The notes under the pieces are model-generated. The model had not been told where the DNA came from, ran no database searches, and saw only the letters and a list, made by a program, of their open reading frames with translations. This document shows, in pieces, positions 1 to 60,023 of a DNA stretch of 60,023 bases. Numbering within the stretch: the first letter of the stretch is position 1; each line of letters starts with the position of its first letter. Source of the DNA: Paludibacteraceae bacterium. GTDB taxonomy: Bacteria; Bacteroidota; Bacteroidia; Bacteroidales; Paludibacteraceae. The position numbers and the translations under genes are program-made. The stretch covers positions 1-60,023 of the forward strand of contig JAFYSB010000002.1 in assembly GCA_017546705.1 (NCBI GenBank), read 5' to 3'.

Positions 1-1
1 A

Positions 2-898
2 ACTCTTCAAATAGCGTCTCAAGGTGCAGAAACACTCACCGTAAAGCTCTATGGTGCTTGCAACGCAGCATGCCAAGTCACATGGATGGTTAATGGCGAA
101 GAATATACTGCAGGCAATCCTACTACTTCATTGGCTGCGGGTAGTAAAGTGACTACACTCCCTATTGCACCTAAATCACCTTGTACTGAGAGCAATCAAT
201 TCGTAGGTTGGAGCGAAGAGGTGATTGACACACCTCAAGACGATATGCCTGCTGACCTCTTCTCTGATGCTTCTGAAGCACCTGCTATTAGCCACGATGT
301 AGTATACAATGCAGTATTTGCCACCCTAGAGGAGACCGAAGTATTAGCAACACCTGCTGCACCTGTCACAATGGACTTGAATAATACCGATGGTTGGACA
401 CTTTCTGGTTTGATTCGTGACACAAAACACTGGCGTATGGTAAAAGATTCTTATATCGAATCGCCTTCTATCAATATTGCTTCGATTATTAGTATTGCTA
501 TCAATATGCGTACATACGGCGGTACAAGTTATAACACTATCGAGTTCTCTGCTAATGGCACCAAGATTGGCGAATTAAAAGCAGAGAACAAAACCCTTAA
601 TACATACACTTGGACGCCTACTACAACCCTCTCAGGTAGTGGATCGCTGCGTTTCACCAGTAAGACGAATACAGATCAAAATGGTCCTGCATTGAGCAGT
701 ATTCATATTGAGCTGGCAGGCGGAGGTGCGGTAACTGAGTATTATTATTCCAACTATGTCACATATTGTGGTCCTACTACTGATATTGTGGAGGTACAAC
801 ACTCTAAACAAGTCGGTAATAAGGTTATCCGCAATGGTCAACTCCTCATTGAGTATAATGGAGTATATTACAATACAGTAGGTCAACAAGTACAATAA
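2..898 (+). CDS. C-terminal part of a large secreted surface protein (5' end outside window)
   Basis: The reading frame is open from base 2 without a stop, so the first ATG at 86 is internal and the gene begins before the window. The visible part has Ser/Thr-rich beta-type sequence with a 'MVNGEEY' and a 'FVGWSEE' stretch like the bacterial repeat modules of Bacteroidales surface proteins. The last ~25 residues (KVIRNGQLLIEYNGVYYN, then a GQQVQ end) resemble the C-terminal sorting tails of type IX secreted proteins in this order. The function of the missing part is unknown. The stop codon overlaps the nadA start by one base (TAATG). Export by a type IX-like route is inferred from the tail only. 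Confidence 0.7.
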   Translation, partial: TLQIASQGAETLTVKLYGACNAACQVTWMVNGEEYTAGNPTTSLAAGSKVTTLPIAPKSPCTESNQFVGWSEEVIDTPQDDMPADLFSDASEAPAISHDVVYNAVFATLEETEVLATPAAPVTMDLNNTDGWTLSGLIRDTKHWRMVKDSYIESPSINIASIISIAINMRTYGGTSYNTIEFSANGTKIGELKAENKTLNTYTWTPTTTLSGSGSLRFTSKTNTDQNGPALSSIHIELAGGGAVTEYYYSNYVTYCGPTTDIVEVQHSKQVGNKVIRNGQLLIEYNGVYYNTVGQQVQ

Positions 899-1818
899 TG
901 AATAATATCGCTGAACAAATACGCCAACTCTGCAAAGAGAAGAATGCCATCATTATGGCGCACTACTATCAACGACCTGAGATTCAGGATGTGGCAGACT
1001 TCGTGGGCGATTCCCTGGCTTTGGCACAACAGGCATCGAAAACCGATGCCGATATCATCGTGATGTGTGGTGTGCATTTTATGGCAGAGACGGCTAAAAT
1101 CCTCTGCCCCGACAAGAAAGTGCTTATCCCAGCCCCAGAGGCAGGATGCTCTTTGGCAGATAGCTGCAAGGCAGAGGACCTAGCTGCATGGAAGGCAATG
1201 CATCCTGATCACATAGTCGTTTCGTATGTGAATACTAGTGCTGCTGTCAAAGCGCTTACCGATGTGGTAGTGACTAGCAGCAATGCGCTGAAGATTGTGA
1301 AGCAATTGCCAGAAGATAAACCTATTCTCTTTGGCCCCGACCAAAACTTGGGCGGGTATATCAACCGCATGACAGGGCGCAAGATGGACCTTTGGAATGG
1401 CGGATGTCATGTGCATGCTCGTTTTTCAGAGGATGCATTGCTCGCTTTGAAAGCTGAATATCCCAATGCTCCAGTATTGGCGCATCCAGAGTGCAAAGCA
1501 TCTATCTTGCAGCATGCCGATGTCATTGGCTCAACCCAAGCATTACTCAATTATGCAAAGGCACATCCAGAGCATAAATCGTTCCTTGTGGTGACCGAAA
1601 GTGGTATCCTTCATGAGATGCAAAAGGCATGCCCTGATGTGGAGTTTATCCCTGTACCTGCTGAAGGTGGTGGTTGCAACGAGTGCGAATATATGCGTAT
1701 GTGTACGCTTCAAAATCTTCGCAATTGCTTACTCAACGAAAATAACGAAGTGACTGTAAATGAAGAGATTGCGAAAGATGCGATTCGTCCTATCCAACGC
1801 ATGTTAGAAATGAGTTAA
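898..1818 (+). CDS. nadA: Quinolinate synthase NadA
   Basis: Cytoplasmic [4Fe-4S] enzyme that condenses iminoaspartate with dihydroxyacetone phosphate to quinolinate in de novo NAD synthesis. The 306-residue product has normal family length. The N-terminal AHYYQ motif, a GCSLADSC motif (Cys84), GGCHVH (Cys170) and CNECEYM (Cys263) supply the three conserved cluster cysteines. The ATG overlaps the stop of the upstream surface-protein gene, but the two are unlikely to be functionally linked. nadE, for the last step of the pathway, is present at 24933-26900; nadB and nadC are not in the window. Confidence 0.97.
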   Translation: MNNIAEQIRQLCKEKNAIIMAHYYQRPEIQDVADFVGDSLALAQQASKTDADIIVMCGVHFMAETAKILCPDKKVLIPAPEAGCSLADSCKAEDLAAWKAMHPDHIVVSYVNTSAAVKALTDVVVTSSNALKIVKQLPEDKPILFGPDQNLGGYINRMTGRKMDLWNGGCHVHARFSEDALLALKAEYPNAPVLAHPECKASILQHADVIGSTQALLNYAKAHPEHKSFLVVTESGILHEMQKACPDVEFIPVPAEGGGCNECEYMRMCTLQNLRNCLLNENNEVTVNEEIAKDAIRPIQRMLEMS

Positions 1819-1830
1819 TAATTCTCCTAG

Positions 1831-1860
1831 ACTCATCTCCTCCCCTAGGGGAGGTCGGGT
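1831..1860. repeat. Palindromic intergenic repeat between convergent nadA and kinase genes
   Basis: Bases 1839-1854 form a perfect 16-base palindrome, CCTCCCC-TA-GGGGAGG, in the 42-base gap between two convergent genes. It could form a hairpin in either transcript, but neither side has a T-tract, so it is a poor intrinsic terminator. The same CCTCCCCT/AGGGGAGG motif recurs inside cyuA (16910-16993), which suggests a dispersed palindromic element. Confidence 0.6.
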
Positions 1861-2637
1861 CTATTTTGAACGACGGGCGAGGGAGAATTTATACTCTAAA
1901 CCACCTTCCTGACGATTGAGTGCGGTGATGTTTCCTCCATGGAATATCACTGCATGTTTTACGATAGATAGTCCTAATCCCGTACCGCCAACTTTACGAC
2001 TTCTTCCCTTATCTACGCGATAGAAACGCTCAAAGATATGTGCTAATGCCTCATTGGGTAGCCCCTGACCATTGTCGCTAATGCTAAAGTACAAGTTCGC
2101 AGGATCTTGGTTAATGAGTTGAATACTGATTTCCGCTTTCTCTACATAGTTGAGTGCATTATCCACAATATTGTGGAAGATGGAGTAGAGTAGTGTATAG
2201 TTTCCAGAGATAATCAAGTGCTTAGGGATATTATGCGTGATGGTCGCCCCCGCTTGCATTGCGCGTAGCGATAAGTCTTGCACCACATTCTCTACCACTG
2301 TATGCAAATCGAGTTGCAAACGGGTGTAGAAATCAGTTTGTGTGTCCAGTTTATTGATCGTAGAAATGTCTTCCACAAGGTTGGCGAGACGACCTGACTG
2401 CTGATAAGCACGCTCTATAAACTGCTTACGTTGCTCCTCATCCATGTCGGGGTGCATAAGAATAGTTTCCAAAGCTCCACGAATACTTGCCACAGGTGTT
2501 TTGAGTTCGTGACTGATATTCTGCGTCAATGTCAATCGCTGCTGCTCACGTGCATGATTAATCTTACGCTTGTAGATAGCATAACACACTCCTAAAATCG
2601 CCACAAGCCCTATTCCTATAATTATCCAAATATTCAT
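1861..2637 (-). CDS. Short membrane-anchored sensor histidine kinase
   Basis: 258 residues with one N-terminal membrane segment (about 3-22), then a HisKA dimerisation domain with the phospho-acceptor in SHELKTP (His43), then a HATPase domain showing the N box (HNIVDNALNYV), DNGQGLP and GGTGLGLSIV. It is the probable partner of the response regulator just upstream on the same strand (2706-3422), and both are typical of the PhoR/PhoB type. Unusually, there is no periplasmic sensor loop: the protein is one helix plus the kinase core. Signal input therefore either comes from a partner protein or was lost. Its target genes are unknown. Confidence 0.9.
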   Translation of the reverse strand: MNIWIIIGIGLVAILGVCYAIYKRKINHAREQQRLTLTQNISHELKTPVASIRGALETILMHPDMDEEQRKQFIERAYQQSGRLANLVEDISTINKLDTQTDFYTRLQLDLHTVVENVVQDLSLRAMQAGATITHNIPKHLIISGNYTLLYSIFHNIVDNALNYVEKAEISIQLINQDPANLYFSISDNGQGLPNEALAHIFERFYRVDKGRSRKVGGTGLGLSIVKHAVIFHGGNITALNRQEGGLEYKFSLARRSK

Positions 2638-2638
2638 G

Positions 2639-2720
2639 TCTCTAATCTCTAAACAGTAGCCGCTTTAGCGGCGTTCACTAAACAGTAGGCGCTTTGCGCC
2701 GTCCTCTAAACACTAAACAT
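2639..2720. repeat. Interspersed repeat: CTAAACA units separated by two mini-hairpins
   Basis: Three CTAAACA-type blocks (TCTAAACAGTAG, CACTAAACAGTA, CTCTAAACACTAAAC) are separated by two different small inverted repeats, CCGCT-TT-AGCGG and GGCGC-TTT-GCGCC. The block fills the gap between the kinase start and the regulator stop; on the minus strand it encodes the last residues FSV and the TAG stop of the regulator. Related elements lie at 48021-48064 and 49418-49475. Confidence 0.75.
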
Positions 2721-3422
2721 ATATCCATATCCCGACTTAGTCACTATCCTTTTCCCATATTGCCCGAGTTTACGGCGCAAGTGGGTGATATGCACATCTA
2801 CAGTACGCTCCATCACAAAACCATTGCTATCCCACACATTCTTCAATAGATGCTCACGCGAGAGTATCTGCCCGCGATGGGTAAGCAGATAGCAGAGCAG
2901 TTCTATCTCCTTGCGTGTCATAACTACTGCTTCTCCATCCACCTTGAGCGACATATCCGCTTTATTCACTACAATTCCTTCGAATACAATTGTTGAACTA
3001 TTCTGAACTTCTGAACTACTCTGAACAGCCGTCTTCAGCGTTGCCGAACGGCGAAGAACTGCCGCCACGCGTGCCAACACTTCTGCTATACGGAAAGGCT
3101 TGCTGATATAGTCATCGGCACCCAACTTAAATCCTTGTAGCACAGTATCCTCATCGCTCAATGCCGTTAGGAATATAATTGGCGGAATATGGTTTTCACT
3201 TTTCAGCTTTTCCGCCATCTCTAACCCCGATATCTCGCCCATCATAATATCTAGCAGAATCAAGTCAATCTCATGATTCTTGATGCTTAATTCATAATTC
3301 TCCAAAGCTTCTTCTGCGGAGTGTGCAATAAGTGTTTTGTATCCTGCTTTTTGCAACGAATAGGAGAGGATCATGCAAATATCCTCTTCATCATCTACTA
3401 TTAGTATGCGTTGTTCGGCCAT
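2706..3422 (-). CDS. OmpR/PhoB-family response regulator
   Basis: 238 residues when started at the ATG at 3422, which gives the canonical MAEQRILIVDDEEDI N-terminus; upstream in-frame codons overlap rlmD and are not expected to be used. The receiver domain has acidic residues Asp10/Asp11, phospho-acceptor Asp58 (LILLDIMM) and the KPF lysine. A winged-helix DNA-binding domain fills the C-terminal ~95 residues (RKEIELLCYLL, SREHLLKNVW, HLRRKLG). Two short tandem arrays are translated: one near residues 41-51 in the receiver domain and one in the linker (about 132-144). It is the partner of the kinase at 1861-2637. Confidence 0.93.
   Translation of the reverse strand: MAEQRILIVDDEEDICMILSYSLQKAGYKTLIAHSAEEALENYELSIKNHEIDLILLDIMMGEISGLEMAEKLKSENHIPPIIFLTALSDEDTVLQGFKLGADDYISKPFRIAEVLARVAAVLRRSATLKTAVQSSSEVQNSSTIVFEGIVVNKADMSLKVDGEAVVMTRKEIELLCYLLTHRGQILSREHLLKNVWDSNGFVMERTVDVHITHLRRKLGQYGKRIVTKSGYGYMFSV
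2991..3028. repeat. Octamer array TTCTGAAC in the response-regulator linker
   Basis: Four degenerate copies of an 8-base unit (TTGAACTA, TTCTGAAC, TTCTGAAC, then CTCTGAAC after two extra bases). On the minus strand they encode a Ser/Gln/Asn-rich linker between the receiver and the winged helix. The frame is kept although the unit is not a multiple of three. Confidence 0.75.
3271..3303. repeat. Degenerate heptamer array (TAATTCA type) inside the receiver domain
   Basis: Units TGATTCT, TGATGCT, TAATTCA, TAATTCT follow each other at 7-base spacing and are translated as YELSIKNHEI, just before the beta-strand carrying the phospho-acceptor Asp58. The receiver domain is a few residues longer than usual here. 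The unit resembles the AATTC arrays at 13532-13573 and 52820-52847. Confidence 0.6.
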
Positions 3423-3442
3423 ATAGATGCAATTGATGATAG

Positions 3443-4852
3443 TTATCGCTTTTCCAACAATACTACATTCTCCACATGATGCGTATGAGGGAACATATCC
3501 ACTGGTTGCACTTTCACCACACGGTATTTGACATCCAACATATTCAAATCGCGTGCCTGCGTAGCAGGGTTGCAACTCACATACACAATGCGCTTGGGCT
3601 CGGCAAATAAAATCGTATTCACCACATCCTCGTGCATACCTGCACGAGGTGGGTCAGTAATAATTACATCTGGGCGCCCATATTGCGCGATAAAGTCCTC
3701 ATTTAAAATGTCCTTCATATCGCCTGCGAAGAATAGGGTATTATCCAACTTATTAATCTTCGCATTAACTTTGGCATCCTCAATTGCTTCTGGAACATAC
3801 TCAATACCAATCACTTGGCGTGCTTGGTGTGCTACGAAATTGGCAATGGTGCCTGTACCTGTATAGAGGTCGAATACCAATTCGTTGCCCGTCAGTCCTG
3901 CAAACTCACGTGCTACTTTATAGAGCTCGTATGCCTGCAAGGTATTGGTTTGGTAGAAGGATTTAGGGCCTACCTTAAACTGCAGATTCTCCATCTGCTC
4001 CATGATATGGTCTTGCCCGTGAAAGACATGCACTTCTTGGTCGCCGATGGTGTCATTAAACTTGCGATTCACCACATACAACAGACTGATAATCTCAGGG
4101 AAACTATCGCGGACATACTCCATTACGCGCATATCAGGTTCGTCTGCCCATACTATGATGAGCATAATCTCACCCTTATGGTTTGAGCGCAGAATCAATG
4201 TACGCAGTTGTCCCTCGTGCGCGTGCTCATTATAGAAGGTGATACCCAATCCTCGTGCATACTCGCGTATGCCATTGCGGATGCGGTTGTTAATATCGGG
4301 CATAAGGTGGCACTCGGTAATATCCAATACCTTATCAAAGCAGTTCGGGATATGGAAACCTAGTCCGTGACTGTTGTCCACGTTTTCTAATCCGCCTGCG
4401 GCGCGGATCGCATCCCAACTCAGCCATTTGCGATCAGAGAAGGTAAACTCCAACTTATTGCGGTATTCATACACCTCCTTACTACCGAGGATAGGGGAGA
4501 TCTCGGGGAGTTCAATCTTACCGATACGCGTAAGATTGTCCACAATCTGCTGTTGCTTATGGCGCAATTGCTCTTCATAAGGTAGTATTTGCCACTTGCA
4601 ACCACCGCACTCGCCATAGTGCTTGCACACAGGCTCGCACCGCACAGGTGATGGCTTCACGATACGCTCCACACGTCCTTCCATAAACGAGTGTTTCTTG
4701 CGTGTTACCTGTATATCCACAATATCGCCAGGTACGCAGTAAGGCACAAATAGCACCATATCATCCACACGCGTAAGGGCTTTGCCCTCAGCAGCTATAC
4801 CCGTAATCTCAATATTTTCCAATAATGGTAAATTCTTTTTCTTTTTCATCAC
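3443..4852 (-). CDS. rlmD: 23S rRNA (uracil-1939-C5)-methyltransferase RlmD family
   Basis: 469 residues. An N-terminal TRAM domain (about 8-65) is followed by the iron-sulfur motif CEPVCKHYGECGGC and the SAM-dependent methyltransferase domain: DLYTGTGT SAM-binding loop, TDPPRAGMH, and the catalytic-cysteine motif VYVSCNPAT. It methylates a uracil of large-subunit rRNA; the family also contains tRNA-directed members (TrmA/RlmC-like), so the exact position is an inference. It ends 21 bases before the response-regulator start on the same strand and may be co-transcribed with it. Confidence 0.92.
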   Translation of the reverse strand: MMKKKKNLPLLENIEITGIAAEGKALTRVDDMVLFVPYCVPGDIVDIQVTRKKHSFMEGRVERIVKPSPVRCEPVCKHYGECGGCKWQILPYEEQLRHKQQQIVDNLTRIGKIELPEISPILGSKEVYEYRNKLEFTFSDRKWLSWDAIRAAGGLENVDNSHGLGFHIPNCFDKVLDITECHLMPDINNRIRNGIREYARGLGITFYNEHAHEGQLRTLILRSNHKGEIMLIIVWADEPDMRVMEYVRDSFPEIISLLYVVNRKFNDTIGDQEVHVFHGQDHIMEQMENLQFKVGPKSFYQTNTLQAYELYKVAREFAGLTGNELVFDLYTGTGTIANFVAHQARQVIGIEYVPEAIEDAKVNAKINKLDNTLFFAGDMKDILNEDFIAQYGRPDVIITDPPRAGMHEDVVNTILFAEPKRIVYVSCNPATQARDLNMLDVKYRVVKVQPVDMFPHTHHVENVVLLEKR

Positions 4853-4857
4853 TTTTT

Positions 4858-4908
4858 ATTTCTAACTTCTAACAGCACTGCGGTCTCTCAGCCGAAGGCG
4901 GTCTAATA
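4858..4908. repeat. Intergenic repeat of the TCTAACA/GGTCTAA family
   Basis: Two heptamers TTCTAAC are followed by AACAGCACTGCGGTCTC, then the mini inverted repeat GCC-GAA-GGC and GGTCTAA. The same building blocks (CTAACAGC, GCCGAAGGC, GGTCTA) occur in frame in dsbD at 24541-24602 and in rlmB at 23036-23080. It fills the gap between the amidase stop and the rlmD start. Confidence 0.7.
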
Positions 4909-4914
4909 TCTATT

Positions 4915-7851
4915 TTATTTCATCAACCATTTAATACTTGCTTTGTATAGCGCATCAAACTCATATGCACTCTCTAGCATAATGCTCCAGCACAGCGTTT
5001 TTGCGCCACCTTCTTCTATTTTGTCATACCCAATTGCTGCTGCCACATTGGCTTCAGGGAAACGTGCCACCACAATGCCACCCTCTGCGGGGTAGATACC
5101 ATCCGCGTTCTCGGTATGGATCATCGTGTCGTTGGGCTCTGTGCGGAAGGTGTAATTGCCTTTTTCCAACTGACGTTCGATGCGTATCTTGCCTGTTTTT
5201 GAAGCGTTGGTGGTGCGGAACTCATAATGCAACTGATTCTTGATAAACGCCTTATCCTCCTCGCTGGTCATGTCGCTCGCGATGTACGCACCTGCTAGCA
5301 ATAGGCGACCGCCATGTTGCAGATAGTGCGTGAGTGCGTGTTGCAAGTTCATAGGCATACAATGGAACGAAGTATCCTTACCCATGATTGTGGTATTCTG
5401 CTTGCCCAATATCACGTCCACTGCGTCATAGCCCGCAATGCTATCCAATGCATCCACACTAGTTGTGACATACGAGTAACCCATCTCTGCCAATACCTTG
5501 CCGTGCATAGCAGAATAATCAAACGTGTTACCCACAGTAGGATGATCCATGTGGTCGCTATAGCACATGCCCCAACCACAGTTGTCATCCGTCACCCATT
5601 CGTTGCGACTATCAAAGTCATACACCTCACCGATATAGTTCACGCCCTTGCCATATGGCACAGCATGGCTATTAGGGCGAATACCGCCATAGATGCTATC
5701 GCTCCACCATTCAGGACCGCTCACGCGGGTAAAGCCGTTTACAATCAGCACGTTGCCATTATCCTCAGGAGCAATATATGCCGACAGTAATTCGCTTTTG
5801 AAACTCAGACCACCTGCATTGCCTGCTGCCACGCGAATATCGTAGCGTGTACCTGCTTCAGCAGTAAATGTGTATTCATTCTTTGTCACGCGTACACCGT
5901 TATTCCAATCGCCATCATTTGTGCGGGTATAAACGATATAGTAGCTTGGCTTCGCCGTTGGCTCCAACACATCTAGAGTAGATTGCCAACTTACCCGTAT
6001 CTCTTCGCCTAATCGACTCATCGCCATACCATGTACAGGCAATGGTTGCACTACATAATCCGTACCATATTGCTCATGGATAAACTTCAAGAACGATTTG
6101 TACATCGCACGTGAGATTGTGAAGCGTACGCGGGGATCAAGACCATATTGCATATCGGTCATATTTTGGTGCGAAAGCAATTCCAATAACACCGCTGGCA
6201 CTTTAGGGTGACGTACTTCGGCATACGATGAGTTATCCAATTGACGGCGGGTCCATTCTGGGGCATACGATGCACGCATATCTTCCACGATTTGTGTTTG
6301 CATATAGTCTGCTAAATCGCGATTCAGTATGCGGCTTTTGCCTGTAGGGTAGGTTTTGCATTGCTCGTCGTCGTGATCTTTGTATATCAGGAGTGTACCC
6401 ACCATATCTTTGCGCACACCCGCATCGGTGTGGAATGCCAAACTAGCATGCAATGGCACATTCAATCCTGCTTGATGAGGGTTAGCAGCACTACCACCTG
6501 CCAGGTAGTTCACCCAAATACCACGTGCTGCATAGTCGTCCACATAGTCGTTTTTGCTGTCGGTGTAGTTGTAGATGCTATCTGGAATACCCGAGTATTG
6601 CATCCAGTAGCGTGCAGCTTCGATATAACGTGGCAAACCGCTGGTCACCGCATTGGCTTGATTCTGAGCCAATTCCTCTAGATATTGCACGCTGTCCACG
6701 ATTACTTGCTCATCGGGTAGTGTGTTCGACGATTTCACATTCTCAAAACTATCTGGTTGCTTGTAACGTGCTACGCTTCCCATACCGCCACCAAACTTCA
6801 CCGCGTCAGTAGTCACCACGTCTTTGCCATTGGCTGCTGCGGCTATACTCACGTAGTTATTTGCCTTGTCGCCGTCAAAGGCAAACGTGCCAAGATACAC
6901 CCATGTGCCACCGCCCATCTTCTGATTCACAGCAAAGGTGGTTTTTTGTCCCTTATGAACCACAGTATATTGCGCGTTGCTGGTACTATTGGGCAAGGTC
7001 TTATAGCTCACATATACCGCATATTCACCTTCTGGCAATGATGGCGTATATCTCATCTCACCTTTGGTCTTGTTACCTGTTGTTTCTGTGGCATAATTAC
7101 CGAAAGTAAAAGGATTCTCGCCTTCCATCAGTACACCATCTTCATCTCTTCCCCAACCACTTCCTTCTTGAACCACATTGAACAATGTTGCACCACTTTG
7201 AACTGCATCACGATCATCCACCACCTCCTCATGCGTTTGCGTGTCGCGCTCACGAGGTTGTACTACCACCGCACCTGCATTCTCCAGCATCGGTACCAAG
7301 AATGGCATGGTATAACTGGTTGTATATAAATCCTCCACCGTACTCCATACCTTTGCTCTTTGCCAACGCCATGACTCCGTAGGTTGATGGAAATATTGCC
7401 CATGACTTCCCCATAGAGCGATATGCTTGCCGTCCAGACCCTGCTTAGCCGTGTATGGACGAGAAGTATTGGTTACCCATTGGACAGTAGCGGGTAGGGT
7501 ATAACGTTCATTCTTGGCGCGATGATGGTGTACTGTCGTCACCAGTTCGCCCACCTCGTAGCCATCCGTGTAGATGCTCACTTTGCCTTGGTTGTTACCC
7601 AATATCATCTGACTTACCAATAGGCGCAGGTCGCGCACCTCACTGTTGCTCAAAGATACTTGGCTCAATGTGCGATTGGTATAAATGAATACTTGTGAAT
7701 TGCGAACTCGTACGCGACTCACCGTCACGTTGCTCGTGTACGCGCGTGATTTAACAAAATGGGTCAAAGTATCTGCTAATGCTTGTTTATCAATAGCATA
7801 CAAACCCGTGCCAATTGCAATGGCAAAAACTAAAGTTAAGATACGTTTCAT
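4915..7851 (-). CDS. Secreted N-acetylmuramoyl-L-alanine amidase-like protein with golvesin-type domain
   Basis: 978 residues with a Sec signal peptide (first ~19 residues, ending ...TGLYA). A golvesin/xanthan-lyase-like beta domain (GYNYATETTGNK-type region, about residues 215-355) lies within an amidase_3-like zinc hydrolase: an early ALWGSHGQYF histidine region, LAFHTDAG, and VPAVLLELLSHQN with the probable catalytic glutamate. After this come a fibronectin type III-like module (YYIVYTRTNDGDW region) and a C-terminal ~250-residue domain of unknown role. Proteins of this architecture are common in Bacteroidales. Cell-wall cleavage is inferred from the amidase residues; the older label xanthan lyase is not supported here. 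It has its own promoter at 7872-7944. Confidence 0.8.
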   Translation of the reverse strand: MKRILTLVFAIAIGTGLYAIDKQALADTLTHFVKSRAYTSNVTVSRVRVRNSQVFIYTNRTLSQVSLSNSEVRDLRLLVSQMILGNNQGKVSIYTDGYEVGELVTTVHHHRAKNERYTLPATVQWVTNTSRPYTAKQGLDGKHIALWGSHGQYFHQPTESWRWQRAKVWSTVEDLYTTSYTMPFLVPMLENAGAVVVQPRERDTQTHEEVVDDRDAVQSGATLFNVVQEGSGWGRDEDGVLMEGENPFTFGNYATETTGNKTKGEMRYTPSLPEGEYAVYVSYKTLPNSTSNAQYTVVHKGQKTTFAVNQKMGGGTWVYLGTFAFDGDKANNYVSIAAAANGKDVVTTDAVKFGGGMGSVARYKQPDSFENVKSSNTLPDEQVIVDSVQYLEELAQNQANAVTSGLPRYIEAARYWMQYSGIPDSIYNYTDSKNDYVDDYAARGIWVNYLAGGSAANPHQAGLNVPLHASLAFHTDAGVRKDMVGTLLIYKDHDDEQCKTYPTGKSRILNRDLADYMQTQIVEDMRASYAPEWTRRQLDNSSYAEVRHPKVPAVLLELLSHQNMTDMQYGLDPRVRFTISRAMYKSFLKFIHEQYGTDYVVQPLPVHGMAMSRLGEEIRVSWQSTLDVLEPTAKPSYYIVYTRTNDGDWNNGVRVTKNEYTFTAEAGTRYDIRVAAGNAGGLSFKSELLSAYIAPEDNGNVLIVNGFTRVSGPEWWSDSIYGGIRPNSHAVPYGKGVNYIGEVYDFDSRNEWVTDDNCGWGMCYSDHMDHPTVGNTFDYSAMHGKVLAEMGYSYVTTSVDALDSIAGYDAVDVILGKQNTTIMGKDTSFHCMPMNLQHALTHYLQHGGRLLLAGAYIASDMTSEEDKAFIKNQLHYEFRTTNASKTGKIRIERQLEKGNYTFRTEPNDTMIHTENADGIYPAEGGIVVARFPEANVAAAIGYDKIEEGGAKTLCWSIMLESAYEFDALYKASIKWLMK

Positions 7852-7871
7852 AGTGAATTATAAATATGCTA

Positions 7872-7944
7872 CAAAGTTACTACAAAAAATGCAAATACGC
7901 AAACAAATTGATTATTTTTTCAAAAAAGATAGATGTTTCTAGCC
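7872..7944 (-). promoter_or_regulatory. Stereotyped promoter (family I) of the amidase gene
   Basis: On the minus strand TAACTTTG (7872-7879) matches the Bacteroidetes -7 box TAnnTTTG, and a TTTG/TTG lies about 20 bases upstream. The whole region, including the spacer GCGTATTTGCATTTTTT and an upstream T-tract with a half hairpin AGATAGA, is similar to regions before prfB (14969-15041), nadE (26926-26985) and abiEi (57700-57773). Confidence 0.7.
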
Positions 7945-7973
7945 CATTCATTTCTTATTATATGAACAGCAAC

Positions 7974-10034
7974 TTATTGAAATCGAGAAATCAAGTTATA
8001 TGCTTGATAGATACCAAGTTCACCTGCCTTACTCAAATCAGCAATGCCTTTTTCATGCTCGCCAATGTAGATATAGGTCAGACCGCGGTTGAAATATGCT
8101 TCCGCAAAGTCACCATCTGTGGTGATAGCTTGGGTATAGTAGGATATCGCAGCTTTGAAATCTTGCTGTACGCAGAGCATGTTAGCTTTGTTATAATATG
8201 CAAAAGAGAAGTCGGGTAGGTGATTGATTACATAGTCATAGTCACGCATCATCAGTTCAAAGTCTGCTTTGTCGGTCGCCTCACCCATTGCACGCTTATA
8301 TTCCAACAACTTATACCGCCAGTTGGCACGGCAGAAATAGGCGAAGTATAATGTACCATCCATCAGTATGGCACGGGTGACATCGTCCAACGCTGAAGAG
8401 TAATCTTGCACCAATGCAAACTCAAAGGCACGCGCAATGTACGCGGCACATAGTTGTGCATTGTTTTGTGAATGAGGCATTGCTATTTGCTCGAGCAAGT
8501 CAATCTGGTGCGATAGGCTACTGATTTGCGCGAAGTGCTGATTCACCATATCCGCCGTGAGGGTTATCTCCAGGGTGGTGAAGCGCAGTGGGGCAGGCAA
8601 TTGCATAGCGCGGTTGTACGCATCTACAGTGGCATGCGAGTAATTGGTTTGGCGCAGTGAGTTGGCATTGGTATTGGATGCGTAGTATGAGAGGAAGATA
8701 TTAGGCTCATTCACCACATCTGTATAGCGCTTTTGTACCGTACCACGGGTGTCGCTATCGTATTTGTTCTCCTCATCATTAGCTTCTTGGTTTTGTGCTG
8801 CAAGGGCAGAAAACTCTTTGCGCCGGTCGCGCTGTTGTGGCTGATTCTCAGCCAATTGCATATTAGTCTGTAGCGATTGGATACTATCTTTCTTTTGTTC
8901 AAGACCGTATGCTTGTTGGCGCAGTTGATAAGCCTCTTTGCCATGTCCGAGTGAGGTCTCGGCTTGAGCGGCGAGGTAGTAAGCAGGTAAGAAATAGGGA
9001 TAACGCTCGATGATGGTATTAAAGTCATTGAGCGCCTCTTGCCATTGACGCAGTTGCAGTTGCACCATACCGCGTTGGTAGTACAGTTCTATCCTGTCGG
9101 GTGCAAAGTTAATAGCCTGTGTAAAGTCCTCCAAGGCACGGTTGTAGTCGCCCAACTCCTGTCGTAGTACACCGCGGTTGTAATAGCATTGTGCATCGCG
9201 TGGCGAGAGTGCCACCGCCTTGTCATAGTCCGCAAGGGCACTACGGTAGTTATGTTTGCGATAATAGATGATACCGCGATTGATGTAGTCGCCTGCCCAT
9301 TTGCTACCATGCTCAATAGACCTGCTGAGTGATGAAAGCGCATCGTCTTGATTGTCTTGCATGAGTTGCACCAAACCCAATGCTGACCAGTTGGCAGGGT
9401 TCTGCGAGTCGTATTCCGTAGCTTTGGTAAAGGCATCTAAGGCACATATCGTGTCATGGCTACGCAAGCATATACTACCTTTCTCAAAGTGCAGTGATGC
9501 CGATTGTGGGTCACGATGGAGTAGGTGATTGATATCCCGTAAGGCGAGGTCATATTGCTCCATCTCTGCCAGTACATCTGCGCGCATAGCGATATAGGTC
9601 CTATTCTCAGGGGCGAAGATAAGTGCCTCGCTGAAATCGCGTTCTGCTTTCTCCAGTTGGTCGGTTTGGCGGTAGATGAATCCGCGGGTATAATATGCTC
9701 CTGGATGAAACGGATTGCGCGCTATGGCAGCGTTGCAATCCAACTCTGCACCAGTATAGTCCCCCAATTGAATCTTAGCAATAGCACGGAGTAGATAGGG
9801 TTCACTGAGATAGGGCTTGATTTTGATGACTTGATTAAAGTATTGAATACTAAGCACATAGTCGTCAAAGTACAAGGCATTACGTCCAATTGCGGTGATT
9901 CGATCGGTATTGAGTTGAGCCAAAGCAGAACCCATTGACAATATACAAAGTACCCCCCACAAAACTATGCGTTTTGTTAGCAATCTCGTTGAATTGAAGA
10001 ATGTTGATTGTATTTTATTAAAAAGGGGTTGCAT
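7974..10034 (-). CDS. Exported tetratricopeptide-repeat protein
   Basis: 686 residues. A membrane/signal segment at about 20-40 (RIVLWGVLCILSMGSALA) is followed by at least nine TPR units from ~45 to ~385, each with the usual G-Y-A pattern (NALYFDDYVLSIQYFNQ, AYYTRGFIYRQTDQLEKA and so on), a charged disordered stretch around 395-440, and further TPRs to the end (AYFNRGLTYIYIGEHEKG). It probably acts as a protein-interaction scaffold at the envelope; its partners are unknown. It is the last gene of the prfB-dapB-lepB-wbqC-ilvE run, 7 bases after ilvE. Confidence 0.85.
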   Translation of the reverse strand: MQPLFNKIQSTFFNSTRLLTKRIVLWGVLCILSMGSALAQLNTDRITAIGRNALYFDDYVLSIQYFNQVIKIKPYLSEPYLLRAIAKIQLGDYTGAELDCNAAIARNPFHPGAYYTRGFIYRQTDQLEKAERDFSEALIFAPENRTYIAMRADVLAEMEQYDLALRDINHLLHRDPQSASLHFEKGSICLRSHDTICALDAFTKATEYDSQNPANWSALGLVQLMQDNQDDALSSLSRSIEHGSKWAGDYINRGIIYYRKHNYRSALADYDKAVALSPRDAQCYYNRGVLRQELGDYNRALEDFTQAINFAPDRIELYYQRGMVQLQLRQWQEALNDFNTIIERYPYFLPAYYLAAQAETSLGHGKEAYQLRQQAYGLEQKKDSIQSLQTNMQLAENQPQQRDRRKEFSALAAQNQEANDEENKYDSDTRGTVQKRYTDVVNEPNIFLSYYASNTNANSLRQTNYSHATVDAYNRAMQLPAPLRFTTLEITLTADMVNQHFAQISSLSHQIDLLEQIAMPHSQNNAQLCAAYIARAFEFALVQDYSSALDDVTRAILMDGTLYFAYFCRANWRYKLLEYKRAMGEATDKADFELMMRDYDYVINHLPDFSFAYYNKANMLCVQQDFKAAISYYTQAITTDGDFAEAYFNRGLTYIYIGEHEKGIADLSKAGELGIYQAYNLISRFQ

Positions 10035-10041
10035 ATAATCT

Positions 10042-11157
10042 TTACTCCACCACTATACACCAGCCATATTTGTCTTCTACTCTTCCGTATTGAATGTCTT
10101 GCAGGGTGTGGTAGAGTTTCGTCAATATTGGACCGGGTTTGTCGCCGAAAGAGTAGGTAACATGATGATCTGGGTCAACGACTTTGGTCAAAGGCGAAAT
10201 CACGCATGCGGTTCCGCATGCAGCGGCTTCCTGCATATCTGCCAGTTCCTCGACACGAATCTTACGGCGAGTGACCTTCATGCCCATCTCCTTTGCCAAT
10301 GTCATCAGCGAGTCATTGGTGATGCTTGGCAAGATGGCGCTACTGCGCGGGGTAAGGTACTCGTAGCCTCTAAACTCAGCGGGGTCCCCGATAACGCTCG
10401 CGGCGTTATGGGGTGCTCTTAAACTATAGCCCGTTTTGCGGGCGTTCTCTAAACATTGGGGAGATGTAGGGCGGGGGCTTATTCCAATAAAATTGGAAGC
10501 CGTGCACTCATCAATATACTTATGTGTTTTGGCATCGGTGAACATACACTCATAGCCCATGGCATGCGCGGCTTCGCTGGCACGGAAGGATGCTGCATAG
10601 TTGCCACCGACTTTCCAGCAACCAGTGCCTTTGGGCGCTGCGCGGTCCACAGTACGATTCACTATAGCGGGCATGCCCTTGAAGCCGTTTGGAAAATACG
10701 GACCGATAGGCGTAGGTATAACCACAAACTCGCAATCTTTGCCAGGTCCTACACTAATATCGGGTGTGGTAGCCACCAATAATGGGCGGAAATAGAGGGT
10801 GGCGCCTGTCTCGTAGGGGGGAAGGAAATTGATGTTCTTCTCCAAAGCTAGTAACACCGCTTCGCAAAATAATTCCACGGGCACAGGTGTCATCAGTAGT
10901 CCTTCTGCAGAGTGGTACATACGCTTGGCGTTTTCTTCCATGCGGAAGATGCGCACTTTGCCGTCCACGCCTCGGAAGGCTTTGAGTCCTTCGAAACACT
11001 CTTGTCCATAGTGCAGACCAGTGGCTGCAGCATGGATAGGAATCATCTTGTCGCGTGTGGCATAGGGCTGTTCCCATACGCCATTCTTGCACGCCGCACG
11101 AACAATATAGTCCGTCTCGGTATAGTGAAATGTGAGTTTACTCCAATCTATATTCAT
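10042..11157 (-). CDS. ilvE: Branched-chain amino-acid aminotransferase with in-frame repeat insertion
   Basis: 371 residues; PLP-dependent class IV aminotransferase for the last step of Leu/Ile/Val synthesis. The PLP lysine lies in GCWKVGGNYAAS (Lys182); LYFRPL and ECTASNFIGI are conserved. The segment between ECTASNFIG and YLTPRSSAILPSIT normally consists of a few residues but here holds ~37 extra residues (227-263) encoded by repeats and mini-hairpins. This raises the length from the usual ~335-340. The flanking enzyme sequence is intact, so the gene is probably functional. Its ATG overlaps the wbqC stop by four bases. Confidence 0.95.
   Translation of the reverse strand: MNIDWSKLTFHYTETDYIVRAACKNGVWEQPYATRDKMIPIHAAATGLHYGQECFEGLKAFRGVDGKVRIFRMEENAKRMYHSAEGLLMTPVPVELFCEAVLLALEKNINFLPPYETGATLYFRPLLVATTPDISVGPGKDCEFVVIPTPIGPYFPNGFKGMPAIVNRTVDRAAPKGTGCWKVGGNYAASFRASEAAHAMGYECMFTDAKTHKYIDECTASNFIGISPRPTSPQCLENARKTGYSLRAPHNAASVIGDPAEFRGYEYLTPRSSAILPSITNDSLMTLAKEMGMKVTRRKIRVEELADMQEAAACGTACVISPLTKVVDPDHHVTYSFGDKPGPILTKLYHTLQDIQYGRVEDKYGWCIVVE
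10369..10479. repeat. In-frame composite repeat insertion in ilvE
   Basis: About 111 bases (37 codons). Three CTCTAAAC-type blocks (10369, ~10417, ~10446) separate two inverted repeats: ATAACGC-TCGCG-GCGTTAT with CCCC/GGGG flanks, and GCCCG-TTTT-GCGGGC. The layout equals that of the intergenic element at 2639-2720, with other hairpin cores. The encoded peptide is polar and Pro/Ala/Ser-rich. Confidence 0.8.
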
Positions 11158-11687
11158 ATCTTCATTACGGATTCTGGTCCGTATTCAAATAATATGTCTA
11201 ATATACTTTGTCCGTTGCCGAATGCTTGCTCTAAATCTTGCCCTGCCCAATCTACAGTAGTAATTAGTCTTTGTTCTTGGTTCTTTGCTCCTGGCTCTCG
11301 GTTCGCCATCAGGCGAACGATTACTTCGTGGATTTTCTCGTTGAAATCGACTAAAAAGCGTGTTTCTTGTTCATAGAACGGACGGAAGAAATCTGCATAA
11401 TAATCGAAATATGGTGTGCGTTTGTAGGCACTCACGAGGGCAATCCAATGCTGGTGTTGCCAGCGTTGTTGATAGCTGATCTCCACATCTCTGGTCAACT
11501 GCTTGCTGTCAGCACGCTTCACGGGAACGCTTAAAGTTAGCGGACCATCTGGCGTGGTGATGGTGCAGCGATTACGGTAGGTTTGTTTGGGAAAACTCTC
11601 CATCACCTCAATCTGCACTGTCGATGGATTTGCCAAAAACTGGCGATACCATTCAGCACTACCCATATATGTCGTTGGCAATATCAT
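11154..11687 (-). CDS. WbqC family protein
   Basis: 177 residues matching the WbqC-like family (N-terminal MILPTTYMGSAEWYRQFL, RCTITTPDGPLTLSVPV, HWIALVSAYKRTPYFDYY). Members are often found near glycan-biosynthesis genes, but the biochemical role is not established. Near residues 124-141 a translated heptamer array plus mini-hairpin (NREPGAKNQEQR) interrupts the family sequence. It lies 39 bases after lepB and overlaps ilvE, so it is probably in the prfB operon. Confidence 0.85.
   Translation of the reverse strand: MILPTTYMGSAEWYRQFLANPSTVQIEVMESFPKQTYRNRCTITTPDGPLTLSVPVKRADSKQLTRDVEISYQQRWQHQHWIALVSAYKRTPYFDYYADFFRPFYEQETRFLVDFNEKIHEVIVRLMANREPGAKNQEQRLITTVDWAGQDLEQAFGNGQSILDILFEYGPESVMKI
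11267..11318. repeat. Heptamer array (GTTCTTG type) plus mini-hairpin in wbqC
   Basis: Units GTCTTTG, TTCTTGG, TTCTTTG, CTCCTGG, CTCTCGG follow at exact 7-base spacing (11267-11301), then the inverted repeat GTTCGCC-ATCA-GGCGAAC (11301-11318). The unit is the same as in the signal peptide of the phosphoesterase (48100-48134), in mutS2 (46951-46985, opposite strand) and between argE and argB. Confidence 0.85.
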
Positions 11688-11726
11688 CTTTTGGAATCAG
11701 GATTCTAGACTCGGGACGCAATGTTT

Positions 11727-13115
11727 TTACTCAAAGTTGCTCAAACCAATTCTCTTCCAGCGGATATGTCCTTTGCCCCAAGGATTGTCTTTCTCAATGC
11801 TCAGCCAAACGAACATTGGGCGACCAACGATATGATCTTCAGGCACAAATCCCCAATAGCGACTATCTGCCGACTTATGGCGATTATCGCCCATCATCCA
11901 GTAGTAATCCATCTCAAATACATAGGGTTCGCCAATCTTCATGGTTTTGAACTCATAGGCATCGGCAATGCGTTTGTACACCCAGAAGTTCTCCTCGGTA
12001 ATCATAAGCGTATCGCCTTTGGCAGGGATATAGATGGGGCCGTAGTTGTCGCGTGTCCACGAGTTATGCCCCAATGGATAGACATCGCCGCCAAGCACTT
12101 CTGGTTCGATGTCGATACTGCGCACATGCGGATTCTTCGCTAGCTTGGCTTTCATTTCGGTTGTCAATGGTAAGCGATAACACCCCTTAATTATATTTTT
12201 CTGCTCCGTCGCCAAATCTTCTTTGGAAATTCCTAATTCTCTCAGATAAGTATTCGTTAGGACTTGACCATCGGTCTTGACCAAATAATTGTATTGCAAA
12301 TAGGGGTGAACAGGTTCTGCTTTGCCATCGAGATATACTACATTATCAATGATTTGCAACGTGTCGCCTGGTGTGCCTACGCAGCGCTTTACATAATTCT
12401 CGCGTCTATCCACAGGGCGAACAACAATCTCGCCAAACATATCCTTGCGATTCTCTACGGTGCGTTTGCCGTAGATATGACGGAGGGTGTAAATATCAGG
12501 GTTGGGCATCTTAGTGCAAACGGTGTCGCCTGTTGGGAAGTTGAATACCACGATATCGCCTTTCTCCACTTTGTCCCAACCTTTGAGGCGCTTGTACTCC
12601 CACTGTGGGTTCTCTATGTAACTCTTACCGCCCCAGGGGAAGGTGTGTTGTACGAGTGGCATGGAGAGTGGGGTATTAGGTACGCGCGCACCATATGCCA
12701 TTTTATTCACGCACAAGAAGTCACCAACGCGCAAGGTCTTCTCTAAAGACGAAGTAGGTATTTGATAGTTTTGGAAGATATACACATTGATGAAATACAC
12801 GGCTACCAAGGCAAACACGATGGCATCTATCCACGAACAAATGGTGTACAAAGTTGTATTTGCATGCGGATTCTTTTTGCCAGCTGCCTCTTCTTCTTTA
12901 GTGAGGGGTTTATACTTTTTCCACCAGTTCCAAGGGATATACTTGGTGGTAAACATGTCGGCTATGATAGGCAGAAGTACTAGCCAACCAAGACTTGCCC
13001 AATCGTCCCATGCCACCCAAACGACAAAAGCGATGTAAATAGCGCACCATACGCCGCAAGAAATCCACCCTTTGGTGGTCACATCTTTGATTCTATCTTG
13101 AAAAGTTTTCATCAT
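11727..13115 (-). CDS. lepB: Signal peptidase I
   Basis: 462 residues; inner-membrane serine protease that removes Sec signal peptides. Two hydrophobic segments near residues 20-55 and one near 92-115 precede the catalytic Ser123 (QIPTSSLEKTL). The general-base lysine is Lys243 in YVKRCVGTPGDT, and the C-terminal GDNRHKSADSRYWGFVP box is conserved. An insertion of ~100 residues between the catalytic boxes is usual for the long Bacteroidetes enzymes. It lies between dapB (14 bases upstream) and wbqC. Confidence 0.95.
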   Translation of the reverse strand: MMKTFQDRIKDVTTKGWISCGVWCAIYIAFVVWVAWDDWASLGWLVLLPIIADMFTTKYIPWNWWKKYKPLTKEEEAAGKKNPHANTTLYTICSWIDAIVFALVAVYFINVYIFQNYQIPTSSLEKTLRVGDFLCVNKMAYGARVPNTPLSMPLVQHTFPWGGKSYIENPQWEYKRLKGWDKVEKGDIVVFNFPTGDTVCTKMPNPDIYTLRHIYGKRTVENRKDMFGEIVVRPVDRRENYVKRCVGTPGDTLQIIDNVVYLDGKAEPVHPYLQYNYLVKTDGQVLTNTYLRELGISKEDLATEQKNIIKGCYRLPLTTEMKAKLAKNPHVRSIDIEPEVLGGDVYPLGHNSWTRDNYGPIYIPAKGDTLMITEENFWVYKRIADAYEFKTMKIGEPYVFEMDYYWMMGDNRHKSADSRYWGFVPEDHIVGRPMFVWLSIEKDNPWGKGHIRWKRIGLSNFE

Positions 13116-13129
13116 CTATATGTGTGTAT

Positions 13130-13816
13130 TTAACTAAGGATTACTTCAGAAAATTCATGCCAACCTATCTTGCCTTTCATCCATTCAGCTGCAATCACGG
13201 CGCCGAGGGCAAAACCTTTGCGTGATTTGGCTGAGTGGCTGATGGTGATGGTATCGACCTCGCTATCCCATGTGATGGTGTGTATGCCTGGCACTTCGCC
13301 CTCGCGGATAGACTCAATATCGGTTACAGGAAGACGCTCTTCGCCAATAGCCTCTTGCAATGTCTTGGCGGTGCCGCTGGGGGCATCCAATTTATGGATA
13401 TGGTGCACTTCGGTCATGTGAGGCGTATAATTAGGGTATGTCTCCATGAATTTCGCCAATTGCTTGTTGAGGGCGAAAAGAAGGTTTACGCCAATACTAT
13501 AGTTGGACGACCACATTAAGCCGCGGTCAGAGTTCTTCGTTCTTAATTCAAAATTCTTAATTCGAAATTCCTCAATCTTCCATCCCGTGGTACCACAGAC
13601 CACTGGTACGCCTGCTGCCCAAGCACGCAATACATTTGCTTCTGCTGTTTGAGGGGTAGTAAATTCAATGGCTACATCTGCAGAGGCGAATGCAGCGGAG
13701 TGGAAGTCCTCCGTATTATCTTTATCAATGATACATACAATCTCATGTCCACGCTCAAGAGCAATGGACTCGATGATATGTCCCATTTTGCCGTATCCGA
13801 TGAGTGCTATCTTCAT
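13130..13816 (-). CDS. dapB: 4-hydroxy-tetrahydrodipicolinate reductase with translated heptamer array
   Basis: 228 residues; NAD(P)H-dependent reductase of lysine/diaminopimelate synthesis. The nucleotide-binding GYGKMG, EFTTPQ, CGTTGW, SSNYSIGVNL, VHHIHKLDAPSGTA (catalytic His and Lys) and FALGAVIAAEWM motifs are present. The helical segment between CGTTGW and WSSNYSIG (residues 82-95) is encoded by six 7-base repeats, yet the two flanking catalytic motifs are intact. It follows prfB by 11 bases. Confidence 0.95.
   Translation of the reverse strand: MKIALIGYGKMGHIIESIALERGHEIVCIIDKDNTEDFHSAAFASADVAIEFTTPQTAEANVLRAWAAGVPVVCGTTGWKIEEFRIKNFELRTKNSDRGLMWSSNYSIGVNLLFALNKQLAKFMETYPNYTPHMTEVHHIHKLDAPSGTAKTLQEAIGEERLPVTDIESIREGEVPGIHTITWDSEVDTITISHSAKSRKGFALGAVIAAEWMKGKIGWHEFSEVILS
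13532..13573. repeat. Six-unit heptamer array (ATTCNNA type) inside dapB
   Basis: GTTCTTC, GTTCTTA, ATTCAAA, ATTCTTA, ATTCGAA, ATTCCTC: six units at exact 7-base spacing, 42 bases, so 14 codons. On the minus strand they encode a peptide with a seven-residue period (FRIKNFE/LRTKNSD). Confidence 0.85.
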
Positions 13817-13827
13817 TGTTATGATTG

Positions 13828-14934
13828 TTAATCGGGGAACTCCATCAAATATGCTTTAATAAACTCGTCGATATCACCATCCATCACAGCATTCACATTG
13901 CTAGTCTGATAGTTGGTGCGATGGTCTTTCACACGGCGGTCGTCAAAGACGTAACTGCGTATCTGGCTTCCCCATTCGATCTTCTTCTTGCCAGCTTCTA
14001 CCTTGGCAGCAGCTTGGCGACGTTTCTCGAGTTCGAGTTCGTAGAGTTGGCTACGTAAGTGGCGGAGGGCATTCTCGCGGTTCTTGGGCTGGTCGCGTGT
14101 CTCGGTGTTCTCAATCACAATCTCATCAGGTTGGTTGGTGAGCGGGTTGATGAATTTATAGTGCAAGCGCACACCCGATTCCACCTTGTTGACGTTCTGA
14201 CCACCTGCACCTGAAGAGCGGAAGGTATCCCATGAAATAGCAGAAGGATCTACCTGAATATCAATTGTATCATCAATCAATGGCACTACAAACACCGATG
14301 CGAAGGAGGTCATACGTTTGCCTTGTGCATTGTATGGACTCACGCGTACGAGGCGGTGGACACCGTTCTCAGACTTGAGATAGCCGTATGCCATGTCGCC
14401 TTCGATATTGAAGGTGACGGTCTTGATACCCGCTTCGTCGCCCTCTTGTAGGTTGGCGATGGTTACTTTGTAGTCGTGCTTTTCGCAATAGCGTTGATAG
14501 AGGCGCATGAGTTGCTCTGCCCAATCTTGTGCCTCGGTACCGCCTGCTCCAGAAACGATTTTCAGCACGGCTGGCATCTGATCTTCTTCGTGCGATAGCA
14601 TGTTCTTCATTTCGAGTGCCTCAACCTCTTTGATGGCATGTGCGTATGCTGCATCTACCTCATCTTCCGTCACGAGTTCCTCTTTGCAATAGTCAAAAGC
14701 CAATTGGAGCTCTTCTGTCGCTGCGCGCACACCTTCGTATCCCTCAATCCATGCCTTGATTCCTTTCACCTTGCGCATTTGTGCTTCAGCGGCTTTGGCA
14801 TCTTCCCAAAATCCAGGGTCTTGTGTGCGGAGTTCTTCTTCCTCCAGTTGTACGCGTTTCTCGTCGATAGCCAAGTATTGCTTGAGCTTATCGGCACGTT
14901 GTTGAATCTCTTTGAGTTGTTCTATTGTTATCAT
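13828..14934 (-). CDS. prfB: Peptide chain release factor 2
   Basis: 368 residues; class I release factor reading UAA/UGA. The peptidyl-hydrolysis motif GGQ is at 244-246 (SSGAGGQNVNK); the stop-recognition tripeptide position reads SPY (199-201) instead of the SPF of E. coli RF2. The gene is one uninterrupted frame from ATG: the region where many prfB genes carry an in-frame TGA and a +1 frameshift reads TACTTGGCTATC here. It is the first gene of a probable six-gene operon with a clear promoter at 14969-15003. Confidence 0.95.
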   Translation of the reverse strand: MITIEQLKEIQQRADKLKQYLAIDEKRVQLEEEELRTQDPGFWEDAKAAEAQMRKVKGIKAWIEGYEGVRAATEELQLAFDYCKEELVTEDEVDAAYAHAIKEVEALEMKNMLSHEEDQMPAVLKIVSGAGGTEAQDWAEQLMRLYQRYCEKHDYKVTIANLQEGDEAGIKTVTFNIEGDMAYGYLKSENGVHRLVRVSPYNAQGKRMTSFASVFVVPLIDDTIDIQVDPSAISWDTFRSSGAGGQNVNKVESGVRLHYKFINPLTNQPDEIVIENTETRDQPKNRENALRHLRSQLYELELEKRRQAAAKVEAGKKKIEWGSQIRSYVFDDRRVKDHRTNYQTSNVNAVMDGDIDEFIKAYLMEFPD

Positions 14935-14968
14935 ATGTTTTCAGTTTTCACCTTTCTAAATTTGGGCG

Positions 14969-15003
14969 CAAAGGTACAAAAAAAAACGCACATACGCAAG
15001 CAA
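14969..15003 (-). promoter_or_regulatory. Stereotyped promoter (family I) of the prfB operon
   Basis: Minus-strand -7 box TACCTTTG at 14969-14976 and a TTG about 20 bases upstream, in the context TTGCGTATGTGCG followed by T9. The spacer is almost identical to the promoters of nadE and abiEi. Confidence 0.75.
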
Positions 15004-15017
15004 ACGAGTATTATTAG

Positions 15018-15041
15018 TAAAAAAGATAGATTTATCTATCT
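15018..15041 (-). terminator. Hairpin plus T-tract directly upstream of the prfB promoter
   Basis: On the minus strand AGATAGA-TAAA-TCTATCT (15024-15041) is followed by TTTTTT. It could end transcripts coming from the acyltransferase operon. The same hairpin sits in the same place before abiEi (57756-57773), so it may instead belong to the promoter unit. Confidence 0.5.
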
Positions 15042-15127
15042 GTATACGATCTTCAATATTCCACTCAAGGTGTGGAGACTCTTCGGGTGCAATACTCAAA
15101 GTGCGTTCCGTCGCACTCCTTCACGTA

Positions 15128-16123
15128 CTATTTTACCGCTTTCTCGTGGTTTAGTACGGGGTTGTTGTACATCTCATATAGGCGGGCACGGAGGAAGTTC
15201 GTGTCCTTGTTGGAGAGATGGATAAGTTGCAAGCGGCTCTCGATATACTCGTCAAACTCCGTGCCGCGAGGATAAATTTCATACGCCGCATGGATATGCT
15301 GATCGATGAGTTGGCAAACGAACAGAATCTGCTCGTTGCGGCTAAGTTCGCGCAACTCTGGGTGCGCCGCCAAGGCTTGGTCAATCTCGTGGTTGATAGA
15401 TGGAGTCAAACGATAGACGATACGTCCCTTCTGCCCATTGATACCCACTTGCATGGATATGAGGTCATCTTTGCGGGATTTTTTCCACTTAGGATTATCG
15501 CGTTTGAGCTGCATCTCGCGTGCCTTGAGGTAGTCACAAGGGTCATATTCGTAAGAGATACTGATAGGGCAGATATTGAGTTCCTTGATGCTTTGGAAGA
15601 AGTCTTCAGCATCGATAGTGAGCATCTTCAACACACCTGGTTGGGTGATATCGTTGCCGTCCTTTGCACGGCCTTCGCGTTGCGCTAACCAAATGGATTT
15701 GTGGCGTTTACGCAAGTGACGGATATATTGCGAGAGGGTCGTAGCATTATTGACCTGATCGCGGAACCCACCATTGCGGATAACCACGAAAGCACGCAAG
15801 AAACGGACAACATGCTCAATCCACCATTTGCCAAACAGATTATTTCCAATACCGAAATAGGGATGGATGAAATAGCGTGTGCGGAGCAGGAAAGTGAGCC
15901 ATGCAGCATCCATGACAATGTCGCGATGGTTAGTCATAAAGAAAGCGCCTTGGCGGATGTCTTGCTCGATTTGTTGCTTATCACCGTGGTATTGCAATTG
16001 GATACTACGGGTGGTCTTACGCTTCATTATCAGAAGGATAGGGTAGATGATAAGGAAATCTACCAACGGGAGGATCCAGCCAGAGTAGTATGCGCGAATC
16101 TTCTTGAATTTTGAATTATTCAT
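15128..16123 (-). CDS. 1-acyl-glycerol-3-phosphate acyltransferase-like protein
   Basis: 331 residues of the PlsC-like superfamily. A membrane segment at about 15-33 is followed by FFMTNHRDIVMDAAWL, the Bacteroidetes variant of the NHxxxxD catalytic box (His with Asp one residue later than usual), and WLAQREGRAKDGND in place of the FPEGR substrate box. A role in phospholipid or lipid-A-type acylation is inferred; the acceptor is unknown. The N-terminal MNNSKFK is encoded by an AATTTTG/AATTATT repeat. It is the last gene of the long nadE-led run, 12 bases after cyuA. Confidence 0.8.
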   Translation of the reverse strand: MNNSKFKKIRAYYSGWILPLVDFLIIYPILLIMKRKTTRSIQLQYHGDKQQIEQDIRQGAFFMTNHRDIVMDAAWLTFLLRTRYFIHPYFGIGNNLFGKWWIEHVVRFLRAFVVIRNGGFRDQVNNATTLSQYIRHLRKRHKSIWLAQREGRAKDGNDITQPGVLKMLTIDAEDFFQSIKELNICPISISYEYDPCDYLKAREMQLKRDNPKWKKSRKDDLISMQVGINGQKGRIVYRLTPSINHEIDQALAAHPELRELSRNEQILFVCQLIDQHIHAAYEIYPRGTEFDEYIESRLQLIHLSNKDTNFLRARLYEMYNNPVLNHEKAVK

Positions 16124-16135
16124 TGTCGTCTGTGG

Positions 16136-17440
16136 TTATTGTTTGTGGGTCATGATGTCGAGGATGAGGTCGTCGGTGACCTTCATACCATCGTGACCGA
16201 TACGCGTGAGATTGCGGATTGTGCGATCGATATCGTCTTCGACAATACCTTCGGTGGAATCAGCATAGGAGTGTTGCATCGCTAAATAGGCGCTGAATAT
16301 AGCCGTCGCTACACCGCTGGTGACTTTCAACGCACAACCCGGTTTGGCACCGTCGCAGATCATTCCTGAAATGTTGGCAATCATATTTTTAATCGCATAG
16401 GTAATCTCCTCATAATTGCCTCCCATCAGATAGGTGATACCAGCTGCCGAACCTGTAGCCGCTACCACGCAGCCGCACAATGCCGACAATCGACCGAGCG
16501 ATTGTTTGATATAGATGACGGTGAGATTGCTGAGCGCTAGCGCGCGAAGAGTTTGTTCTTCTGTGCAATTATTCTCTTTCGCGTACAAATACACGGGAAT
16601 AGAGCACGAAATACCTTGATTGCCTGAACCCGAGTTACTCATAACTTGTACCATCGCACCCGACATACGTGCATCACATGCACCGCAAGTGTAACTGATG
16701 ATCTTGGTGAATAATGTGTTGCCAAAGAGCTTTTCCATTTCGGGTGTTGCAGTCAGCGTATTCGCTCGCAATAGTCTTCCTAATCCATGACCATATTGAT
16801 CTGCAAACGATGTTTCTGCGGCAGCGGTATTCATCTCGGCTCCCTCTTTCAAGAAAGTAAGATCATGGATATCGACCTCCATGGCAAAGTCATACACACG
16901 GCGGAGAGAGAGGCCTACTCCCGCCCCTCCCTGAATGGAAGGGTGTTTTTCCTCGCTATTAAAGTCCTTCCCTTTAGGGGAGGATTTAGGAGAGGCTTCT
17001 GTAACAAAATGGGTATGCTCATCCATGATAGTGGCTTGTGCCGTTTGATCGCCTTTGCGCACTTCGGCATGGATATAGAGAATGCTTGGCGCCTCGTAGT
17101 TGATATGAATCTGTGCAGGCACGCGCAACATGTAGTCCTTGGCATACGCTACCGTTTCTGGTGTGGCATCGCGTAGCACCTCCAGCATATACTCAGATTT
17201 ACCCACTGTGGCGCCCAGTGCGATGGCAATAGGCAAACCCGTCATACCCGTATTGGGAATACCTACCGCGAGGGCATTCTTATAGACATTCTTTGAGAGG
17301 TAAACCGTTATCGCATCGGGTTCGCAGCCAAGGAGTTCTTTCGCGCGAGCTACACACAATGCTACTGCAATCGGCTCCGTACAACCGATGGCAGGAATAA
17401 CCTCTGAGCGGAGTAGATGAAGGAGTTGAGCGTTAGTCAT
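16136..17440 (-). CDS. cyuA: L-cysteine desulfidase / serine dehydratase-alpha-like enzyme
   Basis: 434 residues from the ATG at 17440, which overlaps the glycosyltransferase stop (ATGACTAA); a longer upstream frame is shadow. The family breaks cysteine into pyruvate, ammonia and sulfide with an oxygen-sensitive Fe-S cluster. Conserved parts seen are IPAIGCTEPIAVAL, IPNTGMTGLPIA, SYTCGACDARMSGAMVQVMSNSGSGNQGI and ICDGAKPGCALKV, with several conserved cysteines. A 28-residue insert (about 150-177) is encoded by a palindromic repeat. The physiological substrate, cysteine or another amino acid, is not certain. Confidence 0.88.
   Translation of the reverse strand: MTNAQLLHLLRSEVIPAIGCTEPIAVALCVARAKELLGCEPDAITVYLSKNVYKNALAVGIPNTGMTGLPIAIALGATVGKSEYMLEVLRDATPETVAYAKDYMLRVPAQIHINYEAPSILYIHAEVRKGDQTAQATIMDEHTHFVTEASPKSSPKGKDFNSEEKHPSIQGGAGVGLSLRRVYDFAMEVDIHDLTFLKEGAEMNTAAAETSFADQYGHGLGRLLRANTLTATPEMEKLFGNTLFTKIISYTCGACDARMSGAMVQVMSNSGSGNQGISCSIPVYLYAKENNCTEEQTLRALALSNLTVIYIKQSLGRLSALCGCVVAATGSAAGITYLMGGNYEEITYAIKNMIANISGMICDGAKPGCALKVTSGVATAIFSAYLAMQHSYADSTEGIVEDDIDRTIRNLTRIGHDGMKVTDDLILDIMTHKQ
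16910..16993. repeat. Palindromic repeat inserted in frame in cyuA
   Basis: About 84 bases (28 codons) that break the family sequence between TIMDEHTHFVTE and SLRRVYDFAMEV. On the minus strand it holds CCTCCCCTAAAGGGAAGG and CCCTTCC-ATTCA-GGGAGGGG, both inverted repeats. They resemble the intergenic palindrome at 1831-1860. The peptide reads SPKSSPKGKDFNSEEKHPS and continues Gly-rich. Confidence 0.75.
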
Positions 17441-18176
17441 ATCGTTTAAAATGGAATTTAAGTCGGATGATGGTATAGAGAATGAGCAAGCGGTGAGCGA
17501 TGTTTTTGCTCTTTTGGCGCTTTTCCTTGAGTGTGGCAAATAGCAATTCTTTGGCTACGAGATTGCGTGTGGCAGTCGTAGAATTGGTGTTTGCAAGGTA
17601 GTTGTAGCCAGTGTATGGCAGCATTTTGTAGGTGGGCTTAGTTGCCCAAAAATCCAATGAAAATATGACATCCTCATAGATCATACCCATAGGGAAACTC
17701 AAATGGTGCTGGGTAAAAAACTCGTGTCGATACAGGCGCATACATGGTGAGGTAAATTGGTGGAAATGCCTAGGCAGTTTCTGAATCAATACTTTCCCTT
17801 GCTTGGTGACACGTCTATAACCTATTTGTACACAATCTAAATTGCCTATATGGTGCAACATATACACATAGAAATCGTTATCCACATAGTCATCGGCATC
17901 AACGAATGAGATGAACTCGCCTGTGGCATGTTGCAGTCCAAGATTACGTGCAGCGGATTGCCCTTGGTTAGTGGGATGTGAATACAATTGGATACGTGCA
18001 TCTTGTTGAGCATATTGCTCAGCGATAGTCAAACTTTGGTCAGTGGAACCATCGTTGACAAGGATGATTTGCAATGCTGTATGTGACTGTTGTATCAGGG
18101 ATTCGATACACTTTGCCAAATATTTTTCAGCATTGTATATGGGTACTATGACGGATATGGTGGTCAATGTTTTCAA
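17433..18176 (-). CDS. Family 2 glycosyltransferase
   Basis: 247 residues. A GT-A fold N-terminus with ISVIVPIYNAEKYL, VNDGSTDQS, NQGQSAARNLGL and the metal-binding FVDADD is typical of processive or single-addition glycosyltransferases of surface glycans. The sugar donor and acceptor are not predictable. It lies 4 bases after the preceding glycosyltransferase and overlaps cyuA by 8 bases. Confidence 0.9.
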   Translation of the reverse strand: MKTLTTISVIVPIYNAEKYLAKCIESLIQQSHTALQIILVNDGSTDQSLTIAEQYAQQDARIQLYSHPTNQGQSAARNLGLQHATGEFISFVDADDYVDNDFYVYMLHHIGNLDCVQIGYRRVTKQGKVLIQKLPRHFHQFTSPCMRLYRHEFFTQHHLSFPMGMIYEDVIFSLDFWATKPTYKMLPYTGYNYLANTNSTTATRNLVAKELLFATLKEKRQKSKNIAHRLLILYTIIRLKFHFKRYD

Positions 18177-18180
18177 CGTT

Positions 18181-19380
18181 TTAGGATTTCAATGTTTGAA
18201 TGAATAGTTGTTCGAACTGCTCAGCCTCATGTTGACGAGTAAATTGCTCCTTGTTGATGACTGCTTGTCGGGTATAGCCATGTTGTAGCCATTCTTGGTA
18301 TTTCTCAAGGATAAATGCCTTGACCTCATCCACACTGGTTGCTGCTAAACCTGCATTGGTCTTTTGGATTGCATCAGCAAGGCATTCTTCGTCGGAACGT
18401 ACACATAAAATAGGTTTCTCTATACCGATATTCTCAAAGAACTTTGTACCCATAATGCCGTGTGTGCCTGTGGGGGTAGATAATGTCGTTAGTACAAGGA
18501 GAATAGACGATTGATACATAACAGGCAAAATCGCTTGACGAGGGATATACCCATTGATATTTAACAATGGTGCGATTTGGTAGTATTCGCCTAACTCTTG
18601 AAGTTGTTGCATACCATTAGGATCCGTATGGAATAGCACTCTAACGTGTTTAGAATCAATTTTTTCTTCCGATGTCAATTGCCTGAGTGCTTCAAATAGC
18701 AAGCGAGGATCGCGTAATTGGGTGGAGTAGAGTTTGCCCAAATATGTGATGTAAAAATAATCGCATATAAGGTCTTTAGGAACAAATACATTCGCATCGT
18801 AGCCGTTATAAATCAAATGGGTATTTGCATTGTATTTTGCCAATATGTTTTGATGCCAAGGGGAAACAGATGTTACTATATTGGCACTTCGAAGTATGCG
18901 ATTGCGTACACGCAGTTGCTTGCGTTCGTATATCTTTCCTATCCAGTAATTGAGTTTGTTGAATGGTGTCAGTTTGCGAGTGAAGTATGCAGTCTCTCCC
19001 CATTGCTCTGCGATGTCGCGTAAGTCAATAGCTAAAGGAATATGATACTCTTGTGCCAACAAATGGGCAGCGTATAATGGGAAATAATAGTATGAAGAGC
19101 AGAATATTAGATCAAATGTATTGATATCCACCATCTGCTTTGCAAATTGATATAGTGCCTTATCTTTTCCCCAGCATAATTTATCAAGCAGGAGATGATG
19201 GTATGCAGGCATTTGGTATATCGGACATATATCCGTATGAAATGCCTGCTCAGCACATTCTTCTGTGATGAGAGTACATTGCCAACCGTTTTGTTGCAAC
19301 CATTCTATCAGCGTAAGGATACGCGGACTGAAGGCTGGTGGAGCAATGGCTTCACATAATATCAATATTCGTTTTGACAT
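18181..19380 (-). CDS. Glycosyltransferase, GT4-like
   Basis: 399 residues from the ATG at 19380 (MSKRILILCEAIAPPAFSPR), which overlaps the wecB stop by 19 bases; a longer upstream frame inside wecB is rejected. The Rossmann-like N-terminal half (IDLRDIAEQWGETAYF) and the C-terminal donor-binding half (ITYLGKLYSTQLRDPRLL, IMGTKFFENIGIEKPIL) match GT-B enzymes of polysaccharide synthesis. The acceptor is unknown. It is part of the wecB glycan cluster. Confidence 0.87.
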   Translation of the reverse strand: MSKRILILCEAIAPPAFSPRILTLIEWLQQNGWQCTLITEECAEQAFHTDICPIYQMPAYHHLLLDKLCWGKDKALYQFAKQMVDINTFDLIFCSSYYYFPLYAAHLLAQEYHIPLAIDLRDIAEQWGETAYFTRKLTPFNKLNYWIGKIYERKQLRVRNRILRSANIVTSVSPWHQNILAKYNANTHLIYNGYDANVFVPKDLICDYFYITYLGKLYSTQLRDPRLLFEALRQLTSEEKIDSKHVRVLFHTDPNGMQQLQELGEYYQIAPLLNINGYIPRQAILPVMYQSSILLVLTTLSTPTGTHGIMGTKFFENIGIEKPILCVRSDEECLADAIQKTNAGLAATSVDEVKAFILEKYQEWLQHGYTRQAVINKEQFTRQHEAEQFEQLFIQTLKS

Positions 19381-20441
19381 AGTATCTGTATTATATTGGC
19401 AGCCGCTTTGCCGCAGCCATATTCGGTAATTTCGTTTTGTGGTTGTTTGGGGTGTTGGATAGCATGTAGGATACGTACGGTGTCGGTACCTACAATCGTA
19501 TTCCACCCAGCAGAAATAGTCTCTATCCACTCGGTTTCATCACGCATCGTAATGCAAGGAGTATGGTGGAAATAAGCCTCTTTTTGCACTCCGCCAGAGT
19601 CGGTGAGAATCAATGCTGCGTGTTTTTCCAAGAGCAACATATCTAAATAGCTCACCGAATCGATGATGTGCAAGTGGGGGGTATCTTGTACCAGTCGTGT
19701 CAGCGTATCGGATTGCTCAATCACTTTGCGTGTACGGGGATGAAGTGGGAGTATAATTGGCATTTGCACTTGCAGGAAGGCCGATAGAATATTGGATAAT
19801 CGATTGATGTTATCGGTAGTTTGAGCACGATGAATAGTTGCTAAATAATATTGTTTCGGAGAGATATTCAGTTGGTGTAAAATGGTAGATCGATTGTCTG
19901 CTTGTTGGGCGAAATACAATGTAGCATCATACATTACGTCGCCGACGTGATATACGCCCTGCGTGATGCCTTCCTTGCGCAGATTTTCTACCGCAGTATA
20001 TGTTGGGCAGAACAATAATGCTGCGCGTTTGTCTGTTTCGATACGGTTGTACTCCTCTGCCATCTCCATATTGTAGCTACGTAAACCAGCTTCTATATGT
20101 ATCAATGGGATATTGCATGCTTCTGCTGCGAGGGCACCTGCTAAAGTGGAGTTGGTATCGCCATATACCATGATATAATCTGCTTGACCATCGATAAGTG
20201 GAATAATGGCATCACGCATACATGCTATGTCATTAGTACAGCCCAAGTGCCAAGTTGGGGTAGGGATGCCCATCTGCTCAAAGAATACTTGGCTCATGTT
20301 GTAATCATAGTGCTGCCCGGTATGTAGAATCTTTTCCTCGATATGAATAGAGGAATTGTCGTTGTGAAGGCGAATATAGCGACTAACTATCGCTGCTTTC
20401 ACAAACTGTGGGCGAGCTCCTATGATGGTGATTATTCGCAT
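19362..20441 (-). CDS. wecB: Non-hydrolysing UDP-N-acetylglucosamine 2-epimerase
   Basis: 359 residues; interconverts UDP-GlcNAc and UDP-ManNAc for surface polysaccharides. Conserved motifs: IIGARPQFVKAA at the N-terminus, HTGQHYDYNMSQVFF, VYGDTNSTLAGALAA, HIEAGLRSYN-MEMAEEYNR, and LTDSGGVQKEAYF. It overlaps the polysaccharide deacetylase upstream by 10 bases and the GT4 gene downstream, so translational coupling is likely. Confidence 0.95.
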   Translation of the reverse strand: MRIITIIGARPQFVKAAIVSRYIRLHNDNSSIHIEEKILHTGQHYDYNMSQVFFEQMGIPTPTWHLGCTNDIACMRDAIIPLIDGQADYIMVYGDTNSTLAGALAAEACNIPLIHIEAGLRSYNMEMAEEYNRIETDKRAALLFCPTYTAVENLRKEGITQGVYHVGDVMYDATLYFAQQADNRSTILHQLNISPKQYYLATIHRAQTTDNINRLSNILSAFLQVQMPIILPLHPRTRKVIEQSDTLTRLVQDTPHLHIIDSVSYLDMLLLEKHAALILTDSGGVQKEAYFHHTPCITMRDETEWIETISAGWNTIVGTDTVRILHAIQHPKQPQNEITEYGCGKAAANIIQILCQNEY

Positions 20442-21646
20442 TTTAATAAACTCAATAATTTAGGATACAACGAGCGATGATAACCATCATCTGTAATAAT
20501 GGTATTATGCCATAAGAGTACTACCTCGCCTGCGTTTTGATGTATCTTTTCAAACAATCGTTGACACTCGAAATATGCCTCATCTTCGCTGAGGTTCATG
20601 TATTGTGGATTACTTAACGTGCAGTCCATGACGGTTAAAGGATGAAGCACTAAATTGGTAAGCTCCATTGTCTGAGGATTAATCCAACGCACTGCACGAG
20701 TGGTTTGCAAACGGAAACCTACTTGATCGGGGAACATCATTGTGAAATCATCACTAATAAGCAAGTCTGCCCAACGTTGCATTTGGTCGATGGAGCAGTT
20801 GAGGTAATGACTACGATGATAAATCTGCTTTTGTGGCAAGAATGTAGGCTGATCAACTATGTGCCCATACAACTCAACGGTAGTGGATAAAGAACCATAA
20901 TAACTGGAATGTATACCCATCTTTGCGCCGCTGTTTTCAATCAATTGTTCTACAATTTCAAAATCCTTGCCATATAAATCGTACTGTGGATAGTCATAGC
21001 CTTTGCCCAACGTATCTTTGATAAAGTAAATACATTTGGCATTTGCCACCTTCTTATCTTGCGAAATCAACCAAGAGAAGGTGAAAGCAGGGTCGTTGTG
21101 TATATCGCGCAACGATGCCAATACCTTTAGCCAATGCCCACGTAATATGCCTCCTACGACTCCGCGCACGTGGCGATAGTGAGCGATGGAATCAACATCG
21201 TGTGTCAGGTAAACATGGCTGAATGATGGAGTAGGGAGTGGTAAGTCGAGTAGCTTCATCAGCATACGGGCGTATTCATCTACCGTAGGAATCATTAAGC
21301 GATTTTGTTTGCCAAGAATGGAGTATTCTGCAAGAAATCGCCCATGCTTATCGCGCTGGTTGTTGATTAACTCTTCTGCGCGTGAAATAAAGAAGAATGT
21401 ATTGTAGATGATATCTGTGCGAATAATCCAACTATTTTTACCATCTTGTGCTGTTTCGCCCAATGGCTCTACTTTCACTTCTTCCAAATTAGGCATAACA
21501 ATCTTTTTGCCCAAATGTCCGTTAGGCACAATCACCACGCGATAGTTGCTCCATTGACTTTCGTCAGCGGTATAGCCTACCTGATTCGCTGCTACTTCAT
21601 TGTCATAGAGCAAAAAGGTGATGATATATTGAATAATCTCATTCAT
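20432..21646 (-). CDS. Polysaccharide deacetylase-like protein (DUF7033-type N-terminus)
   Basis: 404 residues, no signal peptide. The N-terminal ~130 residues (LLYDNEVAANQVGYTADES) look like the DUF7033-type domain seen before deacetylase domains in Bacteroidetes. The C-terminal part has the NodB-fold motif 1 variant YLTHDVDSI, GIHSSYYGSL as motif 2, and YHRSHYLN. De-N-acetylation of a glycan is inferred; the cluster suggests the product of the neighbouring glycosyltransferases as substrate. It overlaps gph and wecB at its two ends. Confidence 0.75.
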   Translation of the reverse strand: MNEIIQYIITFLLYDNEVAANQVGYTADESQWSNYRVVIVPNGHLGKKIVMPNLEEVKVEPLGETAQDGKNSWIIRTDIIYNTFFFISRAEELINNQRDKHGRFLAEYSILGKQNRLMIPTVDEYARMLMKLLDLPLPTPSFSHVYLTHDVDSIAHYRHVRGVVGGILRGHWLKVLASLRDIHNDPAFTFSWLISQDKKVANAKCIYFIKDTLGKGYDYPQYDLYGKDFEIVEQLIENSGAKMGIHSSYYGSLSTTVELYGHIVDQPTFLPQKQIYHRSHYLNCSIDQMQRWADLLISDDFTMMFPDQVGFRLQTTRAVRWINPQTMELTNLVLHPLTVMDCTLSNPQYMNLSEDEAYFECQRLFEKIHQNAGEVVLLWHNTIITDDGYHRSLYPKLLSLLKCE

Positions 21647-22295
21647 GTGCTTGTATGATTTGTAGTATTTCGGATGGATGATGTATCATGTAATTAGGCT
21701 GTGCTGTCGCCAACTGTTCTTCCGTGCAGAATCCCCATGTGCAGAGCACAAGAGTAGCTTTTGCTGCCTTAGCAGTTTCCGCATCCACCAGCGAATCGCC
21801 GATATAGAGGCAATTTTCAGTTGATAGTTGATAGTTGACAGTTGATAGAATATCGTATACGATTTGCGGATCGGGTTTGCGAGGGACATTCTCGCGTTCG
21901 CCTAATACTACGTCAAAGATACCAGGGAATAGCTGAGCTACAATCTTTTCGGTGGCTGCTTGGTATTTGTTAGACGCCACTGCCAGTGTATGCCCTGCGG
22001 CTTTCAATGTCTGTAGCAGTTCGGCAACACCATCGTATGGGTGGGTAAGATCGCAGTTGTGTGCATCGTAGTAAGGCACGAAATGCTCACGCAAACGCAG
22101 CACCGTAGCTTCGTTGCGATGCTCCTCTGGCAGGGCCCGCTCAATGAGCTTGTTGATGCCATTGCCAACTAAGCGAGGGTAGTCCGCAATCTCGTGCGTA
22201 GGGAATCCACATGCTGACAATGCATGGTTGCATGCTTGTCCCAAGTCATCAATCGTATTGATGAGTGTGCCGTCTAAGTCAAAAATTATTAACAT
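21639..22295 (-). CDS. gph: HAD-family phosphatase, phosphoglycolate phosphatase type
   Basis: 218 residues from the ATG at 22295 (MLIIFDLDGTLINT); a longer upstream frame lies within rlmB and is rejected. The HAD motifs DLDGT, VASNKYQAATEKIV and GDSLVDAETAKAA are clear, with a helical cap domain. 2-phosphoglycolate is the usual substrate of the closest family, but related enzymes use other phosphates. The loop before YIGDSLVDAE contains a translated AGTTGAT heptamer array (residues about 151-159). It overlaps rlmB by 7 bases. Confidence 0.88.
   Translation of the reverse strand: MLIIFDLDGTLINTIDDLGQACNHALSACGFPTHEIADYPRLVGNGINKLIERALPEEHRNEATVLRLREHFVPYYDAHNCDLTHPYDGVAELLQTLKAAGHTLAVASNKYQAATEKIVAQLFPGIFDVVLGERENVPRKPDPQIVYDILSTVNYQLSTENCLYIGDSLVDAETAKAAKATLVLCTWGFCTEEQLATAQPNYMIHHPSEILQIIQAHE
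21819..21846. repeat. Four AGTTGAT heptamers in gph
   Basis: AGTTGAT, AGTTGAT, AGTTGAC, AGTTGAT at exact spacing. On the minus strand they are read as STVNYQLST. The same unit forms the array at 23555-23589 in dsbD. Confidence 0.9.
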
Positions 22296-23107
22296 CCGCG
22301 TTGTCTCACTGCTTCGTAGAGCATTACTCCTGCTGCTACGCTTACGTTCAAACTCTCTATTACGCCTGACATCGGGATGCGCACTTGGTGTGAGCATATA
22401 CGCAGGTTACCTTCGTAGATGCCTTTCTCCTCGCTACCCATCACGATGGCTGTTGGCATGGTCATATCCACTTCTGTATAGTTGGCAGTAGCATGTTCGG
22501 TAGCTGCCAATACCGTAAAACCTGAATCGCGGAGGAACTGCAACGCGTGTTGCAGATTATCCACCTTGCAAACAGGCAAATGGTATAATGCGCCTGCCGA
22601 TGTTTTCACCGCGTCGCCATTGATTGCCACACTGCCGTGCGAACCTATGATTAGCGCATCCGCGCCAGCGCACGCACATGTGCGAGCAATGGCACCAAAG
22701 TTGCGCACATCGGTCACGCCGTCCAGAACCATCAATAGTGGTGTTTTACCCTCCTCAAAGAGGGTTGGGACGAGCGTTTCTAAAGAGCAAAAGTCGATTG
22801 GACTTAAGAATGCAATTGCACCTTGGTGATTCTTATCTGTATATTGGTTGAGTTTCTCCACAGGTACTTTTTGCACAGGCGTAGTGGTACCCATCAGTCG
22901 CTTGAGCAGCTCCTTACCGATGGTGGAGGTCATATCGCGACGTAGAAGAATCTTGTCCAAAGTCTTGCCCGCATCAATTGCCTCTATGATGGCACGAATA
23001 CCAAAGATCATCTCCTTCTCAGGAGGACGACGGGTGGGAAACGCTCCTTCGGAGCTGTTAGATCGCTGCGCTGTTGGATTATATGTTTTTTTATCTTGAA
23101 AATTCAT
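22289..23107 (-). CDS. rlmB: 23S rRNA 2'-O-ribose methyltransferase (TrmH/SpoU family, RlmB-like)
   Basis: 272 residues. N-terminal substrate-binding domain from IFGIRAIIEAID, then the SpoU knot domain with VLDGVTDVRNFGAIARTC, AIVMGSEEKGI and VRIPMSGVIESLNVSVAAG, the classical SAM-binding knot. It methylates a guanosine of 23S rRNA in well-studied members. The first ~30 residues are an atypical polar extension encoded in part by a TCTAACAGC/GCTCCGAAGGAGC repeat. It lies 16 bases after dsbD. Confidence 0.93.
   Translation of the reverse strand: MNFQDKKTYNPTAQRSNSSEGAFPTRRPPEKEMIFGIRAIIEAIDAGKTLDKILLRRDMTSTIGKELLKRLMGTTTPVQKVPVEKLNQYTDKNHQGAIAFLSPIDFCSLETLVPTLFEEGKTPLLMVLDGVTDVRNFGAIARTCACAGADALIIGSHGSVAINGDAVKTSAGALYHLPVCKVDNLQHALQFLRDSGFTVLAATEHATANYTEVDMTMPTAIVMGSEEKGIYEGNLRICSHQVRIPMSGVIESLNVSVAAGVMLYEAVRQRGC
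23036..23080. repeat. TCTAACA/mini-hairpin repeat in the 5' part of rlmB
   Basis: Minus-strand order: AACAGCGCAGCGA, TCTAACA, then the inverted repeat GCTCC-GAA-GGAGC. Same family as 4858-4908 and 24541-24602 but with another hairpin core. Translated as residues about 10-24 of RlmB. Confidence 0.7.
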
Positions 23108-23123
23108 AATTAAAAATACTTAA

Positions 23124-24893
23124 TTAATATTTCAGCCAATTGAGGAATTTTTCGATATCTTCATCGTAGGCGTAGCTGCCTTCCACGATACGGTTGCCAT
23201 CAGCATCGAGTTGCACGTAGTATGGTTGTGCATTGGATTGATAGTGAGCGCGTTGCATGTGGCTCCACTTGTCACCGATTGTCTTCAAGGTAACGGTTTT
23301 GCCGTTCTCCTCTACGGTGATTGGCTCTTCCAACTTGGTTTTATCATCTACGATGAGTGAAATTAATACATACTTGTGCATATGCTCTGCCACCTCTGGT
23401 TTGCTCAGCACAGCTGCCTCCATCTTACGGCAGTTGACACAGCCAAAGCCGTTGAAGTCCAAGAACACTGGCATGTTGTTCTCCTTCGCAAATGCCATAC
23501 CCTCGTCATAATCGGTGAAGGTGATTTGTCCGCCGTGGTTGGTCATGGTCTTATAGTTGACAGTTGACAATTGATAGTTGCCAGTTGTAGCGCCTGGTGT
23601 CATTACCCAGTCTTGGGTGGTCATAGGTGGTGCAAATGCAGAGATAGCACGGAGTGGTGCACCCCACAGGCCTGGTACCATATACATCGCAAACGACAAC
23701 GAAATAATTGCCAAGAACAAGCGTGGTACGCTGGTTTTGCGTTGGTCTTCATCATCATGTGGGAAACTAATCAAGCCTAATAGGTAGCAGCCCAGTAGCG
23801 AGAATATCACAATCCATAGTGATACAAACACCTCGCGGTCCAAGATATGCCAGCCGTATGCCAAGTCAGCCACGCTGAGGAACTTCAATGCCAATGCCAA
23901 CTCAAGGAAGGCGAGGGTGACTTTGAAGGTGTTCATCCAACCTCCAGACTTAGGCAATTTCTTCAATACCGATGGGAACATTGCAAATAGCGAGAATGGC
24001 AATGCCAACGCAATCGCAAAACCTAACATACCCATTGTAGGGGCAAGGAGTGATTTGCCTGCTGCCTCTACGAGTAAGGTGCCGATGATTGGACCTGTGC
24101 AAGAGAAAGATACAATCACCAATGTGAATGCCATCATCAAGATGCTGAGGAAGCCAGTGGTATTGCTGGATTTGCTGTTGAGTGCTGTGGACCATGAACT
24201 TGGCAAGGTGATTTCAAATGCACCAAAGAATGATGCCGCAAATAGTACCAAGATAAGGAAGAAGATGATATTCACCACCGCGTTGGTGCTCAGTGCATTC
24301 AATGCTGATGCACCGAAGATCAGCGTCACTAACAAGCCCAACCCCACATAGATAATCACAATGCTCAATCCATAAAGGATTGCATCGCGTACTACTTGTG
24401 CGTTGGTAGTACCTTTGGCTGCGCCACCACGCTTGATGAAGAACGATACTGTCATCGGAATGATTGGCCATACACATGGAGTAAAGATTGCCAGCAAACC
24501 GCCGAGCAATCCCATCACAAATATCCACCAGATGGATTGACCGCCTTCGGCTGTTAGACCGCTATCGCTGTTAGAAGCTAGACCGCTGTCGCTGTTAGAT
24601 ACGAACTCCCATGTCTCAGGAGCGGTGCACATCTTGTCGTCACAAGCGTTGTATCGCACACGGATGGTGTCGGCTTTGGCTACGGTTTCGGTGAACGTAC
24701 CTTCGTATTCATCCATGTAGAATCCGTCGCCCAGTTCAATGATGTTGAGGTGCCATCCTTGCTCAATGGTGGCAGTCAGTTTTACGCTGTCGCCTTCTAC
24801 GGCGCCAGTCCACTTAATAGGTTGCACGATTTGTGCCGTTGCGGTCAATGCTATCGCGATTACCGCAAATAATATAGTCGCTAAACGTTTCAT
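23124..24893 (-). CDS. dsbD: Thiol:disulfide interchange protein DsbD
   Basis: 589 residues; carries electrons from the cytoplasm to periplasmic thiol proteins. A signal peptide is followed by an N-terminal redox domain (CDDKMC), a polytopic membrane domain with its two redox cysteines in TPCVWPIIP and FSCTGPIIGT, and a C-terminal thioredoxin domain with FGCVNCRKME (CxxC near residue 483). Both interdomain linkers are encoded by tandem repeats: residues about 98-118 (TCTAACAGC type) and about 436-447 (AGTTGAC type). It lies 39 bases after nadE. Confidence 0.95.
   Translation of the reverse strand: MKRLATILFAVIAIALTATAQIVQPIKWTGAVEGDSVKLTATIEQGWHLNIIELGDGFYMDEYEGTFTETVAKADTIRVRYNACDDKMCTAPETWEFVSNSDSGLASNSDSGLTAEGGQSIWWIFVMGLLGGLLAIFTPCVWPIIPMTVSFFIKRGGAAKGTTNAQVVRDAILYGLSIVIIYVGLGLLVTLIFGASALNALSTNAVVNIIFFLILVLFAASFFGAFEITLPSSWSTALNSKSSNTTGFLSILMMAFTLVIVSFSCTGPIIGTLLVEAAGKSLLAPTMGMLGFAIALALPFSLFAMFPSVLKKLPKSGGWMNTFKVTLAFLELALALKFLSVADLAYGWHILDREVFVSLWIVIFSLLGCYLLGLISFPHDDEDQRKTSVPRLFLAIISLSFAMYMVPGLWGAPLRAISAFAPPMTTQDWVMTPGATTGNYQLSTVNYKTMTNHGGQITFTDYDEGMAFAKENNMPVFLDFNGFGCVNCRKMEAAVLSKPEVAEHMHKYVLISLIVDDKTKLEEPITVEENGKTVTLKTIGDKWSHMQRAHYQSNAQPYYVQLDADGNRIVEGSYAYDEDIEKFLNWLKY
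23555..23589. repeat. Five AGTTGAC heptamers in the second DsbD linker
   Basis: AGTTGAC, AGTTGAC, AATTGAT, AGTTGCC, AGTTGTA at exact spacing. Read on the minus strand as NYQLSTVNYK. Same unit and same peptide as in gph, an unrelated protein. Confidence 0.9.
24541..24602. repeat. Duplicated TCTAACAGC-GATAGCGGTCTA repeat in the first DsbD linker
   Basis: On the minus strand TCTAACAGCGACAGCGGTCTA and a near-identical copy are separated by six bases and followed by ACAGCCGAAGGCGG. The peptide contains SNSDSGL twice. The mini inverted repeats GC-GATA-GC and GCC-GAA-GGC separate CTAACA blocks, as at 4858-4908. Confidence 0.85.
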
Positions 24894-24932
24894 ATTCCTT
24901 GTTTTTTAGTATCGGGAGTCGGGACACTATGA

Positions 24933-26900
24933 TCAATTTATCGCCACATCACTCGGCATTCTCAAATCCCCTCGTGGCGATAGACTCACGCCCACCACTT
25001 TTGGTCCATCGGGCAGACAACTGCGTTTGAATTGCTGCGTGAAGAAACGGCGCATAAATACGTTGAGCCAGTGGTTGATCACCTCCTCGGTATATTGTCC
25101 TTCGAATGCTAGACTCGCCATGTAGGCTATCTTCTCGCGGGTAAAACCATAGCGCAGGTAGTAGTACATGAAGAAGTCGTGCAACTCATATGGTCCCACC
25201 TTATCTTCGGTAATCTGTGCGATATTGCCATCCTCATCGGTAGGCAATAGCTCTGGCGATACAGGGGTGTCAATCACATCCATCAATATCTCGCGCAAGC
25301 GGTCGCCAAAGAGGTTCTCCGCTGCGTAGCGTACCATATAGCGCACGAGCGTCTTAGGTACACCTGCATTCACACCGTACATCGACATATGGTCGCCACA
25401 ATACGTTGCCCAACCGAGTGCCAACTCGCTCATGTCGCCTGTGCCGACTACCAGTCCGTTGTACTTGTTGGCAAGGTTCATCAGCACCAAAGTACGGATA
25501 CGTGCTTGCGCATTCTCGTAGGTGATATCGTGGTTATCAATATCATGATTAATGTCACTCAAATGTTGTGTAGCCATCTCACGGATAGGTATCTCATGCA
25601 TGCTCACGCCCAACTCTTCCATCATCTGTATGGCATTGCTATAGGTGCGGTCGCTAGTGCCAAAGCCAGGCATGGTGACACCAATGATCTGGCTACGGTT
25701 ATAACCCAATCTATCAGCTGCGAACACGCTCACAATCAATGCCAAGGTTGAGTCCAATCCGCCTGATATACCAATCACTAGCGACTCAGCCTTGGTATGT
25801 TGCCAACGGCGAAGCAGTCCGTTGGCTTGCAGGTTCAGCACATCCTCACAGTAGTCATCGCTATCTTTCTTCTTGGGCAGGAATGGTGTCTTGGTGAAAT
25901 GACGATGCAATGGACCCTCGCTTCTCGCCTCACACTTTATTGCCTCATCGCCTATTGCCTCGTCGAGAGGTGCCACTTGAATATGGCGATAATGCCCATG
26001 CTTATCATGGGTGAAGTTGGTGTTGCGTTGACGATCAATGCGCAAACGCTCTACGTCAATCTCCGTTATAATCATGCTACTCGCCATCTGGAAGCGTTCG
26101 CCTATCTCCAGCATCTCGCCATTCTCGGCGATGTATGTGCTACCTGAGAAGACGATGTCTGTCGTTGACTCGCCGATGCCTGATGAGGTATATACATAGC
26201 CACAGTGCACACGTGCTGACTGCTGCGTGATCATGCGCTGACGAAAGGCATGCTTGCCTGTCACGCAGTTGCTACTGGAGAGGTTGAAGATAATCTCCGC
26301 ACCTTGTATTGCAAGCTGTGTGCTGGCGGGTAGGGGAGACCATAGGTCTTCGCATATCTCAATACCAAAACTATAATCCTTGGTAGCAAATAGCAGGTCA
26401 ATACCAAAAGGCACATCATTGCCCCATAGTTCAATGGTTGGTATGCGTGGGCGGATGCTATTGACGTTGTTTTCCAGCACATCGCGTCCGCTGGAGAACC
26501 AGCGTTTCTCGTAGAACTCGCCTGTGTTGGGTAGGTTGATTTTGGGTACTACGCCCACCACTTCGCCGTCGGTCATCACGAAGGCGCAGTTGTAGAGGTT
26601 GTTATCCACTTTCAACGGTGCACCCACCAATACGATGATAGGCAGATTGCGCGTAAAGGCGCACACTTTCTCAAGTGCGCAGAGTGCATCTTTTTGCAAC
26701 TGCTGTGTGAAGAACAAGTCCGCACAGGTGTATCCTGTGATACTGAGTTCAGGGAAACAAACCACTTGTACACCTTCTTGTACGGCTTCGGTGATTTGTT
26801 TCTTGATTTCACTGGCATTGTACTGGCAATTCGCCACTCGCATTTGTGGCACTGCTGCTGCCACGCGCACGTATCCAAAACTTGTTGTCATAATAGTCAA
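24933..26900 (-). CDS. nadE: Glutamine-dependent NAD+ synthetase
   Basis: 655 residues. The N-terminal nitrilase-type glutaminase domain has the triad Glu51 (FPELSIT), Lys120 (VPKINLPN) and Cys183 (IEICEDLW). The C-terminal synthetase domain carries the ATP-binding SGGLDST loop near residue 375 and GTGDMSELALGW. It converts nicotinate adenine dinucleotide to NAD. A translated octamer array lies in the segment before the synthetase domain (about residues 313-326, DEAIGDEAI). It is first in a run of about ten genes with a promoter at 26926-26985. Confidence 0.96.
   Translation of the reverse strand: MTIMTTSFGYVRVAAAVPQMRVANCQYNASEIKKQITEAVQEGVQVVCFPELSITGYTCADLFFTQQLQKDALCALEKVCAFTRNLPIIVLVGAPLKVDNNLYNCAFVMTDGEVVGVVPKINLPNTGEFYEKRWFSSGRDVLENNVNSIRPRIPTIELWGNDVPFGIDLLFATKDYSFGIEICEDLWSPLPASTQLAIQGAEIIFNLSSSNCVTGKHAFRQRMITQQSARVHCGYVYTSSGIGESTTDIVFSGSTYIAENGEMLEIGERFQMASSMIITEIDVERLRIDRQRNTNFTHDKHGHYRHIQVAPLDEAIGDEAIKCEARSEGPLHRHFTKTPFLPKKKDSDDYCEDVLNLQANGLLRRWQHTKAESLVIGISGGLDSTLALIVSVFAADRLGYNRSQIIGVTMPGFGTSDRTYSNAIQMMEELGVSMHEIPIREMATQHLSDINHDIDNHDITYENAQARIRTLVLMNLANKYNGLVVGTGDMSELALGWATYCGDHMSMYGVNAGVPKTLVRYMVRYAAENLFGDRLREILMDVIDTPVSPELLPTDEDGNIAQITEDKVGPYELHDFFMYYYLRYGFTREKIAYMASLAFEGQYTEEVINHWLNVFMRRFFTQQFKRSCLPDGPKVVGVSLSPRGDLRMPSDVAIN
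25923..25964. repeat. Octamer array (GCCTCATC type) in the NadE interdomain segment
   Basis: Units TCGCCTCA, CACTTTAT, TGCCTCAT, CGCCTATT, GCCTCGTC at about 8-base spacing. The same GCCTCATC unit recurs in the pseudouridine synthase (49775-49806) and, inverted, in folK (49298-49329). Confidence 0.75.
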
Positions 26901-26925
26901 AAACCTATATACACAAAAATCCGCA

Positions 26926-26985
26926 CAAAGTTACAACAAAAAACGCACATATGCAAGCAAAATGAGTTTTTTTTTAAAAAAATGG
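26926..26985 (-). promoter_or_regulatory. Stereotyped promoter (family I) of the nadE operon
   Basis: Minus-strand -7 box TAACTTTG (26926-26933), T-rich spacer with TGCATATGTGCG and an upstream TTG, followed further upstream by a T/A run. Very similar to the prfB and abiEi promoters, but without the AGATAGA hairpin. Confidence 0.7.
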
Positions 26986-27139
26986 TGGGAATAGGCGAGT
27001 AGTAATTAAGTGGTATGCGAATTTGTTGCCAGCCAAATTTCGCCCACAGATAGGACACATTTAGGCGATAGATGTGCTATAGTGGTCGCGAAGTGGTCAC
27101 GTAGCCCGAAGAGAACTTACAGAAAACCTATTTTAAGTA
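26986..27139. other. Intergenic stretch between nadE promoter and dnaK terminator
   Basis: No convincing coding frame. It holds a GTGGTC direct repeat (GTGGTCGCGAAGTGGTC, near 27081) and a loose inverted repeat CACAT/ATGTG. I see no promoter box or known RNA here. Confidence 0.5.
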
Positions 27140-27181
27140 CAAAATAACAGAAGGTAGTCCTTGTTTTGACTACCCTCTGTT
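27140..27181 (-). terminator. Intrinsic terminator of dnaK
   Basis: Inverted repeat AACAGAAGGTAGTC (27146-27159) / GACTACCCTCTGTT (27168-27181), 13 of 14 positions paired, followed on the minus strand by ATTTTG. It lies ~50 bases after the dnaK stop. Confidence 0.8.
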
Positions 27182-27231
27182 TTGTTCATTGGACGCTCGC
27201 ATAACGAGCTACTATTTAGAGTTTTAGAGGA

Positions 27232-29151
27232 TTATTTAACCTCTTCGAAGTCCACGTCCTCTGCTGCGCCTTGATTGCTATTGCCACCGTTTTGAGTGCC
27301 ACCTTGTGCACCGCCGAAGTCTGCACCTGGTTGAGGACCTGCTTGTGCTTGTGCGTTGTACATCTCTGCGCTTGCTGCTTGGAAAGCAGTCATAAGTGCT
27401 TGATTAGCAGCCTCGCATGCGTCAGCATCTTTTTTCTCGTAAGCAGCCTTGAGGTTCTTGAGTGCCTCCTCAATTGGAGCTTTCTTATCAGCAGGGATCT
27501 TGTCGCCAAGTTCAGCCAACTGCTTTTCGGTTTGGAAGATAGTAGCGTCGGCTTGGTTGAGCTTAGCAATACGCTCTGCCTCTTTCTTATCTGCCTCTGC
27601 GTTTGCCTCAGCCTCTGCCTTCATGCGCTTGATCTCAGCATCGCTCAATCCACTAGAAGCCTCGATACGGATCTTTTGCTCTTTGCCAGTAGCTTTATCT
27701 TTTGCGGTTACGTTGAGGATACCGTTAGCGTCGATGTCGAAGGTCACTTCGATCTGTGGTTCGCCACGACGTGCTGGCATGATACCATCGAGGTGGAAGC
27801 TACCGATGAGCTTGTTTTGTTGCGCCATTGGACGCTCGCCTTGATATACCTTGATCTCTACAGATGGTTGATTATCAACGGCTGTAGTGAAGGTTTCCGC
27901 TTTCTTGGTAGGGATAGTGGTGTTGGCCTCAATCATCTTGGTCATCACGCCACCCATGGTCTCGATACCTAGTGAGAGTGGGGTAACATCGAGGAGCAAT
28001 ACGTCCTTCACATCACCGGTCAAGACACCACCTTGGATAGCTGCACCAAGAGCAACAACCTCATCTGGGTTAACACCCTTAGATGGAGCTTTGCCGAAGA
28101 ATTTCTCTACTGCTGCTTGGATAGCAGGGATACGTGTAGAACCACCTACGAGGATGATCTCGTCGATATCGCCTACAGAGAGACCAGCGTTTTGGAGAGC
28201 AGTGCGGCATGGAGCGATGGTGCGTTGAACGAGGTCATCCACGAGTTGCTCGAACTTAGCACGGGTGAGGGTCTTCACCAAGTGTGCTGGCACGCCATCA
28301 ACTGGCATGATGTATGGCAAGTTAATCTCTGAAGAAGTGGTGTTAGAGAGTTCGATCTTCGCTTTCTCTGCTGCCTCTTTGAGACGTTGCATAGCCATAG
28401 GGTCTTTGCTAAGGTCTGCACCAGCGTTGTCATTCTTGAACTCTTGTACGAGCCAGTCGATAATGCGATGATCGAAGTCATCACCACCAAGGTGGGTATC
28501 ACCGTCGGTAGATTTTACCTCAAATACGCCATCACCGAGTTCAAGCACAGATACGTCGTGTGTACCACCACCGCAGTCGAAGACTACGATCTTCATATCC
28601 TTGTCGCTCTTGTCGAGACCATAAGCGAGAGCAGCAGCTGTTGGCTCGTTCACGATACGGCGAACATTAAGACCAGCGATCTCGCCTGCCTCTTTGGTAG
28701 CTTGGCGTTGGCTGTCGTTGAAGTATGCTGGTACGGTAATAACCGCCTCTGTCACTTCTTGACCAAGATAATCCTCAGCGGTCTTCTTCATCTTTTGGAG
28801 GATGATAGCTGAGATCTCTTGTGGGGTGTAGAGACGGCCGTCGATGTCCACGCGTGGGGTGTTGTTATCGCCCTTTACTACTTTATAAGGTACGCGCGCA
28901 ACCTCATTAGCGAGACGGTCATAGGTCTCACCCATGAAACGCTTGATTGAATATACGGTGCGGGTAGGGTTGGTGATTGCTTGACGTTTAGCAGGGTCGC
29001 CCACCTTGCGCTCGCCACCATCTACGAAACCAATTACTGAAGGGGTAGTACGTTTACCCTCAGAGTTGGTGATAACTACAGGCTCATTGCCTTCCATAAC
29101 TGCGACACAGGAGTTAGTTGTTCCTAAGTCGATACCAATAATTTTTCCCAT
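27232..29151 (-). CDS. dnaK: Molecular chaperone DnaK (Hsp70)
   Basis: 639 residues, full length. The ATPase domain has [38 protein letters not shown] and [10 protein letters not shown]; one unusual point is Cys-Gly-Gly-Gly-Thr-His where most family members have DLGGGTFD. The substrate-binding domain ([10 protein letters not shown] onward) and helical lid follow, with a Gly/Gln/Asn-rich tail ending DVDFEEVK. It is monocistronic, with a terminator at 27140-27181 and an unusual upstream region (29185-29293). grpE and dnaJ are not adjacent. Confidence 0.98.
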
Positions 29152-29184
29152 TGTATTTAAGTTTTTTTAGTTTATATTCTTGTT

Positions 29185-29220
29185 TTAAGGACTTTAAGGT
29201 CTTTAAGGACATTAAGGTCA
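29185..29220. repeat. Four 9-base units (TTAAGGNCT type) in the dnaK leader
   Basis: TTAAGGACT, TTAAGGTCT, TTAAGGACA, TTAAGGTCA at exact 9-base spacing, in the 5' untranslated region between the putative promoter and the dnaK ATG. Confidence 0.85.
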
Positions 29221-29230
29221 CCTTACTACA

Positions 29231-29293
29231 AACAAATGCCGTGCCAAAGTGATTTTGACACGACATTTCTGTCATATACTGCCAAAATGGCAG
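29231..29293 (-). promoter_or_regulatory. Sigma-54-like promoter with upstream inverted repeats before dnaK
   Basis: On the minus strand TTGGCACGGCATTTGTT (29231-29247) fits the sigma-54 form TGGCACG-N4-TTGCW except for T instead of C at the -12 pair. Just upstream are TGACA-N9-TGTCA (29256-29274) and the palindrome CTGCCATTTTGGCAG (29279-29293), which could be activator sites. No TAnnTTTG box is evident in this gap. The assignment rests on motif likeness only. Confidence 0.45.
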
Positions 29294-29333
29294 AAAGATG
29301 ATTGTGATTTTTGATAAAGTCGTAGTGATAAAC

Positions 29334-29368
29334 AAAAAAGCGAATGACCAAATGGTTATTCGCTTTTT
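29334..29368 (-). terminator. Strong hairpin with T-tract downstream of the candidate RNA
   Basis: AGCGAATGACCA (29339-29350) pairs with TGGTTATTCGCT (29353-29364), one mismatch, loop of two bases. It is flanked by T6 on the minus strand and T5 on the plus strand, so it can work in both directions. Confidence 0.75.
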
Positions 29369-29386
29369 GGGTGACTAGTGGGGCTC
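29366..29386. repeat. 21-base direct repeat of the tRNA-His 3' end, distal copy
   Basis: TTTGGGTGACTAGTGGGGCTC here is identical to 29542-29562, the 3' end of tRNA-His plus four flanking bases. The copies are 176 bases apart. Such a duplication can mark an integration site, but no integrase or element lies between them. Confidence 0.9.
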
Positions 29387-29514
29387 TCGTTCGGATTATG
29401 CTTGCACAAAGATTTGCACCTTGTGCAAATGGTATGCCGCATATCCTCACTCTCCCTAAAAAGTGAAACTTTTTTGGGGCCCTCTTAATGGGTTCTCGCC
29501 AAGCCACTAATCAC
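29369..29514 (-). ncRNA. Candidate structured RNA downstream of tRNA-His
   Basis: The minus-strand sequence begins GTGATTAGTGG and ends CCACTAGTCAC-CC, so its ends form an 11-base-pair closing helix with one U-G pair. Inside are further clean hairpins: AAAAAGT-TTC-ACTTTTT, ATTTGCAC-AAG-GTGCAAAT, and an outer GGATATGC/GCATAATCC stem. A strong terminator follows at 29334-29368. No long conserved coding frame is present. Its last 20 bases repeat the tRNA-His tail. A promoter of its own is not visible, so it may be read through from the tRNA. I do not recognise a known family. Confidence 0.45.
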
Positions 29515-29540
29515 AAAAAAAGACGACCGTTGGTCGTCTT
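29513..29540 (-). terminator. Terminator of tRNA-His
   Basis: AGACGACC (29521-29528), loop GTT, GGTCGTCT (29532-29539), then T6-7 on the minus strand. It lies five bases after the mature tRNA end. Confidence 0.85.
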
Positions 29541-29545
29541 CTTTG

Positions 29546-29619
29546 GGTGACTAGTGGGGCTCGAACCCACGACACTCGGAACCACAATCCGATGCTCTGC
29601 CAGCTGAGCTATAGCCACC
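29546..29619 (-). tRNA. tRNA-His (anticodon GTG)
   Basis: The minus strand reads GGTGGCTATAGCTCAGCTGG at the 5' end and has an anticodon stem-loop CGGATT-GTG-GTTCCG and T-arm GTGGG-TTCGAGC-CCCAC. The acceptor helix is GTGGCTA/TAGTCAC with the extra 5' G(-1) opposite C73 that is specific for histidine tRNAs. CCA is not encoded. Family II promoter upstream at 29647, terminator at 29513-29540. Confidence 0.97.
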
Positions 29620-29646
29620 ATATATGCTCTCTCTCGAAAGCGGGTG

Positions 29647-29677
29647 CAAAGGTACTGCTTTTTTTTGATATGACCAA
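29647..29677 (-). promoter_or_regulatory. Stereotyped promoter (family II) of tRNA-His
   Basis: Minus-strand -7 box TACCTTTG (29647-29654) with spacer ATATCAAAAAAAAGCAG and TTTG/TTGG ~20 bases upstream. Near-identical spacers occur at 41765, 44327 and 55844. Confidence 0.75.
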
Positions 29678-29685
29678 ATATTTTG

Positions 29686-29722
29686 CAAAAAAAAGAGCAG
29701 ATTTTTTATTTCTGCTCTTTTT
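29686..29722 (-). terminator. Terminator of cvpA that contains its stop codon
   Basis: AAAAAGAGCAGA pairs with TCTGCTCTTTTT across a 9-base loop, followed by T on the minus strand. The TAA stop of cvpA (29706-29708) lies in the loop. Confidence 0.8.
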
Positions 29723-30245
29723 CTTGAGATTTAGAAGGGTGTAAAGAAAGTGAATAAGTAGTAACTTGCTCTTTTACCGCTTTCCAAAGTTTTTCGGATA
29801 ATGGGGTTGTATAATTATAAATAGTGGATTGCTGCTTGAGATCCTCCCCGAAGAAGTGGAACTGGTCGTCCAAACGATGTACACACAATACAATAAAAAG
29901 TACGATGGCAGCCCATTTGGTGACCCCAAAGATTGCGCCGAAGAGGCGATTGAGCCAACCGAGGTTAACGGCTTTGAAAAGACGTGATATGAGTTTTGCT
30001 ACGAGATTAAGAAATAGCGTAATGCCCAAGAAGAGTAGGGCATAAGCTACTACCGAACAAACTGCCTCTGGCCACGCAAACTGCTTGCTAATCCATATGG
30101 CGAATGCCGCACCCCAAATACGAGTACCTACAAAACCGAGTATGATAGCTACGATAGCTGTTAATTCTACTACGAACCCTCTCATCAGACCTCTGACGAG
30201 GCCGATGAGTAGGGGTAGTAATATGATAATGTCAAGCCAACTCAT
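29706..30245 (-). CDS. CvpA family membrane protein
   Basis: 179 residues with four predicted membrane segments (about 5-20, 25-45, 62-85, 104-122) and the family N-terminus WLDIIILLPLLIGLVRGLMRG. Homologues are linked to envelope homeostasis and, in E. coli, colicin V production; the molecular role is unknown. It is the last gene of the relA-led run. The C-terminal SKSQEKEQK is encoded within the terminator hairpin. Confidence 0.88.
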   Translation of the reverse strand: MSWLDIIILLPLLIGLVRGLMRGFVVELTAIVAIILGFVGTRIWGAAFAIWISKQFAWPEAVCSVVAYALLFLGITLFLNLVAKLISRLFKAVNLGWLNRLFGAIFGVTKWAAIVLFIVLCVHRLDDQFHFFGEDLKQQSTIYNYTTPLSEKLWKAVKEQVTTYSLSLHPSKSQEKEQK

Positions 30246-30288
30246 TTGATTAGTGAACGCTTGCGCTAATGTTTAGTGTTTAGAGTAT

Positions 30289-31428
30289 TTATCTTTGGTA
30301 TTCTACTCGTGGCCAAAGGTTACCGTCGGCATCAAACAGCTGCAAATCATCCAACGAACGGATGCTGATTGCCCAATCATCTGCTGCTGGATCGTAGCGA
30401 GCATTATCGTTGTAGTAACCCAAGATACCTACTACATCGCCTACATATTTAGGACAATTAGTAATACCGTTTTTGTCCGCACCAGGCAAATAGAAATACG
30501 CAAATTTAGCATACTCTGATGACGATATAACGGTCTTGTTACCGTTAGCATCAGCTATGATACGTCCTTGAGGATAACCTATATTCTCGGTAGTAGGAGC
30601 AAAGACATTGGCATTCGTATCGTCTTCTGGATTGCCAGTAGAGCATTTGGAAACTGTACCGTTTGACTCAAAATACTCGCCTGTATAGTGCACGTTCTTG
30701 ATGCGCACTAATTTGGCATCCCACTTGCGTGTTTCTTGTAGGTTGAGTACGGAAGTGAACTCCTTGATTTCATACTCATCATATACCAATTGGCTCACAT
30801 CTGGTTTACCAATACATTGTGTGCGTGCTCTAAATATAGCGAGTGGAATACGACCTGGTGCCCAACCTATCTTTTGCTCTGCATTGTTAGCATAGATATT
30901 GTTGTTGTATGAAGGCAAACAGAGTTGTGGTTGGTTGGCATAGCGACCAATTGCTAATCCATCCACACGAATCAAAATCTCTTGACCAATCTGATATAGT
31001 CCACCAACAGATCCTGCATCTATAGATAAACGCAGGGCTTGTTGTTCGCCATCTACAATCTGCTGAATACACATAGCTTTGTAGAAGTTACCTGCATAGT
31101 CATCGGTAGTTACGCGACCATGGATATAGATTGGCTTGTCGGATACAGGAATAGTGTCAATCGAGAAGAGGTAATTTTTACCATCTTTAGTAGCACGTGT
31201 ACGATACAAGGTGGTGTCACTAAGATAATTACCTTTCTCGGTCATAAACGAATCTTTGAATTGCTCCAACGTGAGCAAAGTACCTTGGCTGATAAGTTCA
31301 TCGGCTTGATCTTCTGTGAGGAAGAGGCTACTCTCATCAATTGCGGAAGGAGTACACGATAACATGAACCCAAAGCAAAGAACCAAGAGCAAAGACAATT
31401 TGGATATATTAAATATTGACTTTTTCAT
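30289..31428 (-). CDS. DUF5689 domain lipoprotein
   Basis: 379 residues. A lipoprotein signal peptide (core LSLLLVLCFGFML, lipobox LSC at residue ~25) is followed by a DUF5689-like N-terminal half (IYIHGRVTTDDYAGNFYKAMCIQ, with GWAPGRIPLAIF) that resembles OB-fold regions of Bacteroidetes surface proteins. It starts 5 bases after the stop of a TonB-dependent receptor, a common pairing in this phylum. It is probably an outer-membrane accessory protein; the substrate is unknown. The hydrophobic core of the signal peptide is encoded by a heptamer array (31367-31394). Confidence 0.85.
   Translation of the reverse strand: MKKSIFNISKLSLLLVLCFGFMLSCTPSAIDESSLFLTEDQADELISQGTLLTLEQFKDSFMTEKGNYLSDTTLYRTRATKDGKNYLFSIDTIPVSDKPIYIHGRVTTDDYAGNFYKAMCIQQIVDGEQQALRLSIDAGSVGGLYQIGQEILIRVDGLAIGRYANQPQLCLPSYNNNIYANNAEQKIGWAPGRIPLAIFRARTQCIGKPDVSQLVYDEYEIKEFTSVLNLQETRKWDAKLVRIKNVHYTGEYFESNGTVSKCSTGNPEDDTNANVFAPTTENIGYPQGRIIADANGNKTVISSSEYAKFAYFYLPGADKNGITNCPKYVGDVVGILGYYNDNARYDPAADDWAISIRSLDDLQLFDADGNLWPRVEYQR
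31367..31394. repeat. Heptamer array encoding a signal-peptide core
   Basis: AACCCAA, AGCAAAG, AACCAAG, AGCAAAG at exact spacing. Read on the minus strand as Leu-Val-Leu-Cys-Phe-Gly-Phe, within the h-region of the lipoprotein signal peptide. Confidence 0.7.
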
Positions 31429-31433
31429 ACTGC

Positions 31434-34400
31434 TTAGAATTTATATTGGATATTGAGATAGAAGTTGGTTCCCCAAGCATAGTAGTATTTAGAAGGGAAT
31501 TTCCATACGTTAGGACTAATGACAGAGTTTTGACTATCATCTACACCTTGACGTGTTTGACGTGGTAAACGAGCTTGCTGATAGCCACCAGTCTTAAAGT
31601 TGGTGTTATTTAATACGTTATTAACAGTCAAGTTGATAGAGATTGACTGGCGATTCTTGAGGTAAATCAATTTACCAATGCTTACATCAACTAAGAATCG
31701 ATTCCAAACATTAGTGGCAGTCAATGATTCTTGATCAGATAGCAGATTATATGGATATTTCAACGAAGGTACACCTTGTTGATCATATATTATGTCGCCT
31801 TCTGGAGTTTTAGCTATAGCATCAGTATATGCATCACCATACCATCCATTTACTTTGCTGCCATCAGCACGTGTGCCAGTAAATAGACCTTGCATACGAC
31901 GCGCAGGTGCATAATCAAGATAGTTCCAATCGAAATAGTTTACAGTAATATCCGCAAACCACATATCTGGGTGGAAGAAACTGAGTTTCAAACTGCTGTT
32001 CACTTGTGGACCTGTAGCTACGCGCAATCCCTGTAGCAATACGCTGTCGCGCAATTCATAGATAGGACCTTGTGCATTCTCTGCCAATGCCATACCGTTT
32101 TCAGCAGATGTGATGGCCAATGCATTGCTGGTATAGCGATAATCGCCTACACTTACTACACCAGTCAGAGTGAAGTAGAGGCCAAGCTTAACAGCAGCTG
32201 CTGCTTCCACACCACAGTGACGACGGTTGATACCTGTCAATGATTGGTTGACAAAGGTACGTGCCTCGTCGTCGTAGTAACCATTGAGCTCGGTACCATT
32301 CCAGAATCGAGTATAGAATCCGGTAATACGACCGCGGACAAGCGGATAGTTGAATGAATAAGTCAGGTCACCACCAGCAATCTTTTGGCTAGCACCAAAG
32401 TATTCTTGCAACCATGAAGTGCCATTTTCTTTGGCATAATAACGTGCATAGTCATGGCGATAGATATTCTCTACTGCGCGATCGTGTACACGAGGAGAGA
32501 TATAAGCATCACGTGCGAGTGGTGCTTTGGTTTCTGCCATACCATTAATCTTCAATTGGTTGCGACCATCGAATTTGAATGTAGCACCCAATTTGAATGC
32601 AGGATCAACGAAGTGGTGAGCATATCCTGTTAGTCGAGTAGGGAGTTGAGATAAACTATTGTTTGCCGCAGAAGCCAATACATCGTCTGCTTCGTCAGCA
32701 AAATAGTAATAATGACGATTATATTGTTCTCCTAATTTAGCCAAATACCATGCACGACCATTTAACATATCGGTGGTACGTTGCATAGAAGAGTAGGAGA
32801 ATTGCAATGCATAGTAAAGGTCCACCGCATTCCATTTCCATTCGTTTTGTGCCCAAATCTTTGCATTGACCATGTTGATACGATAATCATAACCAAATCT
32901 CTCGTGCTGATCAATAGCAGCATTTGGATTACGCAAATCGTTTTGCTTTACGTATGTAATATCAGTTTGTGTAAGACCGATGTTGGTTGCCAACTCCTTG
33001 ATATCACGCTCTGCAAATGGATCCACATCAATCCATTGTTTTCCGCCTAACAAATCATCAATGGTTTTGTAGTGAATACCTTGACTTCCTTTCGCCTCTA
33101 AACCAGCAGTAATCGTCAAATTCTCTACAGATGTATTGCGATAGTTCAAGTTAATCATACCTTCTTGAATATCATTGTGGCGACGTTCTACGATATAACG
33201 TGCAGAACCTGTAGGGTTGTTTTCGTTGTTTGCATAGTTTGCAGCGTAAATCGCATCCCAATTGATTTGGGTTGCGTTGTCATCACGACTAGTCCACAAA
33301 TCAGTAAGAGCCGCATAGGTATCCAAATTGATAGAGTGACCTACTGGTGTACCATTGTAATCCAATGGGTATTTGATATATCCACCATCTGTTACTGCAC
33401 CCAATGGTTTGCCATTCAAGTCATGACTAATAAAATAACCATCCTTATCAATTTGTCCATCCAACAAGGCGGAAGGTAAGTTGCGGTAGTAGTCAGGACG
33501 TGGATCAGGTGCGTTGTAGAATGTAAGTGCAGAGTTGGAGTACATGGAATAGTGGTATCCTGCTGCAACTTTCAACTTATTCTCTTCGTCAATCTTCCAA
33601 TCGAAACTGATGATTGCCGTTGGATCATAAGAATGTACAATACGAGAATTGCGCACTTTGCCATCTTGGTAGCCCCAATAAGGGTTATAATTGTTGTGTC
33701 CCCATGTGGTCTTATTGTATTGGTTGGTCAAATCATAGGTCTCTTGTGTGAGTGCAGATGATTGACCACGGCGAGTAGGCGCACCAAAGGTGATGAGGGA
33801 CAAGCGTTTATCTTTGCCCCATTGCTTTTCTGCTGTAAGGAAATAACCTACAGAACTATAAGCAATACCCTCGCCAATTTGACCTTTTACATCAATATAA
33901 GGAGTATAACGCCATGCTAATTGTGCAGCGAATGCCCAACCATTTTCCATTAATCCGCTGGAGTATGTCGCACGTGCGGCACCTTTATAGTTACGGTTGG
34001 TACCAGCTAAGGCCACTTTCCATCCTTGCGCATAGTTAGTGGCAGATTGCAAGTAGTTGGTTGCTTGCCCAATTGAACCAAATGTGAAGTTATTAGCTTC
34101 GATACCTTCTACAACTTCTTTATAGCGGCTTGCATCGTTCAAACCACCCATTGCAGAGAAGTTGAATTGTCCACGCTCGGCAGAGTTAAACGAAAGTCCT
34201 TCAATGTAGTTTTGCTCGTATGTTTGCTCGTATCCACGACCGCGATAACGGGCGTTAGACCATGCGAATGATATTGTACTATTAAAAACATCCTGACTCG
34301 CGCTTGATGCAGAGGAAATAGATTGACTTTTACCCTCATCATCATTAAGATCCATCTCTGCTAAGTTGAGCAATACTTCCTCTTTCATCTCATTTGCCAC

Positions 34401-34712
34401 ATCAACCATCATGGTAATATCTCCCATGTCAGTTAGTTGATTTTCTACGAGTTGAACTAAAAGTACATCAGAAATATACCCATACGCTTCGACGATTACT
34501 TCTTCATCAATCGCTTCAAGATAAGTGAGGGAGAAACGACCTTCAGCATTGGTGGTAGTAGTAATACCTTGATTAGCCAAAGTCACCGTAGCCCCTTCAA
34601 TAGCTTGCTGTTCGACCGACACGAGTCGTCCTGCTAATCGCGTTTGTGCATTTAGGTTCGCAGCAAACGAAGTAGCGATAGCAAGGATTACAGCATAAAT
34701 AGTGTTACGCAT
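31434..34712 (-). CDS. TonB-dependent outer-membrane receptor with carboxypeptidase-like regulatory domain
   Basis: 1092 residues. Signal peptide (ends ...FAANLNA), then a carboxypeptidase-D regulatory-like beta domain (RLAGRLVSVEQQAIEGATVTL, about 24-110), a plug region (SYIEGLSF, GFNFSAMGGLND-type) and a long beta-barrel ending in an aromatic residue (YLNIQYKF). It imports an unknown ligand across the outer membrane together with ExbB/D-TonB. It is not a SusC by context, since its partner is a DUF5689 lipoprotein rather than SusD. asnS lies 26 bases upstream. Confidence 0.88.
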   Translation of the reverse strand: MRNTIYAVILAIATSFAANLNAQTRLAGRLVSVEQQAIEGATVTLANQGITTTTNAEGRFSLTYLEAIDEEVIVEAYGYISDVLLVQLVENQLTDMGDITMMVDVANEMKEEVLLNLAEMDLNDDEGKSQSISSASSASQDVFNSTISFAWSNARYRGRGYEQTYEQNYIEGLSFNSAERGQFNFSAMGGLNDASRYKEVVEGIEANNFTFGSIGQATNYLQSATNYAQGWKVALAGTNRNYKGAARATYSSGLMENGWAFAAQLAWRYTPYIDVKGQIGEGIAYSSVGYFLTAEKQWGKDKRLSLITFGAPTRRGQSSALTQETYDLTNQYNKTTWGHNNYNPYWGYQDGKVRNSRIVHSYDPTAIISFDWKIDEENKLKVAAGYHYSMYSNSALTFYNAPDPRPDYYRNLPSALLDGQIDKDGYFISHDLNGKPLGAVTDGGYIKYPLDYNGTPVGHSINLDTYAALTDLWTSRDDNATQINWDAIYAANYANNENNPTGSARYIVERRHNDIQEGMINLNYRNTSVENLTITAGLEAKGSQGIHYKTIDDLLGGKQWIDVDPFAERDIKELATNIGLTQTDITYVKQNDLRNPNAAIDQHERFGYDYRINMVNAKIWAQNEWKWNAVDLYYALQFSYSSMQRTTDMLNGRAWYLAKLGEQYNRHYYYFADEADDVLASAANNSLSQLPTRLTGYAHHFVDPAFKLGATFKFDGRNQLKINGMAETKAPLARDAYISPRVHDRAVENIYRHDYARYYAKENGTSWLQEYFGASQKIAGGDLTYSFNYPLVRGRITGFYTRFWNGTELNGYYDDEARTFVNQSLTGINRRHCGVEAAAAVKLGLYFTLTGVVSVGDYRYTSNALAITSAENGMALAENAQGPIYELRDSVLLQGLRVATGPQVNSSLKLSFFHPDMWFADITVNYFDWNYLDYAPARRMQGLFTGTRADGSKVNGWYGDAYTDAIAKTPEGDIIYDQQGVPSLKYPYNLLSDQESLTATNVWNRFLVDVSIGKLIYLKNRQSISINLTVNNVLNNTNFKTGGYQQARLPRQTRQGVDDSQNSVISPNVWKFPSKYYYAWGTNFYLNIQYKF

Positions 34713-34738
34713 AAGCTTTGTTGTTTATTGTATGGTTA

Positions 34739-36136
34739 TTAAAATTCAGCTGTCTTAGGAGTACGTGGGAATGGGATCACGTCGCGGATGTTCTGCATGC
34801 CAGTCACAAAGAGCATCAATCGCTCAAAACCGAGGCCGAAACCAGCGTGAGGTGCAGCACCAAAGCGGCGGGTATCCAAATACCACCACATATCTTTCAT
34901 AGGAATATCGCGGCGCTCAATCTCTGCGTTGAGTTTGTCGAGGCTCTCCTCGCGTACGCTACCACCGATGATCTCACCGATTTGTGGGAAGAGTACGTCA
35001 GTACCTTGTACGGTCTTATCGTCCTCATTAATCTTCATATAGAAGGCCTTGATATCCTTTGGATAGTCAGACATGATTACTGGTTTATTGAAGTGCTCCT
35101 CTACAAGGTAACGCTCGTGCTCTGAAGCTAGGTCATCTCCCCATGTACATGGGAACTCAAACTTCTTGCCATTTTTGATAGCTTCTTGCAAGATGTTGAT
35201 ACCCTCGGTGTAGGTGAGACGCACGAAGTCTGTTTTGATCACGGACTCCAAACGTGCAATAAGACCTTTATCCACGAATTGGTTGAGGAACTCTAGGTCG
35301 TCCTTGCAGTGCTCCAATGCCCAACGCACGCAGTATTTGATAAAATCCTCTTCAAGGTCCATGAGTTCGTCTTTTTGGATGAATGCCACCTCTGGCTCAA
35401 TCATCCAGAACTCTGCCAAGTGGCGTGGGGTATTGCTATTCTCCGCACGGAAGGTAGGACCAAAGGTATAGATTTTACCCAATGCCATGGCAGCGAGCTC
35501 GCCTTCCAACTGACCCGATACGGTCAAACTGGTTTGTTTGCCGAAGAAATCATCGGAGTAATCAATCTTGCCCTCATCGTCTTTCTTGAGGTTGTAGAGG
35601 TTTTTGGTGGTCACTTGGAACATTTGTCCAGCACCCTCGCAGTCAGAGGCTGTGATGATAGGGGTGTGGAAATAGAAGAATCCGTGCTCATGGAAGTATT
35701 GGTGAATAGCCATTGCCATGTTGTGGCGGATGCGGAACACAGCACCGAAGGTGTTGGTACGTGGGCGGAGGTGTGCGATGGTGCGCAGGTACTCCATGCT
35801 GAGTCCTTTCTTTTGCAATGGATATTGCTCTGGGTCGGCTGTGCCGTACACTTCGAGTTCGGTGAGCTGAATCTCTACCGCTTGACCGCTACCTTGGCTG
35901 GCAACGAGGTGACCAGTAGCAGAGATACATGATCCTGTGGTTACGGGCTTGAGGTTCTCCTCTGGGAATTGTGCCAAATCCACCACGATTTGGATATTTT
36001 TGATGGTTGAACCGTCGTTAAGGGCAATAAAACTGACATTTTTGTTGCCACGACGGCTACGTACCCATCCTCTTACGTTGATGAGTTGTCCTTCTCCTGC
36101 GAGTTGCAGGGCATTGATGATTTCTGTTCTTTTCAT
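34739..36136 (-). CDS. asnS: Asparaginyl-tRNA synthetase
   Basis: 465 residues, class IIb synthetase. The OB-fold anticodon-binding domain ([25 protein letters not shown]) is followed by the catalytic core with class II motifs: motif 2 [21 protein letters not shown] and motif 3 [22 protein letters not shown] and the AsnRS-type C-terminus [14 protein letters not shown] distinguish it from aspartyl enzymes. It lies 92 bases after dnaB with an 11-base tandem repeat in the gap. Confidence 0.97.
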
Positions 36137-36174
36137 TATAGTGTTTTGTATTATTATTCTTTCTATAAGTAGTC

Positions 36175-36207
36175 TATCTTCGGGGTATCTTCGGGATATC
36201 TTCAGGG
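36175..36207. repeat. Three 11-base units TATCTTCGGGG between dnaB and asnS
   Basis: TATCTTCGGGG, TATCTTCGGGA, TATCTTCAGGG at exact 11-base spacing in the asnS leader. The period matches the four 11-12-base families at 58058-58260. Confidence 0.85.
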
Positions 36208-36228
36208 AATCCCTCCATGAATAGTTGC

Positions 36229-37773
36229 TTAGAATGGTGCTGGTGTATCATCCAGTTTGGCACCATATTCTTCTTCAGGAAGGGCATTCAATCTGCCTTT
36301 TCTAGTTGCTGTTTCGTATTGTACATCGGCATACAAACTCTCATCATATGCATCGTTTTCGTTCTGGAAACGAGTGTATTTGCCTATGAAGCGTAGCCAA
36401 ATCTCGTCTGTAGCACCATTACGGTGTTTTGCCACGATGATTTGTCCCAATCCACGTAAATCCTTACCATTGCCATCATCATAGAGTTTATAGTACTCTG
36501 GACGGTGAATAAAGCACACCATATCGGCATCTTGCTCAATGGCACCAGACTCACGAAGGTCAGAGAGCAATGGTTTTTTTCCATCTACATTGCTGTTGCT
36601 CGAGTCGCGTTTTTCTACCGCACGGCTGAGCTGACTCAGAGCAATCACAGGTATGTCCAATTCTTTGGCAAGACCTTTCAAGGTGCGCGAAATGATACTT
36701 ACCTCTTGCTCACGGCTACCGAAATTCGTACCGTTGGCGTTCATCAATTGTAGGTAGTCGATGATGATAAGTTGTATCTTCTTATCTTTCACCAATTTAC
36801 GTGCTTTGCTGCGCAACTCAAATACGCTTAGACCTGGTGTATCATCCACATAGATTGGTGCATTTTGCAATATGCTGATATTATTTTCCAGTTTATCCCA
36901 TTCAGCTTTGGTAAGTCGTCCGTTGCGAATCTTGCCACCTTCAATCTCGCATACATTCATAATCAAACGGTTAACCAATTGCACATTGCTCATCTCCAAT
37001 GAGAAGATAGCCACAGGGATATTGAAATCTACTGCGATATTCTTTGCCATGGATAGCACAAAGGCCGTCTTACCCATAGCAGGACGAGCAGCAATAATCA
37101 CCAAGTCAGATTTTTGCCAGCCAGACGTGATCTTATCCAATTCGGTGAATCCACTCGGAATACCTGATATATTGCCTTCGTTTTGCGATGCTTTGTGCAT
37201 GCGTTCAAACGCCTCCGTGATAACTGGGAAGATATGCGTTACATCGCGTTTTTGCGAGCGTTGTGAAATCTCGAATACACCTGCTTCCGCTTCTTGCATC
37301 AACTCATCCACATCTTGCGTTTCGTCGTAACCTTTTTCTTCGATTTGGCATGCCAGTCCTATCAAATCGCGTGCAGTAGCTTTTTGCGCCACGATTTGCG
37401 CATGATAGCGCAAGTGCGCCGCAGAGGCTACGCGTTGAGTTAGTTCGCTCAGATATACCACACCACCTGCTTGCTCCAAGGTGCCCATTGATTTGAGTTG
37501 TTCTACCACCGACAATATATCAATTGGTGCATCCTTGGTGGACAATGCACGTATAGCATCGAAGATATGGCGATGCTGATCGGAGTAGAAGGATTCTGGG
37601 CGTAGCAAGTCTGCCACGGTTGCGAATGCATCTTTTTCTATCATCAAGGCGCCAATCACAGACTTTTCCAAATCCAAAGCCTGTGGTGGTAACTTACCCA
37701 TTTCGTTGGCACCTACTTTGATGACAGTAGGTTGAGTGGGTTTACGTTTGGTTTTATTTGTTGGTGTTGGCAT
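36229..37773 (-). CDS. dnaB: Replicative DNA helicase DnaB
   Basis: 514 residues. The N-terminal domain ([19 protein letters not shown]) is joined by a helical linker to the RecA-like motor with Walker [12 protein letters not shown] (229-238), Walker [11 protein letters not shown] and the hexamer arginine region HRPEYYKL. No intein is present. It unwinds the fork ahead of DNA polymerase III. It overlaps the meaB stop by 20 bases. Confidence 0.97.
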
Positions 37774-38845
37774 ATTGTCTTAGTAATTCATATGCTGCAG
37801 TAAAACTGCTAATCTCATTGTTCAGTACGCGTTGTTCCGTGCGTGCAATCATCCCCTCCATGGTTTCCGACTTGTAGAAACCGTCCAAGAGGTTTTGATT
37901 GATTGTTTCATACATCCAATATTTGGCTTGTTGCGTGCGTAGATGATCAAGGTAGCCATTCTCGCGCGCGAACATTATATATTCTTCTACCATCTTCCAG
38001 ACATCCAAGATGCCGTTACCCTCAATCGCAGAACAGGTCACTGCATATGGCTTCCAACCTGATTCTGTTGGTGGAAAGAGCGAAAGCGCATTCTTGAAAC
38101 TAACGCGCGCAGCCTCTGCACGTTCCACATTCGCTCCGTCGCACTTGTTGATAGCTATTCCATCTGCCATCTCCATGATACCGCGTTTGATGCCTTGCAA
38201 CTCATCGCCAGTACCAGTCACCTGCAGCAGCAAGAAGAAGTCCACCATCGAATGTGCTGCTGTTTCGGATTGTCCCACACCCACGGTTTCCACGATGATG
38301 GTATCAAATCCTGCGGCTTCACATAACACAATGGTTTCTCTTGTCTTGCGGGCTACACCTCCCAGACTACCTGCCGATGGGCTAGGGCGGATGAAGGCAT
38401 TATTTTCCACAGATAGCTTGTTCATGCGGGTTTTATCGCCCAGAATACTACCTTTGCTACGCTCGGAAGATGGATCGATTGCCAATACAGCTAAGTGCTT
38501 GCCCATCTTGCAGAGTTCCGTACCAATTGCTTCAATAAACGTGGACTTACCAGCACCAGGTACGCCTGTGATACCCAATCGGATGGCATTACCAGCGTAG
38601 GGTAGGCATTTTTCAATCACTTGTTGTGCTACCACCTGATCGCTTGGCAGGTTACTCTCAATGAGCGTCACCGCTTGACTCAGCAAACGCATATCACCAC
38701 GCAAAATACCTTCCACATACTCGTCGGCACTCAGCACTTGCTTTTTGCGACGGAAGGTGGCATATGGATTCACCGATGGCAGGTTCTCCACACCTGCATT
38801 TACGGTCAAACCTTTATATTCGCTGCTATTTTCTGGATGTTTCAT
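37754..38845 (-). CDS. meaB: MeaB-type methylmalonyl-CoA mutase-associated GTPase
   Basis: 363 residues of the G3E/ArgK-MeaB GTPase family. Walker A GVPGAGKST (94-102), LAIDPSSERSKGSILGDKTRM, IVETVGVGQSE and NKCDGAN are present. It protects and reloads the cobalamin-dependent methylmalonyl-CoA mutase; the mutase genes are not in the window. It lies 3 bases after the DUF1573 gene and overlaps dnaB, so the functions within this operon are mixed. Confidence 0.94.
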   Translation of the reverse strand: MKHPENSSEYKGLTVNAGVENLPSVNPYATFRRKKQVLSADEYVEGILRGDMRLLSQAVTLIESNLPSDQVVAQQVIEKCLPYAGNAIRLGITGVPGAGKSTFIEAIGTELCKMGKHLAVLAIDPSSERSKGSILGDKTRMNKLSVENNAFIRPSPSAGSLGGVARKTRETIVLCEAAGFDTIIVETVGVGQSETAAHSMVDFFLLLQVTGTGDELQGIKRGIMEMADGIAINKCDGANVERAEAARVSFKNALSLFPPTESGWKPYAVTCSAIEGNGILDVWKMVEEYIMFARENGYLDHLRTQQAKYWMYETINQNLLDGFYKSETMEGMIARTEQRVLNNEISSFTAAYELLRQYANTNK

Positions 38846-38848
38846 TGT

Positions 38849-39931
38849 TTATTCAATTGTCCAATTGATGCGGATTCTTAGCGCAGAGTGTGCTGGATCG
38901 TTGGTAATCAAGGTGATTACACGCGAATATTCTGCTGCATCAGTAATTTGTGTGGCGTTGATATCCAATTTCAAATCCACACTCTTGCCTCCCTTGATAG
39001 GTGACTTTGGCGCTGTAATGTTTACATATGCATCATCCGAGATGATGCGACGGATAAGCAGTGGATTGACACCTACATTCGCTACATGTAGTTGGTGCGT
39101 TGATAATTTGCCCTTTTTAATCACACCCAAATCAATTGTTGCACTTGTCTCTATTATTGGGGCTTGCTGACGCTCTTCCACAGTCATTTGTGAGAAGTCT
39201 TCGCGCAAATCAGCCTTAAGGGTAATCGCATATTGGTCAGACAGCACGCGTTTGCCATTGACTACCATGTAAATCTTTGTATCTATAGGACCAAACAATG
39301 GACATTCTGCCGATTGCAATGCCACTTGCAGTTTACCAGTTTGTCCTGGTTGCAGCGTCTTGAGGGTGAGTTGAATAGCATAATGCTTGTCTTGCTCACG
39401 TGTCAAGAACTCTACAGTAATAGGTTGATCCGTATTATTTGCGTATTCTATCTCAAGTTGCTTGTTTGCGCCTTTTTTGACCAAACCAAAGTTGAGCGAT
39501 TTCTTTTTCAATCGCAATTCACCCATTTGTACGGGGTATTGGTCGGTGGTGCTAGCTGGCTTAGGAATTACTTCACCTTTGATATATAATTTGGTTGTGG
39601 CCTCTGTAGCGTTGCTAGTGACCGTGATTGTCTTTTGAAAACGTCCTGGGCGACCATTGGGATTGTACGTGACGGTGATATTGCCCTTTGCACCTGGCTC
39701 AATGGGTTCGTGTGTCCATTTGGGAGTTGTGCAACCGCAACTTGCTTTGACATTAGTCAATACCAGCGGAACCATACCTTCGTTGGTAAACTCAAAGACG
39801 GTTGTCACCCTGCCGTCGGCTTCGTTAATCTTACCGAAGTCATGGGTAGTTTTGCTAAATGTAATCACTGGCTCTTGTGCCATGGCTGCCATGCTTACCA
39901 GCATTGCTGCCATCATAATCATTTTCTTCAT
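38849..39931 (-). CDS. Exported DUF1573 protein
   Basis: 360 residues. Sec signal peptide (MKKMIMMAAMLVSMAAMA), then two or three immunoglobulin-like DUF1573 modules: ITFSKTTHDFGKINEADGRVTTVFEF, then LNFGLVKKGANKQLEIEYAN. C-SCGCT in the first module is the usual conserved cysteine pair of the family. The function is not established; the proteins are periplasmic or surface exposed. It lies 5 bases after relA/spoT. Confidence 0.87.
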   Translation of the reverse strand: MKKMIMMAAMLVSMAAMAQEPVITFSKTTHDFGKINEADGRVTTVFEFTNEGMVPLVLTNVKASCGCTTPKWTHEPIEPGAKGNITVTYNPNGRPGRFQKTITVTSNATEATTKLYIKGEVIPKPASTTDQYPVQMGELRLKKKSLNFGLVKKGANKQLEIEYANNTDQPITVEFLTREQDKHYAIQLTLKTLQPGQTGKLQVALQSAECPLFGPIDTKIYMVVNGKRVLSDQYAITLKADLREDFSQMTVEERQQAPIIETSATIDLGVIKKGKLSTHQLHVANVGVNPLLIRRIISDDAYVNITAPKSPIKGGKSVDLKLDINATQITDAAEYSRVITLITNDPAHSALRIRINWTIE

Positions 39932-39936
39932 ATATC

Positions 39937-41709
39937 TCAGTTCTTAATTTCAATCACATCCACTGCTGTCACACATTCAATAGCACGCAGTTTCATACAC
40001 ATTTGGCTAATCACTTTCTGTTTCCACACGACCACTTCAATATCGCACTTAAACAAACCTGACTCTGATGTCACATGCAAATCGCGCATATTGGCTTTGT
40101 GTTCATCGCAAATGATATTGAGTATTCGCATCAATACGCCGAATGAGTCTTCACCCTGTATGTGTATCTTTGCTGCAAGCGATTTAGCCTCTCGTGCGCC
40201 TTGCAACAAATCCACCAAACTCTGTGCTTTCTTGAAGTATTTTTTGATATGGTCTTTGGCTTTGGCAGTAACCGCAATCTCCAGCCATTCGGGCTCTGGC
40301 TTCTGCTTCTTGGAGGTCAATATCTCCACTTGGTCGCCACTTTGCAAGATATAACTCAATGGTCGTGCACTGCGATTCACGTTTGCTCCAATACAATGTT
40401 CGCCCAGCTCCGTATGCAGTTGGTATGCCAAATCCAATACGGTTGCGCCTTGTGCAAGTGTGCGAATATCGCCTTTGGGGGTGAACACAAATACTTCGTG
40501 TGCAAAGAGGTTCAATTTGAAGGTATCCAAGAATTCAATAGCATCAGGATCGGGGTTAGCCAACACATCTTTAATCTCTTGCAGCCATTTGTCCAACTCT
40601 GTGCTATTATGTTCACCTGACTTATAGCGCCAATGGGCTGCCAATCCGTGCTCTGCCAACTCGTGCATGCGATTGGTGCGAATCTGCACTTCAATCCACT
40701 GACCATTTTGTCCCATTACCGTCACGTGCAATGCCTCGTAACCATTTGCTTTCGGCATGGAGATCCAGTCGCGAATACGTTCAGGGTGGGGACGGTAAAT
40801 TTCGGTAATGGCGGAGTACAACATCCAACATTGATCTTTCTCCGAATATTCCGAACTTGGCTCGAAGACGATGCGGGCAGCTACCAAGTCATATATCTGC
40901 TCAAAAGGTACACCCTTCTTCACCATCTTCTTGTAAACCGAATAAACCGATTTTGTACGTGAGAAGAGTTGGTAACTATATCCCATCATCGTGAGTTTGC
41001 GTCGTATAGGTGCTGCAAACTCCTCAAAACTATCTGTCTGTATATCCTTGTTGGCATGCAACTTGGCTTCAATCTCTGCATATTTCTCTGGATATTCGTA
41101 TTTGAAACTCAAGTCCTCCAACTCGCGTTTGATAGGCGATAATCCCAATCGGTGCGCCATTGGTGCATAGATATATTGGGTTTCGGCAGCAATCTTGCGT
41201 TGTTTCTCAGGGCGTTGCGCTGCCAGTGTACGCATGTTGTGCAAGCGGTCAGCCAATTTCACCAGCATCACACGAATATCATCACTCATCGTGAGCAGCA
41301 ACTTGCGCACATTCTCCGCCTGTTTCATAGCTTTGTCGGCAAACACACCTCCCGAAAGTTTGGTCAGTCCTTCCACGATACTGGCAATCTTGGCGCCGAA
41401 CATACGCTCAATATCTTCTGTCGTATAATCCGTGTCTTCCACCACATCGTGCAGCAACGCAGCACATATACTCGTACTACCCAATCCAATCTCTTTCACC
41501 ACAATACGTGCCACGGAAAGTGGGTGCATGATATATGGCTCACCAGACAGGCGACGCACGCCATTGTGTGCCTGCTTTGCAAGATGATACGCACGAGTAA
41601 TCACCTCCACGCGTTGGCGGTGCATAGAGTGCAAGTAATCGTCTAATAGAGCTTGAAATTCGGCTTCAATTAGTCGTTCCTCATCTGGGGTAAAATCACT
41701 GGTTACCAT
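39937..41709 (-). CDS. Compact bifunctional (p)ppGpp synthetase/hydrolase (RelA/SpoT family)
   Basis: 590 residues. The HD hydrolase domain has HDVVEDT (His87-Asp88). The synthetase domain has YQLFSRTKSVYSVYKKM, IRDWISMPKANGYEALH and EVQIRTNRMHELAEHG. A TGS domain (VFTPKGDIRTLAQGATVLDLAYQLH) is followed after only ~85 residues by a C-terminal ACT domain (GEDSFGVLMRILNIICDEH). Long RSH proteins of this phylum are usually around 730 residues, so most of the helical and zinc-finger/CC region is missing. Both catalytic halves look intact. Family II promoter at 41765; first gene of a long run. Confidence 0.92.
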   Translation of the reverse strand: MVTSDFTPDEERLIEAEFQALLDDYLHSMHRQRVEVITRAYHLAKQAHNGVRRLSGEPYIMHPLSVARIVVKEIGLGSTSICAALLHDVVEDTDYTTEDIERMFGAKIASIVEGLTKLSGGVFADKAMKQAENVRKLLLTMSDDIRVMLVKLADRLHNMRTLAAQRPEKQRKIAAETQYIYAPMAHRLGLSPIKRELEDLSFKYEYPEKYAEIEAKLHANKDIQTDSFEEFAAPIRRKLTMMGYSYQLFSRTKSVYSVYKKMVKKGVPFEQIYDLVAARIVFEPSSEYSEKDQCWMLYSAITEIYRPHPERIRDWISMPKANGYEALHVTVMGQNGQWIEVQIRTNRMHELAEHGLAAHWRYKSGEHNSTELDKWLQEIKDVLANPDPDAIEFLDTFKLNLFAHEVFVFTPKGDIRTLAQGATVLDLAYQLHTELGEHCIGANVNRSARPLSYILQSGDQVEILTSKKQKPEPEWLEIAVTAKAKDHIKKYFKKAQSLVDLLQGAREAKSLAAKIHIQGEDSFGVLMRILNIICDEHKANMRDLHVTSESGLFKCDIEVVVWKQKVISQMCMKLRAIECVTAVDVIEIKN

Positions 41710-41764
41710 ATCAATTGCATTGCTGTTAAAAAATTACAGTTGCTATTTTTACAAAAATAGCGTG

Positions 41765-41796
41765 CAAAGTTACGACTTTTTATTGACATAACCAAA
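41765..41796 (-). promoter_or_regulatory. Family II promoter of the relA/spoT operon
   Basis: Minus-strand TAACTTTG (41765-41772) and TTTG (41793-41796) with a 20-base spacer reading TATGTCAATAAAAAGTCG. It fits the phylum consensus and the family II spacer pattern. Confidence 0.75.
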
Positions 41797-41850
41797 TTTA
41801 TTTGCATTTTTACTGAAAAAAGATAATCACAACAAGCAGTTTCAACAGAA

Positions 41851-43011
41851 TCAATGGATTCGTTCTGCGAATATAAGGGTAGGTTTGGTAGCAATACGTG
41901 CACCGATGAGGAAATGGCTGTCAGATTCTTGCACTTTGAATTTCTTGCGCAGTTCTTCTGGCGTGAGCGGATAGTTGCGTGTAAGTATAGCTGCTCGTTG
42001 TATGCCTAACGCAGCAATATCGCGTTGATTCTTAATGGGTTGTGCTATTACTTTCCACACACGTCCTGGGAAATCTTCAATGAGTTGGTCGGCGGTATAG
42101 AGGTGGGTATTGTGGTCTAACTTGTATAGTTTATACCGCTCGCTCACCAATCGAAATGCGCCTGCTTTGATGATAGCTGCGTTGGGCTCATAAATATACT
42201 CACATATGCAGTCTGCCATAGCACACAAAGCACTCTTTTCTTCGCTACGAGTAAAACTAAATTGGTCGTTTCCTTCGTGAAGAATATTGACAGCATGAAT
42301 ACGATTATTGCCTGTGACGAAGATGATTTCTTTCACTTCATTATGCAGCGCAACCACATGCACATCCCATTCATTTCCAAGCGATTGCAAGGCGGAAGTA
42401 ATATCCAGCATGGGGCTGAATTTAATAAGAATGGTGTTGGAAATGGCGCGAAGGGATGGTGAAATTTTGATAATATTGGGTTCGCAATCTTCAATACGAA
42501 AAACTTTACCTCCATGTGCATCTCTGCGTGCTGGGTCAAGATAGACAACGACCTCCTTTTTTACGTCGGACGACACGCTTCCTGCCAACGGATATTGAGC
42601 CAAAAAATCTTCTGCCGAAGTATTGTGGACGTGGATTGGTTTGTTGGCAATCTGGAAGTTATGTTGTGCTATGCGACACAACTCCTCGTTGCGTTCCACG
42701 TAGTGCGCTTGCGCCATTTGTTCGCTGAGAAAATAGGTATCCACGCCATAGCCTCCAGTCAGGTCAATCAGTATATCTTGCTTCTCGCCTAATTGCCTAA
42801 TAATCGCGGCTTTATAGCGTGCTGTGGCTTCGCTCGAACATTGCTCGCAGGACAAGCGAACGGGATACCACCAATCCTCTATTTGTGCAAACGTAGGTAA
42901 CTTGTCATGGGTGCGTTGACGCCCCTCCACTTGTTGGAGCATCCATCGCCATTCCTCGTCGGAGAGATGTACGAATCGTTTACGCTGCAATGCCAATTCC
43001 TCTACTTTCAC
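41851..43011 (-). CDS. SAM-dependent methyltransferase with THUMP-like C-terminal domain
   Basis: 386 residues, GTG start at 43011. A Rossmann methyltransferase domain with DILIDLTGGYGVDTYFLS and VYLDPARRDAHGGKVFRIEDCEPNI is followed by a C-terminal THUMP-like region (KAGAFRLVSERYKLYKL ... LTPEELRKKFKVQES). The substrate is unknown; RNA is suggested by the THUMP-like part. A heptamer array lies directly before the start codon, and no ATG precedes it. It follows DUF721 by 16 bases. Confidence 0.85.
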   Translation of the reverse strand: MKVEELALQRKRFVHLSDEEWRWMLQQVEGRQRTHDKLPTFAQIEDWWYPVRLSCEQCSSEATARYKAAIIRQLGEKQDILIDLTGGYGVDTYFLSEQMAQAHYVERNEELCRIAQHNFQIANKPIHVHNTSAEDFLAQYPLAGSVSSDVKKEVVVYLDPARRDAHGGKVFRIEDCEPNIIKISPSLRAISNTILIKFSPMLDITSALQSLGNEWDVHVVALHNEVKEIIFVTGNNRIHAVNILHEGNDQFSFTRSEEKSALCAMADCICEYIYEPNAAIIKAGAFRLVSERYKLYKLDHNTHLYTADQLIEDFPGRVWKVIAQPIKNQRDIAALGIQRAAILTRNYPLTPEELRKKFKVQESDSHFLIGARIATKPTLIFAERIH

Positions 43012-43039
43012 CTCTAACCTTTAACCTTTAACCTAACAG
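43012..43039. repeat. Heptamer array CTTTAAC between DUF721 and methyltransferase genes
   Basis: CTCTAAC, CTTTAAC, CTTTAAC, CTAACAG at exact spacing. It supplies the TAA stop of the DUF721 gene (GGTTAA on the minus strand) and abuts the GTG start of the methyltransferase gene. Confidence 0.85.
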
Positions 43040-43318
43040 TCGTATATCCTTCACCACAGCACTACCGACTTTGTCATTGAGCTTCTTGACAATCTGGTGG
43101 CGTTGTTCAAAGAGTTGCTGGCGCAACGCTGCCGAATGAATATGCACGTAGAGTATGCCATTCTTCACTTCCATTTCGCCTGTGAATTGCACAACCACAT
43201 CGCCCATCAATTCAGACCAAACTTGAGGGATTTTGCGTTCGAGCAGAGTAGTCTCTGCCTCTGTACCGCGGATGAAATCGGCAAGCAAGTCGCCTATAGA
43301 TTGCGCTTTATGAATCAT
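43028..43318 (-). CDS. DUF721 (DciA-like) protein
   Basis: 96 residues from the ATG at 43318, which overlaps the glucosaminidase stop (ATGA); the longer upstream frame is shadow. MIHKAQSIGDLLADFIRG and PQVWSELMGDVVVQFTGEMEVKNGILYVHIHSAALRQQLFEQRHQIVKKLN are split here but match the DUF721 family, which includes the helicase loader DciA. A loader role for the DnaB of this genome is possible but is inferred only from family membership. Confidence 0.85.
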   Translation of the reverse strand: MIHKAQSIGDLLADFIRGTEAETTLLERKIPQVWSELMGDVVVQFTGEMEVKNGILYVHIHSAALRQQLFEQRHQIVKKLNDKVGSAVVKDIRLLG

Positions 43319-44307
43319 TTCTTGCGCAATTTGAGTCGTTGAGATGTCTTGAGTGGCGTGCCGTAAGGTATGCCATTGAGCTCGTAAAGGCTCTGGAGAC
43401 GAATGCCATATTTCTGTGCAATCTTCCACGCATCATCACCTTGTTTGAAATAATAGTAGCGGTATTTGCGTGCAGCTTGTTTTTTCTTTTTGTAGATATA
43501 CACCATATCGCCTGGCTCAAGCTCGCGTGTATCCAACGCGTCGTTGTATTTGCGGAGGGTGCGCTCACGCATATTTAGGAAGTATGCAAGCGAAGCAAAT
43601 GTCTCGCCCTCTCCAGCAATGATATAACGCACGCCATTGCGGTAACCCGAAGCATGATCGTCGAATATCTCAAGATCCTCCATTGGGGGATATACATAGT
43701 CAGGCATGTTCTCTTGCGCGTGAGCAATCACATCATCTGCTGCTGTGGACTCTTGCCATGTGGTATCTTTATCGCTAACAAATCCGCCTTTCTTCAATCG
43801 CTCATCCATTGTGAGTTTATCCAATTCGTAGAGTTCGATGAGCTGGATAAGTTTCTCTGGATACTTAGGATCAGTAGCATAGCCACACGCTTTGAGACCA
43901 TGTGCCCAACCTTTGTAATCGCCTATAGGCAAAGCGAATAGACTTTCATAGCGTTTGCGCAGGAGGAATAGCGAGTGATCTTCATAAGAGTCTTCCACGC
44001 GTGCATAGCGACGGAAACATTCGTTAGCTTTATCATCATCTTTATTGATGGTGCGCCCCTGCCAATCCGATGTGCATTTGATACCGAAGTGGTTGTTGGC
44101 TTTCACTGCCAATTCCGAACGACCAGCTGCCGATTCCAAGATACCTTGTGCCATAGTGATAGCTGCTGGCACCTTGTGCTTGCGTTGTTGGGCAATAGCC
44201 AAATCGGTGTATTGCGCGATATAATCTAAATATGCTTGGTTTTTCGATTGAGCTTGCATCGCTAATGCTGCAAGCAAAAGGTAAGAGAGTAAAAGAAATT
44301 TCTTCAT
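43315..44307 (-). CDS. Secreted glucosaminidase with LysM repeats
   Basis: 330 residues. Signal peptide (ends ...ALAMQAQ). A family 73 glucosaminidase domain has the catalytic Glu58 in GILESAAGRSELA and NNHFGIKC; two LysM modules follow near residues 229-275 and 285-328 (YYYFKQGDDAWKIAQKYGI). It cleaves N-acetylglucosaminyl bonds of peptidoglycan. Its promoter overlaps that of the divergent lipoprotein gene. Confidence 0.93.
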   Translation of the reverse strand: MKKFLLLSYLLLAALAMQAQSKNQAYLDYIAQYTDLAIAQQRKHKVPAAITMAQGILESAAGRSELAVKANNHFGIKCTSDWQGRTINKDDDKANECFRRYARVEDSYEDHSLFLLRKRYESLFALPIGDYKGWAHGLKACGYATDPKYPEKLIQLIELYELDKLTMDERLKKGGFVSDKDTTWQESTAADDVIAHAQENMPDYVYPPMEDLEIFDDHASGYRNGVRYIIAGEGETFASLAYFLNMRERTLRKYNDALDTRELEPGDMVYIYKKKKQAARKYRYYYFKQGDDAWKIAQKYGIRLQSLYELNGIPYGTPLKTSQRLKLRKK

Positions 44308-44326
44308 AAATATGCCAATTTGGGTG

Positions 44327-44358
44327 CAAAATTACACTTTTTTTTTGATATGTGCAAA
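44327..44358 (-). promoter_or_regulatory. Family II promoter of the glucosaminidase gene
   Basis: Minus-strand TAATTTTG (44327-44334) and TTTG (44355-44358), 20-base spacer. It overlaps the plus-strand promoter 44344-44374 almost completely. Confidence 0.7.
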
Positions 44359-44374
44359 AAAAATCGTACCTTTG
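44344..44374 (+). promoter_or_regulatory. Promoter of the lipoprotein-mutS2 run
   Basis: Plus-strand TTTG (44344-44347), 19-base spacer, TACCTTTG (44367-44374), 27 bases before the lipoprotein ATG. Confidence 0.75.
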
Positions 44375-44401
44375 TCGCGAATTTAGTAAAATAATAAGAA
44401 T

Positions 44402-44887
44402 ATGAAAAAGATTTTGTTTTTGTTATGTATGACTTGTGTGTTGGTAGCTTGTGTAAGCAATCCAACATATATTGAGCAAGAAGGTGCAACACTAAAAACG
44501 ATTCAAGTGACAGTGAAAGCCAATGAATGGTCTTATACTCAGCAAGGTACTGCAGATCAATTCAATAACAATTATTTTTATGCAGTTGTAGATATGCCTG
44601 AGATTACCAAAGAGGTCTTCAATTATGGCGAAGTAAAAGCATATGCTGTGTTTGATCGTAATAGTCTTACCTATGCTCGCAAACACTTGTTGCCATATGT
44701 GCTGCATGTGGAGGAACCTACTAATACTGGTGAGTGGCTCTATTTTACTGAGACATACGACTTTACCTATGGTATTGGTTGGGCAGAATTTAACTTCCGT
44801 ACTAGTGATTTTGCATACGAAGATAATGTCAATATCAATCCTCCCGCTATGGACTTTGATATTGTGATCACCTATCCACAGGACTAA
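44402..44887 (+). CDS. Lipoprotein of unknown function
   Basis: 161 residues. The lipoprotein signal MKKILFLLCMTCVLVAC has its lipobox Cys at 17. The mature part is mostly beta with a DFDIVITYPQD end and no motif I recognise. It is probably anchored in the inner or outer membrane. It has its own promoter and stops 3 bases before the mutS2 start, so the two are probably co-transcribed. Confidence 0.85.
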   Translation: MKKILFLLCMTCVLVACVSNPTYIEQEGATLKTIQVTVKANEWSYTQQGTADQFNNNYFYAVVDMPEITKEVFNYGEVKAYAVFDRNSLTYARKHLLPYVLHVEEPTNTGEWLYFTETYDFTYGIGWAEFNFRTSDFAYEDNVNINPPAMDFDIVITYPQD

Positions 44888-44890
44888 TTC

Positions 44891-47293
44891 GTGCTTTATC
44901 CGCATAATATAGAGCAGAAAATCGACTTTCAAGTCATTCGTGATGGCTTGAAAGGGTGTTGTATGTCTTCTTTGGGCAAGGAGCGTGTAGATGCCATGCA
45001 ATGGCTGACACATTATCCTACGGTGCGCGACCTACTGGCACGCGTGCGCGAGATGATGGCTGTGTTGACCGACCCAGCATTGGCATTTCCTCATGGTGAG
45101 ATATATGATTTGCGTGAGGCATTGTCGCGTATTCGTATCGAAGGCCTCTTTATGGACGAGGCCGAGCTCTTCTCTTTGCGCAAGATGCTCGACTATGCAG
45201 GGCAATTGGAGCGATTCTTTGCTACGTTGGATAAGGCAAAATATCCGCTGCTGAGTCAGGAGTCGGGAGACGGGTGGCTCAATTCTTTGGAGTCGCGAGT
45301 CGAGAGTCGCGAGTCTAATATTGGTTTCCTCATCGCATCGATTGATGCGATACTTGACCGTTATGGCAAGATGCGTGACAATGCATCGCCAGAACTAGCT
45401 CGTATCCGCAAAGAGATTTCCGCTTCGCAGGGCTCTGTTAGCCGTGCGCTGAACGCTATTCTTCGTCAGGCGCAAGCGGAGGGAATATTGGATAAGGATG
45501 CTGCACCTACTATGCGTGAGGGTAGGTTAGTGCTTCCTGTGCCACCTGCCTACAAACGTAAGATTGGCGGTATCGTGCATGATGAGTCGGCTACGGGTAA
45601 GACAGTGTTTATCGAACCTCAACAAGTGGTAGAGGCGAATAACCGTATCCGCGAACTAGAAGGCGAAGAACGTCGTGAACGTATGCGTATCTTGATGGCT
45701 ATCACGGCAGAGATACGTCCGCAGGTGCCGCAGATATTGGAGACAGAGACTTATCTGGGTGAGGTGGATTTTCTGCGTGCTAAAGCCCTCTTTGCGATTG
45801 ATATGCACGCCATAGTGCCAGAGATTAGCAAGAAGCCAATGATTGATTGGCGCGAGGCATATCACCCTGTGCTATTGCTCAATTTCCGTCGTCAAGGTAA
45901 GACCGTTGTCCCCTTGACTATCCGCCTCACGGATAACCGAATACTGGTTATTAGTGGTCCTAACGCGGGTGGTAAATCCGTGTGTTTGAAGACTGTAGCG
46001 ATGTTGCAATACATGCTGCAATGCGGTTTGCCAGTGCCGATGAGCGAAGCCAGCCAAATGGGCTTTTTCAAACAACTCTTGATTGATATAGGCGATGAGC
46101 AATCGATAGAGGATGACCTCTCTACTTACTCGTCTCACCTGCGCAATATGAAGCATTTCGTGCGTTATGCCGATGCACAAACACTCTTGTTGATTGACGA
46201 GTTTGGTACAGGTACCGAACCTATGATAGGTGGCGCGATAGCAGAAGCAGTGCTTTCGCAACTCAACGAGCAACATGCTTTTGGTGTTATCACTACCCAC
46301 TATGGCAATCTCAAACACTTGGCTGAGCGTACCGAAGGTATTATCAATGGCGCGATGCTCTATGACCGCGGTCAGCTTAAACCTCTGTTCCAATTGTCTA
46401 TAGGTCAAGCAGGTAGTAGTTTTGCGGTGGAGATTGCTCGCCAGATCGGTTTGCCTGAGACGATTATCCAACGCGCAACTGAAATTGTGGGCGAGGAGCA
46501 TATCGACTACGACAAACATTTGCAAGACATAGCTCGCGATAAACGCTATTGGGAGAATAAACGCCAGAATATCCGCCAAAAGGAGAAACATTTGGAGGAG
46601 AAGATCGCCCACTACGAGGAGCAGATGGCGGGTATCAAAGCCAAGAAACGTGCTATCCTTGAGGAGGCAAACGCCGAGGCGGCCGACCTCTTGCGCAAGA
46701 GCAATGCTACCATTGAGCGCACTATCCGCGAGATCAAGGAAGCAAAGGCTGAAAAGAAAGCCACCCAAGCTGCACGACAGAAAGTGGAGACATTGAAGAC
46801 GAAGGTCACTGCTAGTAGTCTGACAGCGAAGCGTTCTGCCAGCAAGGCGAGCCAACAGCAAAGCGAGCCAACAGCAAAGCGGTCTAATAACAAGGTTCTT
46901 CGCGATTTGAGCGAGTTGAAGGTATTGACAAAGAATCCTGCTAAGTTGATTCAGGAACAAGGAACCAAGAGTCAGGAGCAAAGACGAGTTAGTAATGTGG
47001 CGGATGAACTACGCCGCCGCAAATTGTCGTTTAGTCGCGAGTTGGATATCCGTGGACTCCGTGTGGACGAAGCATTAGAAGCCGTAATGGCATATGTGGA
47101 TGATGCATTGATGGTGAATGCCGAGCAAGTGTCTATCTTACATGGCACAGGCACTGGCGCGCTGAAGCAAGTGGTGCGTGACTATTTAGCAGAACGTCAG
47201 AAGAGTATGCGTCGTCTGAAATCAGGCGATATCTCCTTCCACGACGGCGATCCCGACCGTGGAGGTGCTGGAATTACAATAATCGAATTATAA
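44891..47293 (+). CDS. mutS2: Endonuclease MutS2 with three translated repeat arrays
   Basis: 800 residues with a GTG start; this gives the usual LYPHNIEQKIDFQVIRDGL N-terminus, and the first ATG is 24 codons later. MutS-type core, Walker A SGPNAGGKS (near 356), LLIDEFGTGTEP, a long coiled coil (about 540-640) and a C-terminal Smr nuclease domain (LDIRGLRVDEAL, HGTGTGALK, from ~716). MutS2 acts on branched DNA or on collided ribosomes, depending on species. Residues ~121-143, ~645-666 and ~687-699 are encoded by tandem arrays that lie in the N-terminal domain and in the linker before Smr. Confidence 0.95.
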   Translation: MLYPHNIEQKIDFQVIRDGLKGCCMSSLGKERVDAMQWLTHYPTVRDLLARVREMMAVLTDPALAFPHGEIYDLREALSRIRIEGLFMDEAELFSLRKMLDYAGQLERFFATLDKAKYPLLSQESGDGWLNSLESRVESRESNIGFLIASIDAILDRYGKMRDNASPELARIRKEISASQGSVSRALNAILRQAQAEGILDKDAAPTMREGRLVLPVPPAYKRKIGGIVHDESATGKTVFIEPQQVVEANNRIRELEGEERRERMRILMAITAEIRPQVPQILETETYLGEVDFLRAKALFAIDMHAIVPEISKKPMIDWREAYHPVLLLNFRRQGKTVVPLTIRLTDNRILVISGPNAGGKSVCLKTVAMLQYMLQCGLPVPMSEASQMGFFKQLLIDIGDEQSIEDDLSTYSSHLRNMKHFVRYADAQTLLLIDEFGTGTEPMIGGAIAEAVLSQLNEQHAFGVITTHYGNLKHLAERTEGIINGAMLYDRGQLKPLFQLSIGQAGSSFAVEIARQIGLPETIIQRATEIVGEEHIDYDKHLQDIARDKRYWENKRQNIRQKEKHLEEKIAHYEEQMAGIKAKKRAILEEANAEAADLLRKSNATIERTIREIKEAKAEKKATQAARQKVETLKTKVTASSLTAKRSASKASQQQSEPTAKRSNNKVLRDLSELKVLTKNPAKLIQEQGTKSQEQRRVSNVADELRRRKLSFSRELDIRGLRVDEALEAVMAYVDDALMVNAEQVSILHGTGTGALKQVVRDYLAERQKSMRRLKSGDISFHDGDPDRGGAGITIIEL
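45253..45317. repeat. Two heptamer arrays (GAGTCGC) in the mutS2 N-terminal part
   Basis: GAGTCAG, GAGTCGG, GAGACGG (45253-45273), then after 16 bases GAGTCGC, GAGTCGA, GAGTCGC, GAGTCTA (45290-45317). Translated in frame as LLSQESGDG and LESRVESRESN. Confidence 0.9.
46824..46887. repeat. Four 16-base units in mutS2
   Basis: Units CAGCGAAGCGTTCTGC, CAGCAAGGCGAGCCAA, CAGCAAAGCGAGCCAA, CAGCAAAGCGGTCTAA, exactly 16 bases each. Because 16 is not a multiple of three, each copy is read in a different frame; the peptide TAKRS therefore recurs only after three units. All frames are open. Confidence 0.95.
46951..46985. repeat. Heptamer array (CAAGGAA) before the Smr domain of mutS2
   Basis: TCAGGAA, CAAGGAA, CCAAGAG, TCAGGAG, CAAAGAC at exact spacing; the reverse complement of the TTCCTTG unit of wbqC and the phosphoesterase. 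Peptide IQEQGTKSQEQRR. Confidence 0.9.
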
Positions 47294-47306
47294 AATCAAA
47301 TATGAT

Positions 47307-48023
47307 ATGAAAAAATGCGTTTTAATATTTGCTCTTGCATCCTTGCTCCTAGCTCCAGCGGCATTGGCACAAGTGCAGCCTGGGGATGCGACATACAGCG
47401 TGTCGCTGCATGCGGGCTATGGGCATAACCTAACTTATGGCTCGATGGCGAACTTTGATATTGATGCGTATTTGCCTATCAATCAGCATTTTGATATGCA
47501 AGCGAATATCCGTACCAGTACGGCGAATGTACATACATTGGGCGTGCAATTGCGACCTAAGTTTGCGTTGCCTGTGGGCGAGTTGTATGTGGAAGATCGA
47601 CTGATGATGCGCTTCGCTCAACGAGATAACTACCACGACTTTGTACATGCCATCTCTTTGGGCTATATGATGCAATATGTGAATGTGCAAGTGGGTATGT
47701 CCAATCGTATCATTACTCCTCTGCCCTATACGAATCACAGCGAAGATGCGATGATATTAGAGCCCTTTGATGCCGTATATCGCGTGGAGGCCTTTGTGCG
47801 TCCGCAAAGCGAATCATGGAATATCAGTTTGTGTGTGTCGAATATGGACAACTACCAGATTGAACGTATGTGGCAACCGATGTTTTATCTAGGCGGTTGG
47901 TACGATGTGAATGAGCATTGGCGCGTACGTCTATCGGGTAAAATGAAACTGGCAGGTATGTTCCACCTCAATGCACACTACTATGGTGCCGAACTGCGTG
48001 CGGGAGCGGAATACCGATTTTAG
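47307..48023 (+). CDS. Outer-membrane beta-barrel protein, function unknown
   Basis: 238 residues. Signal peptide MKKCVLIFALASLLLAPAALA, then alternating amphipathic strands with aromatic girdles (YSVSLHAGYGHNL, YVEDRLMMRFAQRD) and a C-terminal strand ending in Phe (ELRAGAEYRF), as expected for a small barrel. No family assigned. It lies 13 bases after mutS2. The TAG stop is part of a TTTAGTGTTTAG repeat. Confidence 0.75.
   Translation: MKKCVLIFALASLLLAPAALAQVQPGDATYSVSLHAGYGHNLTYGSMANFDIDAYLPINQHFDMQANIRTSTANVHTLGVQLRPKFALPVGELYVEDRLMMRFAQRDNYHDFVHAISLGYMMQYVNVQVGMSNRIITPLPYTNHSEDAMILEPFDAVYRVEAFVRPQSESWNISLCVSNMDNYQIERMWQPMFYLGGWYDVNEHWRVRLSGKMKLAGMFHLNAHYYGAELRAGAEYRF
47331..47358. repeat. 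Degenerate heptamer array in the barrel-protein signal peptide
   Basis: GCTCTTG, CATCCTT, GCTCCTA, GCTCCAG at 7-base spacing encode ALASLLLAP. The units resemble the GTTCCTTG family but are more diverged. Confidence 0.5.
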
Positions 48024-48064
48024 TGTTTAGTGAATGCGCCTGTGGCGCTACTGTTTAGTGTTTA
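48021..48064. repeat. CTAAACA/mini-hairpin element after the barrel gene
   Basis: TAGTGTTTAGTGAAT, then inverted repeat GCGCC-TGT-GGCGC, then TACTGTTTAGTGTTTA. In the reverse complement this is CACTAAACAGTA-GCGCC-ACA-GGCGC-ATTCACTAAACACTA, the same design as 2639-2720 and 49418-49475 with another core. Confidence 0.85.
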
Positions 48065-48080
48065 AAACATATACGAAATT

Positions 48081-48986
48081 ATGAAAAAGAATATACAAAT
48101 TGGTCTTGGTTCCTTGTTCCTTGTTCTTGGTTCCATCTTTACCGCGTGCGGACCAGATGCGAGATTGGATATGGTGGGTATGTTTGCGGGGTCATCTCCT
48201 ACAATAGACAAACGTTTTGAGCAGTCGATGGAGTATAACAAGCAAGCAGGATATGCCACGATTCAAGCCCCATCGGAGAACTACCATGTGTATGTATGTA
48301 CCGATACCCATATCCACCAGACCCGCAAGCGTTGGGAGCACTTTATCAATGCCTATCGTGGAGACAAACTGTGTCCTCTAACAGTGCATTTGGGCGATAT
48401 TATCGATGCTACAACCGATTTTGGATATATTGAGGAGGCATTGGAGCAACATCCTCTGACTGCTATACTACCTACCAAACCTGATACGCTGATGGCTGTA
48501 TGTGGCAACCACGACATCTATTTCAAGCAATGGGGACAGTTTGTTAAGACTTTCAAGACGAGTAGCTATTATTTTATAGTGGAGACCCCTTCTGGTGCGA
48601 AGGACTTATTCGTAGTTTACGATTCCGCCGATGGCACCATAGGCAGCAAGCAATTGCAATGGCTCCGTGAGACATTGGTTTGGGCTGAGTCGCAAACCTT
48701 TCGTCATATCATAGCATGCACCCATACGCACTTTTTCAAACGTGATGGATCGCAAGGTCATACTTCCAACTATACTTTGGAAGAGACGTATGCGCTATTA
48801 AACCTCCTGACTGAGCATGGTGTTGAGATGCTATGGTCTGGACATGACCATAGTCGTGAAATCACACAGGTAAAAGACATGACTTGCATTATTGTAGATT
48901 CGATGACCGAAGAGGACGATGAACCGTATTATATGGTGGTTAGCATGGGAGGTAAGGTGGAGTATGAGTTTGTGGCAGTGCCATGA
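48081..48986 (+). CDS. Metallophosphoesterase lipoprotein
   Basis: 301 residues. Lipoprotein signal with core LGSLFLVLGSIFTAC. A calcineurin-like phosphoesterase domain has the metal ligands DTHIH, LGDIID, GNHDIY, CTHTHFF and SGHDHS. The substrate is unknown; envelope location is inferred from the lipobox. The signal-peptide core is encoded by a heptamer array (48100-48134). It lies 7 bases before folK. Confidence 0.9.
   Translation: MKKNIQIGLGSLFLVLGSIFTACGPDARLDMVGMFAGSSPTIDKRFEQSMEYNKQAGYATIQAPSENYHVYVCTDTHIHQTRKRWEHFINAYRGDKLCPLTVHLGDIIDATTDFGYIEEALEQHPLTAILPTKPDTLMAVCGNHDIYFKQWGQFVKTFKTSSYYFIVETPSGAKDLFVVYDSADGTIGSKQLQWLRETLVWAESQTFRHIIACTHTHFFKRDGSQGHTSNYTLEETYALLNLLTEHGVEMLWSGHDHSREITQVKDMTCIIVDSMTEEDDEPYYMVVSMGGKVEYEFVAVP
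48100..48134. repeat. Heptamer array (TTGTTCC) encoding a lipoprotein signal core
   Basis: TTGGTCT, TGGTTCC, TTGTTCC, TTGTTCT, TGGTTCC at exact spacing. It produces the seven-residue period LVLGSLF/LVLGSIF in the h-region. Confidence 0.9.
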
Positions 48987-48993
48987 TAAGACG

Positions 48994-49425
48994 ATGATTA
49001 TATATTTGGGCATAGGGACTAACTTGGGCAATCGCGAGGAGAATCTCCGCAAAGCCGTCGAACTGCTGCACGAACGAGTGGGGGAGTGTATCGCTTGTTC
49101 GTCTGTGTACAGGAGTGCTCCACAAGGATTTGTGTCGGAGAATGAGTTTGCGAATATCGTTGCGGTGTGTCAAACCATTCATTCGCCAGAGGAGGTGCTG
49201 CTCCTGACTCAGCAGATTGAGCGTGAGATGGGACGGACAGAGAAATCAGTCAATGGCGTATATCACGATCGGGTGATAGATATTGACCTACTGCAGGCGA
49301 GAGGAGATGAGGCGATTAGGCGATCAGACGAGAGGCTTATGTTGCCACATCCACGAATGCAGGAGCGAGATTTTGTGATGATACCCTTGCGTGAGGTGGA
49401 AGCTATTCTCATCAACGTTCACTAA
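48994..49425 (+). CDS. folK: 2-amino-4-hydroxy-6-hydroxymethyldihydropteridine pyrophosphokinase
   Basis: 143 residues from the ATG at 48994 (MIIYLGIGTNLGNREENL); an upstream frame overlapping the phosphoesterase is rejected. The family signature VIDIDLL and LPHPRMQERDFVMIPL are present. It transfers pyrophosphate from ATP to the pterin in folate synthesis. The loop between the two signatures (about 102-112) is encoded by an octamer array. The stop codon (CACTAA) is the first unit of the following repeat. Confidence 0.93.
   Translation: MIIYLGIGTNLGNREENLRKAVELLHERVGECIACSSVYRSAPQGFVSENEFANIVAVCQTIHSPEEVLLLTQQIEREMGRTEKSVNGVYHDRVIDIDLLQARGDEAIRRSDERLMLPHPRMQERDFVMIPLREVEAILINVH
49298..49329. 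repeat. Octamer array (GATNAGGC) in folK
   Basis: CGAGAGGA, GATGAGGC, GATTAGGC, GATCAGAC at exact 8-base spacing, translated as RGDEAIRRSDE. It is the reverse complement of the GCCTCATC unit in nadE and the pseudouridine synthase. Confidence 0.85.
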
Positions 49426-49475
49426 ACACTAAACAGTAGCGAAGCGTTCACTAAACACTAATCACTAAACACTCA
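49418..49475. repeat. CTAAACA/mini-hairpin element between folK and the synthase gene
   Basis: CACTAAACACTAAACAGTA, core GCG-AA-GCG, then TTCACTAAACACTAATCACTAAACACT. Third copy of the design at 2639-2720 and 48021-48064. Confidence 0.85.
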
Positions 49476-49476
49476 A

Positions 49477-50172
49477 ATGCAAGTATTATACGAAGATAAT
49501 CATATAATTGCTGTTAGCAAGACCTGTCACGAGATTGTGCAGGGCGATAAGACGGGAGATACACCGCTCTCTGAGATAGTGAAGGCGTATATCAAGGAGA
49601 AATACCAGAAACCTGGTGAGGTGTTCCTAGGGGTTACCCACCGCCTTGATCGTCCCACTACGGGCGTGGTGCTCTTTGCGCGGACTAGCAAAGCATTAAC
49701 GCGCTTAAACGCTATGTTTCAATCGCATGAGCTGATACGCAAAACGTATTGGGCGATAGTGCAGACCGCGCCTAATAGCCTCATTGCCTCATCGCCTCAT
49801 CGCCTTGAACATTACCTTTGGCGCAATGAGAAGCAAAACAAATCCTTTGTAGTTAAAGCGGGTACTAAGGATGCGAAACGTGCCGTGCTAAGTTATAAAG
49901 CGATTGCGCAAAGCGATCGATATACATTGCTGGAAATCAATCTAGAGACAGGGCGTCATCATCAGATTCGTTGTCAATTGGCGGCGCTAGGATTACCAAT
50001 CAAAGGCGACTTGAAATACGGAGCTAAGCGCAGTAATCCTGATGGTGGTATCTCATTACACGCTCGCAAGATAGAGTTTGTCCATCCTGTGAGCAAACAG
50101 CCTATTTCTATCACAGCTCCCGTACCCGATGACACGCTATGGCAGGCTCTTGAGCAACAGATAAATGTATAG
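49477..50172 (+). CDS. RluA-family pseudouridine synthase
   Basis: 231 residues. The catalytic motif THRLDRPTTGVVLFARTS contains the essential Asp58; LETGRHHQIRCQLAALGLPIKGD is the second family box. No S4 domain is present, as in TruC/RluA-type short members. The RNA target is not predictable. An octamer array is translated at about residues 100-110 (LIASSPHRL). A hairpin follows at 50202-50235. Confidence 0.92.
   Translation: MQVLYEDNHIIAVSKTCHEIVQGDKTGDTPLSEIVKAYIKEKYQKPGEVFLGVTHRLDRPTTGVVLFARTSKALTRLNAMFQSHELIRKTYWAIVQTAPNSLIASSPHRLEHYLWRNEKQNKSFVVKAGTKDAKRAVLSYKAIAQSDRYTLLEINLETGRHHQIRCQLAALGLPIKGDLKYGAKRSNPDGGISLHARKIEFVHPVSKQPISITAPVPDDTLWQALEQQINV
49775..49806. repeat. Four octamers ATCGCCTC in the pseudouridine synthase gene
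   Basis: ATAGCCTC, ATTGCCTC, ATCGCCTC, ATCGCCTT at exact 8-base spacing. Confidence 0.9.
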
Positions 50173-50201
50173 TTTCTAATCTACAATTTAGTGTTTAGAG
50201 A

Positions 50202-50235
50202 AACAATGCACAAGCTTTTGGGCTTGTGCATTGTT
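50202..50235. terminator. Bidirectional hairpin between convergent genes
   Basis: AACAATGCACAAGC (50202-50215) and GCTTGTGCATTGTT (50222-50235) pair perfectly over 14 bases around a 6-base loop. T-tracts are weak, but the position between two convergent genes favours termination. Confidence 0.7.
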
Positions 50236-50254
50236 GTTGTATGTTACGGGCAGA

Positions 50255-51421
50255 TTAATAGCAGGCTTTGAGGATTGCCAAGATATCCTCTACGTTGAGT
50301 TGTTTGTAACCGCCACCAGGGATGGTGGAGTTGGCGATAAGTGGTAGCATCTCTTCTGTGGCACCTACTTCGCGCAAGGTAGCAGGGATGCCCAATTCGG
50401 CAATGAATGCTTCTAGACGGTTGATACCCTCCAATGCAATAGCCTCGTCACCTTGTCCCTTATCTTCTACGCCCCAAACCACTTTGGCATAGCGCACAAA
50501 CTTATGCAAGCCGTTGCGGAAGATATAGCGGTAGTACGCTGGTGATATGATAGCAAGTCCTATACCATGTGCGCAATCGGTGTACGCACCCAATTGGTGC
50601 TCAATCATATGCACTTCCCAGTCTTGGGTTTTGCTGAGGCCAAGGATCTTGTTGAGACCCATGGTAGCACACCACATGATATTGCTGCGTGCCTCATAGT
50701 CCTCTTGATTAACAATCGCCTTGCGCGAAGCGGAGATAAGTGAGAGCATAAGGCCTTCTAAGAGGTAGTCGCTCGTGCAATCATCATTGCCTGAGAAGTA
50801 TTGTTCCATCAGGTGAGAGAAGACATCGAAGATACCGCTAATCATCTGATACTTAGGCACCGAGTAGGTGTATTCGGGGTTCAAGATAGAGAACTTAGGA
50901 CTAGCTATTTCCAATGGATATACGCGACCAATCTTTTCTTTGGTCTCATCGTTGGTGATAACAGAACCACCGTTCATCTCGCTACCTGTGCCCGCCATGG
51001 TGAGGATACTAGCTACAGGCACTACAGGGTTGTTCACACGTTCTTGGTTCACGTAGTAGCGTTGCCATACATCGCCTTCAGCGTACGCACCGCAAGCGAT
51101 ACCCTTGGCACAGTCGATGACCGAACCACCGCCGACCGCCAAAATAAGGTCTATTTTATGCTCACGCACCAGGCGAGCGCCTTCCAATAGTTGGGTGTAG
51201 CGAGGATTAGCATTGATGCCTGCCAGTTCGACGACATGCTTACCTTCGGCTTGCAGGATATGGATGACTTGGTCGTACAGACCAATCTTTTTGATGGATG
51301 CTTTGCCATAGACGAGTAGGATATTCTCTCCGTAAGCTTTAAGTTCGTTAGCGAGCTTATTGATGGCATTCTTGCCAAAATGAATCCTCGTAGGATTCTG
51401 GTAACTGAAGTCGTATAACAT
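50255..51421 (-). CDS. Iron-containing alcohol dehydrogenase (YqhD/butanol-dehydrogenase type)
   Basis: 388 residues. N-terminal nucleotide-binding domain with GGGSVIDCAKGIA, and the metal-binding domain with DVFSHLMEQYF and HMIEHQLGAYTDCAHGIGLAI. It reduces aldehydes with NAD(P)H; the in vivo substrate is unknown. It follows argH by 44 bases on the same strand without a clear promoter, so it may be read from the arginine operon, though no pathway link is evident. Confidence 0.92.
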   Translation of the reverse strand: MLYDFSYQNPTRIHFGKNAINKLANELKAYGENILLVYGKASIKKIGLYDQVIHILQAEGKHVVELAGINANPRYTQLLEGARLVREHKIDLILAVGGGSVIDCAKGIACGAYAEGDVWQRYYVNQERVNNPVVPVASILTMAGTGSEMNGGSVITNDETKEKIGRVYPLEIASPKFSILNPEYTYSVPKYQMISGIFDVFSHLMEQYFSGNDDCTSDYLLEGLMLSLISASRKAIVNQEDYEARSNIMWCATMGLNKILGLSKTQDWEVHMIEHQLGAYTDCAHGIGLAIISPAYYRYIFRNGLHKFVRYAKVVWGVEDKGQGDEAIALEGINRLEAFIAELGIPATLREVGATEEMLPLIANSTIPGGGYKQLNVEDILAILKACY

Positions 51422-51465
51422 GGGGTTATTTTATGGTTAAGTTTATGGGCTAGATAAGGCCACTG

Positions 51466-52815
51466 TTAGTGATTTAAGAGCAGATCAATCGCATGATGAA
51501 CTGTATTTAGCGATATGGATTGCATAATTGCTTCCATCTTTGCTTTGATTTGTTCGTTGCACAAGTTGCCAATCGAACCCTCGTGGGTATAGTGCGCGAG
51601 CGTTTCCTCTACCGTTGCTTCGTGCTGGAAAGTGCCGTTGGTGATCTCATCTGCCACTTGGCGATACGCATCGCGGAACGCTACACCATTCGCCGCACGA
51701 CGATTGACTTCTTCCACTGAGAACGCAGGCGCATATAGCGGATTGGACATCACATCCTCCTTCATCTCCATATTCTCCACAGCATAGGTGGTGATCTCCA
51801 ACAAACTATTCATTTCTTCAAACAATGGGAAATAGACTTCCTTTATCAGTTGCATATCACGGAAATAACCTACAGGTAGATTGGTTGTTATATGGCGAAT
51901 CGTATCTGGCAATGCGCATAGGCGGTTGGCATGCGCGCGAATGAGTTCGAAGACATCGGGGTTCTTCTTGTGTGGCATGATGCTTGAACCCGTAGTCATG
52001 GTATCTGGCAGTTTGATAAAACCGAAGTTCTGCGAATTGAACATACAGCAGTCCATCGCCAGACGACCCAATGTCTCTGCCACTGCTGAATAAGCAAAAG
52101 CTACGGTGCGTTCCATGCGTCCGCGGTTCATTTGCGCATAAATGGCATTGTAGTCCAAGTCTGCGAAGCCCAACAACTGCGTTGTCATCGTGCGGTTGAG
52201 CGGAGCCGACGAACCATAGCCCGCAGCCGAACCTAGCGGATTGAGGTTAGCTTGCTCATAAGCAGCCACCAGCAGACGCATATCATCGGTCAAGGCCTCT
52301 GCATAAGCGCCTAACCATAGTCCGAAAGACGATGGCATAGCCACTTGCAAATGGGTATAGCCCGGCATGAGAATGTTCTTGGTTGCCTCGCTGCGCATTT
52401 GTAGCACCTCAAAGAGACGCTCCACGAGTTTCATAGTCTTCTCGATCTCGGCACGAGTGAAAAGCTTGAGATCCACCAGCACTTGGTCATTGCGTGAGCG
52501 GCCGGTATGCACTTTCTTGCCCACCTCGCCAAGGCGACGGGTGAGCATGAGTTCGACTTGCGAGTGCACATCTTCGATACCCTCCTCAATGACGAAGTTG
52601 CCAGCAGCGGCTTCGGCGTAGAGTTCGCGCAAAGCAGGAAGGAGAACGTCTAAGTCCTCTTTGGAGAGCAAACCTACATGCTCAAGCATAGTGACATGCG
52701 CCATGGTGCCGAGAATATCGTACGGAGCCAGCAATAAGTCCAACTCTTTGTCTTTACCAACGGTAAAACGCTCAATAGCGTCGTCAATCTTGTAACCTTT
52801 GTCCCAGAGTTTCAT
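51466..52815 (-). CDS. argH: Argininosuccinate lyase
   Basis: 449 residues. Fumarase/aspartase superfamily signature GSSIMPHKKNP with the catalytic serine; HTGRSRNDQV and MPGYTHLQVAMPSS are conserved. It releases arginine and fumarate in the last step of arginine synthesis. It lies 13 bases after argE; an AATTTTG heptamer array spans the junction. Confidence 0.96.
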   Translation of the reverse strand: MKLWDKGYKIDDAIERFTVGKDKELDLLLAPYDILGTMAHVTMLEHVGLLSKEDLDVLLPALRELYAEAAAGNFVIEEGIEDVHSQVELMLTRRLGEVGKKVHTGRSRNDQVLVDLKLFTRAEIEKTMKLVERLFEVLQMRSEATKNILMPGYTHLQVAMPSSFGLWLGAYAEALTDDMRLLVAAYEQANLNPLGSAAGYGSSAPLNRTMTTQLLGFADLDYNAIYAQMNRGRMERTVAFAYSAVAETLGRLAMDCCMFNSQNFGFIKLPDTMTTGSSIMPHKKNPDVFELIRAHANRLCALPDTIRHITTNLPVGYFRDMQLIKEVYFPLFEEMNSLLEITTYAVENMEMKEDVMSNPLYAPAFSVEEVNRRAANGVAFRDAYRQVADEITNGTFQHEATVEETLAHYTHEGSIGNLCNEQIKAKMEAIMQSISLNTVHHAIDLLLNH

Positions 52816-52819
52816 GTAT

Positions 52820-52847
52820 AATTTTGAATTAGGAATTTTGAATTAAG
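52820..52847. repeat. Heptamer array AATTTTG at the argE-argH junction
   Basis: AATTTTG, AATTAGG, AATTTTG, AATTAAG at exact spacing. On the minus strand it encodes the last residues LIQNS and the TAA stop of argE. Confidence 0.85.
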
Positions 52848-53863
52848 AGTTTCTTTAGCAATGTGATTGCTTGCTGAATTTCGTCAATGTGGATATATTC
52901 GTCTGCGGTATGTGAGCGGGCGGAGTCGCCTGGTCCGAATTTTACTTTTGGGCAAGATAGCAATGCCATGTTGCTCAGCGTAGGCGAGCCATAGAGTGGG
53001 ATGCCCAATGCTTTTGCACGTTGAACAATAGCAGTCTCAATGGGTGTAGATGTAGCATTGAGTCGTGTAGAGCGAGGAGTCAATGTCGATTGCACCAATG
53101 GTTGTAATAAAGCATGTATCTCTTCGTTCGAGTACAGCCCATTGGAACGAATATCCACTACGAATTTACATGTATCAGGTACTACATTATGCTGTGTACC
53201 TGCCTCGATCATTGTAGTGGTCATCTTCACCTTTCCCAAGAATGGCGACACCTTCTCAAACTCGTAATTGCGCAAGGTTTGTATGTCATCCAACGCAATG
53301 TACAATGCATTCACTCCCTCCTCACGTGCAGCATGTCCTGCCTTGCCATGAGCCACGGCATCGAGTACCATCAGTCCACGTTCGGCTACCGCCATCTTAA
53401 GCGAAGTGGGTTCGCCCACGATGGCATAGTCTATCGTTCCGATCTCAGGCAAAACCAATTCGATGCCGTTTCTGCCGCTGTTCTCCTCTTCTGCCGTGAG
53501 AGCAAGGACTACGCGTTTGCCCGGCAATGGAGCATGAAAAAGCTCCAAAAAGACTGCGAGCATAGCTATCACACTGCCACCGTCATCATTCGCACCCAAT
53601 CCGTAAATAGTCGTACCATCACACTCGCCACCAAAAGGGTCACGGGTGTAAGATGCCGCTGGTTTGACGGTATCGATATGCGCATTGAGCAGGATAGTCT
53701 CGCCTTGTCCGCACTCAGCCCAGAGGTTGTTGCCTATGCGATGAGGAGTGCAACCCTCAGCGGTCATCCACTCCTGAAGCATGGTGCACACAGCATCCTC
53801 CTGCCCCGAGATAGATGGGGTCTGGATGAGACGTTGGAGTAATGTGATGTATTTGGTGTCCAT
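52829..53863 (-). CDS. argE: M20-family acylornithine/acylcitrulline deacetylase
   Basis: 344 residues of the M20 metallopeptidase family. Metal and catalytic residues: NAHIDTV, GLGANDDGGS, LTAEEENSGRNG, VGEPTS and the late SHTADEYIH. In Bacteroidetes with a succinyl- or acetylornithine carbamoyltransferase this enzyme deacylates the citrulline derivative rather than ornithine; that role is inferred from the argF' gene of this operon. Confidence 0.87.
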   Translation of the reverse strand: MDTKYITLLQRLIQTPSISGQEDAVCTMLQEWMTAEGCTPHRIGNNLWAECGQGETILLNAHIDTVKPAASYTRDPFGGECDGTTIYGLGANDDGGSVIAMLAVFLELFHAPLPGKRVVLALTAEEENSGRNGIELVLPEIGTIDYAIVGEPTSLKMAVAERGLMVLDAVAHGKAGHAAREEGVNALYIALDDIQTLRNYEFEKVSPFLGKVKMTTTMIEAGTQHNVVPDTCKFVVDIRSNGLYSNEEIHALLQPLVQSTLTPRSTRLNATSTPIETAIVQRAKALGIPLYGSPTLSNMALLSCPKVKFGPGDSARSHTADEYIHIDEIQQAITLLKKLLIQNS

Positions 53864-53870
53864 ATTTAGA

Positions 53871-53963
53871 GCAAGGAATAAGGAACAAGGAGCTAAGACT
53901 TATTACTTTCGTCTGTATAGTCGCTACTGATATGTCTTGGTTCCTGGTTCTTGGTTCTTTATT
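53871..53963. repeat. Two opposed heptamer arrays between argE and argB
   Basis: GCAAGGA, ATAAGGA, ACAAGGA, GCTAAGA (53871-53898) and, in the opposite orientation, CTTGGTT, CCTGGTT, CTTGGTT, CTTTATT (53936-53963). The second overlaps the argB stop codon. Together they could form an imperfect long stem in the operon mRNA. Confidence 0.8.
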
Positions 53964-54714
53964 CTATTATTATTGTTCCCCCTTGCAGGTTATTGGCATG
54001 GGTGATGCGTACGGATTGTACGCCGTGCTCAATAGCTGCAAAGGCGTTATCTATCTTAGGTATCATACCACCCGACACGATGCCGTCAGCCAACAATTGC
54101 TTGTACGACTCACGAGTAATACGTGGGATGAGCGTTGACTCGTCATCGGCATCACGCAACACACCTGCCTTCTCGAAGCAGAAAGTCAGTTGCACCTCTG
54201 GCGCAAGCGAAGTGGCTGTAGAAGAAGCAATAGTATCGGCATTCGTATTAAGCAAAAAGCCCTCCTGAGAATACGTAAGTGGCGCAATAACAGGCACATA
54301 GCCATTATCCACCAGCATACGAAGAAAAGCACCATTGACCTGCGTAACATCCCCTACAAAACCGTAGTCTATTCCGTTCTTGATGGGGCGTTTGACGGCC
54401 TTCATCCATCCGCCATCAGCACCTGTGAGACCAATAGCATTAACGCCACGGGTATGAAGAGAGGCCACAAGTTGCTTGTTGACCAATCCGCCATAGACCA
54501 TTGTTACAATATCAAGGGTCTCTTTGTCGGTCACACGGCGACCGTCAATCATCTGGGTCTTGACGCCCAAACGCTCCGCCATAGTAGTAGCCAATCGGCC
54601 ACCACCATGCACGAGGACCTTAGGTCCCTCTACGGCAGCAAACTGGCGAAGAAACATCTCACGAGATGCCTCGTTCTCCAATATACCACCACCTATTTTG
54701 ATTACTTGGATCAT
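53959..54714 (-). CDS. argB: Acylglutamate kinase
   Basis: 251 residues from the ATG at 54714 (MIQVIKIGGGILEN); an upstream in-frame extension is made only of repeat sequence. Amino-acid-kinase fold with KIGGG, LVHGGG, NTNADTIASS and GGMIPKIDNA. It phosphorylates N-acyl-glutamate. The acyl group is more likely succinyl than acetyl in view of the neighbouring ArgF', but that is inference. Confidence 0.92.
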   Translation of the reverse strand: MIQVIKIGGGILENEASREMFLRQFAAVEGPKVLVHGGGRLATTMAERLGVKTQMIDGRRVTDKETLDIVTMVYGGLVNKQLVASLHTRGVNAIGLTGADGGWMKAVKRPIKNGIDYGFVGDVTQVNGAFLRMLVDNGYVPVIAPLTYSQEGFLLNTNADTIASSTATSLAPEVQLTFCFEKAGVLRDADDESTLIPRITRESYKQLLADGIVSGGMIPKIDNAFAAIEHGVQSVRITHANNLQGGTIIIE

Positions 54715-54720
54715 GTTTTT

Positions 54721-54804
54721 TTTGTCGGTTATTCCTTTGTCGGTTAGGACTTTGCCGGTCCGTCTAACCACTTAACCGTCTAACCGTATCACCGCCTAAC
54801 CGTT
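54721..54804. repeat. 15-base and 8-base tandem arrays between argB and argF'
   Basis: TTTGTCGGTTATTCC, TTTGTCGGTTAGGAC, TTTGCCGGTCCGTCT (54721-54765), then TAACCACT, TAACCGTC, TAACCGTA, TCACCGCC, TAACCGTT (54765-54804). The last unit supplies the TAG stop of argF' on the minus strand. Confidence 0.85.
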
Positions 54805-55764
54805 TATATCTTCCAACATACGTTTCATTACCACTTGGATGCTGGTTACACGGTTTGCAGCCTCAGGAATGACGATAGAACGCTCAGAGTCTATCACACC
54901 ATCGCTCACAATCACATTGCGGCGAACAGGCAGACAGTGCATGAAACGTGCATTGTTGGTTACCGCCATATGTGCCTCGTCCACCATCCAACTACGGTCG
55001 TCACAAAGGATCTTACCATAGTTCTCAGGCTCTGTCACGCCAGGGCATGACCAGTTCTTAGCATAGACAAAGTCTGCGCCCTCGAGAGCCTTCATCTGGT
55101 CATACTCCACTCTAGCGTTACCCGCAAAGCGTGGGTCAAGCTCGTAGCCATGAGGATGGGTAATCACGAAGTCCACATCCGCAGCGTTCATCCACTCGGC
55201 AAAAGAGTTAGGCACGGCTTGTGGCAAAGCCTTAGGGTGAGGTGCCCAAGTGAGAACGACCTTTGGTCGTTTGGTTTCCTTATACTCATCTATCGTGATA
55301 AGGTCTGCAAACGCTTGGCAAGGGTGCACGGTAGCAGACTCAAGCGAGATAACTGGCTTGCCAGAGTACTGAACGAACTGCTGAAGGACAGCCTCTTGGT
55401 AGTCATACTCGCGGTCGGTCAATCCAGCAAAAGAGCGCACGCCGATGATGTCGCAGTAGCTAGCCATGACAGGGATAGCCTCACGTAAGTGCTCGCTCTT
55501 GCCTCCGTCCATGATCACGCCGAGCTCGGTTTCGAGTTGCCAACTATCTTGTCCTATATTGAGCACGATAGGCGACATACCGAGGTTGAGGGCTGCCTTC
55601 TGTGAAGAGAGGCGGGTGCGGAGAGAGGAGTTGAAGAACACGAGCATGATGGTCTTGTTCTCGCCCAGATGCTTCCACGCGTATGGAGTGGCTTTGACTT
55701 GGCGAGCTTCCTCGAGTGCGAGGTTCAAGTCGCCGATATCTTGTACATGAAAGAATGATTTCAT
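54796..55764 (-). CDS. argF': N-succinyl-L-ornithine carbamoyltransferase
   Basis: 322 residues, closely related to the Bacteroides fragilis enzyme. The carbamoyl-phosphate loop FFNSSLRTR (44-52), HCLPVRRN and the long proline-rich WAPHPKALPQAVPNSFAEW insert are diagnostic of the acyl-ornithine group rather than of ornithine carbamoyltransferase. The specificity position equal to Pro90 in B. fragilis and Glu92 in Xanthomonas acetylornithine enzyme is Ser90 here (DGGKSEHLREA); Ser at this position gave succinylornithine activity in mutants of the latter. First gene of the operon, promoter at 55844. Confidence 0.93.
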   Translation of the reverse strand: MKSFFHVQDIGDLNLALEEARQVKATPYAWKHLGENKTIMLVFFNSSLRTRLSSQKAALNLGMSPIVLNIGQDSWQLETELGVIMDGGKSEHLREAIPVMASYCDIIGVRSFAGLTDREYDYQEAVLQQFVQYSGKPVISLESATVHPCQAFADLITIDEYKETKRPKVVLTWAPHPKALPQAVPNSFAEWMNAADVDFVITHPHGYELDPRFAGNARVEYDQMKALEGADFVYAKNWSCPGVTEPENYGKILCDDRSWMVDEAHMAVTNNARFMHCLPVRRNVIVSDGVIDSERSIVIPEAANRVTSIQVVMKRMLEDING

Positions 55765-55843
55765 ATTAGGTACTATTTTATAGAATTGTTCAATATTTTA
55801 GTGGTTAGTGATGAGATTTACTCTTTATCATCAACTTTGCGTG

Positions 55844-55875
55844 CAAAGTTACTGCTTTTTTTTGATATGAGCAAG
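55844..55875 (-). promoter_or_regulatory. Family II promoter of the arginine operon
   Basis: Minus-strand TAACTTTG (55844-55851), spacer ATATCAAAAAAAAGCAG, CTTG at 55872-55875. The spacer is almost identical to that of tRNA-His. A plus-strand TTTG-N19-TATATTTG (55861-55891) overlaps it. No ARG-box-like operator is recognised. Confidence 0.7.
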
Positions 55876-55948
55876 AAATATGCTATATTTGTGATGAGCG
55901 GATTTATTTTCAAATATTCAAATATTCCTTTTATTTAGGTATAATAAT

Positions 55949-56914
55949 CTATTCAAACACTATCAACGAGAGCAATGTGGCAATACTATCTTCTACTGCA
56001 TCTACAGATGGGATATCACGATAAGCGAGGTCTGGTAATTCATTGAGATAAGTAGGCTGTAGCAATTGCCATGTAGCATGCAAATCAACGATTAGCGGCG
56101 ATTGGTTCAATGGACGAGTTTGCCAACCATCTGGTTTGCTAAAGCTCTGTCTATCATGCTCTAACAATGATTGAAAATCTGCACGGAACTCATCGGAATG
56201 GATATACGCTTGACATGCTTCATCATGCAGCAGATAATACAAATCATAGAAATGTCGTATCTTAGCAGTCATTTGAGGTAAATAGTCATCCGCCAAAGAA
56301 CAACGCATAAGCGAAACCAATTTCTCCGTGAGAGTGCGACGGCAATCTAGTACGGGTACCTCTATATCAGCCATATCAAACTGCTCCACAAACACATCAT
56401 TGCCACTCAATAGCATAAATTCCGTAATAAAGCAACAAATAGTACGCATCTCCCAGGGATATGGATTAGCAAAGGAGTTGATCTCGAGTAACAATTCACC
56501 CGAGCGAACTGCACTCGTAGTAGGGATATCCGATATGGTTGGATAGGCGTAGTATGCTTTGTGATAATGCGACCCTTTGCTCGTATAATTAGGCTTTACT
56601 ACTTCCACTAGCCCATCGGTCATACTATGTGCAGTACGGCGAATCGTAGTTTTGAGTTGATTGCCCGACATCAGATGTGCATCTGCAATAGCCACATCAA
56701 TATCTTCGGAAAAGCGAGCTCCGATATTGTATGCTTTGGTAAGACTTGTTCCACCTTTGAAGATAGCATGATGTGATGCGTCTGAGCGCACCATCTGCTG
56801 CAAACTTCTGCAAATCCAATAATCTTTCTCTACAAAATGAGGCTTAATCTTTAGCGCTGCAGCTGCCATTTGGATAGCACTGTGGAATTTTTTCTTGTCC
56901 TCGTGTAGTATCAT
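55949..56914 (-). CDS. AbiEii-family nucleotidyltransferase toxin
   Basis: 321 residues. Nucleotidyltransferase fold with FKGGTSLTKAY (Gly54-Gly55) and SEDIDVAIAD (Asp71, Asp73), preceded by the family motif FVEKDYWICRSL. AbiEii is the toxin of type IV toxin-antitoxin systems that abort phage infection; related toxins modify tRNA 3' ends. It overlaps the antitoxin gene by four bases (ATGA), the usual order. It shows no sign of damage. Confidence 0.92.
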   Translation of the reverse strand: MILHEDKKKFHSAIQMAAAALKIKPHFVEKDYWICRSLQQMVRSDASHHAIFKGGTSLTKAYNIGARFSEDIDVAIADAHLMSGNQLKTTIRRTAHSMTDGLVEVVKPNYTSKGSHYHKAYYAYPTISDIPTTSAVRSGELLLEINSFANPYPWEMRTICCFITEFMLLSGNDVFVEQFDMADIEVPVLDCRRTLTEKLVSLMRCSLADDYLPQMTAKIRHFYDLYYLLHDEACQAYIHSDEFRADFQSLLEHDRQSFSKPDGWQTRPLNQSPLIVDLHATWQLLQPTYLNELPDLAYRDIPSVDAVEDSIATLLSLIVFE

Positions 56915-57636
56915 TTAATTCTCCATTTTTTACAATTAGGTAAATCGCTTTCATTCAAACCAATCTTATACGTACTTGCAGGATTGAGCGAACGATAAAG
57001 TGGCTCGGTATCGGTGTTTGTTTCATCAAGTATTGCACCTACAATAGCACGAACATAGTCTGTGTATGCTATTGCTAAAGAAGCTATTTGTTTACGCTCG
57101 TCAGCTGTTTTCTTGCAGATGATAAGACGTAAAAGAGCGCATGCTTCCTTTGGGGTACATGCAGGTATCTTGCGTATAAATCGAATGGTGTCTAATATTT
57201 GCAGGAGTGGGATATTATCACGCGTAATTGTGTTTGGTTGTAATACAAAACGAATCTTAATGCCGTTGCGTTGGATAGTACGTCGATATGTATTACTACC
57301 TATTGTATAGGCGGATGATATTTGTGTGGATAAGCCAAGTTTGGAGTAAACATATTGACCTGTTAAGTACCCTATAATGCGTTTACCATCCATCAAATAA
57401 TCTTGCACAATCCACCCCTCTGATGGGGGCAATGTACCAAAAATGGATTGTTGAGGCTTGTAGAATCGTCCCTTCGCATATTTGCAGATTTTACCCGATT
57501 GGATTAGTTTCCGCAATGCACGACTTACCATAGTAGGCTCGCTCACAAGGTCATAAAAGTCTGACGATGTGAAGATGTACCCAGCGCGCATTTTGTTTAT
57601 GCGATTCTCAATAATATCAATAACTTTGAGCGACAT
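56911..57636 (-). CDS. AbiEi-like antitoxin (DUF6088 type)
   Basis: 241 residues. An N-terminal winged helix (YIFTSSDFYDLVSEPTMVSRALRKLIQSGKICKYAKGRFYKP) is split here from a C-terminal antitoxin domain with GYLTGQYVYSKLGLSTQ and RTIQRNGIKIRFVLQPN. It is expected to bind its own promoter and to counter the toxin. Divergent or repeated operator sites are not obvious. Family I promoter at 57700-57735. Confidence 0.85.
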   Translation of the reverse strand: MSLKVIDIIENRINKMRAGYIFTSSDFYDLVSEPTMVSRALRKLIQSGKICKYAKGRFYKPQQSIFGTLPPSEGWIVQDYLMDGKRIIGYLTGQYVYSKLGLSTQISSAYTIGSNTYRRTIQRNGIKIRFVLQPNTITRDNIPLLQILDTIRFIRKIPACTPKEACALLRLIICKKTADERKQIASLAIAYTDYVRAIVGAILDETNTDTEPLYRSLNPASTYKIGLNESDLPNCKKWRIK

Positions 57637-57699
57637 TTGTCAATAGGTATTTTGTTTTATTGTCAAGATTATTACGCAAAAAACATAACAATTCTGCTG

Positions 57700-57773
57700 C
57701 AAAGGTACAACAAAAAATGCACATACGCAAGTAAAGCGAGGATTATTTTCAAAAAAGATAGATTTTTCTATCT
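57700..57773 (-). promoter_or_regulatory. Family I promoter with upstream hairpin before abiEi
   Basis: Minus-strand TACCTTTG (57700-57707), spacer with TTGCGTATGTGCATTTTTTG, and upstream AGATAGA-AAAA-TCTATCT (57756-57773) followed by TTTTTT. Same arrangement as before prfB. The hairpin could act as a terminator that shields abiE from upstream transcription. Confidence 0.7.
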
Positions 57774-58057
57774 GCAATACAATTCCACTTACACTGTGGG
57801 AGTGTACTCACGACGGAGCAAGTGGAATAGTATTACAACGAGGTGTTAACCGTTTTTTGAAATAATGTGAGCGAACTGGAGTATGGGCTGCATGATGCGA
57901 AAGTAGCTACGAGGGAATGCCGCAGGCAGGCAGATGTTCGAAGGTAGTGATTTTATTTGGTTTGTGCAAATGTTTTTTGTGTTTTTGTCAGAAATCCCCG
58001 ATTTTTGTGTTTTACAAGATATATAAAGTCACCTGCAGATTAGGCGACCATGATAGG

Positions 58058-58090
58058 AGATCTGTGGGAGATCTGTGGGCTTTCTGTGGC
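58058..58090. repeat. 11-base array AGATCTGTGGG
   Basis: AGATCTGTGGG twice exactly, then the diverged CTTTCTGTGGC, all at 11-base spacing. Confidence 0.85.
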
Positions 58091-58147
58091 TTTCTATAAA
58101 CGTGTCTCTATAATAATGCTGCAAAAATCTTCGGCGCGGAAGGGGTT

Positions 58148-58171
58148 TTGTGCCGAAGATTGTGCCGAAGA
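58148..58171. repeat. 12-base array TTGTGCCGAAGA
   Basis: Two exact copies of TTGTGCCGAAGA. An inverted TCTTCGGC at ~58128 can pair with either copy. Confidence 0.85.
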
Positions 58172-58186
58172 AATTACCTGCCTTTT

Positions 58187-58219
58187 GTATACCCTTAGTA
58201 TACCTTTGGTATAGGATTG
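58187..58219. repeat. 11-base array GTATACCCTTA
   Basis: GTATACCCTTA, GTATACCTTTG, GTATAGGATTG at exact 11-base spacing. Confidence 0.8.
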
Positions 58220-58232
58220 GAATTGCTTCCTC

Positions 58233-58260
58233 TAGCGCAAAGGTAGCGCAAGGGTAGCGG
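58233..58260. repeat. 11-base array TAGCGCAAAGG
   Basis: TAGCGCAAAGG, TAGCGCAAGGG, then partial TAGCGG at 11-base spacing, just beyond the stop of the SGNH gene. Confidence 0.85.
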
Positions 58261-58294
58261 ATTTCTATATACTAAAGTCTTTCCTACTTGGAAA

Positions 58295-59254
58295 TTATTC
58301 GAATATGCTAACTGAATCAATATATGCTTTCAGATCATTAGCAAAGTCAATACTAAATTGATGAGTTGCTTGCGGATTCATATGTACAGATACACAAAAA
58401 TTAGCCGTATCATTGCACATCTCATAGCCTTCGTTGTAATTCCAATAAACAGTATTGTATACAGAAGCAATACTATCAAAGTACGTATTGACTTTATCTA
58501 ATCCCGTTGTCTTATTGTTTGCTCCTATATATGTTGGCGAATTTACTAGAATCACTTTAATGCCCTCTTCTGCACGTTCTCTCATATATTGTTCGAAATA
58601 GGCTTTCCCTTTGAGGTTAAATTGTGCATGAATCGTGTCCATCCTTGCGAGTTCGCTTCCGTCCCATTCTCCTTTCTCGTAATGATGTCCACGTCTAGAT
58701 GGATCACGCACATAATGCTTTACTCCCAAAAACTCCAACAAACCATTTTTAATTACCATTTGATATCCCCAATATCGATACAATGGGCAATATATGTCTA
58801 AATTAGTATACCCCACCCGTAAAAACTCATCATGGATTCGAGAGTCGTATATCATAGGTAGGTACTGTTCGGATTCATGTTGATGAGGAGCAGAATCATT
58901 ACGAAGTGTATAATAATCAACTTGTTGTATAATATATTTTGGCTTCTTGTTATACAAGCGATAATAATGATACTTCAGGTCTTGAACAGTAATAGAATAT
59001 CCTCCCAATCCTAAACAATATGATGTAGTATTGCAAATTGAGTCTATTGTCCATGGCTCAAAATGAGAAAATCCACGTGAATTGCCCATTATCACAATAT
59101 CAGCATTTATATCTCCTTTTTGCATCTCACTCCATGACATAAAGCGATGGTCTTCCATTTCAAGCAATCCTTTACTTATTATATAATCCAATCCCCATGC
59201 TAATCCAAGTAGGATTGTAAAAAACGCGATAGCTTTAATAATAAATCGTTTCAT
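58295..59254 (-). CDS. Membrane-anchored SGNH/DltD-like protein
   Basis: 319 residues. One N-terminal membrane segment (about 5-27) and an SGNH-hydrolase-like body with ADIVIMGNSRGFSHF (GNSR block, Ser nucleophile candidate) and a late NPQATHQFSIDFAND with a possible catalytic His. It overlaps the MBOAT gene by one base. MBOAT plus SGNH/DltD-like partners O-acylate cell-surface polymers; the polymer is unknown here. Confidence 0.75.
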   Translation of the reverse strand: MKRFIIKAIAFFTILLGLAWGLDYIISKGLLEMEDHRFMSWSEMQKGDINADIVIMGNSRGFSHFEPWTIDSICNTTSYCLGLGGYSITVQDLKYHYYRLYNKKPKYIIQQVDYYTLRNDSAPHQHESEQYLPMIYDSRIHDEFLRVGYTNLDIYCPLYRYWGYQMVIKNGLLEFLGVKHYVRDPSRRGHHYEKGEWDGSELARMDTIHAQFNLKGKAYFEQYMRERAEEGIKVILVNSPTYIGANNKTTGLDKVNTYFDSIASVYNTVYWNYNEGYEMCNDTANFCVSVHMNPQATHQFSIDFANDLKAYIDSVSIFE

Positions 59255-60023
59255 CAGAACTGAAAGTATATAAAATTAACTGTTTGTCCACCAAAAGCAA
59301 TTAAGATAAATGCAAATACTAAATATACAATATACCTCATAGTTGTTGGTACTTTCTCCAAAGATAATCCATGTTGTTTGTTGCGACTAATCCATTCTCC
59401 CCCAACCAACAATGCCATATTAAGGAACAAGGCGTGTATTCCTGCATGTTGTGGGATTGTAAATAAAGTGCTACTGCACATTTGAGAGATGTATTCGCCA
59501 ATTTGCGAAATAGATTCTGCGCGGAAGATTATCCAACCAAAGACTACTAACACAAAGGTTACGAGCATTTGGAGAGATTCTTTGAGTGATGGAAAGAGTT
59601 TCGTTTTCGTAGTGCCATCGGGCAAGGTGGTAGTTGCGACTGTATCGCGATAGCGGCGATTCTTGTTCATTAAGAGCAATGGCACAAATAATAAAGCGTG
59701 ATATGCTCCCCACAATAAGAATGTCCAATTGGCTCCGTGCCAGAAACCCGATAGCAAGAAGATTATAAATGTATTTCGGACTGCGATACACTTTGTGTAT
59801 GCAGCAGGCGATGAAGCGAAAAGGCGATGAGGTTTTGAAATGTCTGGACGTGAGCCTCCGAGTGGGATATAGACATAATCACGGAACCAGGTAGTTAGCG
59901 AGATATGCCAACGACGCCAGAACTCGGCTATATCGCGAGAGAAGTATGGCACATTGAAGTTGCGCATCAGTTTGATACCAAACAATTTAGCCGTACCGAT
60001 AGCTATATCAGAATATCCCGAGA
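59254..60023 (-). CDS. MBOAT-family O-acyltransferase (5' end outside window)
   Basis: The frame is open to the window end, and residues GYSDIAIGTAKLFGIKLMRNF are read without a break (here cut at the edge), so the start lies beyond 60023. Diagnostic parts: FNVPYFSRDIAEFWRRWHIS and WFRDYVYIPLGGSR, and the active-site histidine in LLSGFWHGANWTFLLWGAYH. Four further membrane segments end in NFIYFQF. It transfers acyl groups across the membrane to a surface polymer, probably together with the SGNH protein that follows. Confidence 0.92.
   Translation of the reverse strand, partial: SGYSDIAIGTAKLFGIKLMRNFNVPYFSRDIAEFWRRWHISLTTWFRDYVYIPLGGSRPDISKPHRLFASSPAAYTKCIAVRNTFIIFLLSGFWHGANWTFLLWGAYHALLFVPLLLMNKNRRYRDTVATTTLPDGTTKTKLFPSLKESLQMLVTFVLVVFGWIIFRAESISQIGEYISQMCSSTLFTIPQHAGIHALFLNMALLVGGEWISRNKQHGLSLEKVPTTMRYIVYLVFAFILIAFGGQTVNFIYFQF

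Follow-up and report, generated by a model that had tools for sequence, protein, structure and literature searches.

Different or absent tandem repeats at identical sites of close relatives point to a probable repeat-shuffling process in a gut Paludibacteraceae bacterium

In the 60,023-nucleotide stretch analysed herein (the window), short tandem arrays and hairpin modules occupy gaps between genes and in-frame positions within proteins. Close relatives have other repeats, or no repeats, at identical spots, which makes it probable that repeats are being actively shuffled in this gut bacterium and its relatives. The genome of the window (G000) is a draft of 82 contigs that is 90% complete, which might raise the question of an assembly or binning artefact; however, the pattern is present in assemblies from many isolates and studies, and the arrays are short, have conserved sequence on both sides and leave the reading frames intact, so that such an origin is extremely improbable.

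Tandem 7-bp arrays were strongly in excess over Markov controls in both the window and 80 related loci. In the window, seven segments of lag-7 similarity were detected, compared with 0.05 on average in 20 simulated fifth-order Markov sequences, together with two at lag 8 (0 in the same controls) and three at lag 11 (mean 0.05). A 460-kb sample of the own genome, consisting of the window and 20 stretches of 20 kb picked regardless of arrays, contained 47, 5, 17 and 34 segments at lags 7, 8, 11 and 14, respectively, and the 80 related loci (1.63 Mb) contained 78, 13, 15, 7, 49 and 9 at lags 7, 8, 9, 10, 11 and 12, respectively, the count being 0 in the single simulation run for each sample. These values bear out the excess of period 7-8 over controls on which the initial annotation had staked its proposal. 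As for the 7- and 8-bp spacing that it had described, the unit length was indeed tight and 7 bp dominant; 8-bp arrays proved to be a minor class, and 11 bp, the second array class, had been overlooked.

Table 1. Arrays and hairpin modules located in the window
Position	Strand	Feature	Context
2649..2717	-	Two REP-like hairpin modules: 2654-2675 (stem GCCGCT) and 2683-2703 (stem GGCGC)	
2994..3026	-	Degenerate 8/10-bp repeat (weak)	In frame, PhoB-type response regulator
10368..10454	-	Hairpin module (stem GCCCG); second hairpin alongside, by eye	In frame, ilvE
11268..11298	-	7/14-bp array, peptide REPGAKNQEQR	In frame, WbqC-like protein
13540..13570	-	14-bp (2x7) array, peptide EFRIKNFELRT	In frame, DapB
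21819..21848	-	AGTTGAT heptad array	In frame, Gph-like phosphatase
23555..23587	-	CAACTGT heptad array	In frame, linker of DsbD-like protein
24539-24575		17 bp x 2.1	Second repeat of the DsbD gene
29184..29217	-	9-bp array	Intergenic, 5' of a presumably DnaK-like gene
30247..30285	+	TTTAGTG/TTTAGAG heptads and short hairpin	Adjoining CvpA-type gene
31366..31395	-	7/14-bp array	Coding signal peptide, DUF5689 protein
36175..36211	-	11-bp array (TATCTTCGGGG)	Gap between dnaB and a presumably asnS-like gene
43005..43034	-	CTTTAAC heptad array	Co-directional gene junction
45253..45315	+	GAGTCGG/GAGTCGC heptad arrays	In frame, MutS2
46840..46881	+	16-bp array (ASKASQQQSEPTAKR)	In frame, MutS2
48019..48067	+	TTTAGTG heptads around hairpin (stem GCGCC)	Operon gap
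48109..48134	+	GTTCCTT heptads	Coding signal peptide, calcineurin-like phosphoesterase
49295..49336	+	8-bp array AGGCGATG	In frame, FolK
49416..49476	+	CACTAAA heptads and CAGTAGCGAAGCGTT module	Filling folK/rluA gap
49769..49805	+	8-bp array GCCTCATC	In frame, loop of RluA-type synthase
53935..53965	-	TTGGTTC-type heptads	Operon gap
58056..58259	.	Cluster of 11- and 12-bp arrays	Long gap

Intergenic 7-bp arrays were flanked by co-directional genes in 31 of 33 cases in the own-genome sample and in 52 of 60 in the relatives. The dnaB gap contained 11-bp arrays in L039, L043, L045, L048, L056, L104 and L115 and 7-bp arrays in other relatives; the folK/rluA gap had CTCTAAA/CACTAAA in G014, GTAG-type hairpins in G025 and neither in G073. 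The 9-bp array (29184..29217) was not shared by L039/L040, and the unit TAGCGCAAAGG of the long-gap cluster was found also in L041, L047 and L123. The location in operon gaps would suit regulatory sites, that is, heptads bound by an RNA- or DNA-binding protein and kept by selection, and translational regulation has been suggested for TAACTGA repeats (MacGregor 2015, PMC4679880). In the relatives, moreover, the sense strand was G-richer in 39 of 52 arrays and G-poorer in 6, background gaps being C-rich (213 vs 103). However, the G bias is missing in the window's own genome (14 G-rich, 16 C-rich and one tie among 31 arrays), the units at one site differ among close relatives, and arrays also lie in frame within enzymes; regulatory selection is thus an improbable explanation.

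The comparison of orthologues advised by the initial annotation revealed that all four in-frame sites compared (Gph, DsbD, FolK and RluA) hold different sequence in close relatives, often another 7- or 8-bp array. The Gph site carries 7-bp GGTTGAA/GGTTTAT units in G073, and in G014 an 8-bp array that is weaker, its lag-8 signal being marginal (P 0.037); the DsbD site carries CCTCTCA heptads in G025 and different sequence in G073 and G014, the array signal of the latter not exceeding background (P 0.13). The family matches of Gph and DsbD score under the curated cut-offs. Heptads were found in the corresponding FolK loop of G014 and G025, and FolK had 7-bp arrays in 10 of 53 further loci. The RluA loop holds different inserts in G073 (marginal at lag 8, P 0.037), G025 and G014, and the insert is missing from 16 others aligned, whilst the N-terminus of the DUF5689 protein shows different heptads in L039/L040, L044 and L048. 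A further set of P values obtained in the analysis, distinct from those above, is optimistic, because neither the related species nor the sites count as independent observations. Arrays had initially been assigned to many proteins, and this held for Gph, DsbD, MutS2, FolK, the RluA-type synthase, DapB, WbqC and two signal peptides, although TRF scores of only 31-55 mark the arrays in DapB, WbqC and the response regulator as weak; NadE (24933-26900) yielded no array in either of two repeat scans. Of the two DsbD arrays claimed, the CAACTGT heptads stand, and the second is the 17-bp repeat.

The 53 arrays of the own-genome sample fell into 26 exact unit families, 17 of which were single, and 10 of these 17 belonged to one-mismatch clusters. 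The largest such cluster comprised 18 of the 53 arrays, compared with a mean of 7.35 and a maximum of 10 in 100 shuffles of the units. The earlier statement that every unit family recurs at distant sites therefore does not hold for the 17 single exact families. CACTAAACACTAAA, with up to one mismatch allowed, gave 175 matches, against 4 for its reversed form. GCTGACGGCTGACG gave one match in G061 and 38 in G062, although L108 and L109, the loci of these two genomes, show ~94% identity when aligned; the two loci differ in content at three 7-bp sites. Heptamers similar to those here also recur in another family (L143), so that the common units may partly reflect a bias to slippage-prone heptamers.

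Close pairs offered 15 usable 7-bp sites, four of which showed whole-unit length differences of 28, 21, 7 and 7 bp. At another four, the arrays were equally long, apart from a 1-base gap in one of them, and displayed only point changes, indicating that some arrays are stable. Between genomes ~94% alike, gaps differed in whole units and also by complete replacement. Close relatives thus do not share identical arrays at all sites, even though they do at some, in agreement with the active mechanism initially proposed; slippage, one of the mechanisms then named, fits the whole-unit length changes. Local slippage only, in which a chance duplication at each site drifts by point mutation and is homogenised by slippage, with a polymerase favouring 7, would account for the four sites with whole-unit changes. 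It would also accommodate the drift of the 11-bp unit at the dnaB gap, where a TATCTT core is kept in the window, L039, L043 and L045 (by eye), and the FolK heptads in 10 of 53 loci, which apparently share one loop and might descend from an old array whose unit drifts; heptamers are, moreover, a known common class according to a passage citing Mrazek. It is nevertheless unlikely to suffice, because unit sharing across the genome is far above that of shuffled units, the period or unit differs at the same site among close relatives, one family has 1 vs 38 matches in sister genomes, and one cassette occurs at separate sites.

That cassette, found in the relatives, is the second of two hairpin elements. 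The first occurs in G000, where TTTAGNG/CACTAAA arrays enclose a hairpin with a GTAG foot and the layout CNGTAG-stem-CGTY; its pattern gave 71 matches, some of them overlapping, and none in the control. At 2649..2717 TTTAGTG/TTTAGAG heptads lie between and around both hairpins. The ilvE family match is broken in two at residues 228-267, and the hairpin element in this gene had escaped the initial annotation. In 44 modules with a long inner part, the mean stem was 5.09 bp, compared with 1.45 under the null (maximum 1.91 of 2,000); these stems comprised 22 strings, some nested, and varied yet still paired, a shared stem sequence of the kind expected of a REP family consensus being absent among them. 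The modules of G000 do conform to the 20-40 bp palindrome with a GTAG or CGTC tag by which REPs are recognised. In the relatives, one stretch of ~60 nt lies at two junctions of L079, both of which are without the cassette in its sister L078; the cassette also occurs nearly complete in G095-G098 but only in part in G065 and G063, and it is missing from G064. Among 31 cassette contexts, 18 had 7-bp and 8 had 14-bp direct-repeat flanks, the flank sequence varying among copies, and direct repeats of other lengths in the 4 to 13 range were not found. Seven of the 31 were solitary, without flanking repeats (by eye), and the cassette alone therefore does not create heptads. The GTAG-foot hairpins within heptads and the relatives' cassette between 7-bp direct repeats suggest that arrays and REP-like hairpins form composite dispersed repeats. 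The families common genome-wide (18 of 53 arrays) and the cassette at two sites of one genome also run counter to the earlier dismissal of shared ancestry of units. Of the other mechanisms named there, the data speak neither for nor against a template-independent polymerase or a nuclease with a fixed step.

Two enzymes were considered as drivers. GTAG/CGTC-tagged REP cassettes could be moved by a Y1 transposase (RAYT), with heptads as target or by-product; the GTAG foot, the CGTY at the opposite end, the palindrome, the high copy number and the gap preference agree with this, as do published REPs between co-directional genes and differing REPs at nearly the same position in recB (Di Nocera 2013, PMC3733652). 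Such transposition is nonetheless quite improbable, since PF01797 matches are absent from G000 (90% complete) and from the array-carrying G014, G016 and G017, occur in 22 of 61 genus genomes (18 above cut-off, most with low scores), the stems lack a common sequence, and hairpin-free arrays are common. A telomerase-like reverse transcriptase such as DRT10, writing repeats off an RNA template, would be compatible with the fixed repeat length and several families, with three RVT_1 matches in G000, and with the tandem-repeat DNA that DRT10 reportedly produces (PMC12632851). RVT_1 was found, however, in only 11 of 41 genus genomes and in none of the array-carrying G014, G016, G017, G023 and G073, and the many unit families per genome would require many templates, which renders this origin highly improbable. 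Across the genus genomes, the presence of neither gene follows the arrays.

The best reading, to which we assign an even chance, is copying between sites plus local slippage, with the arrays as the variable part of dispersed composite repeats. The genome would draw on a small vocabulary of units, mostly of 7 bp and more rarely of 8 bp, and a GC-rich REP-like hairpin cassette would lie within some of the array blocks. Blocks may be copied from existing sites to new ones and survive only where tolerated. Such places are linkers, loops and signal peptides of proteins as well as co-directional operon gaps, in which a block often reaches from the stop codon of one gene almost to the start of the next. 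Once a site is occupied, slippage during replication would gain or lose whole units and a later block might displace an earlier one; the position would then be retained while what it contains changes. The donor would presumably be another array of the same genome, although no copy event with an identified donor was seen in the genomes compared. Copying may rely not on a transposase or reverse transcriptase but on recombination or on template switching of the repair type, and the heptads may provide the homology platform for the cassettes. A bolder and doubtful version is a transposase-free "contagious array" system, in which an undescribed replication- or repair-linked process fixing the step at 7 would write pre-formed 7-/8-bp blocks from the genome-wide vocabulary, with hairpin cassettes defined by structure in heptad register, into tolerated sites including enzyme loops, overwriting earlier arrays, the 11-bp class being placed by different rules.

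Bacterial heptanucleotide repeats were noted long ago and their mechanism was never settled. With many species, arrays changing at ~94% likeness, fixed in-frame sites of differing content in conserved enzymes and hairpin stems co-varying within one genome, this genus offers a test bed that may discriminate local slippage from between-site copying. Repeat DNA may also be a source of new peptide loops and signal peptides, and array insertions may mislead gene calling and protein-family comparison.

Heptanucleotide repeats and REPs are each already known. Mrazek et al. (2007), as described in passages of PMC4679880 and PMC4692102, reported long simple sequence repeats with units of 5-11 bp, among which heptanucleotides stand out; a proposal credited to them there ascribes the length of 7 to slippage by a polymerase whose footprint has this size. 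As far as those descriptions go, the present arrays resemble them in a tandem unit of 7, a largely intergenic location, genome-specific units and length and sequence variation in the same gap among relatives; tandem 7-bp units above chance (460 kb; 1.63 Mb) and whole-unit length variation (4 of 15 usable sites) were likewise observed here. They differ in having many families together, degenerate units, an 11-bp class, in-register hairpin cassettes and differing content at fixed in-frame enzyme sites. The TAACTGA repeats of Beggiatoaceae, cyanobacteria and five Bacteroidetes, with two sets in Paludibacter propionicigenes (MacGregor 2015, PMC4679880), similarly lie 5' of start codons, place stops in all frames and are sometimes in frame (LSVISYQ), and a TAACTGA-type unit is present in L073, L077 and L085. 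TAACTGA was not among the units of the window, where CACTAAA, AGTTGAT and others occur, and in place of one fixed heptamer there are many changing ones with hairpins. The GGGAATC/GGGGATT repeats of Xanthomonas and Nostoc (Rehm 2015, PMC4692102) are also high-copy heptads, mostly between the same genes, differing in length and sequence, but are G-rich and quadruplex-forming, whereas the units here are mostly A+T-rich. The GTAG- and CGTC-tagged REPs, the latter without a dedicated transposase (Di Nocera 2013), share the GTAG foot, short palindrome, co-directional gaps and some within-gene copies at common sites; the present modules depart from them in an almost free stem sequence, the 7-bp register inside heptad arrays and the lack of a Y1 transposase match in G000. 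Known REP families also include stem variants. DRT10 reportedly likewise yields tandem repeats of fixed length, whereas the arrays here are chromosomal and in frame, and several array-carrying genomes have no reverse transcriptase match. Compared with all these, three features look new: the union of arrays and hairpins in one composite, the exchange of content at fixed in-frame sites, and the division into 7- and 11-bp classes.

The window forms contig 22 of a draft genome of 2.1 Mb that is 90% complete, and the best named loci found for it belong to Paludibacteraceae/Bacteroidales MAGs, many of them from herbivore gut according to their titles, with the best match showing 96% identity over a 1,092-residue protein. 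Within the window, segments of lag similarity numbered seven at lag 7 (simulated mean, 0.05), two at lag 8 (0) and three at lag 11 (0.05). In 460 kb sampled from that genome, the window included, peaks stood at lags 7 (47 segments), 14 (34), 21 (20) and 11 (17), with minor counts at lags 8 (5) and 9 (7), while simulated sequence gave 0 at all these lags; in 80 related loci, lag 7 reached 78 and lag 11 reached 49, with lags 8, 9, 10, 12 and 13 each at 15 or fewer. On the basis of these peaks in the sample and in the related loci, the arrays fall into two classes, of 7 and 11 bp (plus multiples), the 8-bp class being minor. Of the 7- and 8-bp arrays described in the initial annotation, those of 7 bp were thus borne out by an excess over simulated sequence, the 8-bp part shrank to a minor class, and an 11-bp class had to be added. 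Across 296 kb in 20 loci from other families of the order, four of them stretches chosen at earlier unit-search matches, there were 19 arrays at lag 7 (15 in one of these hit-placed stretches), seven at lag 10 (five in a single locus) and none at lag 11. Two dense clusters observed in other families of the order, L143 and L158, are listed in the table below; the L143 units AAACACT and GAACCAA are also present in the window's genome.

Positions of repeat features in the window and in other loci (L-numbers) of its genome (G000) or of relatives
Feature	Location	Sequence or structure
Gph-like phosphatase, in frame	window 21819..21848	AGTTGAT
DsbD-like linker, in frame	window 23555..23587	CAACTGT heptads
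FolK loop, in frame	window 49295..49336	8-bp AGGCGATG
RluA-type loop, in frame	window 49769..49805	8-bp GCCTCATC
ilvE, in-frame insertion	window 10330-10454 (hairpin module 10368..10454)	hairpin pair with stems GCCCG and CCCC-ATAACG (by eye)
Composite with hairpin module	window 2649	29-bp repeat
Composites with hairpin module	window 48019 and 49416	intergenic arrays
Repeated stretch, similar in L120 and L138	window 57697-57733	GCAAAGGTA...TTTGC
Identical hairpin modules on two contigs	L131:19769 and L132:19177	identical 24-bp flanks
About-80-bp repeat (24 further G000 matches)	L130:8600-8700	TGGTAACGAGA type, ends in GCGGAAAGA
FolK of L106, longest in-frame array seen	L106, 15454-15542	about 12 or more AATCTCC copies, QISNLQSPISNLQSPISN...
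Heptad cluster, different family	L143 (G041:C158), 11093-14831	15 heptad arrays within 4 kb
10-bp cluster, another family of the order	L158 (G060:C1), 10240-10562	five arrays, GGAATGAATC / TTAGAGGAAA types
Hairpin cassette	L257, near 1501	adjoins GGTTAGACGGATTCGACCTACG, which recurs on both its sides

The initial annotation had also described arrays running in frame through conserved enzymes, and four such sites were compared with their orthologues in the close relatives G014, G025 and G073, the relatives' arrays being scored against 4,000 random 44-base draws from the 460-kb sample. In Gph, DsbD, FolK and RluA alike, the relatives carried other sequence and often other arrays, most of which exceeded the random draws, with some marginal and one (DsbD of G014) not exceeding them. 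The DsbD-like linker, in proteins of 90-92% identity in the three relatives, held heptads of unit CCTCTCA in G025 (P 0.004). Its sequence was also different in G014, where it appeared heptad-like by eye (P 0.13), and in G073, where there was no array, and the linker was shorter in 21 further aligned genus members (25 loci taken, out of 38 genomes with a match). The Gph-like phosphatase carried GGTTGAA/GGTTTAT heptads in G073 (P 0.0018) and a weaker, marginal 8-bp array in G014 (P 0.037). In the RluA-type loop, G025 and G014 carried heptads at lag 7 (P 0.005 and 0.009, respectively) and G073 an 8-bp array that was marginal (P 0.037, lag 8), the insert being absent from the 16 other aligned sequences; L284 (from G034) bears a heptad-type insertion, KLSTVNCQLS, at a different point of the same enzyme.

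In the FolK loop, G014 carried CACTCAT heptads (0/4,000 draws), and heptads were also present in G025 (P 0.004) and G073 (P 0.019); L285, the one further genus member with the same neighbourhood, had a loop of similar length with no evident array. Among 53 more distant FolK-matching loci, 10 held a 7-bp array within the gene, in about eight different units, and FolK proved to be the heptad-bearing conserved gene of L073, L077-L079, L101, L106 and L109; that of L108 had no 7-bp array, although it is the sister of one of the 10 array-bearing loci. The signal peptide of a DUF5689 protein likewise contained different heptads in L039/L040, L044 and L048. The IlvE family model match was split at residues 228-267. 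Two genes of the window are presumably dnaK and asnS.

Pairwise comparison of relatives (four pairs at about 94% identity, one at 91%) also revealed changed content at a fixed site; across the five pairs, 15 7-bp sites had aligned flanks and were usable; sites 23121, 25473 (L077/L085), 21427 (L108/L109), 23660 (L078/L079) and 21096 (L039/L040), as well as the 8-, 9-, 11- and 12-bp sites, fell outside this count. Whole-unit length differences, of 28, 21, 7 and 7 bp, occurred at four sites, and equal length with point changes at another four (one with a 1-base gap). Different units stood at the same place at three sites, an array was present on one side only at two, and a hairpin or cassette differed at the remaining two, one side of site 390 (among the different-unit sites) and of site 2360 being judged by eye. 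By the criterion of the initial annotation, an active mechanism would have been unlikely had close relatives shared identical arrays at every site; relatives do share them at some sites, but not at all.

Regarding placement, 7-bp arrays lay between co-directional genes in 52/60 intergenic cases in relatives and 31/33 in the 460-kb sample, against expected shares of 0.62 (P 3e-5) and 0.66 (P 2e-4) by intergenic length, or 0.73 (P 0.009) and 0.79 (P 0.019) by number of gaps, these P values overstating the support, since neither the related species nor the sites count as independent. The genes were our own ORF calls, and since the caller missed Gph and FolK, array 21819 in Gph was scored as intergenic in the sample; the corrected figure is 30/32. 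Gaps of 15-150 bp held a 7-bp array in 36/333 co-directional cases and 0/75 divergent and convergent ones, and the arrays often start at a stop codon and finish near the next start. The 11-bp arrays showed no co-directional preference (31/49; 10/16), lay in longer gaps (median 316 bp vs 68.5 bp) and were less often within genes (5/58 vs 28/94 for 7-bp arrays). They belong to longer dispersed repeats: a repeat of about 80 bp with an 11-bp period gave 25 matches in the window's genome, two of them under 40 bp, and a 44-bp mosaic of 11-bp period was identical at two sites, a pair that may belong to a larger repeat because the right flanks stay similar for >100 bp. Two further sites have an array related to this mosaic and a similar right edge. 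The GCGGAAAGA tail of the about-80-bp repeat is partly common to TATCCTACGTA arrays. The GCAAAGGTA...TTTGC stretch, on its other strand, resembles a Bacteroidetes promoter (TAnnTTTG).

At a looser threshold, the 53 arrays of the sample fell into 26 exact unit families, and the largest one-mismatch ball comprised 18 arrays (letter-shuffled units: mean 7.35, maximum 10 in 100 shuffles), indicating a shared vocabulary. With up to one mismatch, CACTAAACACTAAA matched 175 times in the window's genome vs 4 for the reversed control. Genomes favour different units, as its matches ranged from 0 to 50 in 36 other genus members, some of which abound in the reversed control itself (63 in G005). The GCTGACG family gave 38 matches in G062 vs 1 in G061, genomes whose loci L109 and L108 align at about 94%.

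Some heptad arrays house hairpins. The composites of the window run from TTTAGNG heptads through RA[CT]G, a stem-loop and CTAYNG to heptads again, and the corresponding pattern matched 71 times genome-wide (43 on one strand, 28 on the other; reversed control, 0). Retyping covered 65 of these, the other six being extended readings of a place already covered or containing an extra heptad, and 63/65 were parsed. In the 44 modules with an inner part of at least 11 bases, the perfect stem averaged 5.09 bp, whereas shuffled inner sequence gave a mean of 1.45 bp and a maximum of 1.91 (2,000 shuffles); the stems comprise 22 strings, some nested, with inner pairs G-C, C-G, A-T and T-A. Flanking 7-bp repeats occurred at 11/17 pattern matches of the sample, about four of these 17 matches being chance-like. 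The identical modules in L131 and L132 perhaps arose through duplication of a larger stretch or through overlap in the assembly.

In relatives, a second hairpin cassette is laid out as CTTAG, hairpin, CACGATTA, hairpin and TTTT. At two junctions of L079 it forms the same about-60-nt stretch, which L078 lacks at both; G066 and G095-G098 carry near-full copies, G065 and G063 partial ones, and G064 none. Its 31 distinct contexts had flanking direct repeats of 7 bp in 18 cases, of 14 bp in eight and of none of the other lengths from 4 to 13, so that the cassette often lies in register within heptad arrays and is housed by arrays of several units; the flanking 7-mer varies among copies (gagaatt, gataatt, gatagtt, cacaatt). 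A 7-bp target-site duplication by the cassette itself was made attractive by the 18/31 exact flanks, but was rejected since seven solitary cassettes have no flanking repeats. The GGTTAGACGGATTCGACCTACG repeat of L257 might represent a tRNA-end repeat or an attachment repeat.

An RNA-level function was considered from a strand bias, which the relatives showed strongly (39/52 arrays G-rich and 6 C-rich) and the window's genome did not (14 vs 16), and it was not retained; in relatives the bias lay mostly in arrays abutting a stop codon (by eye), a position in which an array free of sense-strand stops would extend the protein. Enrichment of stop codons in units (48/52; shuffled mean 42.4, maximum 48 in 500 shuffles) was too weak. 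As a motor, a Y1 transposase was rejected, PF01797 having no match in the window's genome and not tracking with arrays across the genus (matches in 22/61 genomes, 18 over the cut-off, most low-scoring), and so was a reverse transcriptase, RVT_1 occurring in 11/41 genus genomes, with three matches in the window's genome and none in G014 or G073. The direct observations are the excess, the shared vocabulary, the whole-unit length changes, the differing content at fixed sites and the presence of a single cassette at two places in the same genome. We favour the reading that arrays are copied between array sites, that slippage follows the copying and that selection decides where a copied block survives. 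In the available text of PMC4679880 and PMC4692102, Mrazek and colleagues are credited with proposing a DNA polymerase behind the heptamer length.

In the literature searched, mostly outside subscription journals, no report was found of 11-bp or palindromic repeats in Bacteroidales, of heptad arrays housing structure-defined hairpins, of enzymes with differing arrays at a shared in-frame site or of the 7/11-bp split. We accordingly place the novelty in the hairpin-housing, the in-frame swapping and the 7/11-bp split, since heptads and REPs are already published: the available text of PMC4679880 covers heptanucleotide repeats, their abundance in some bacteria, their occurrence in frame and two such sets in Paludibacter propionicigenes, and that of PMC3733652 covers REPs. 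Read on the other strand, the module of the window's genome becomes CNGTAG-stem-CGTY, the same layout as that of the GTAG/CGTC-tagged REP in the available text of PMC3733652.
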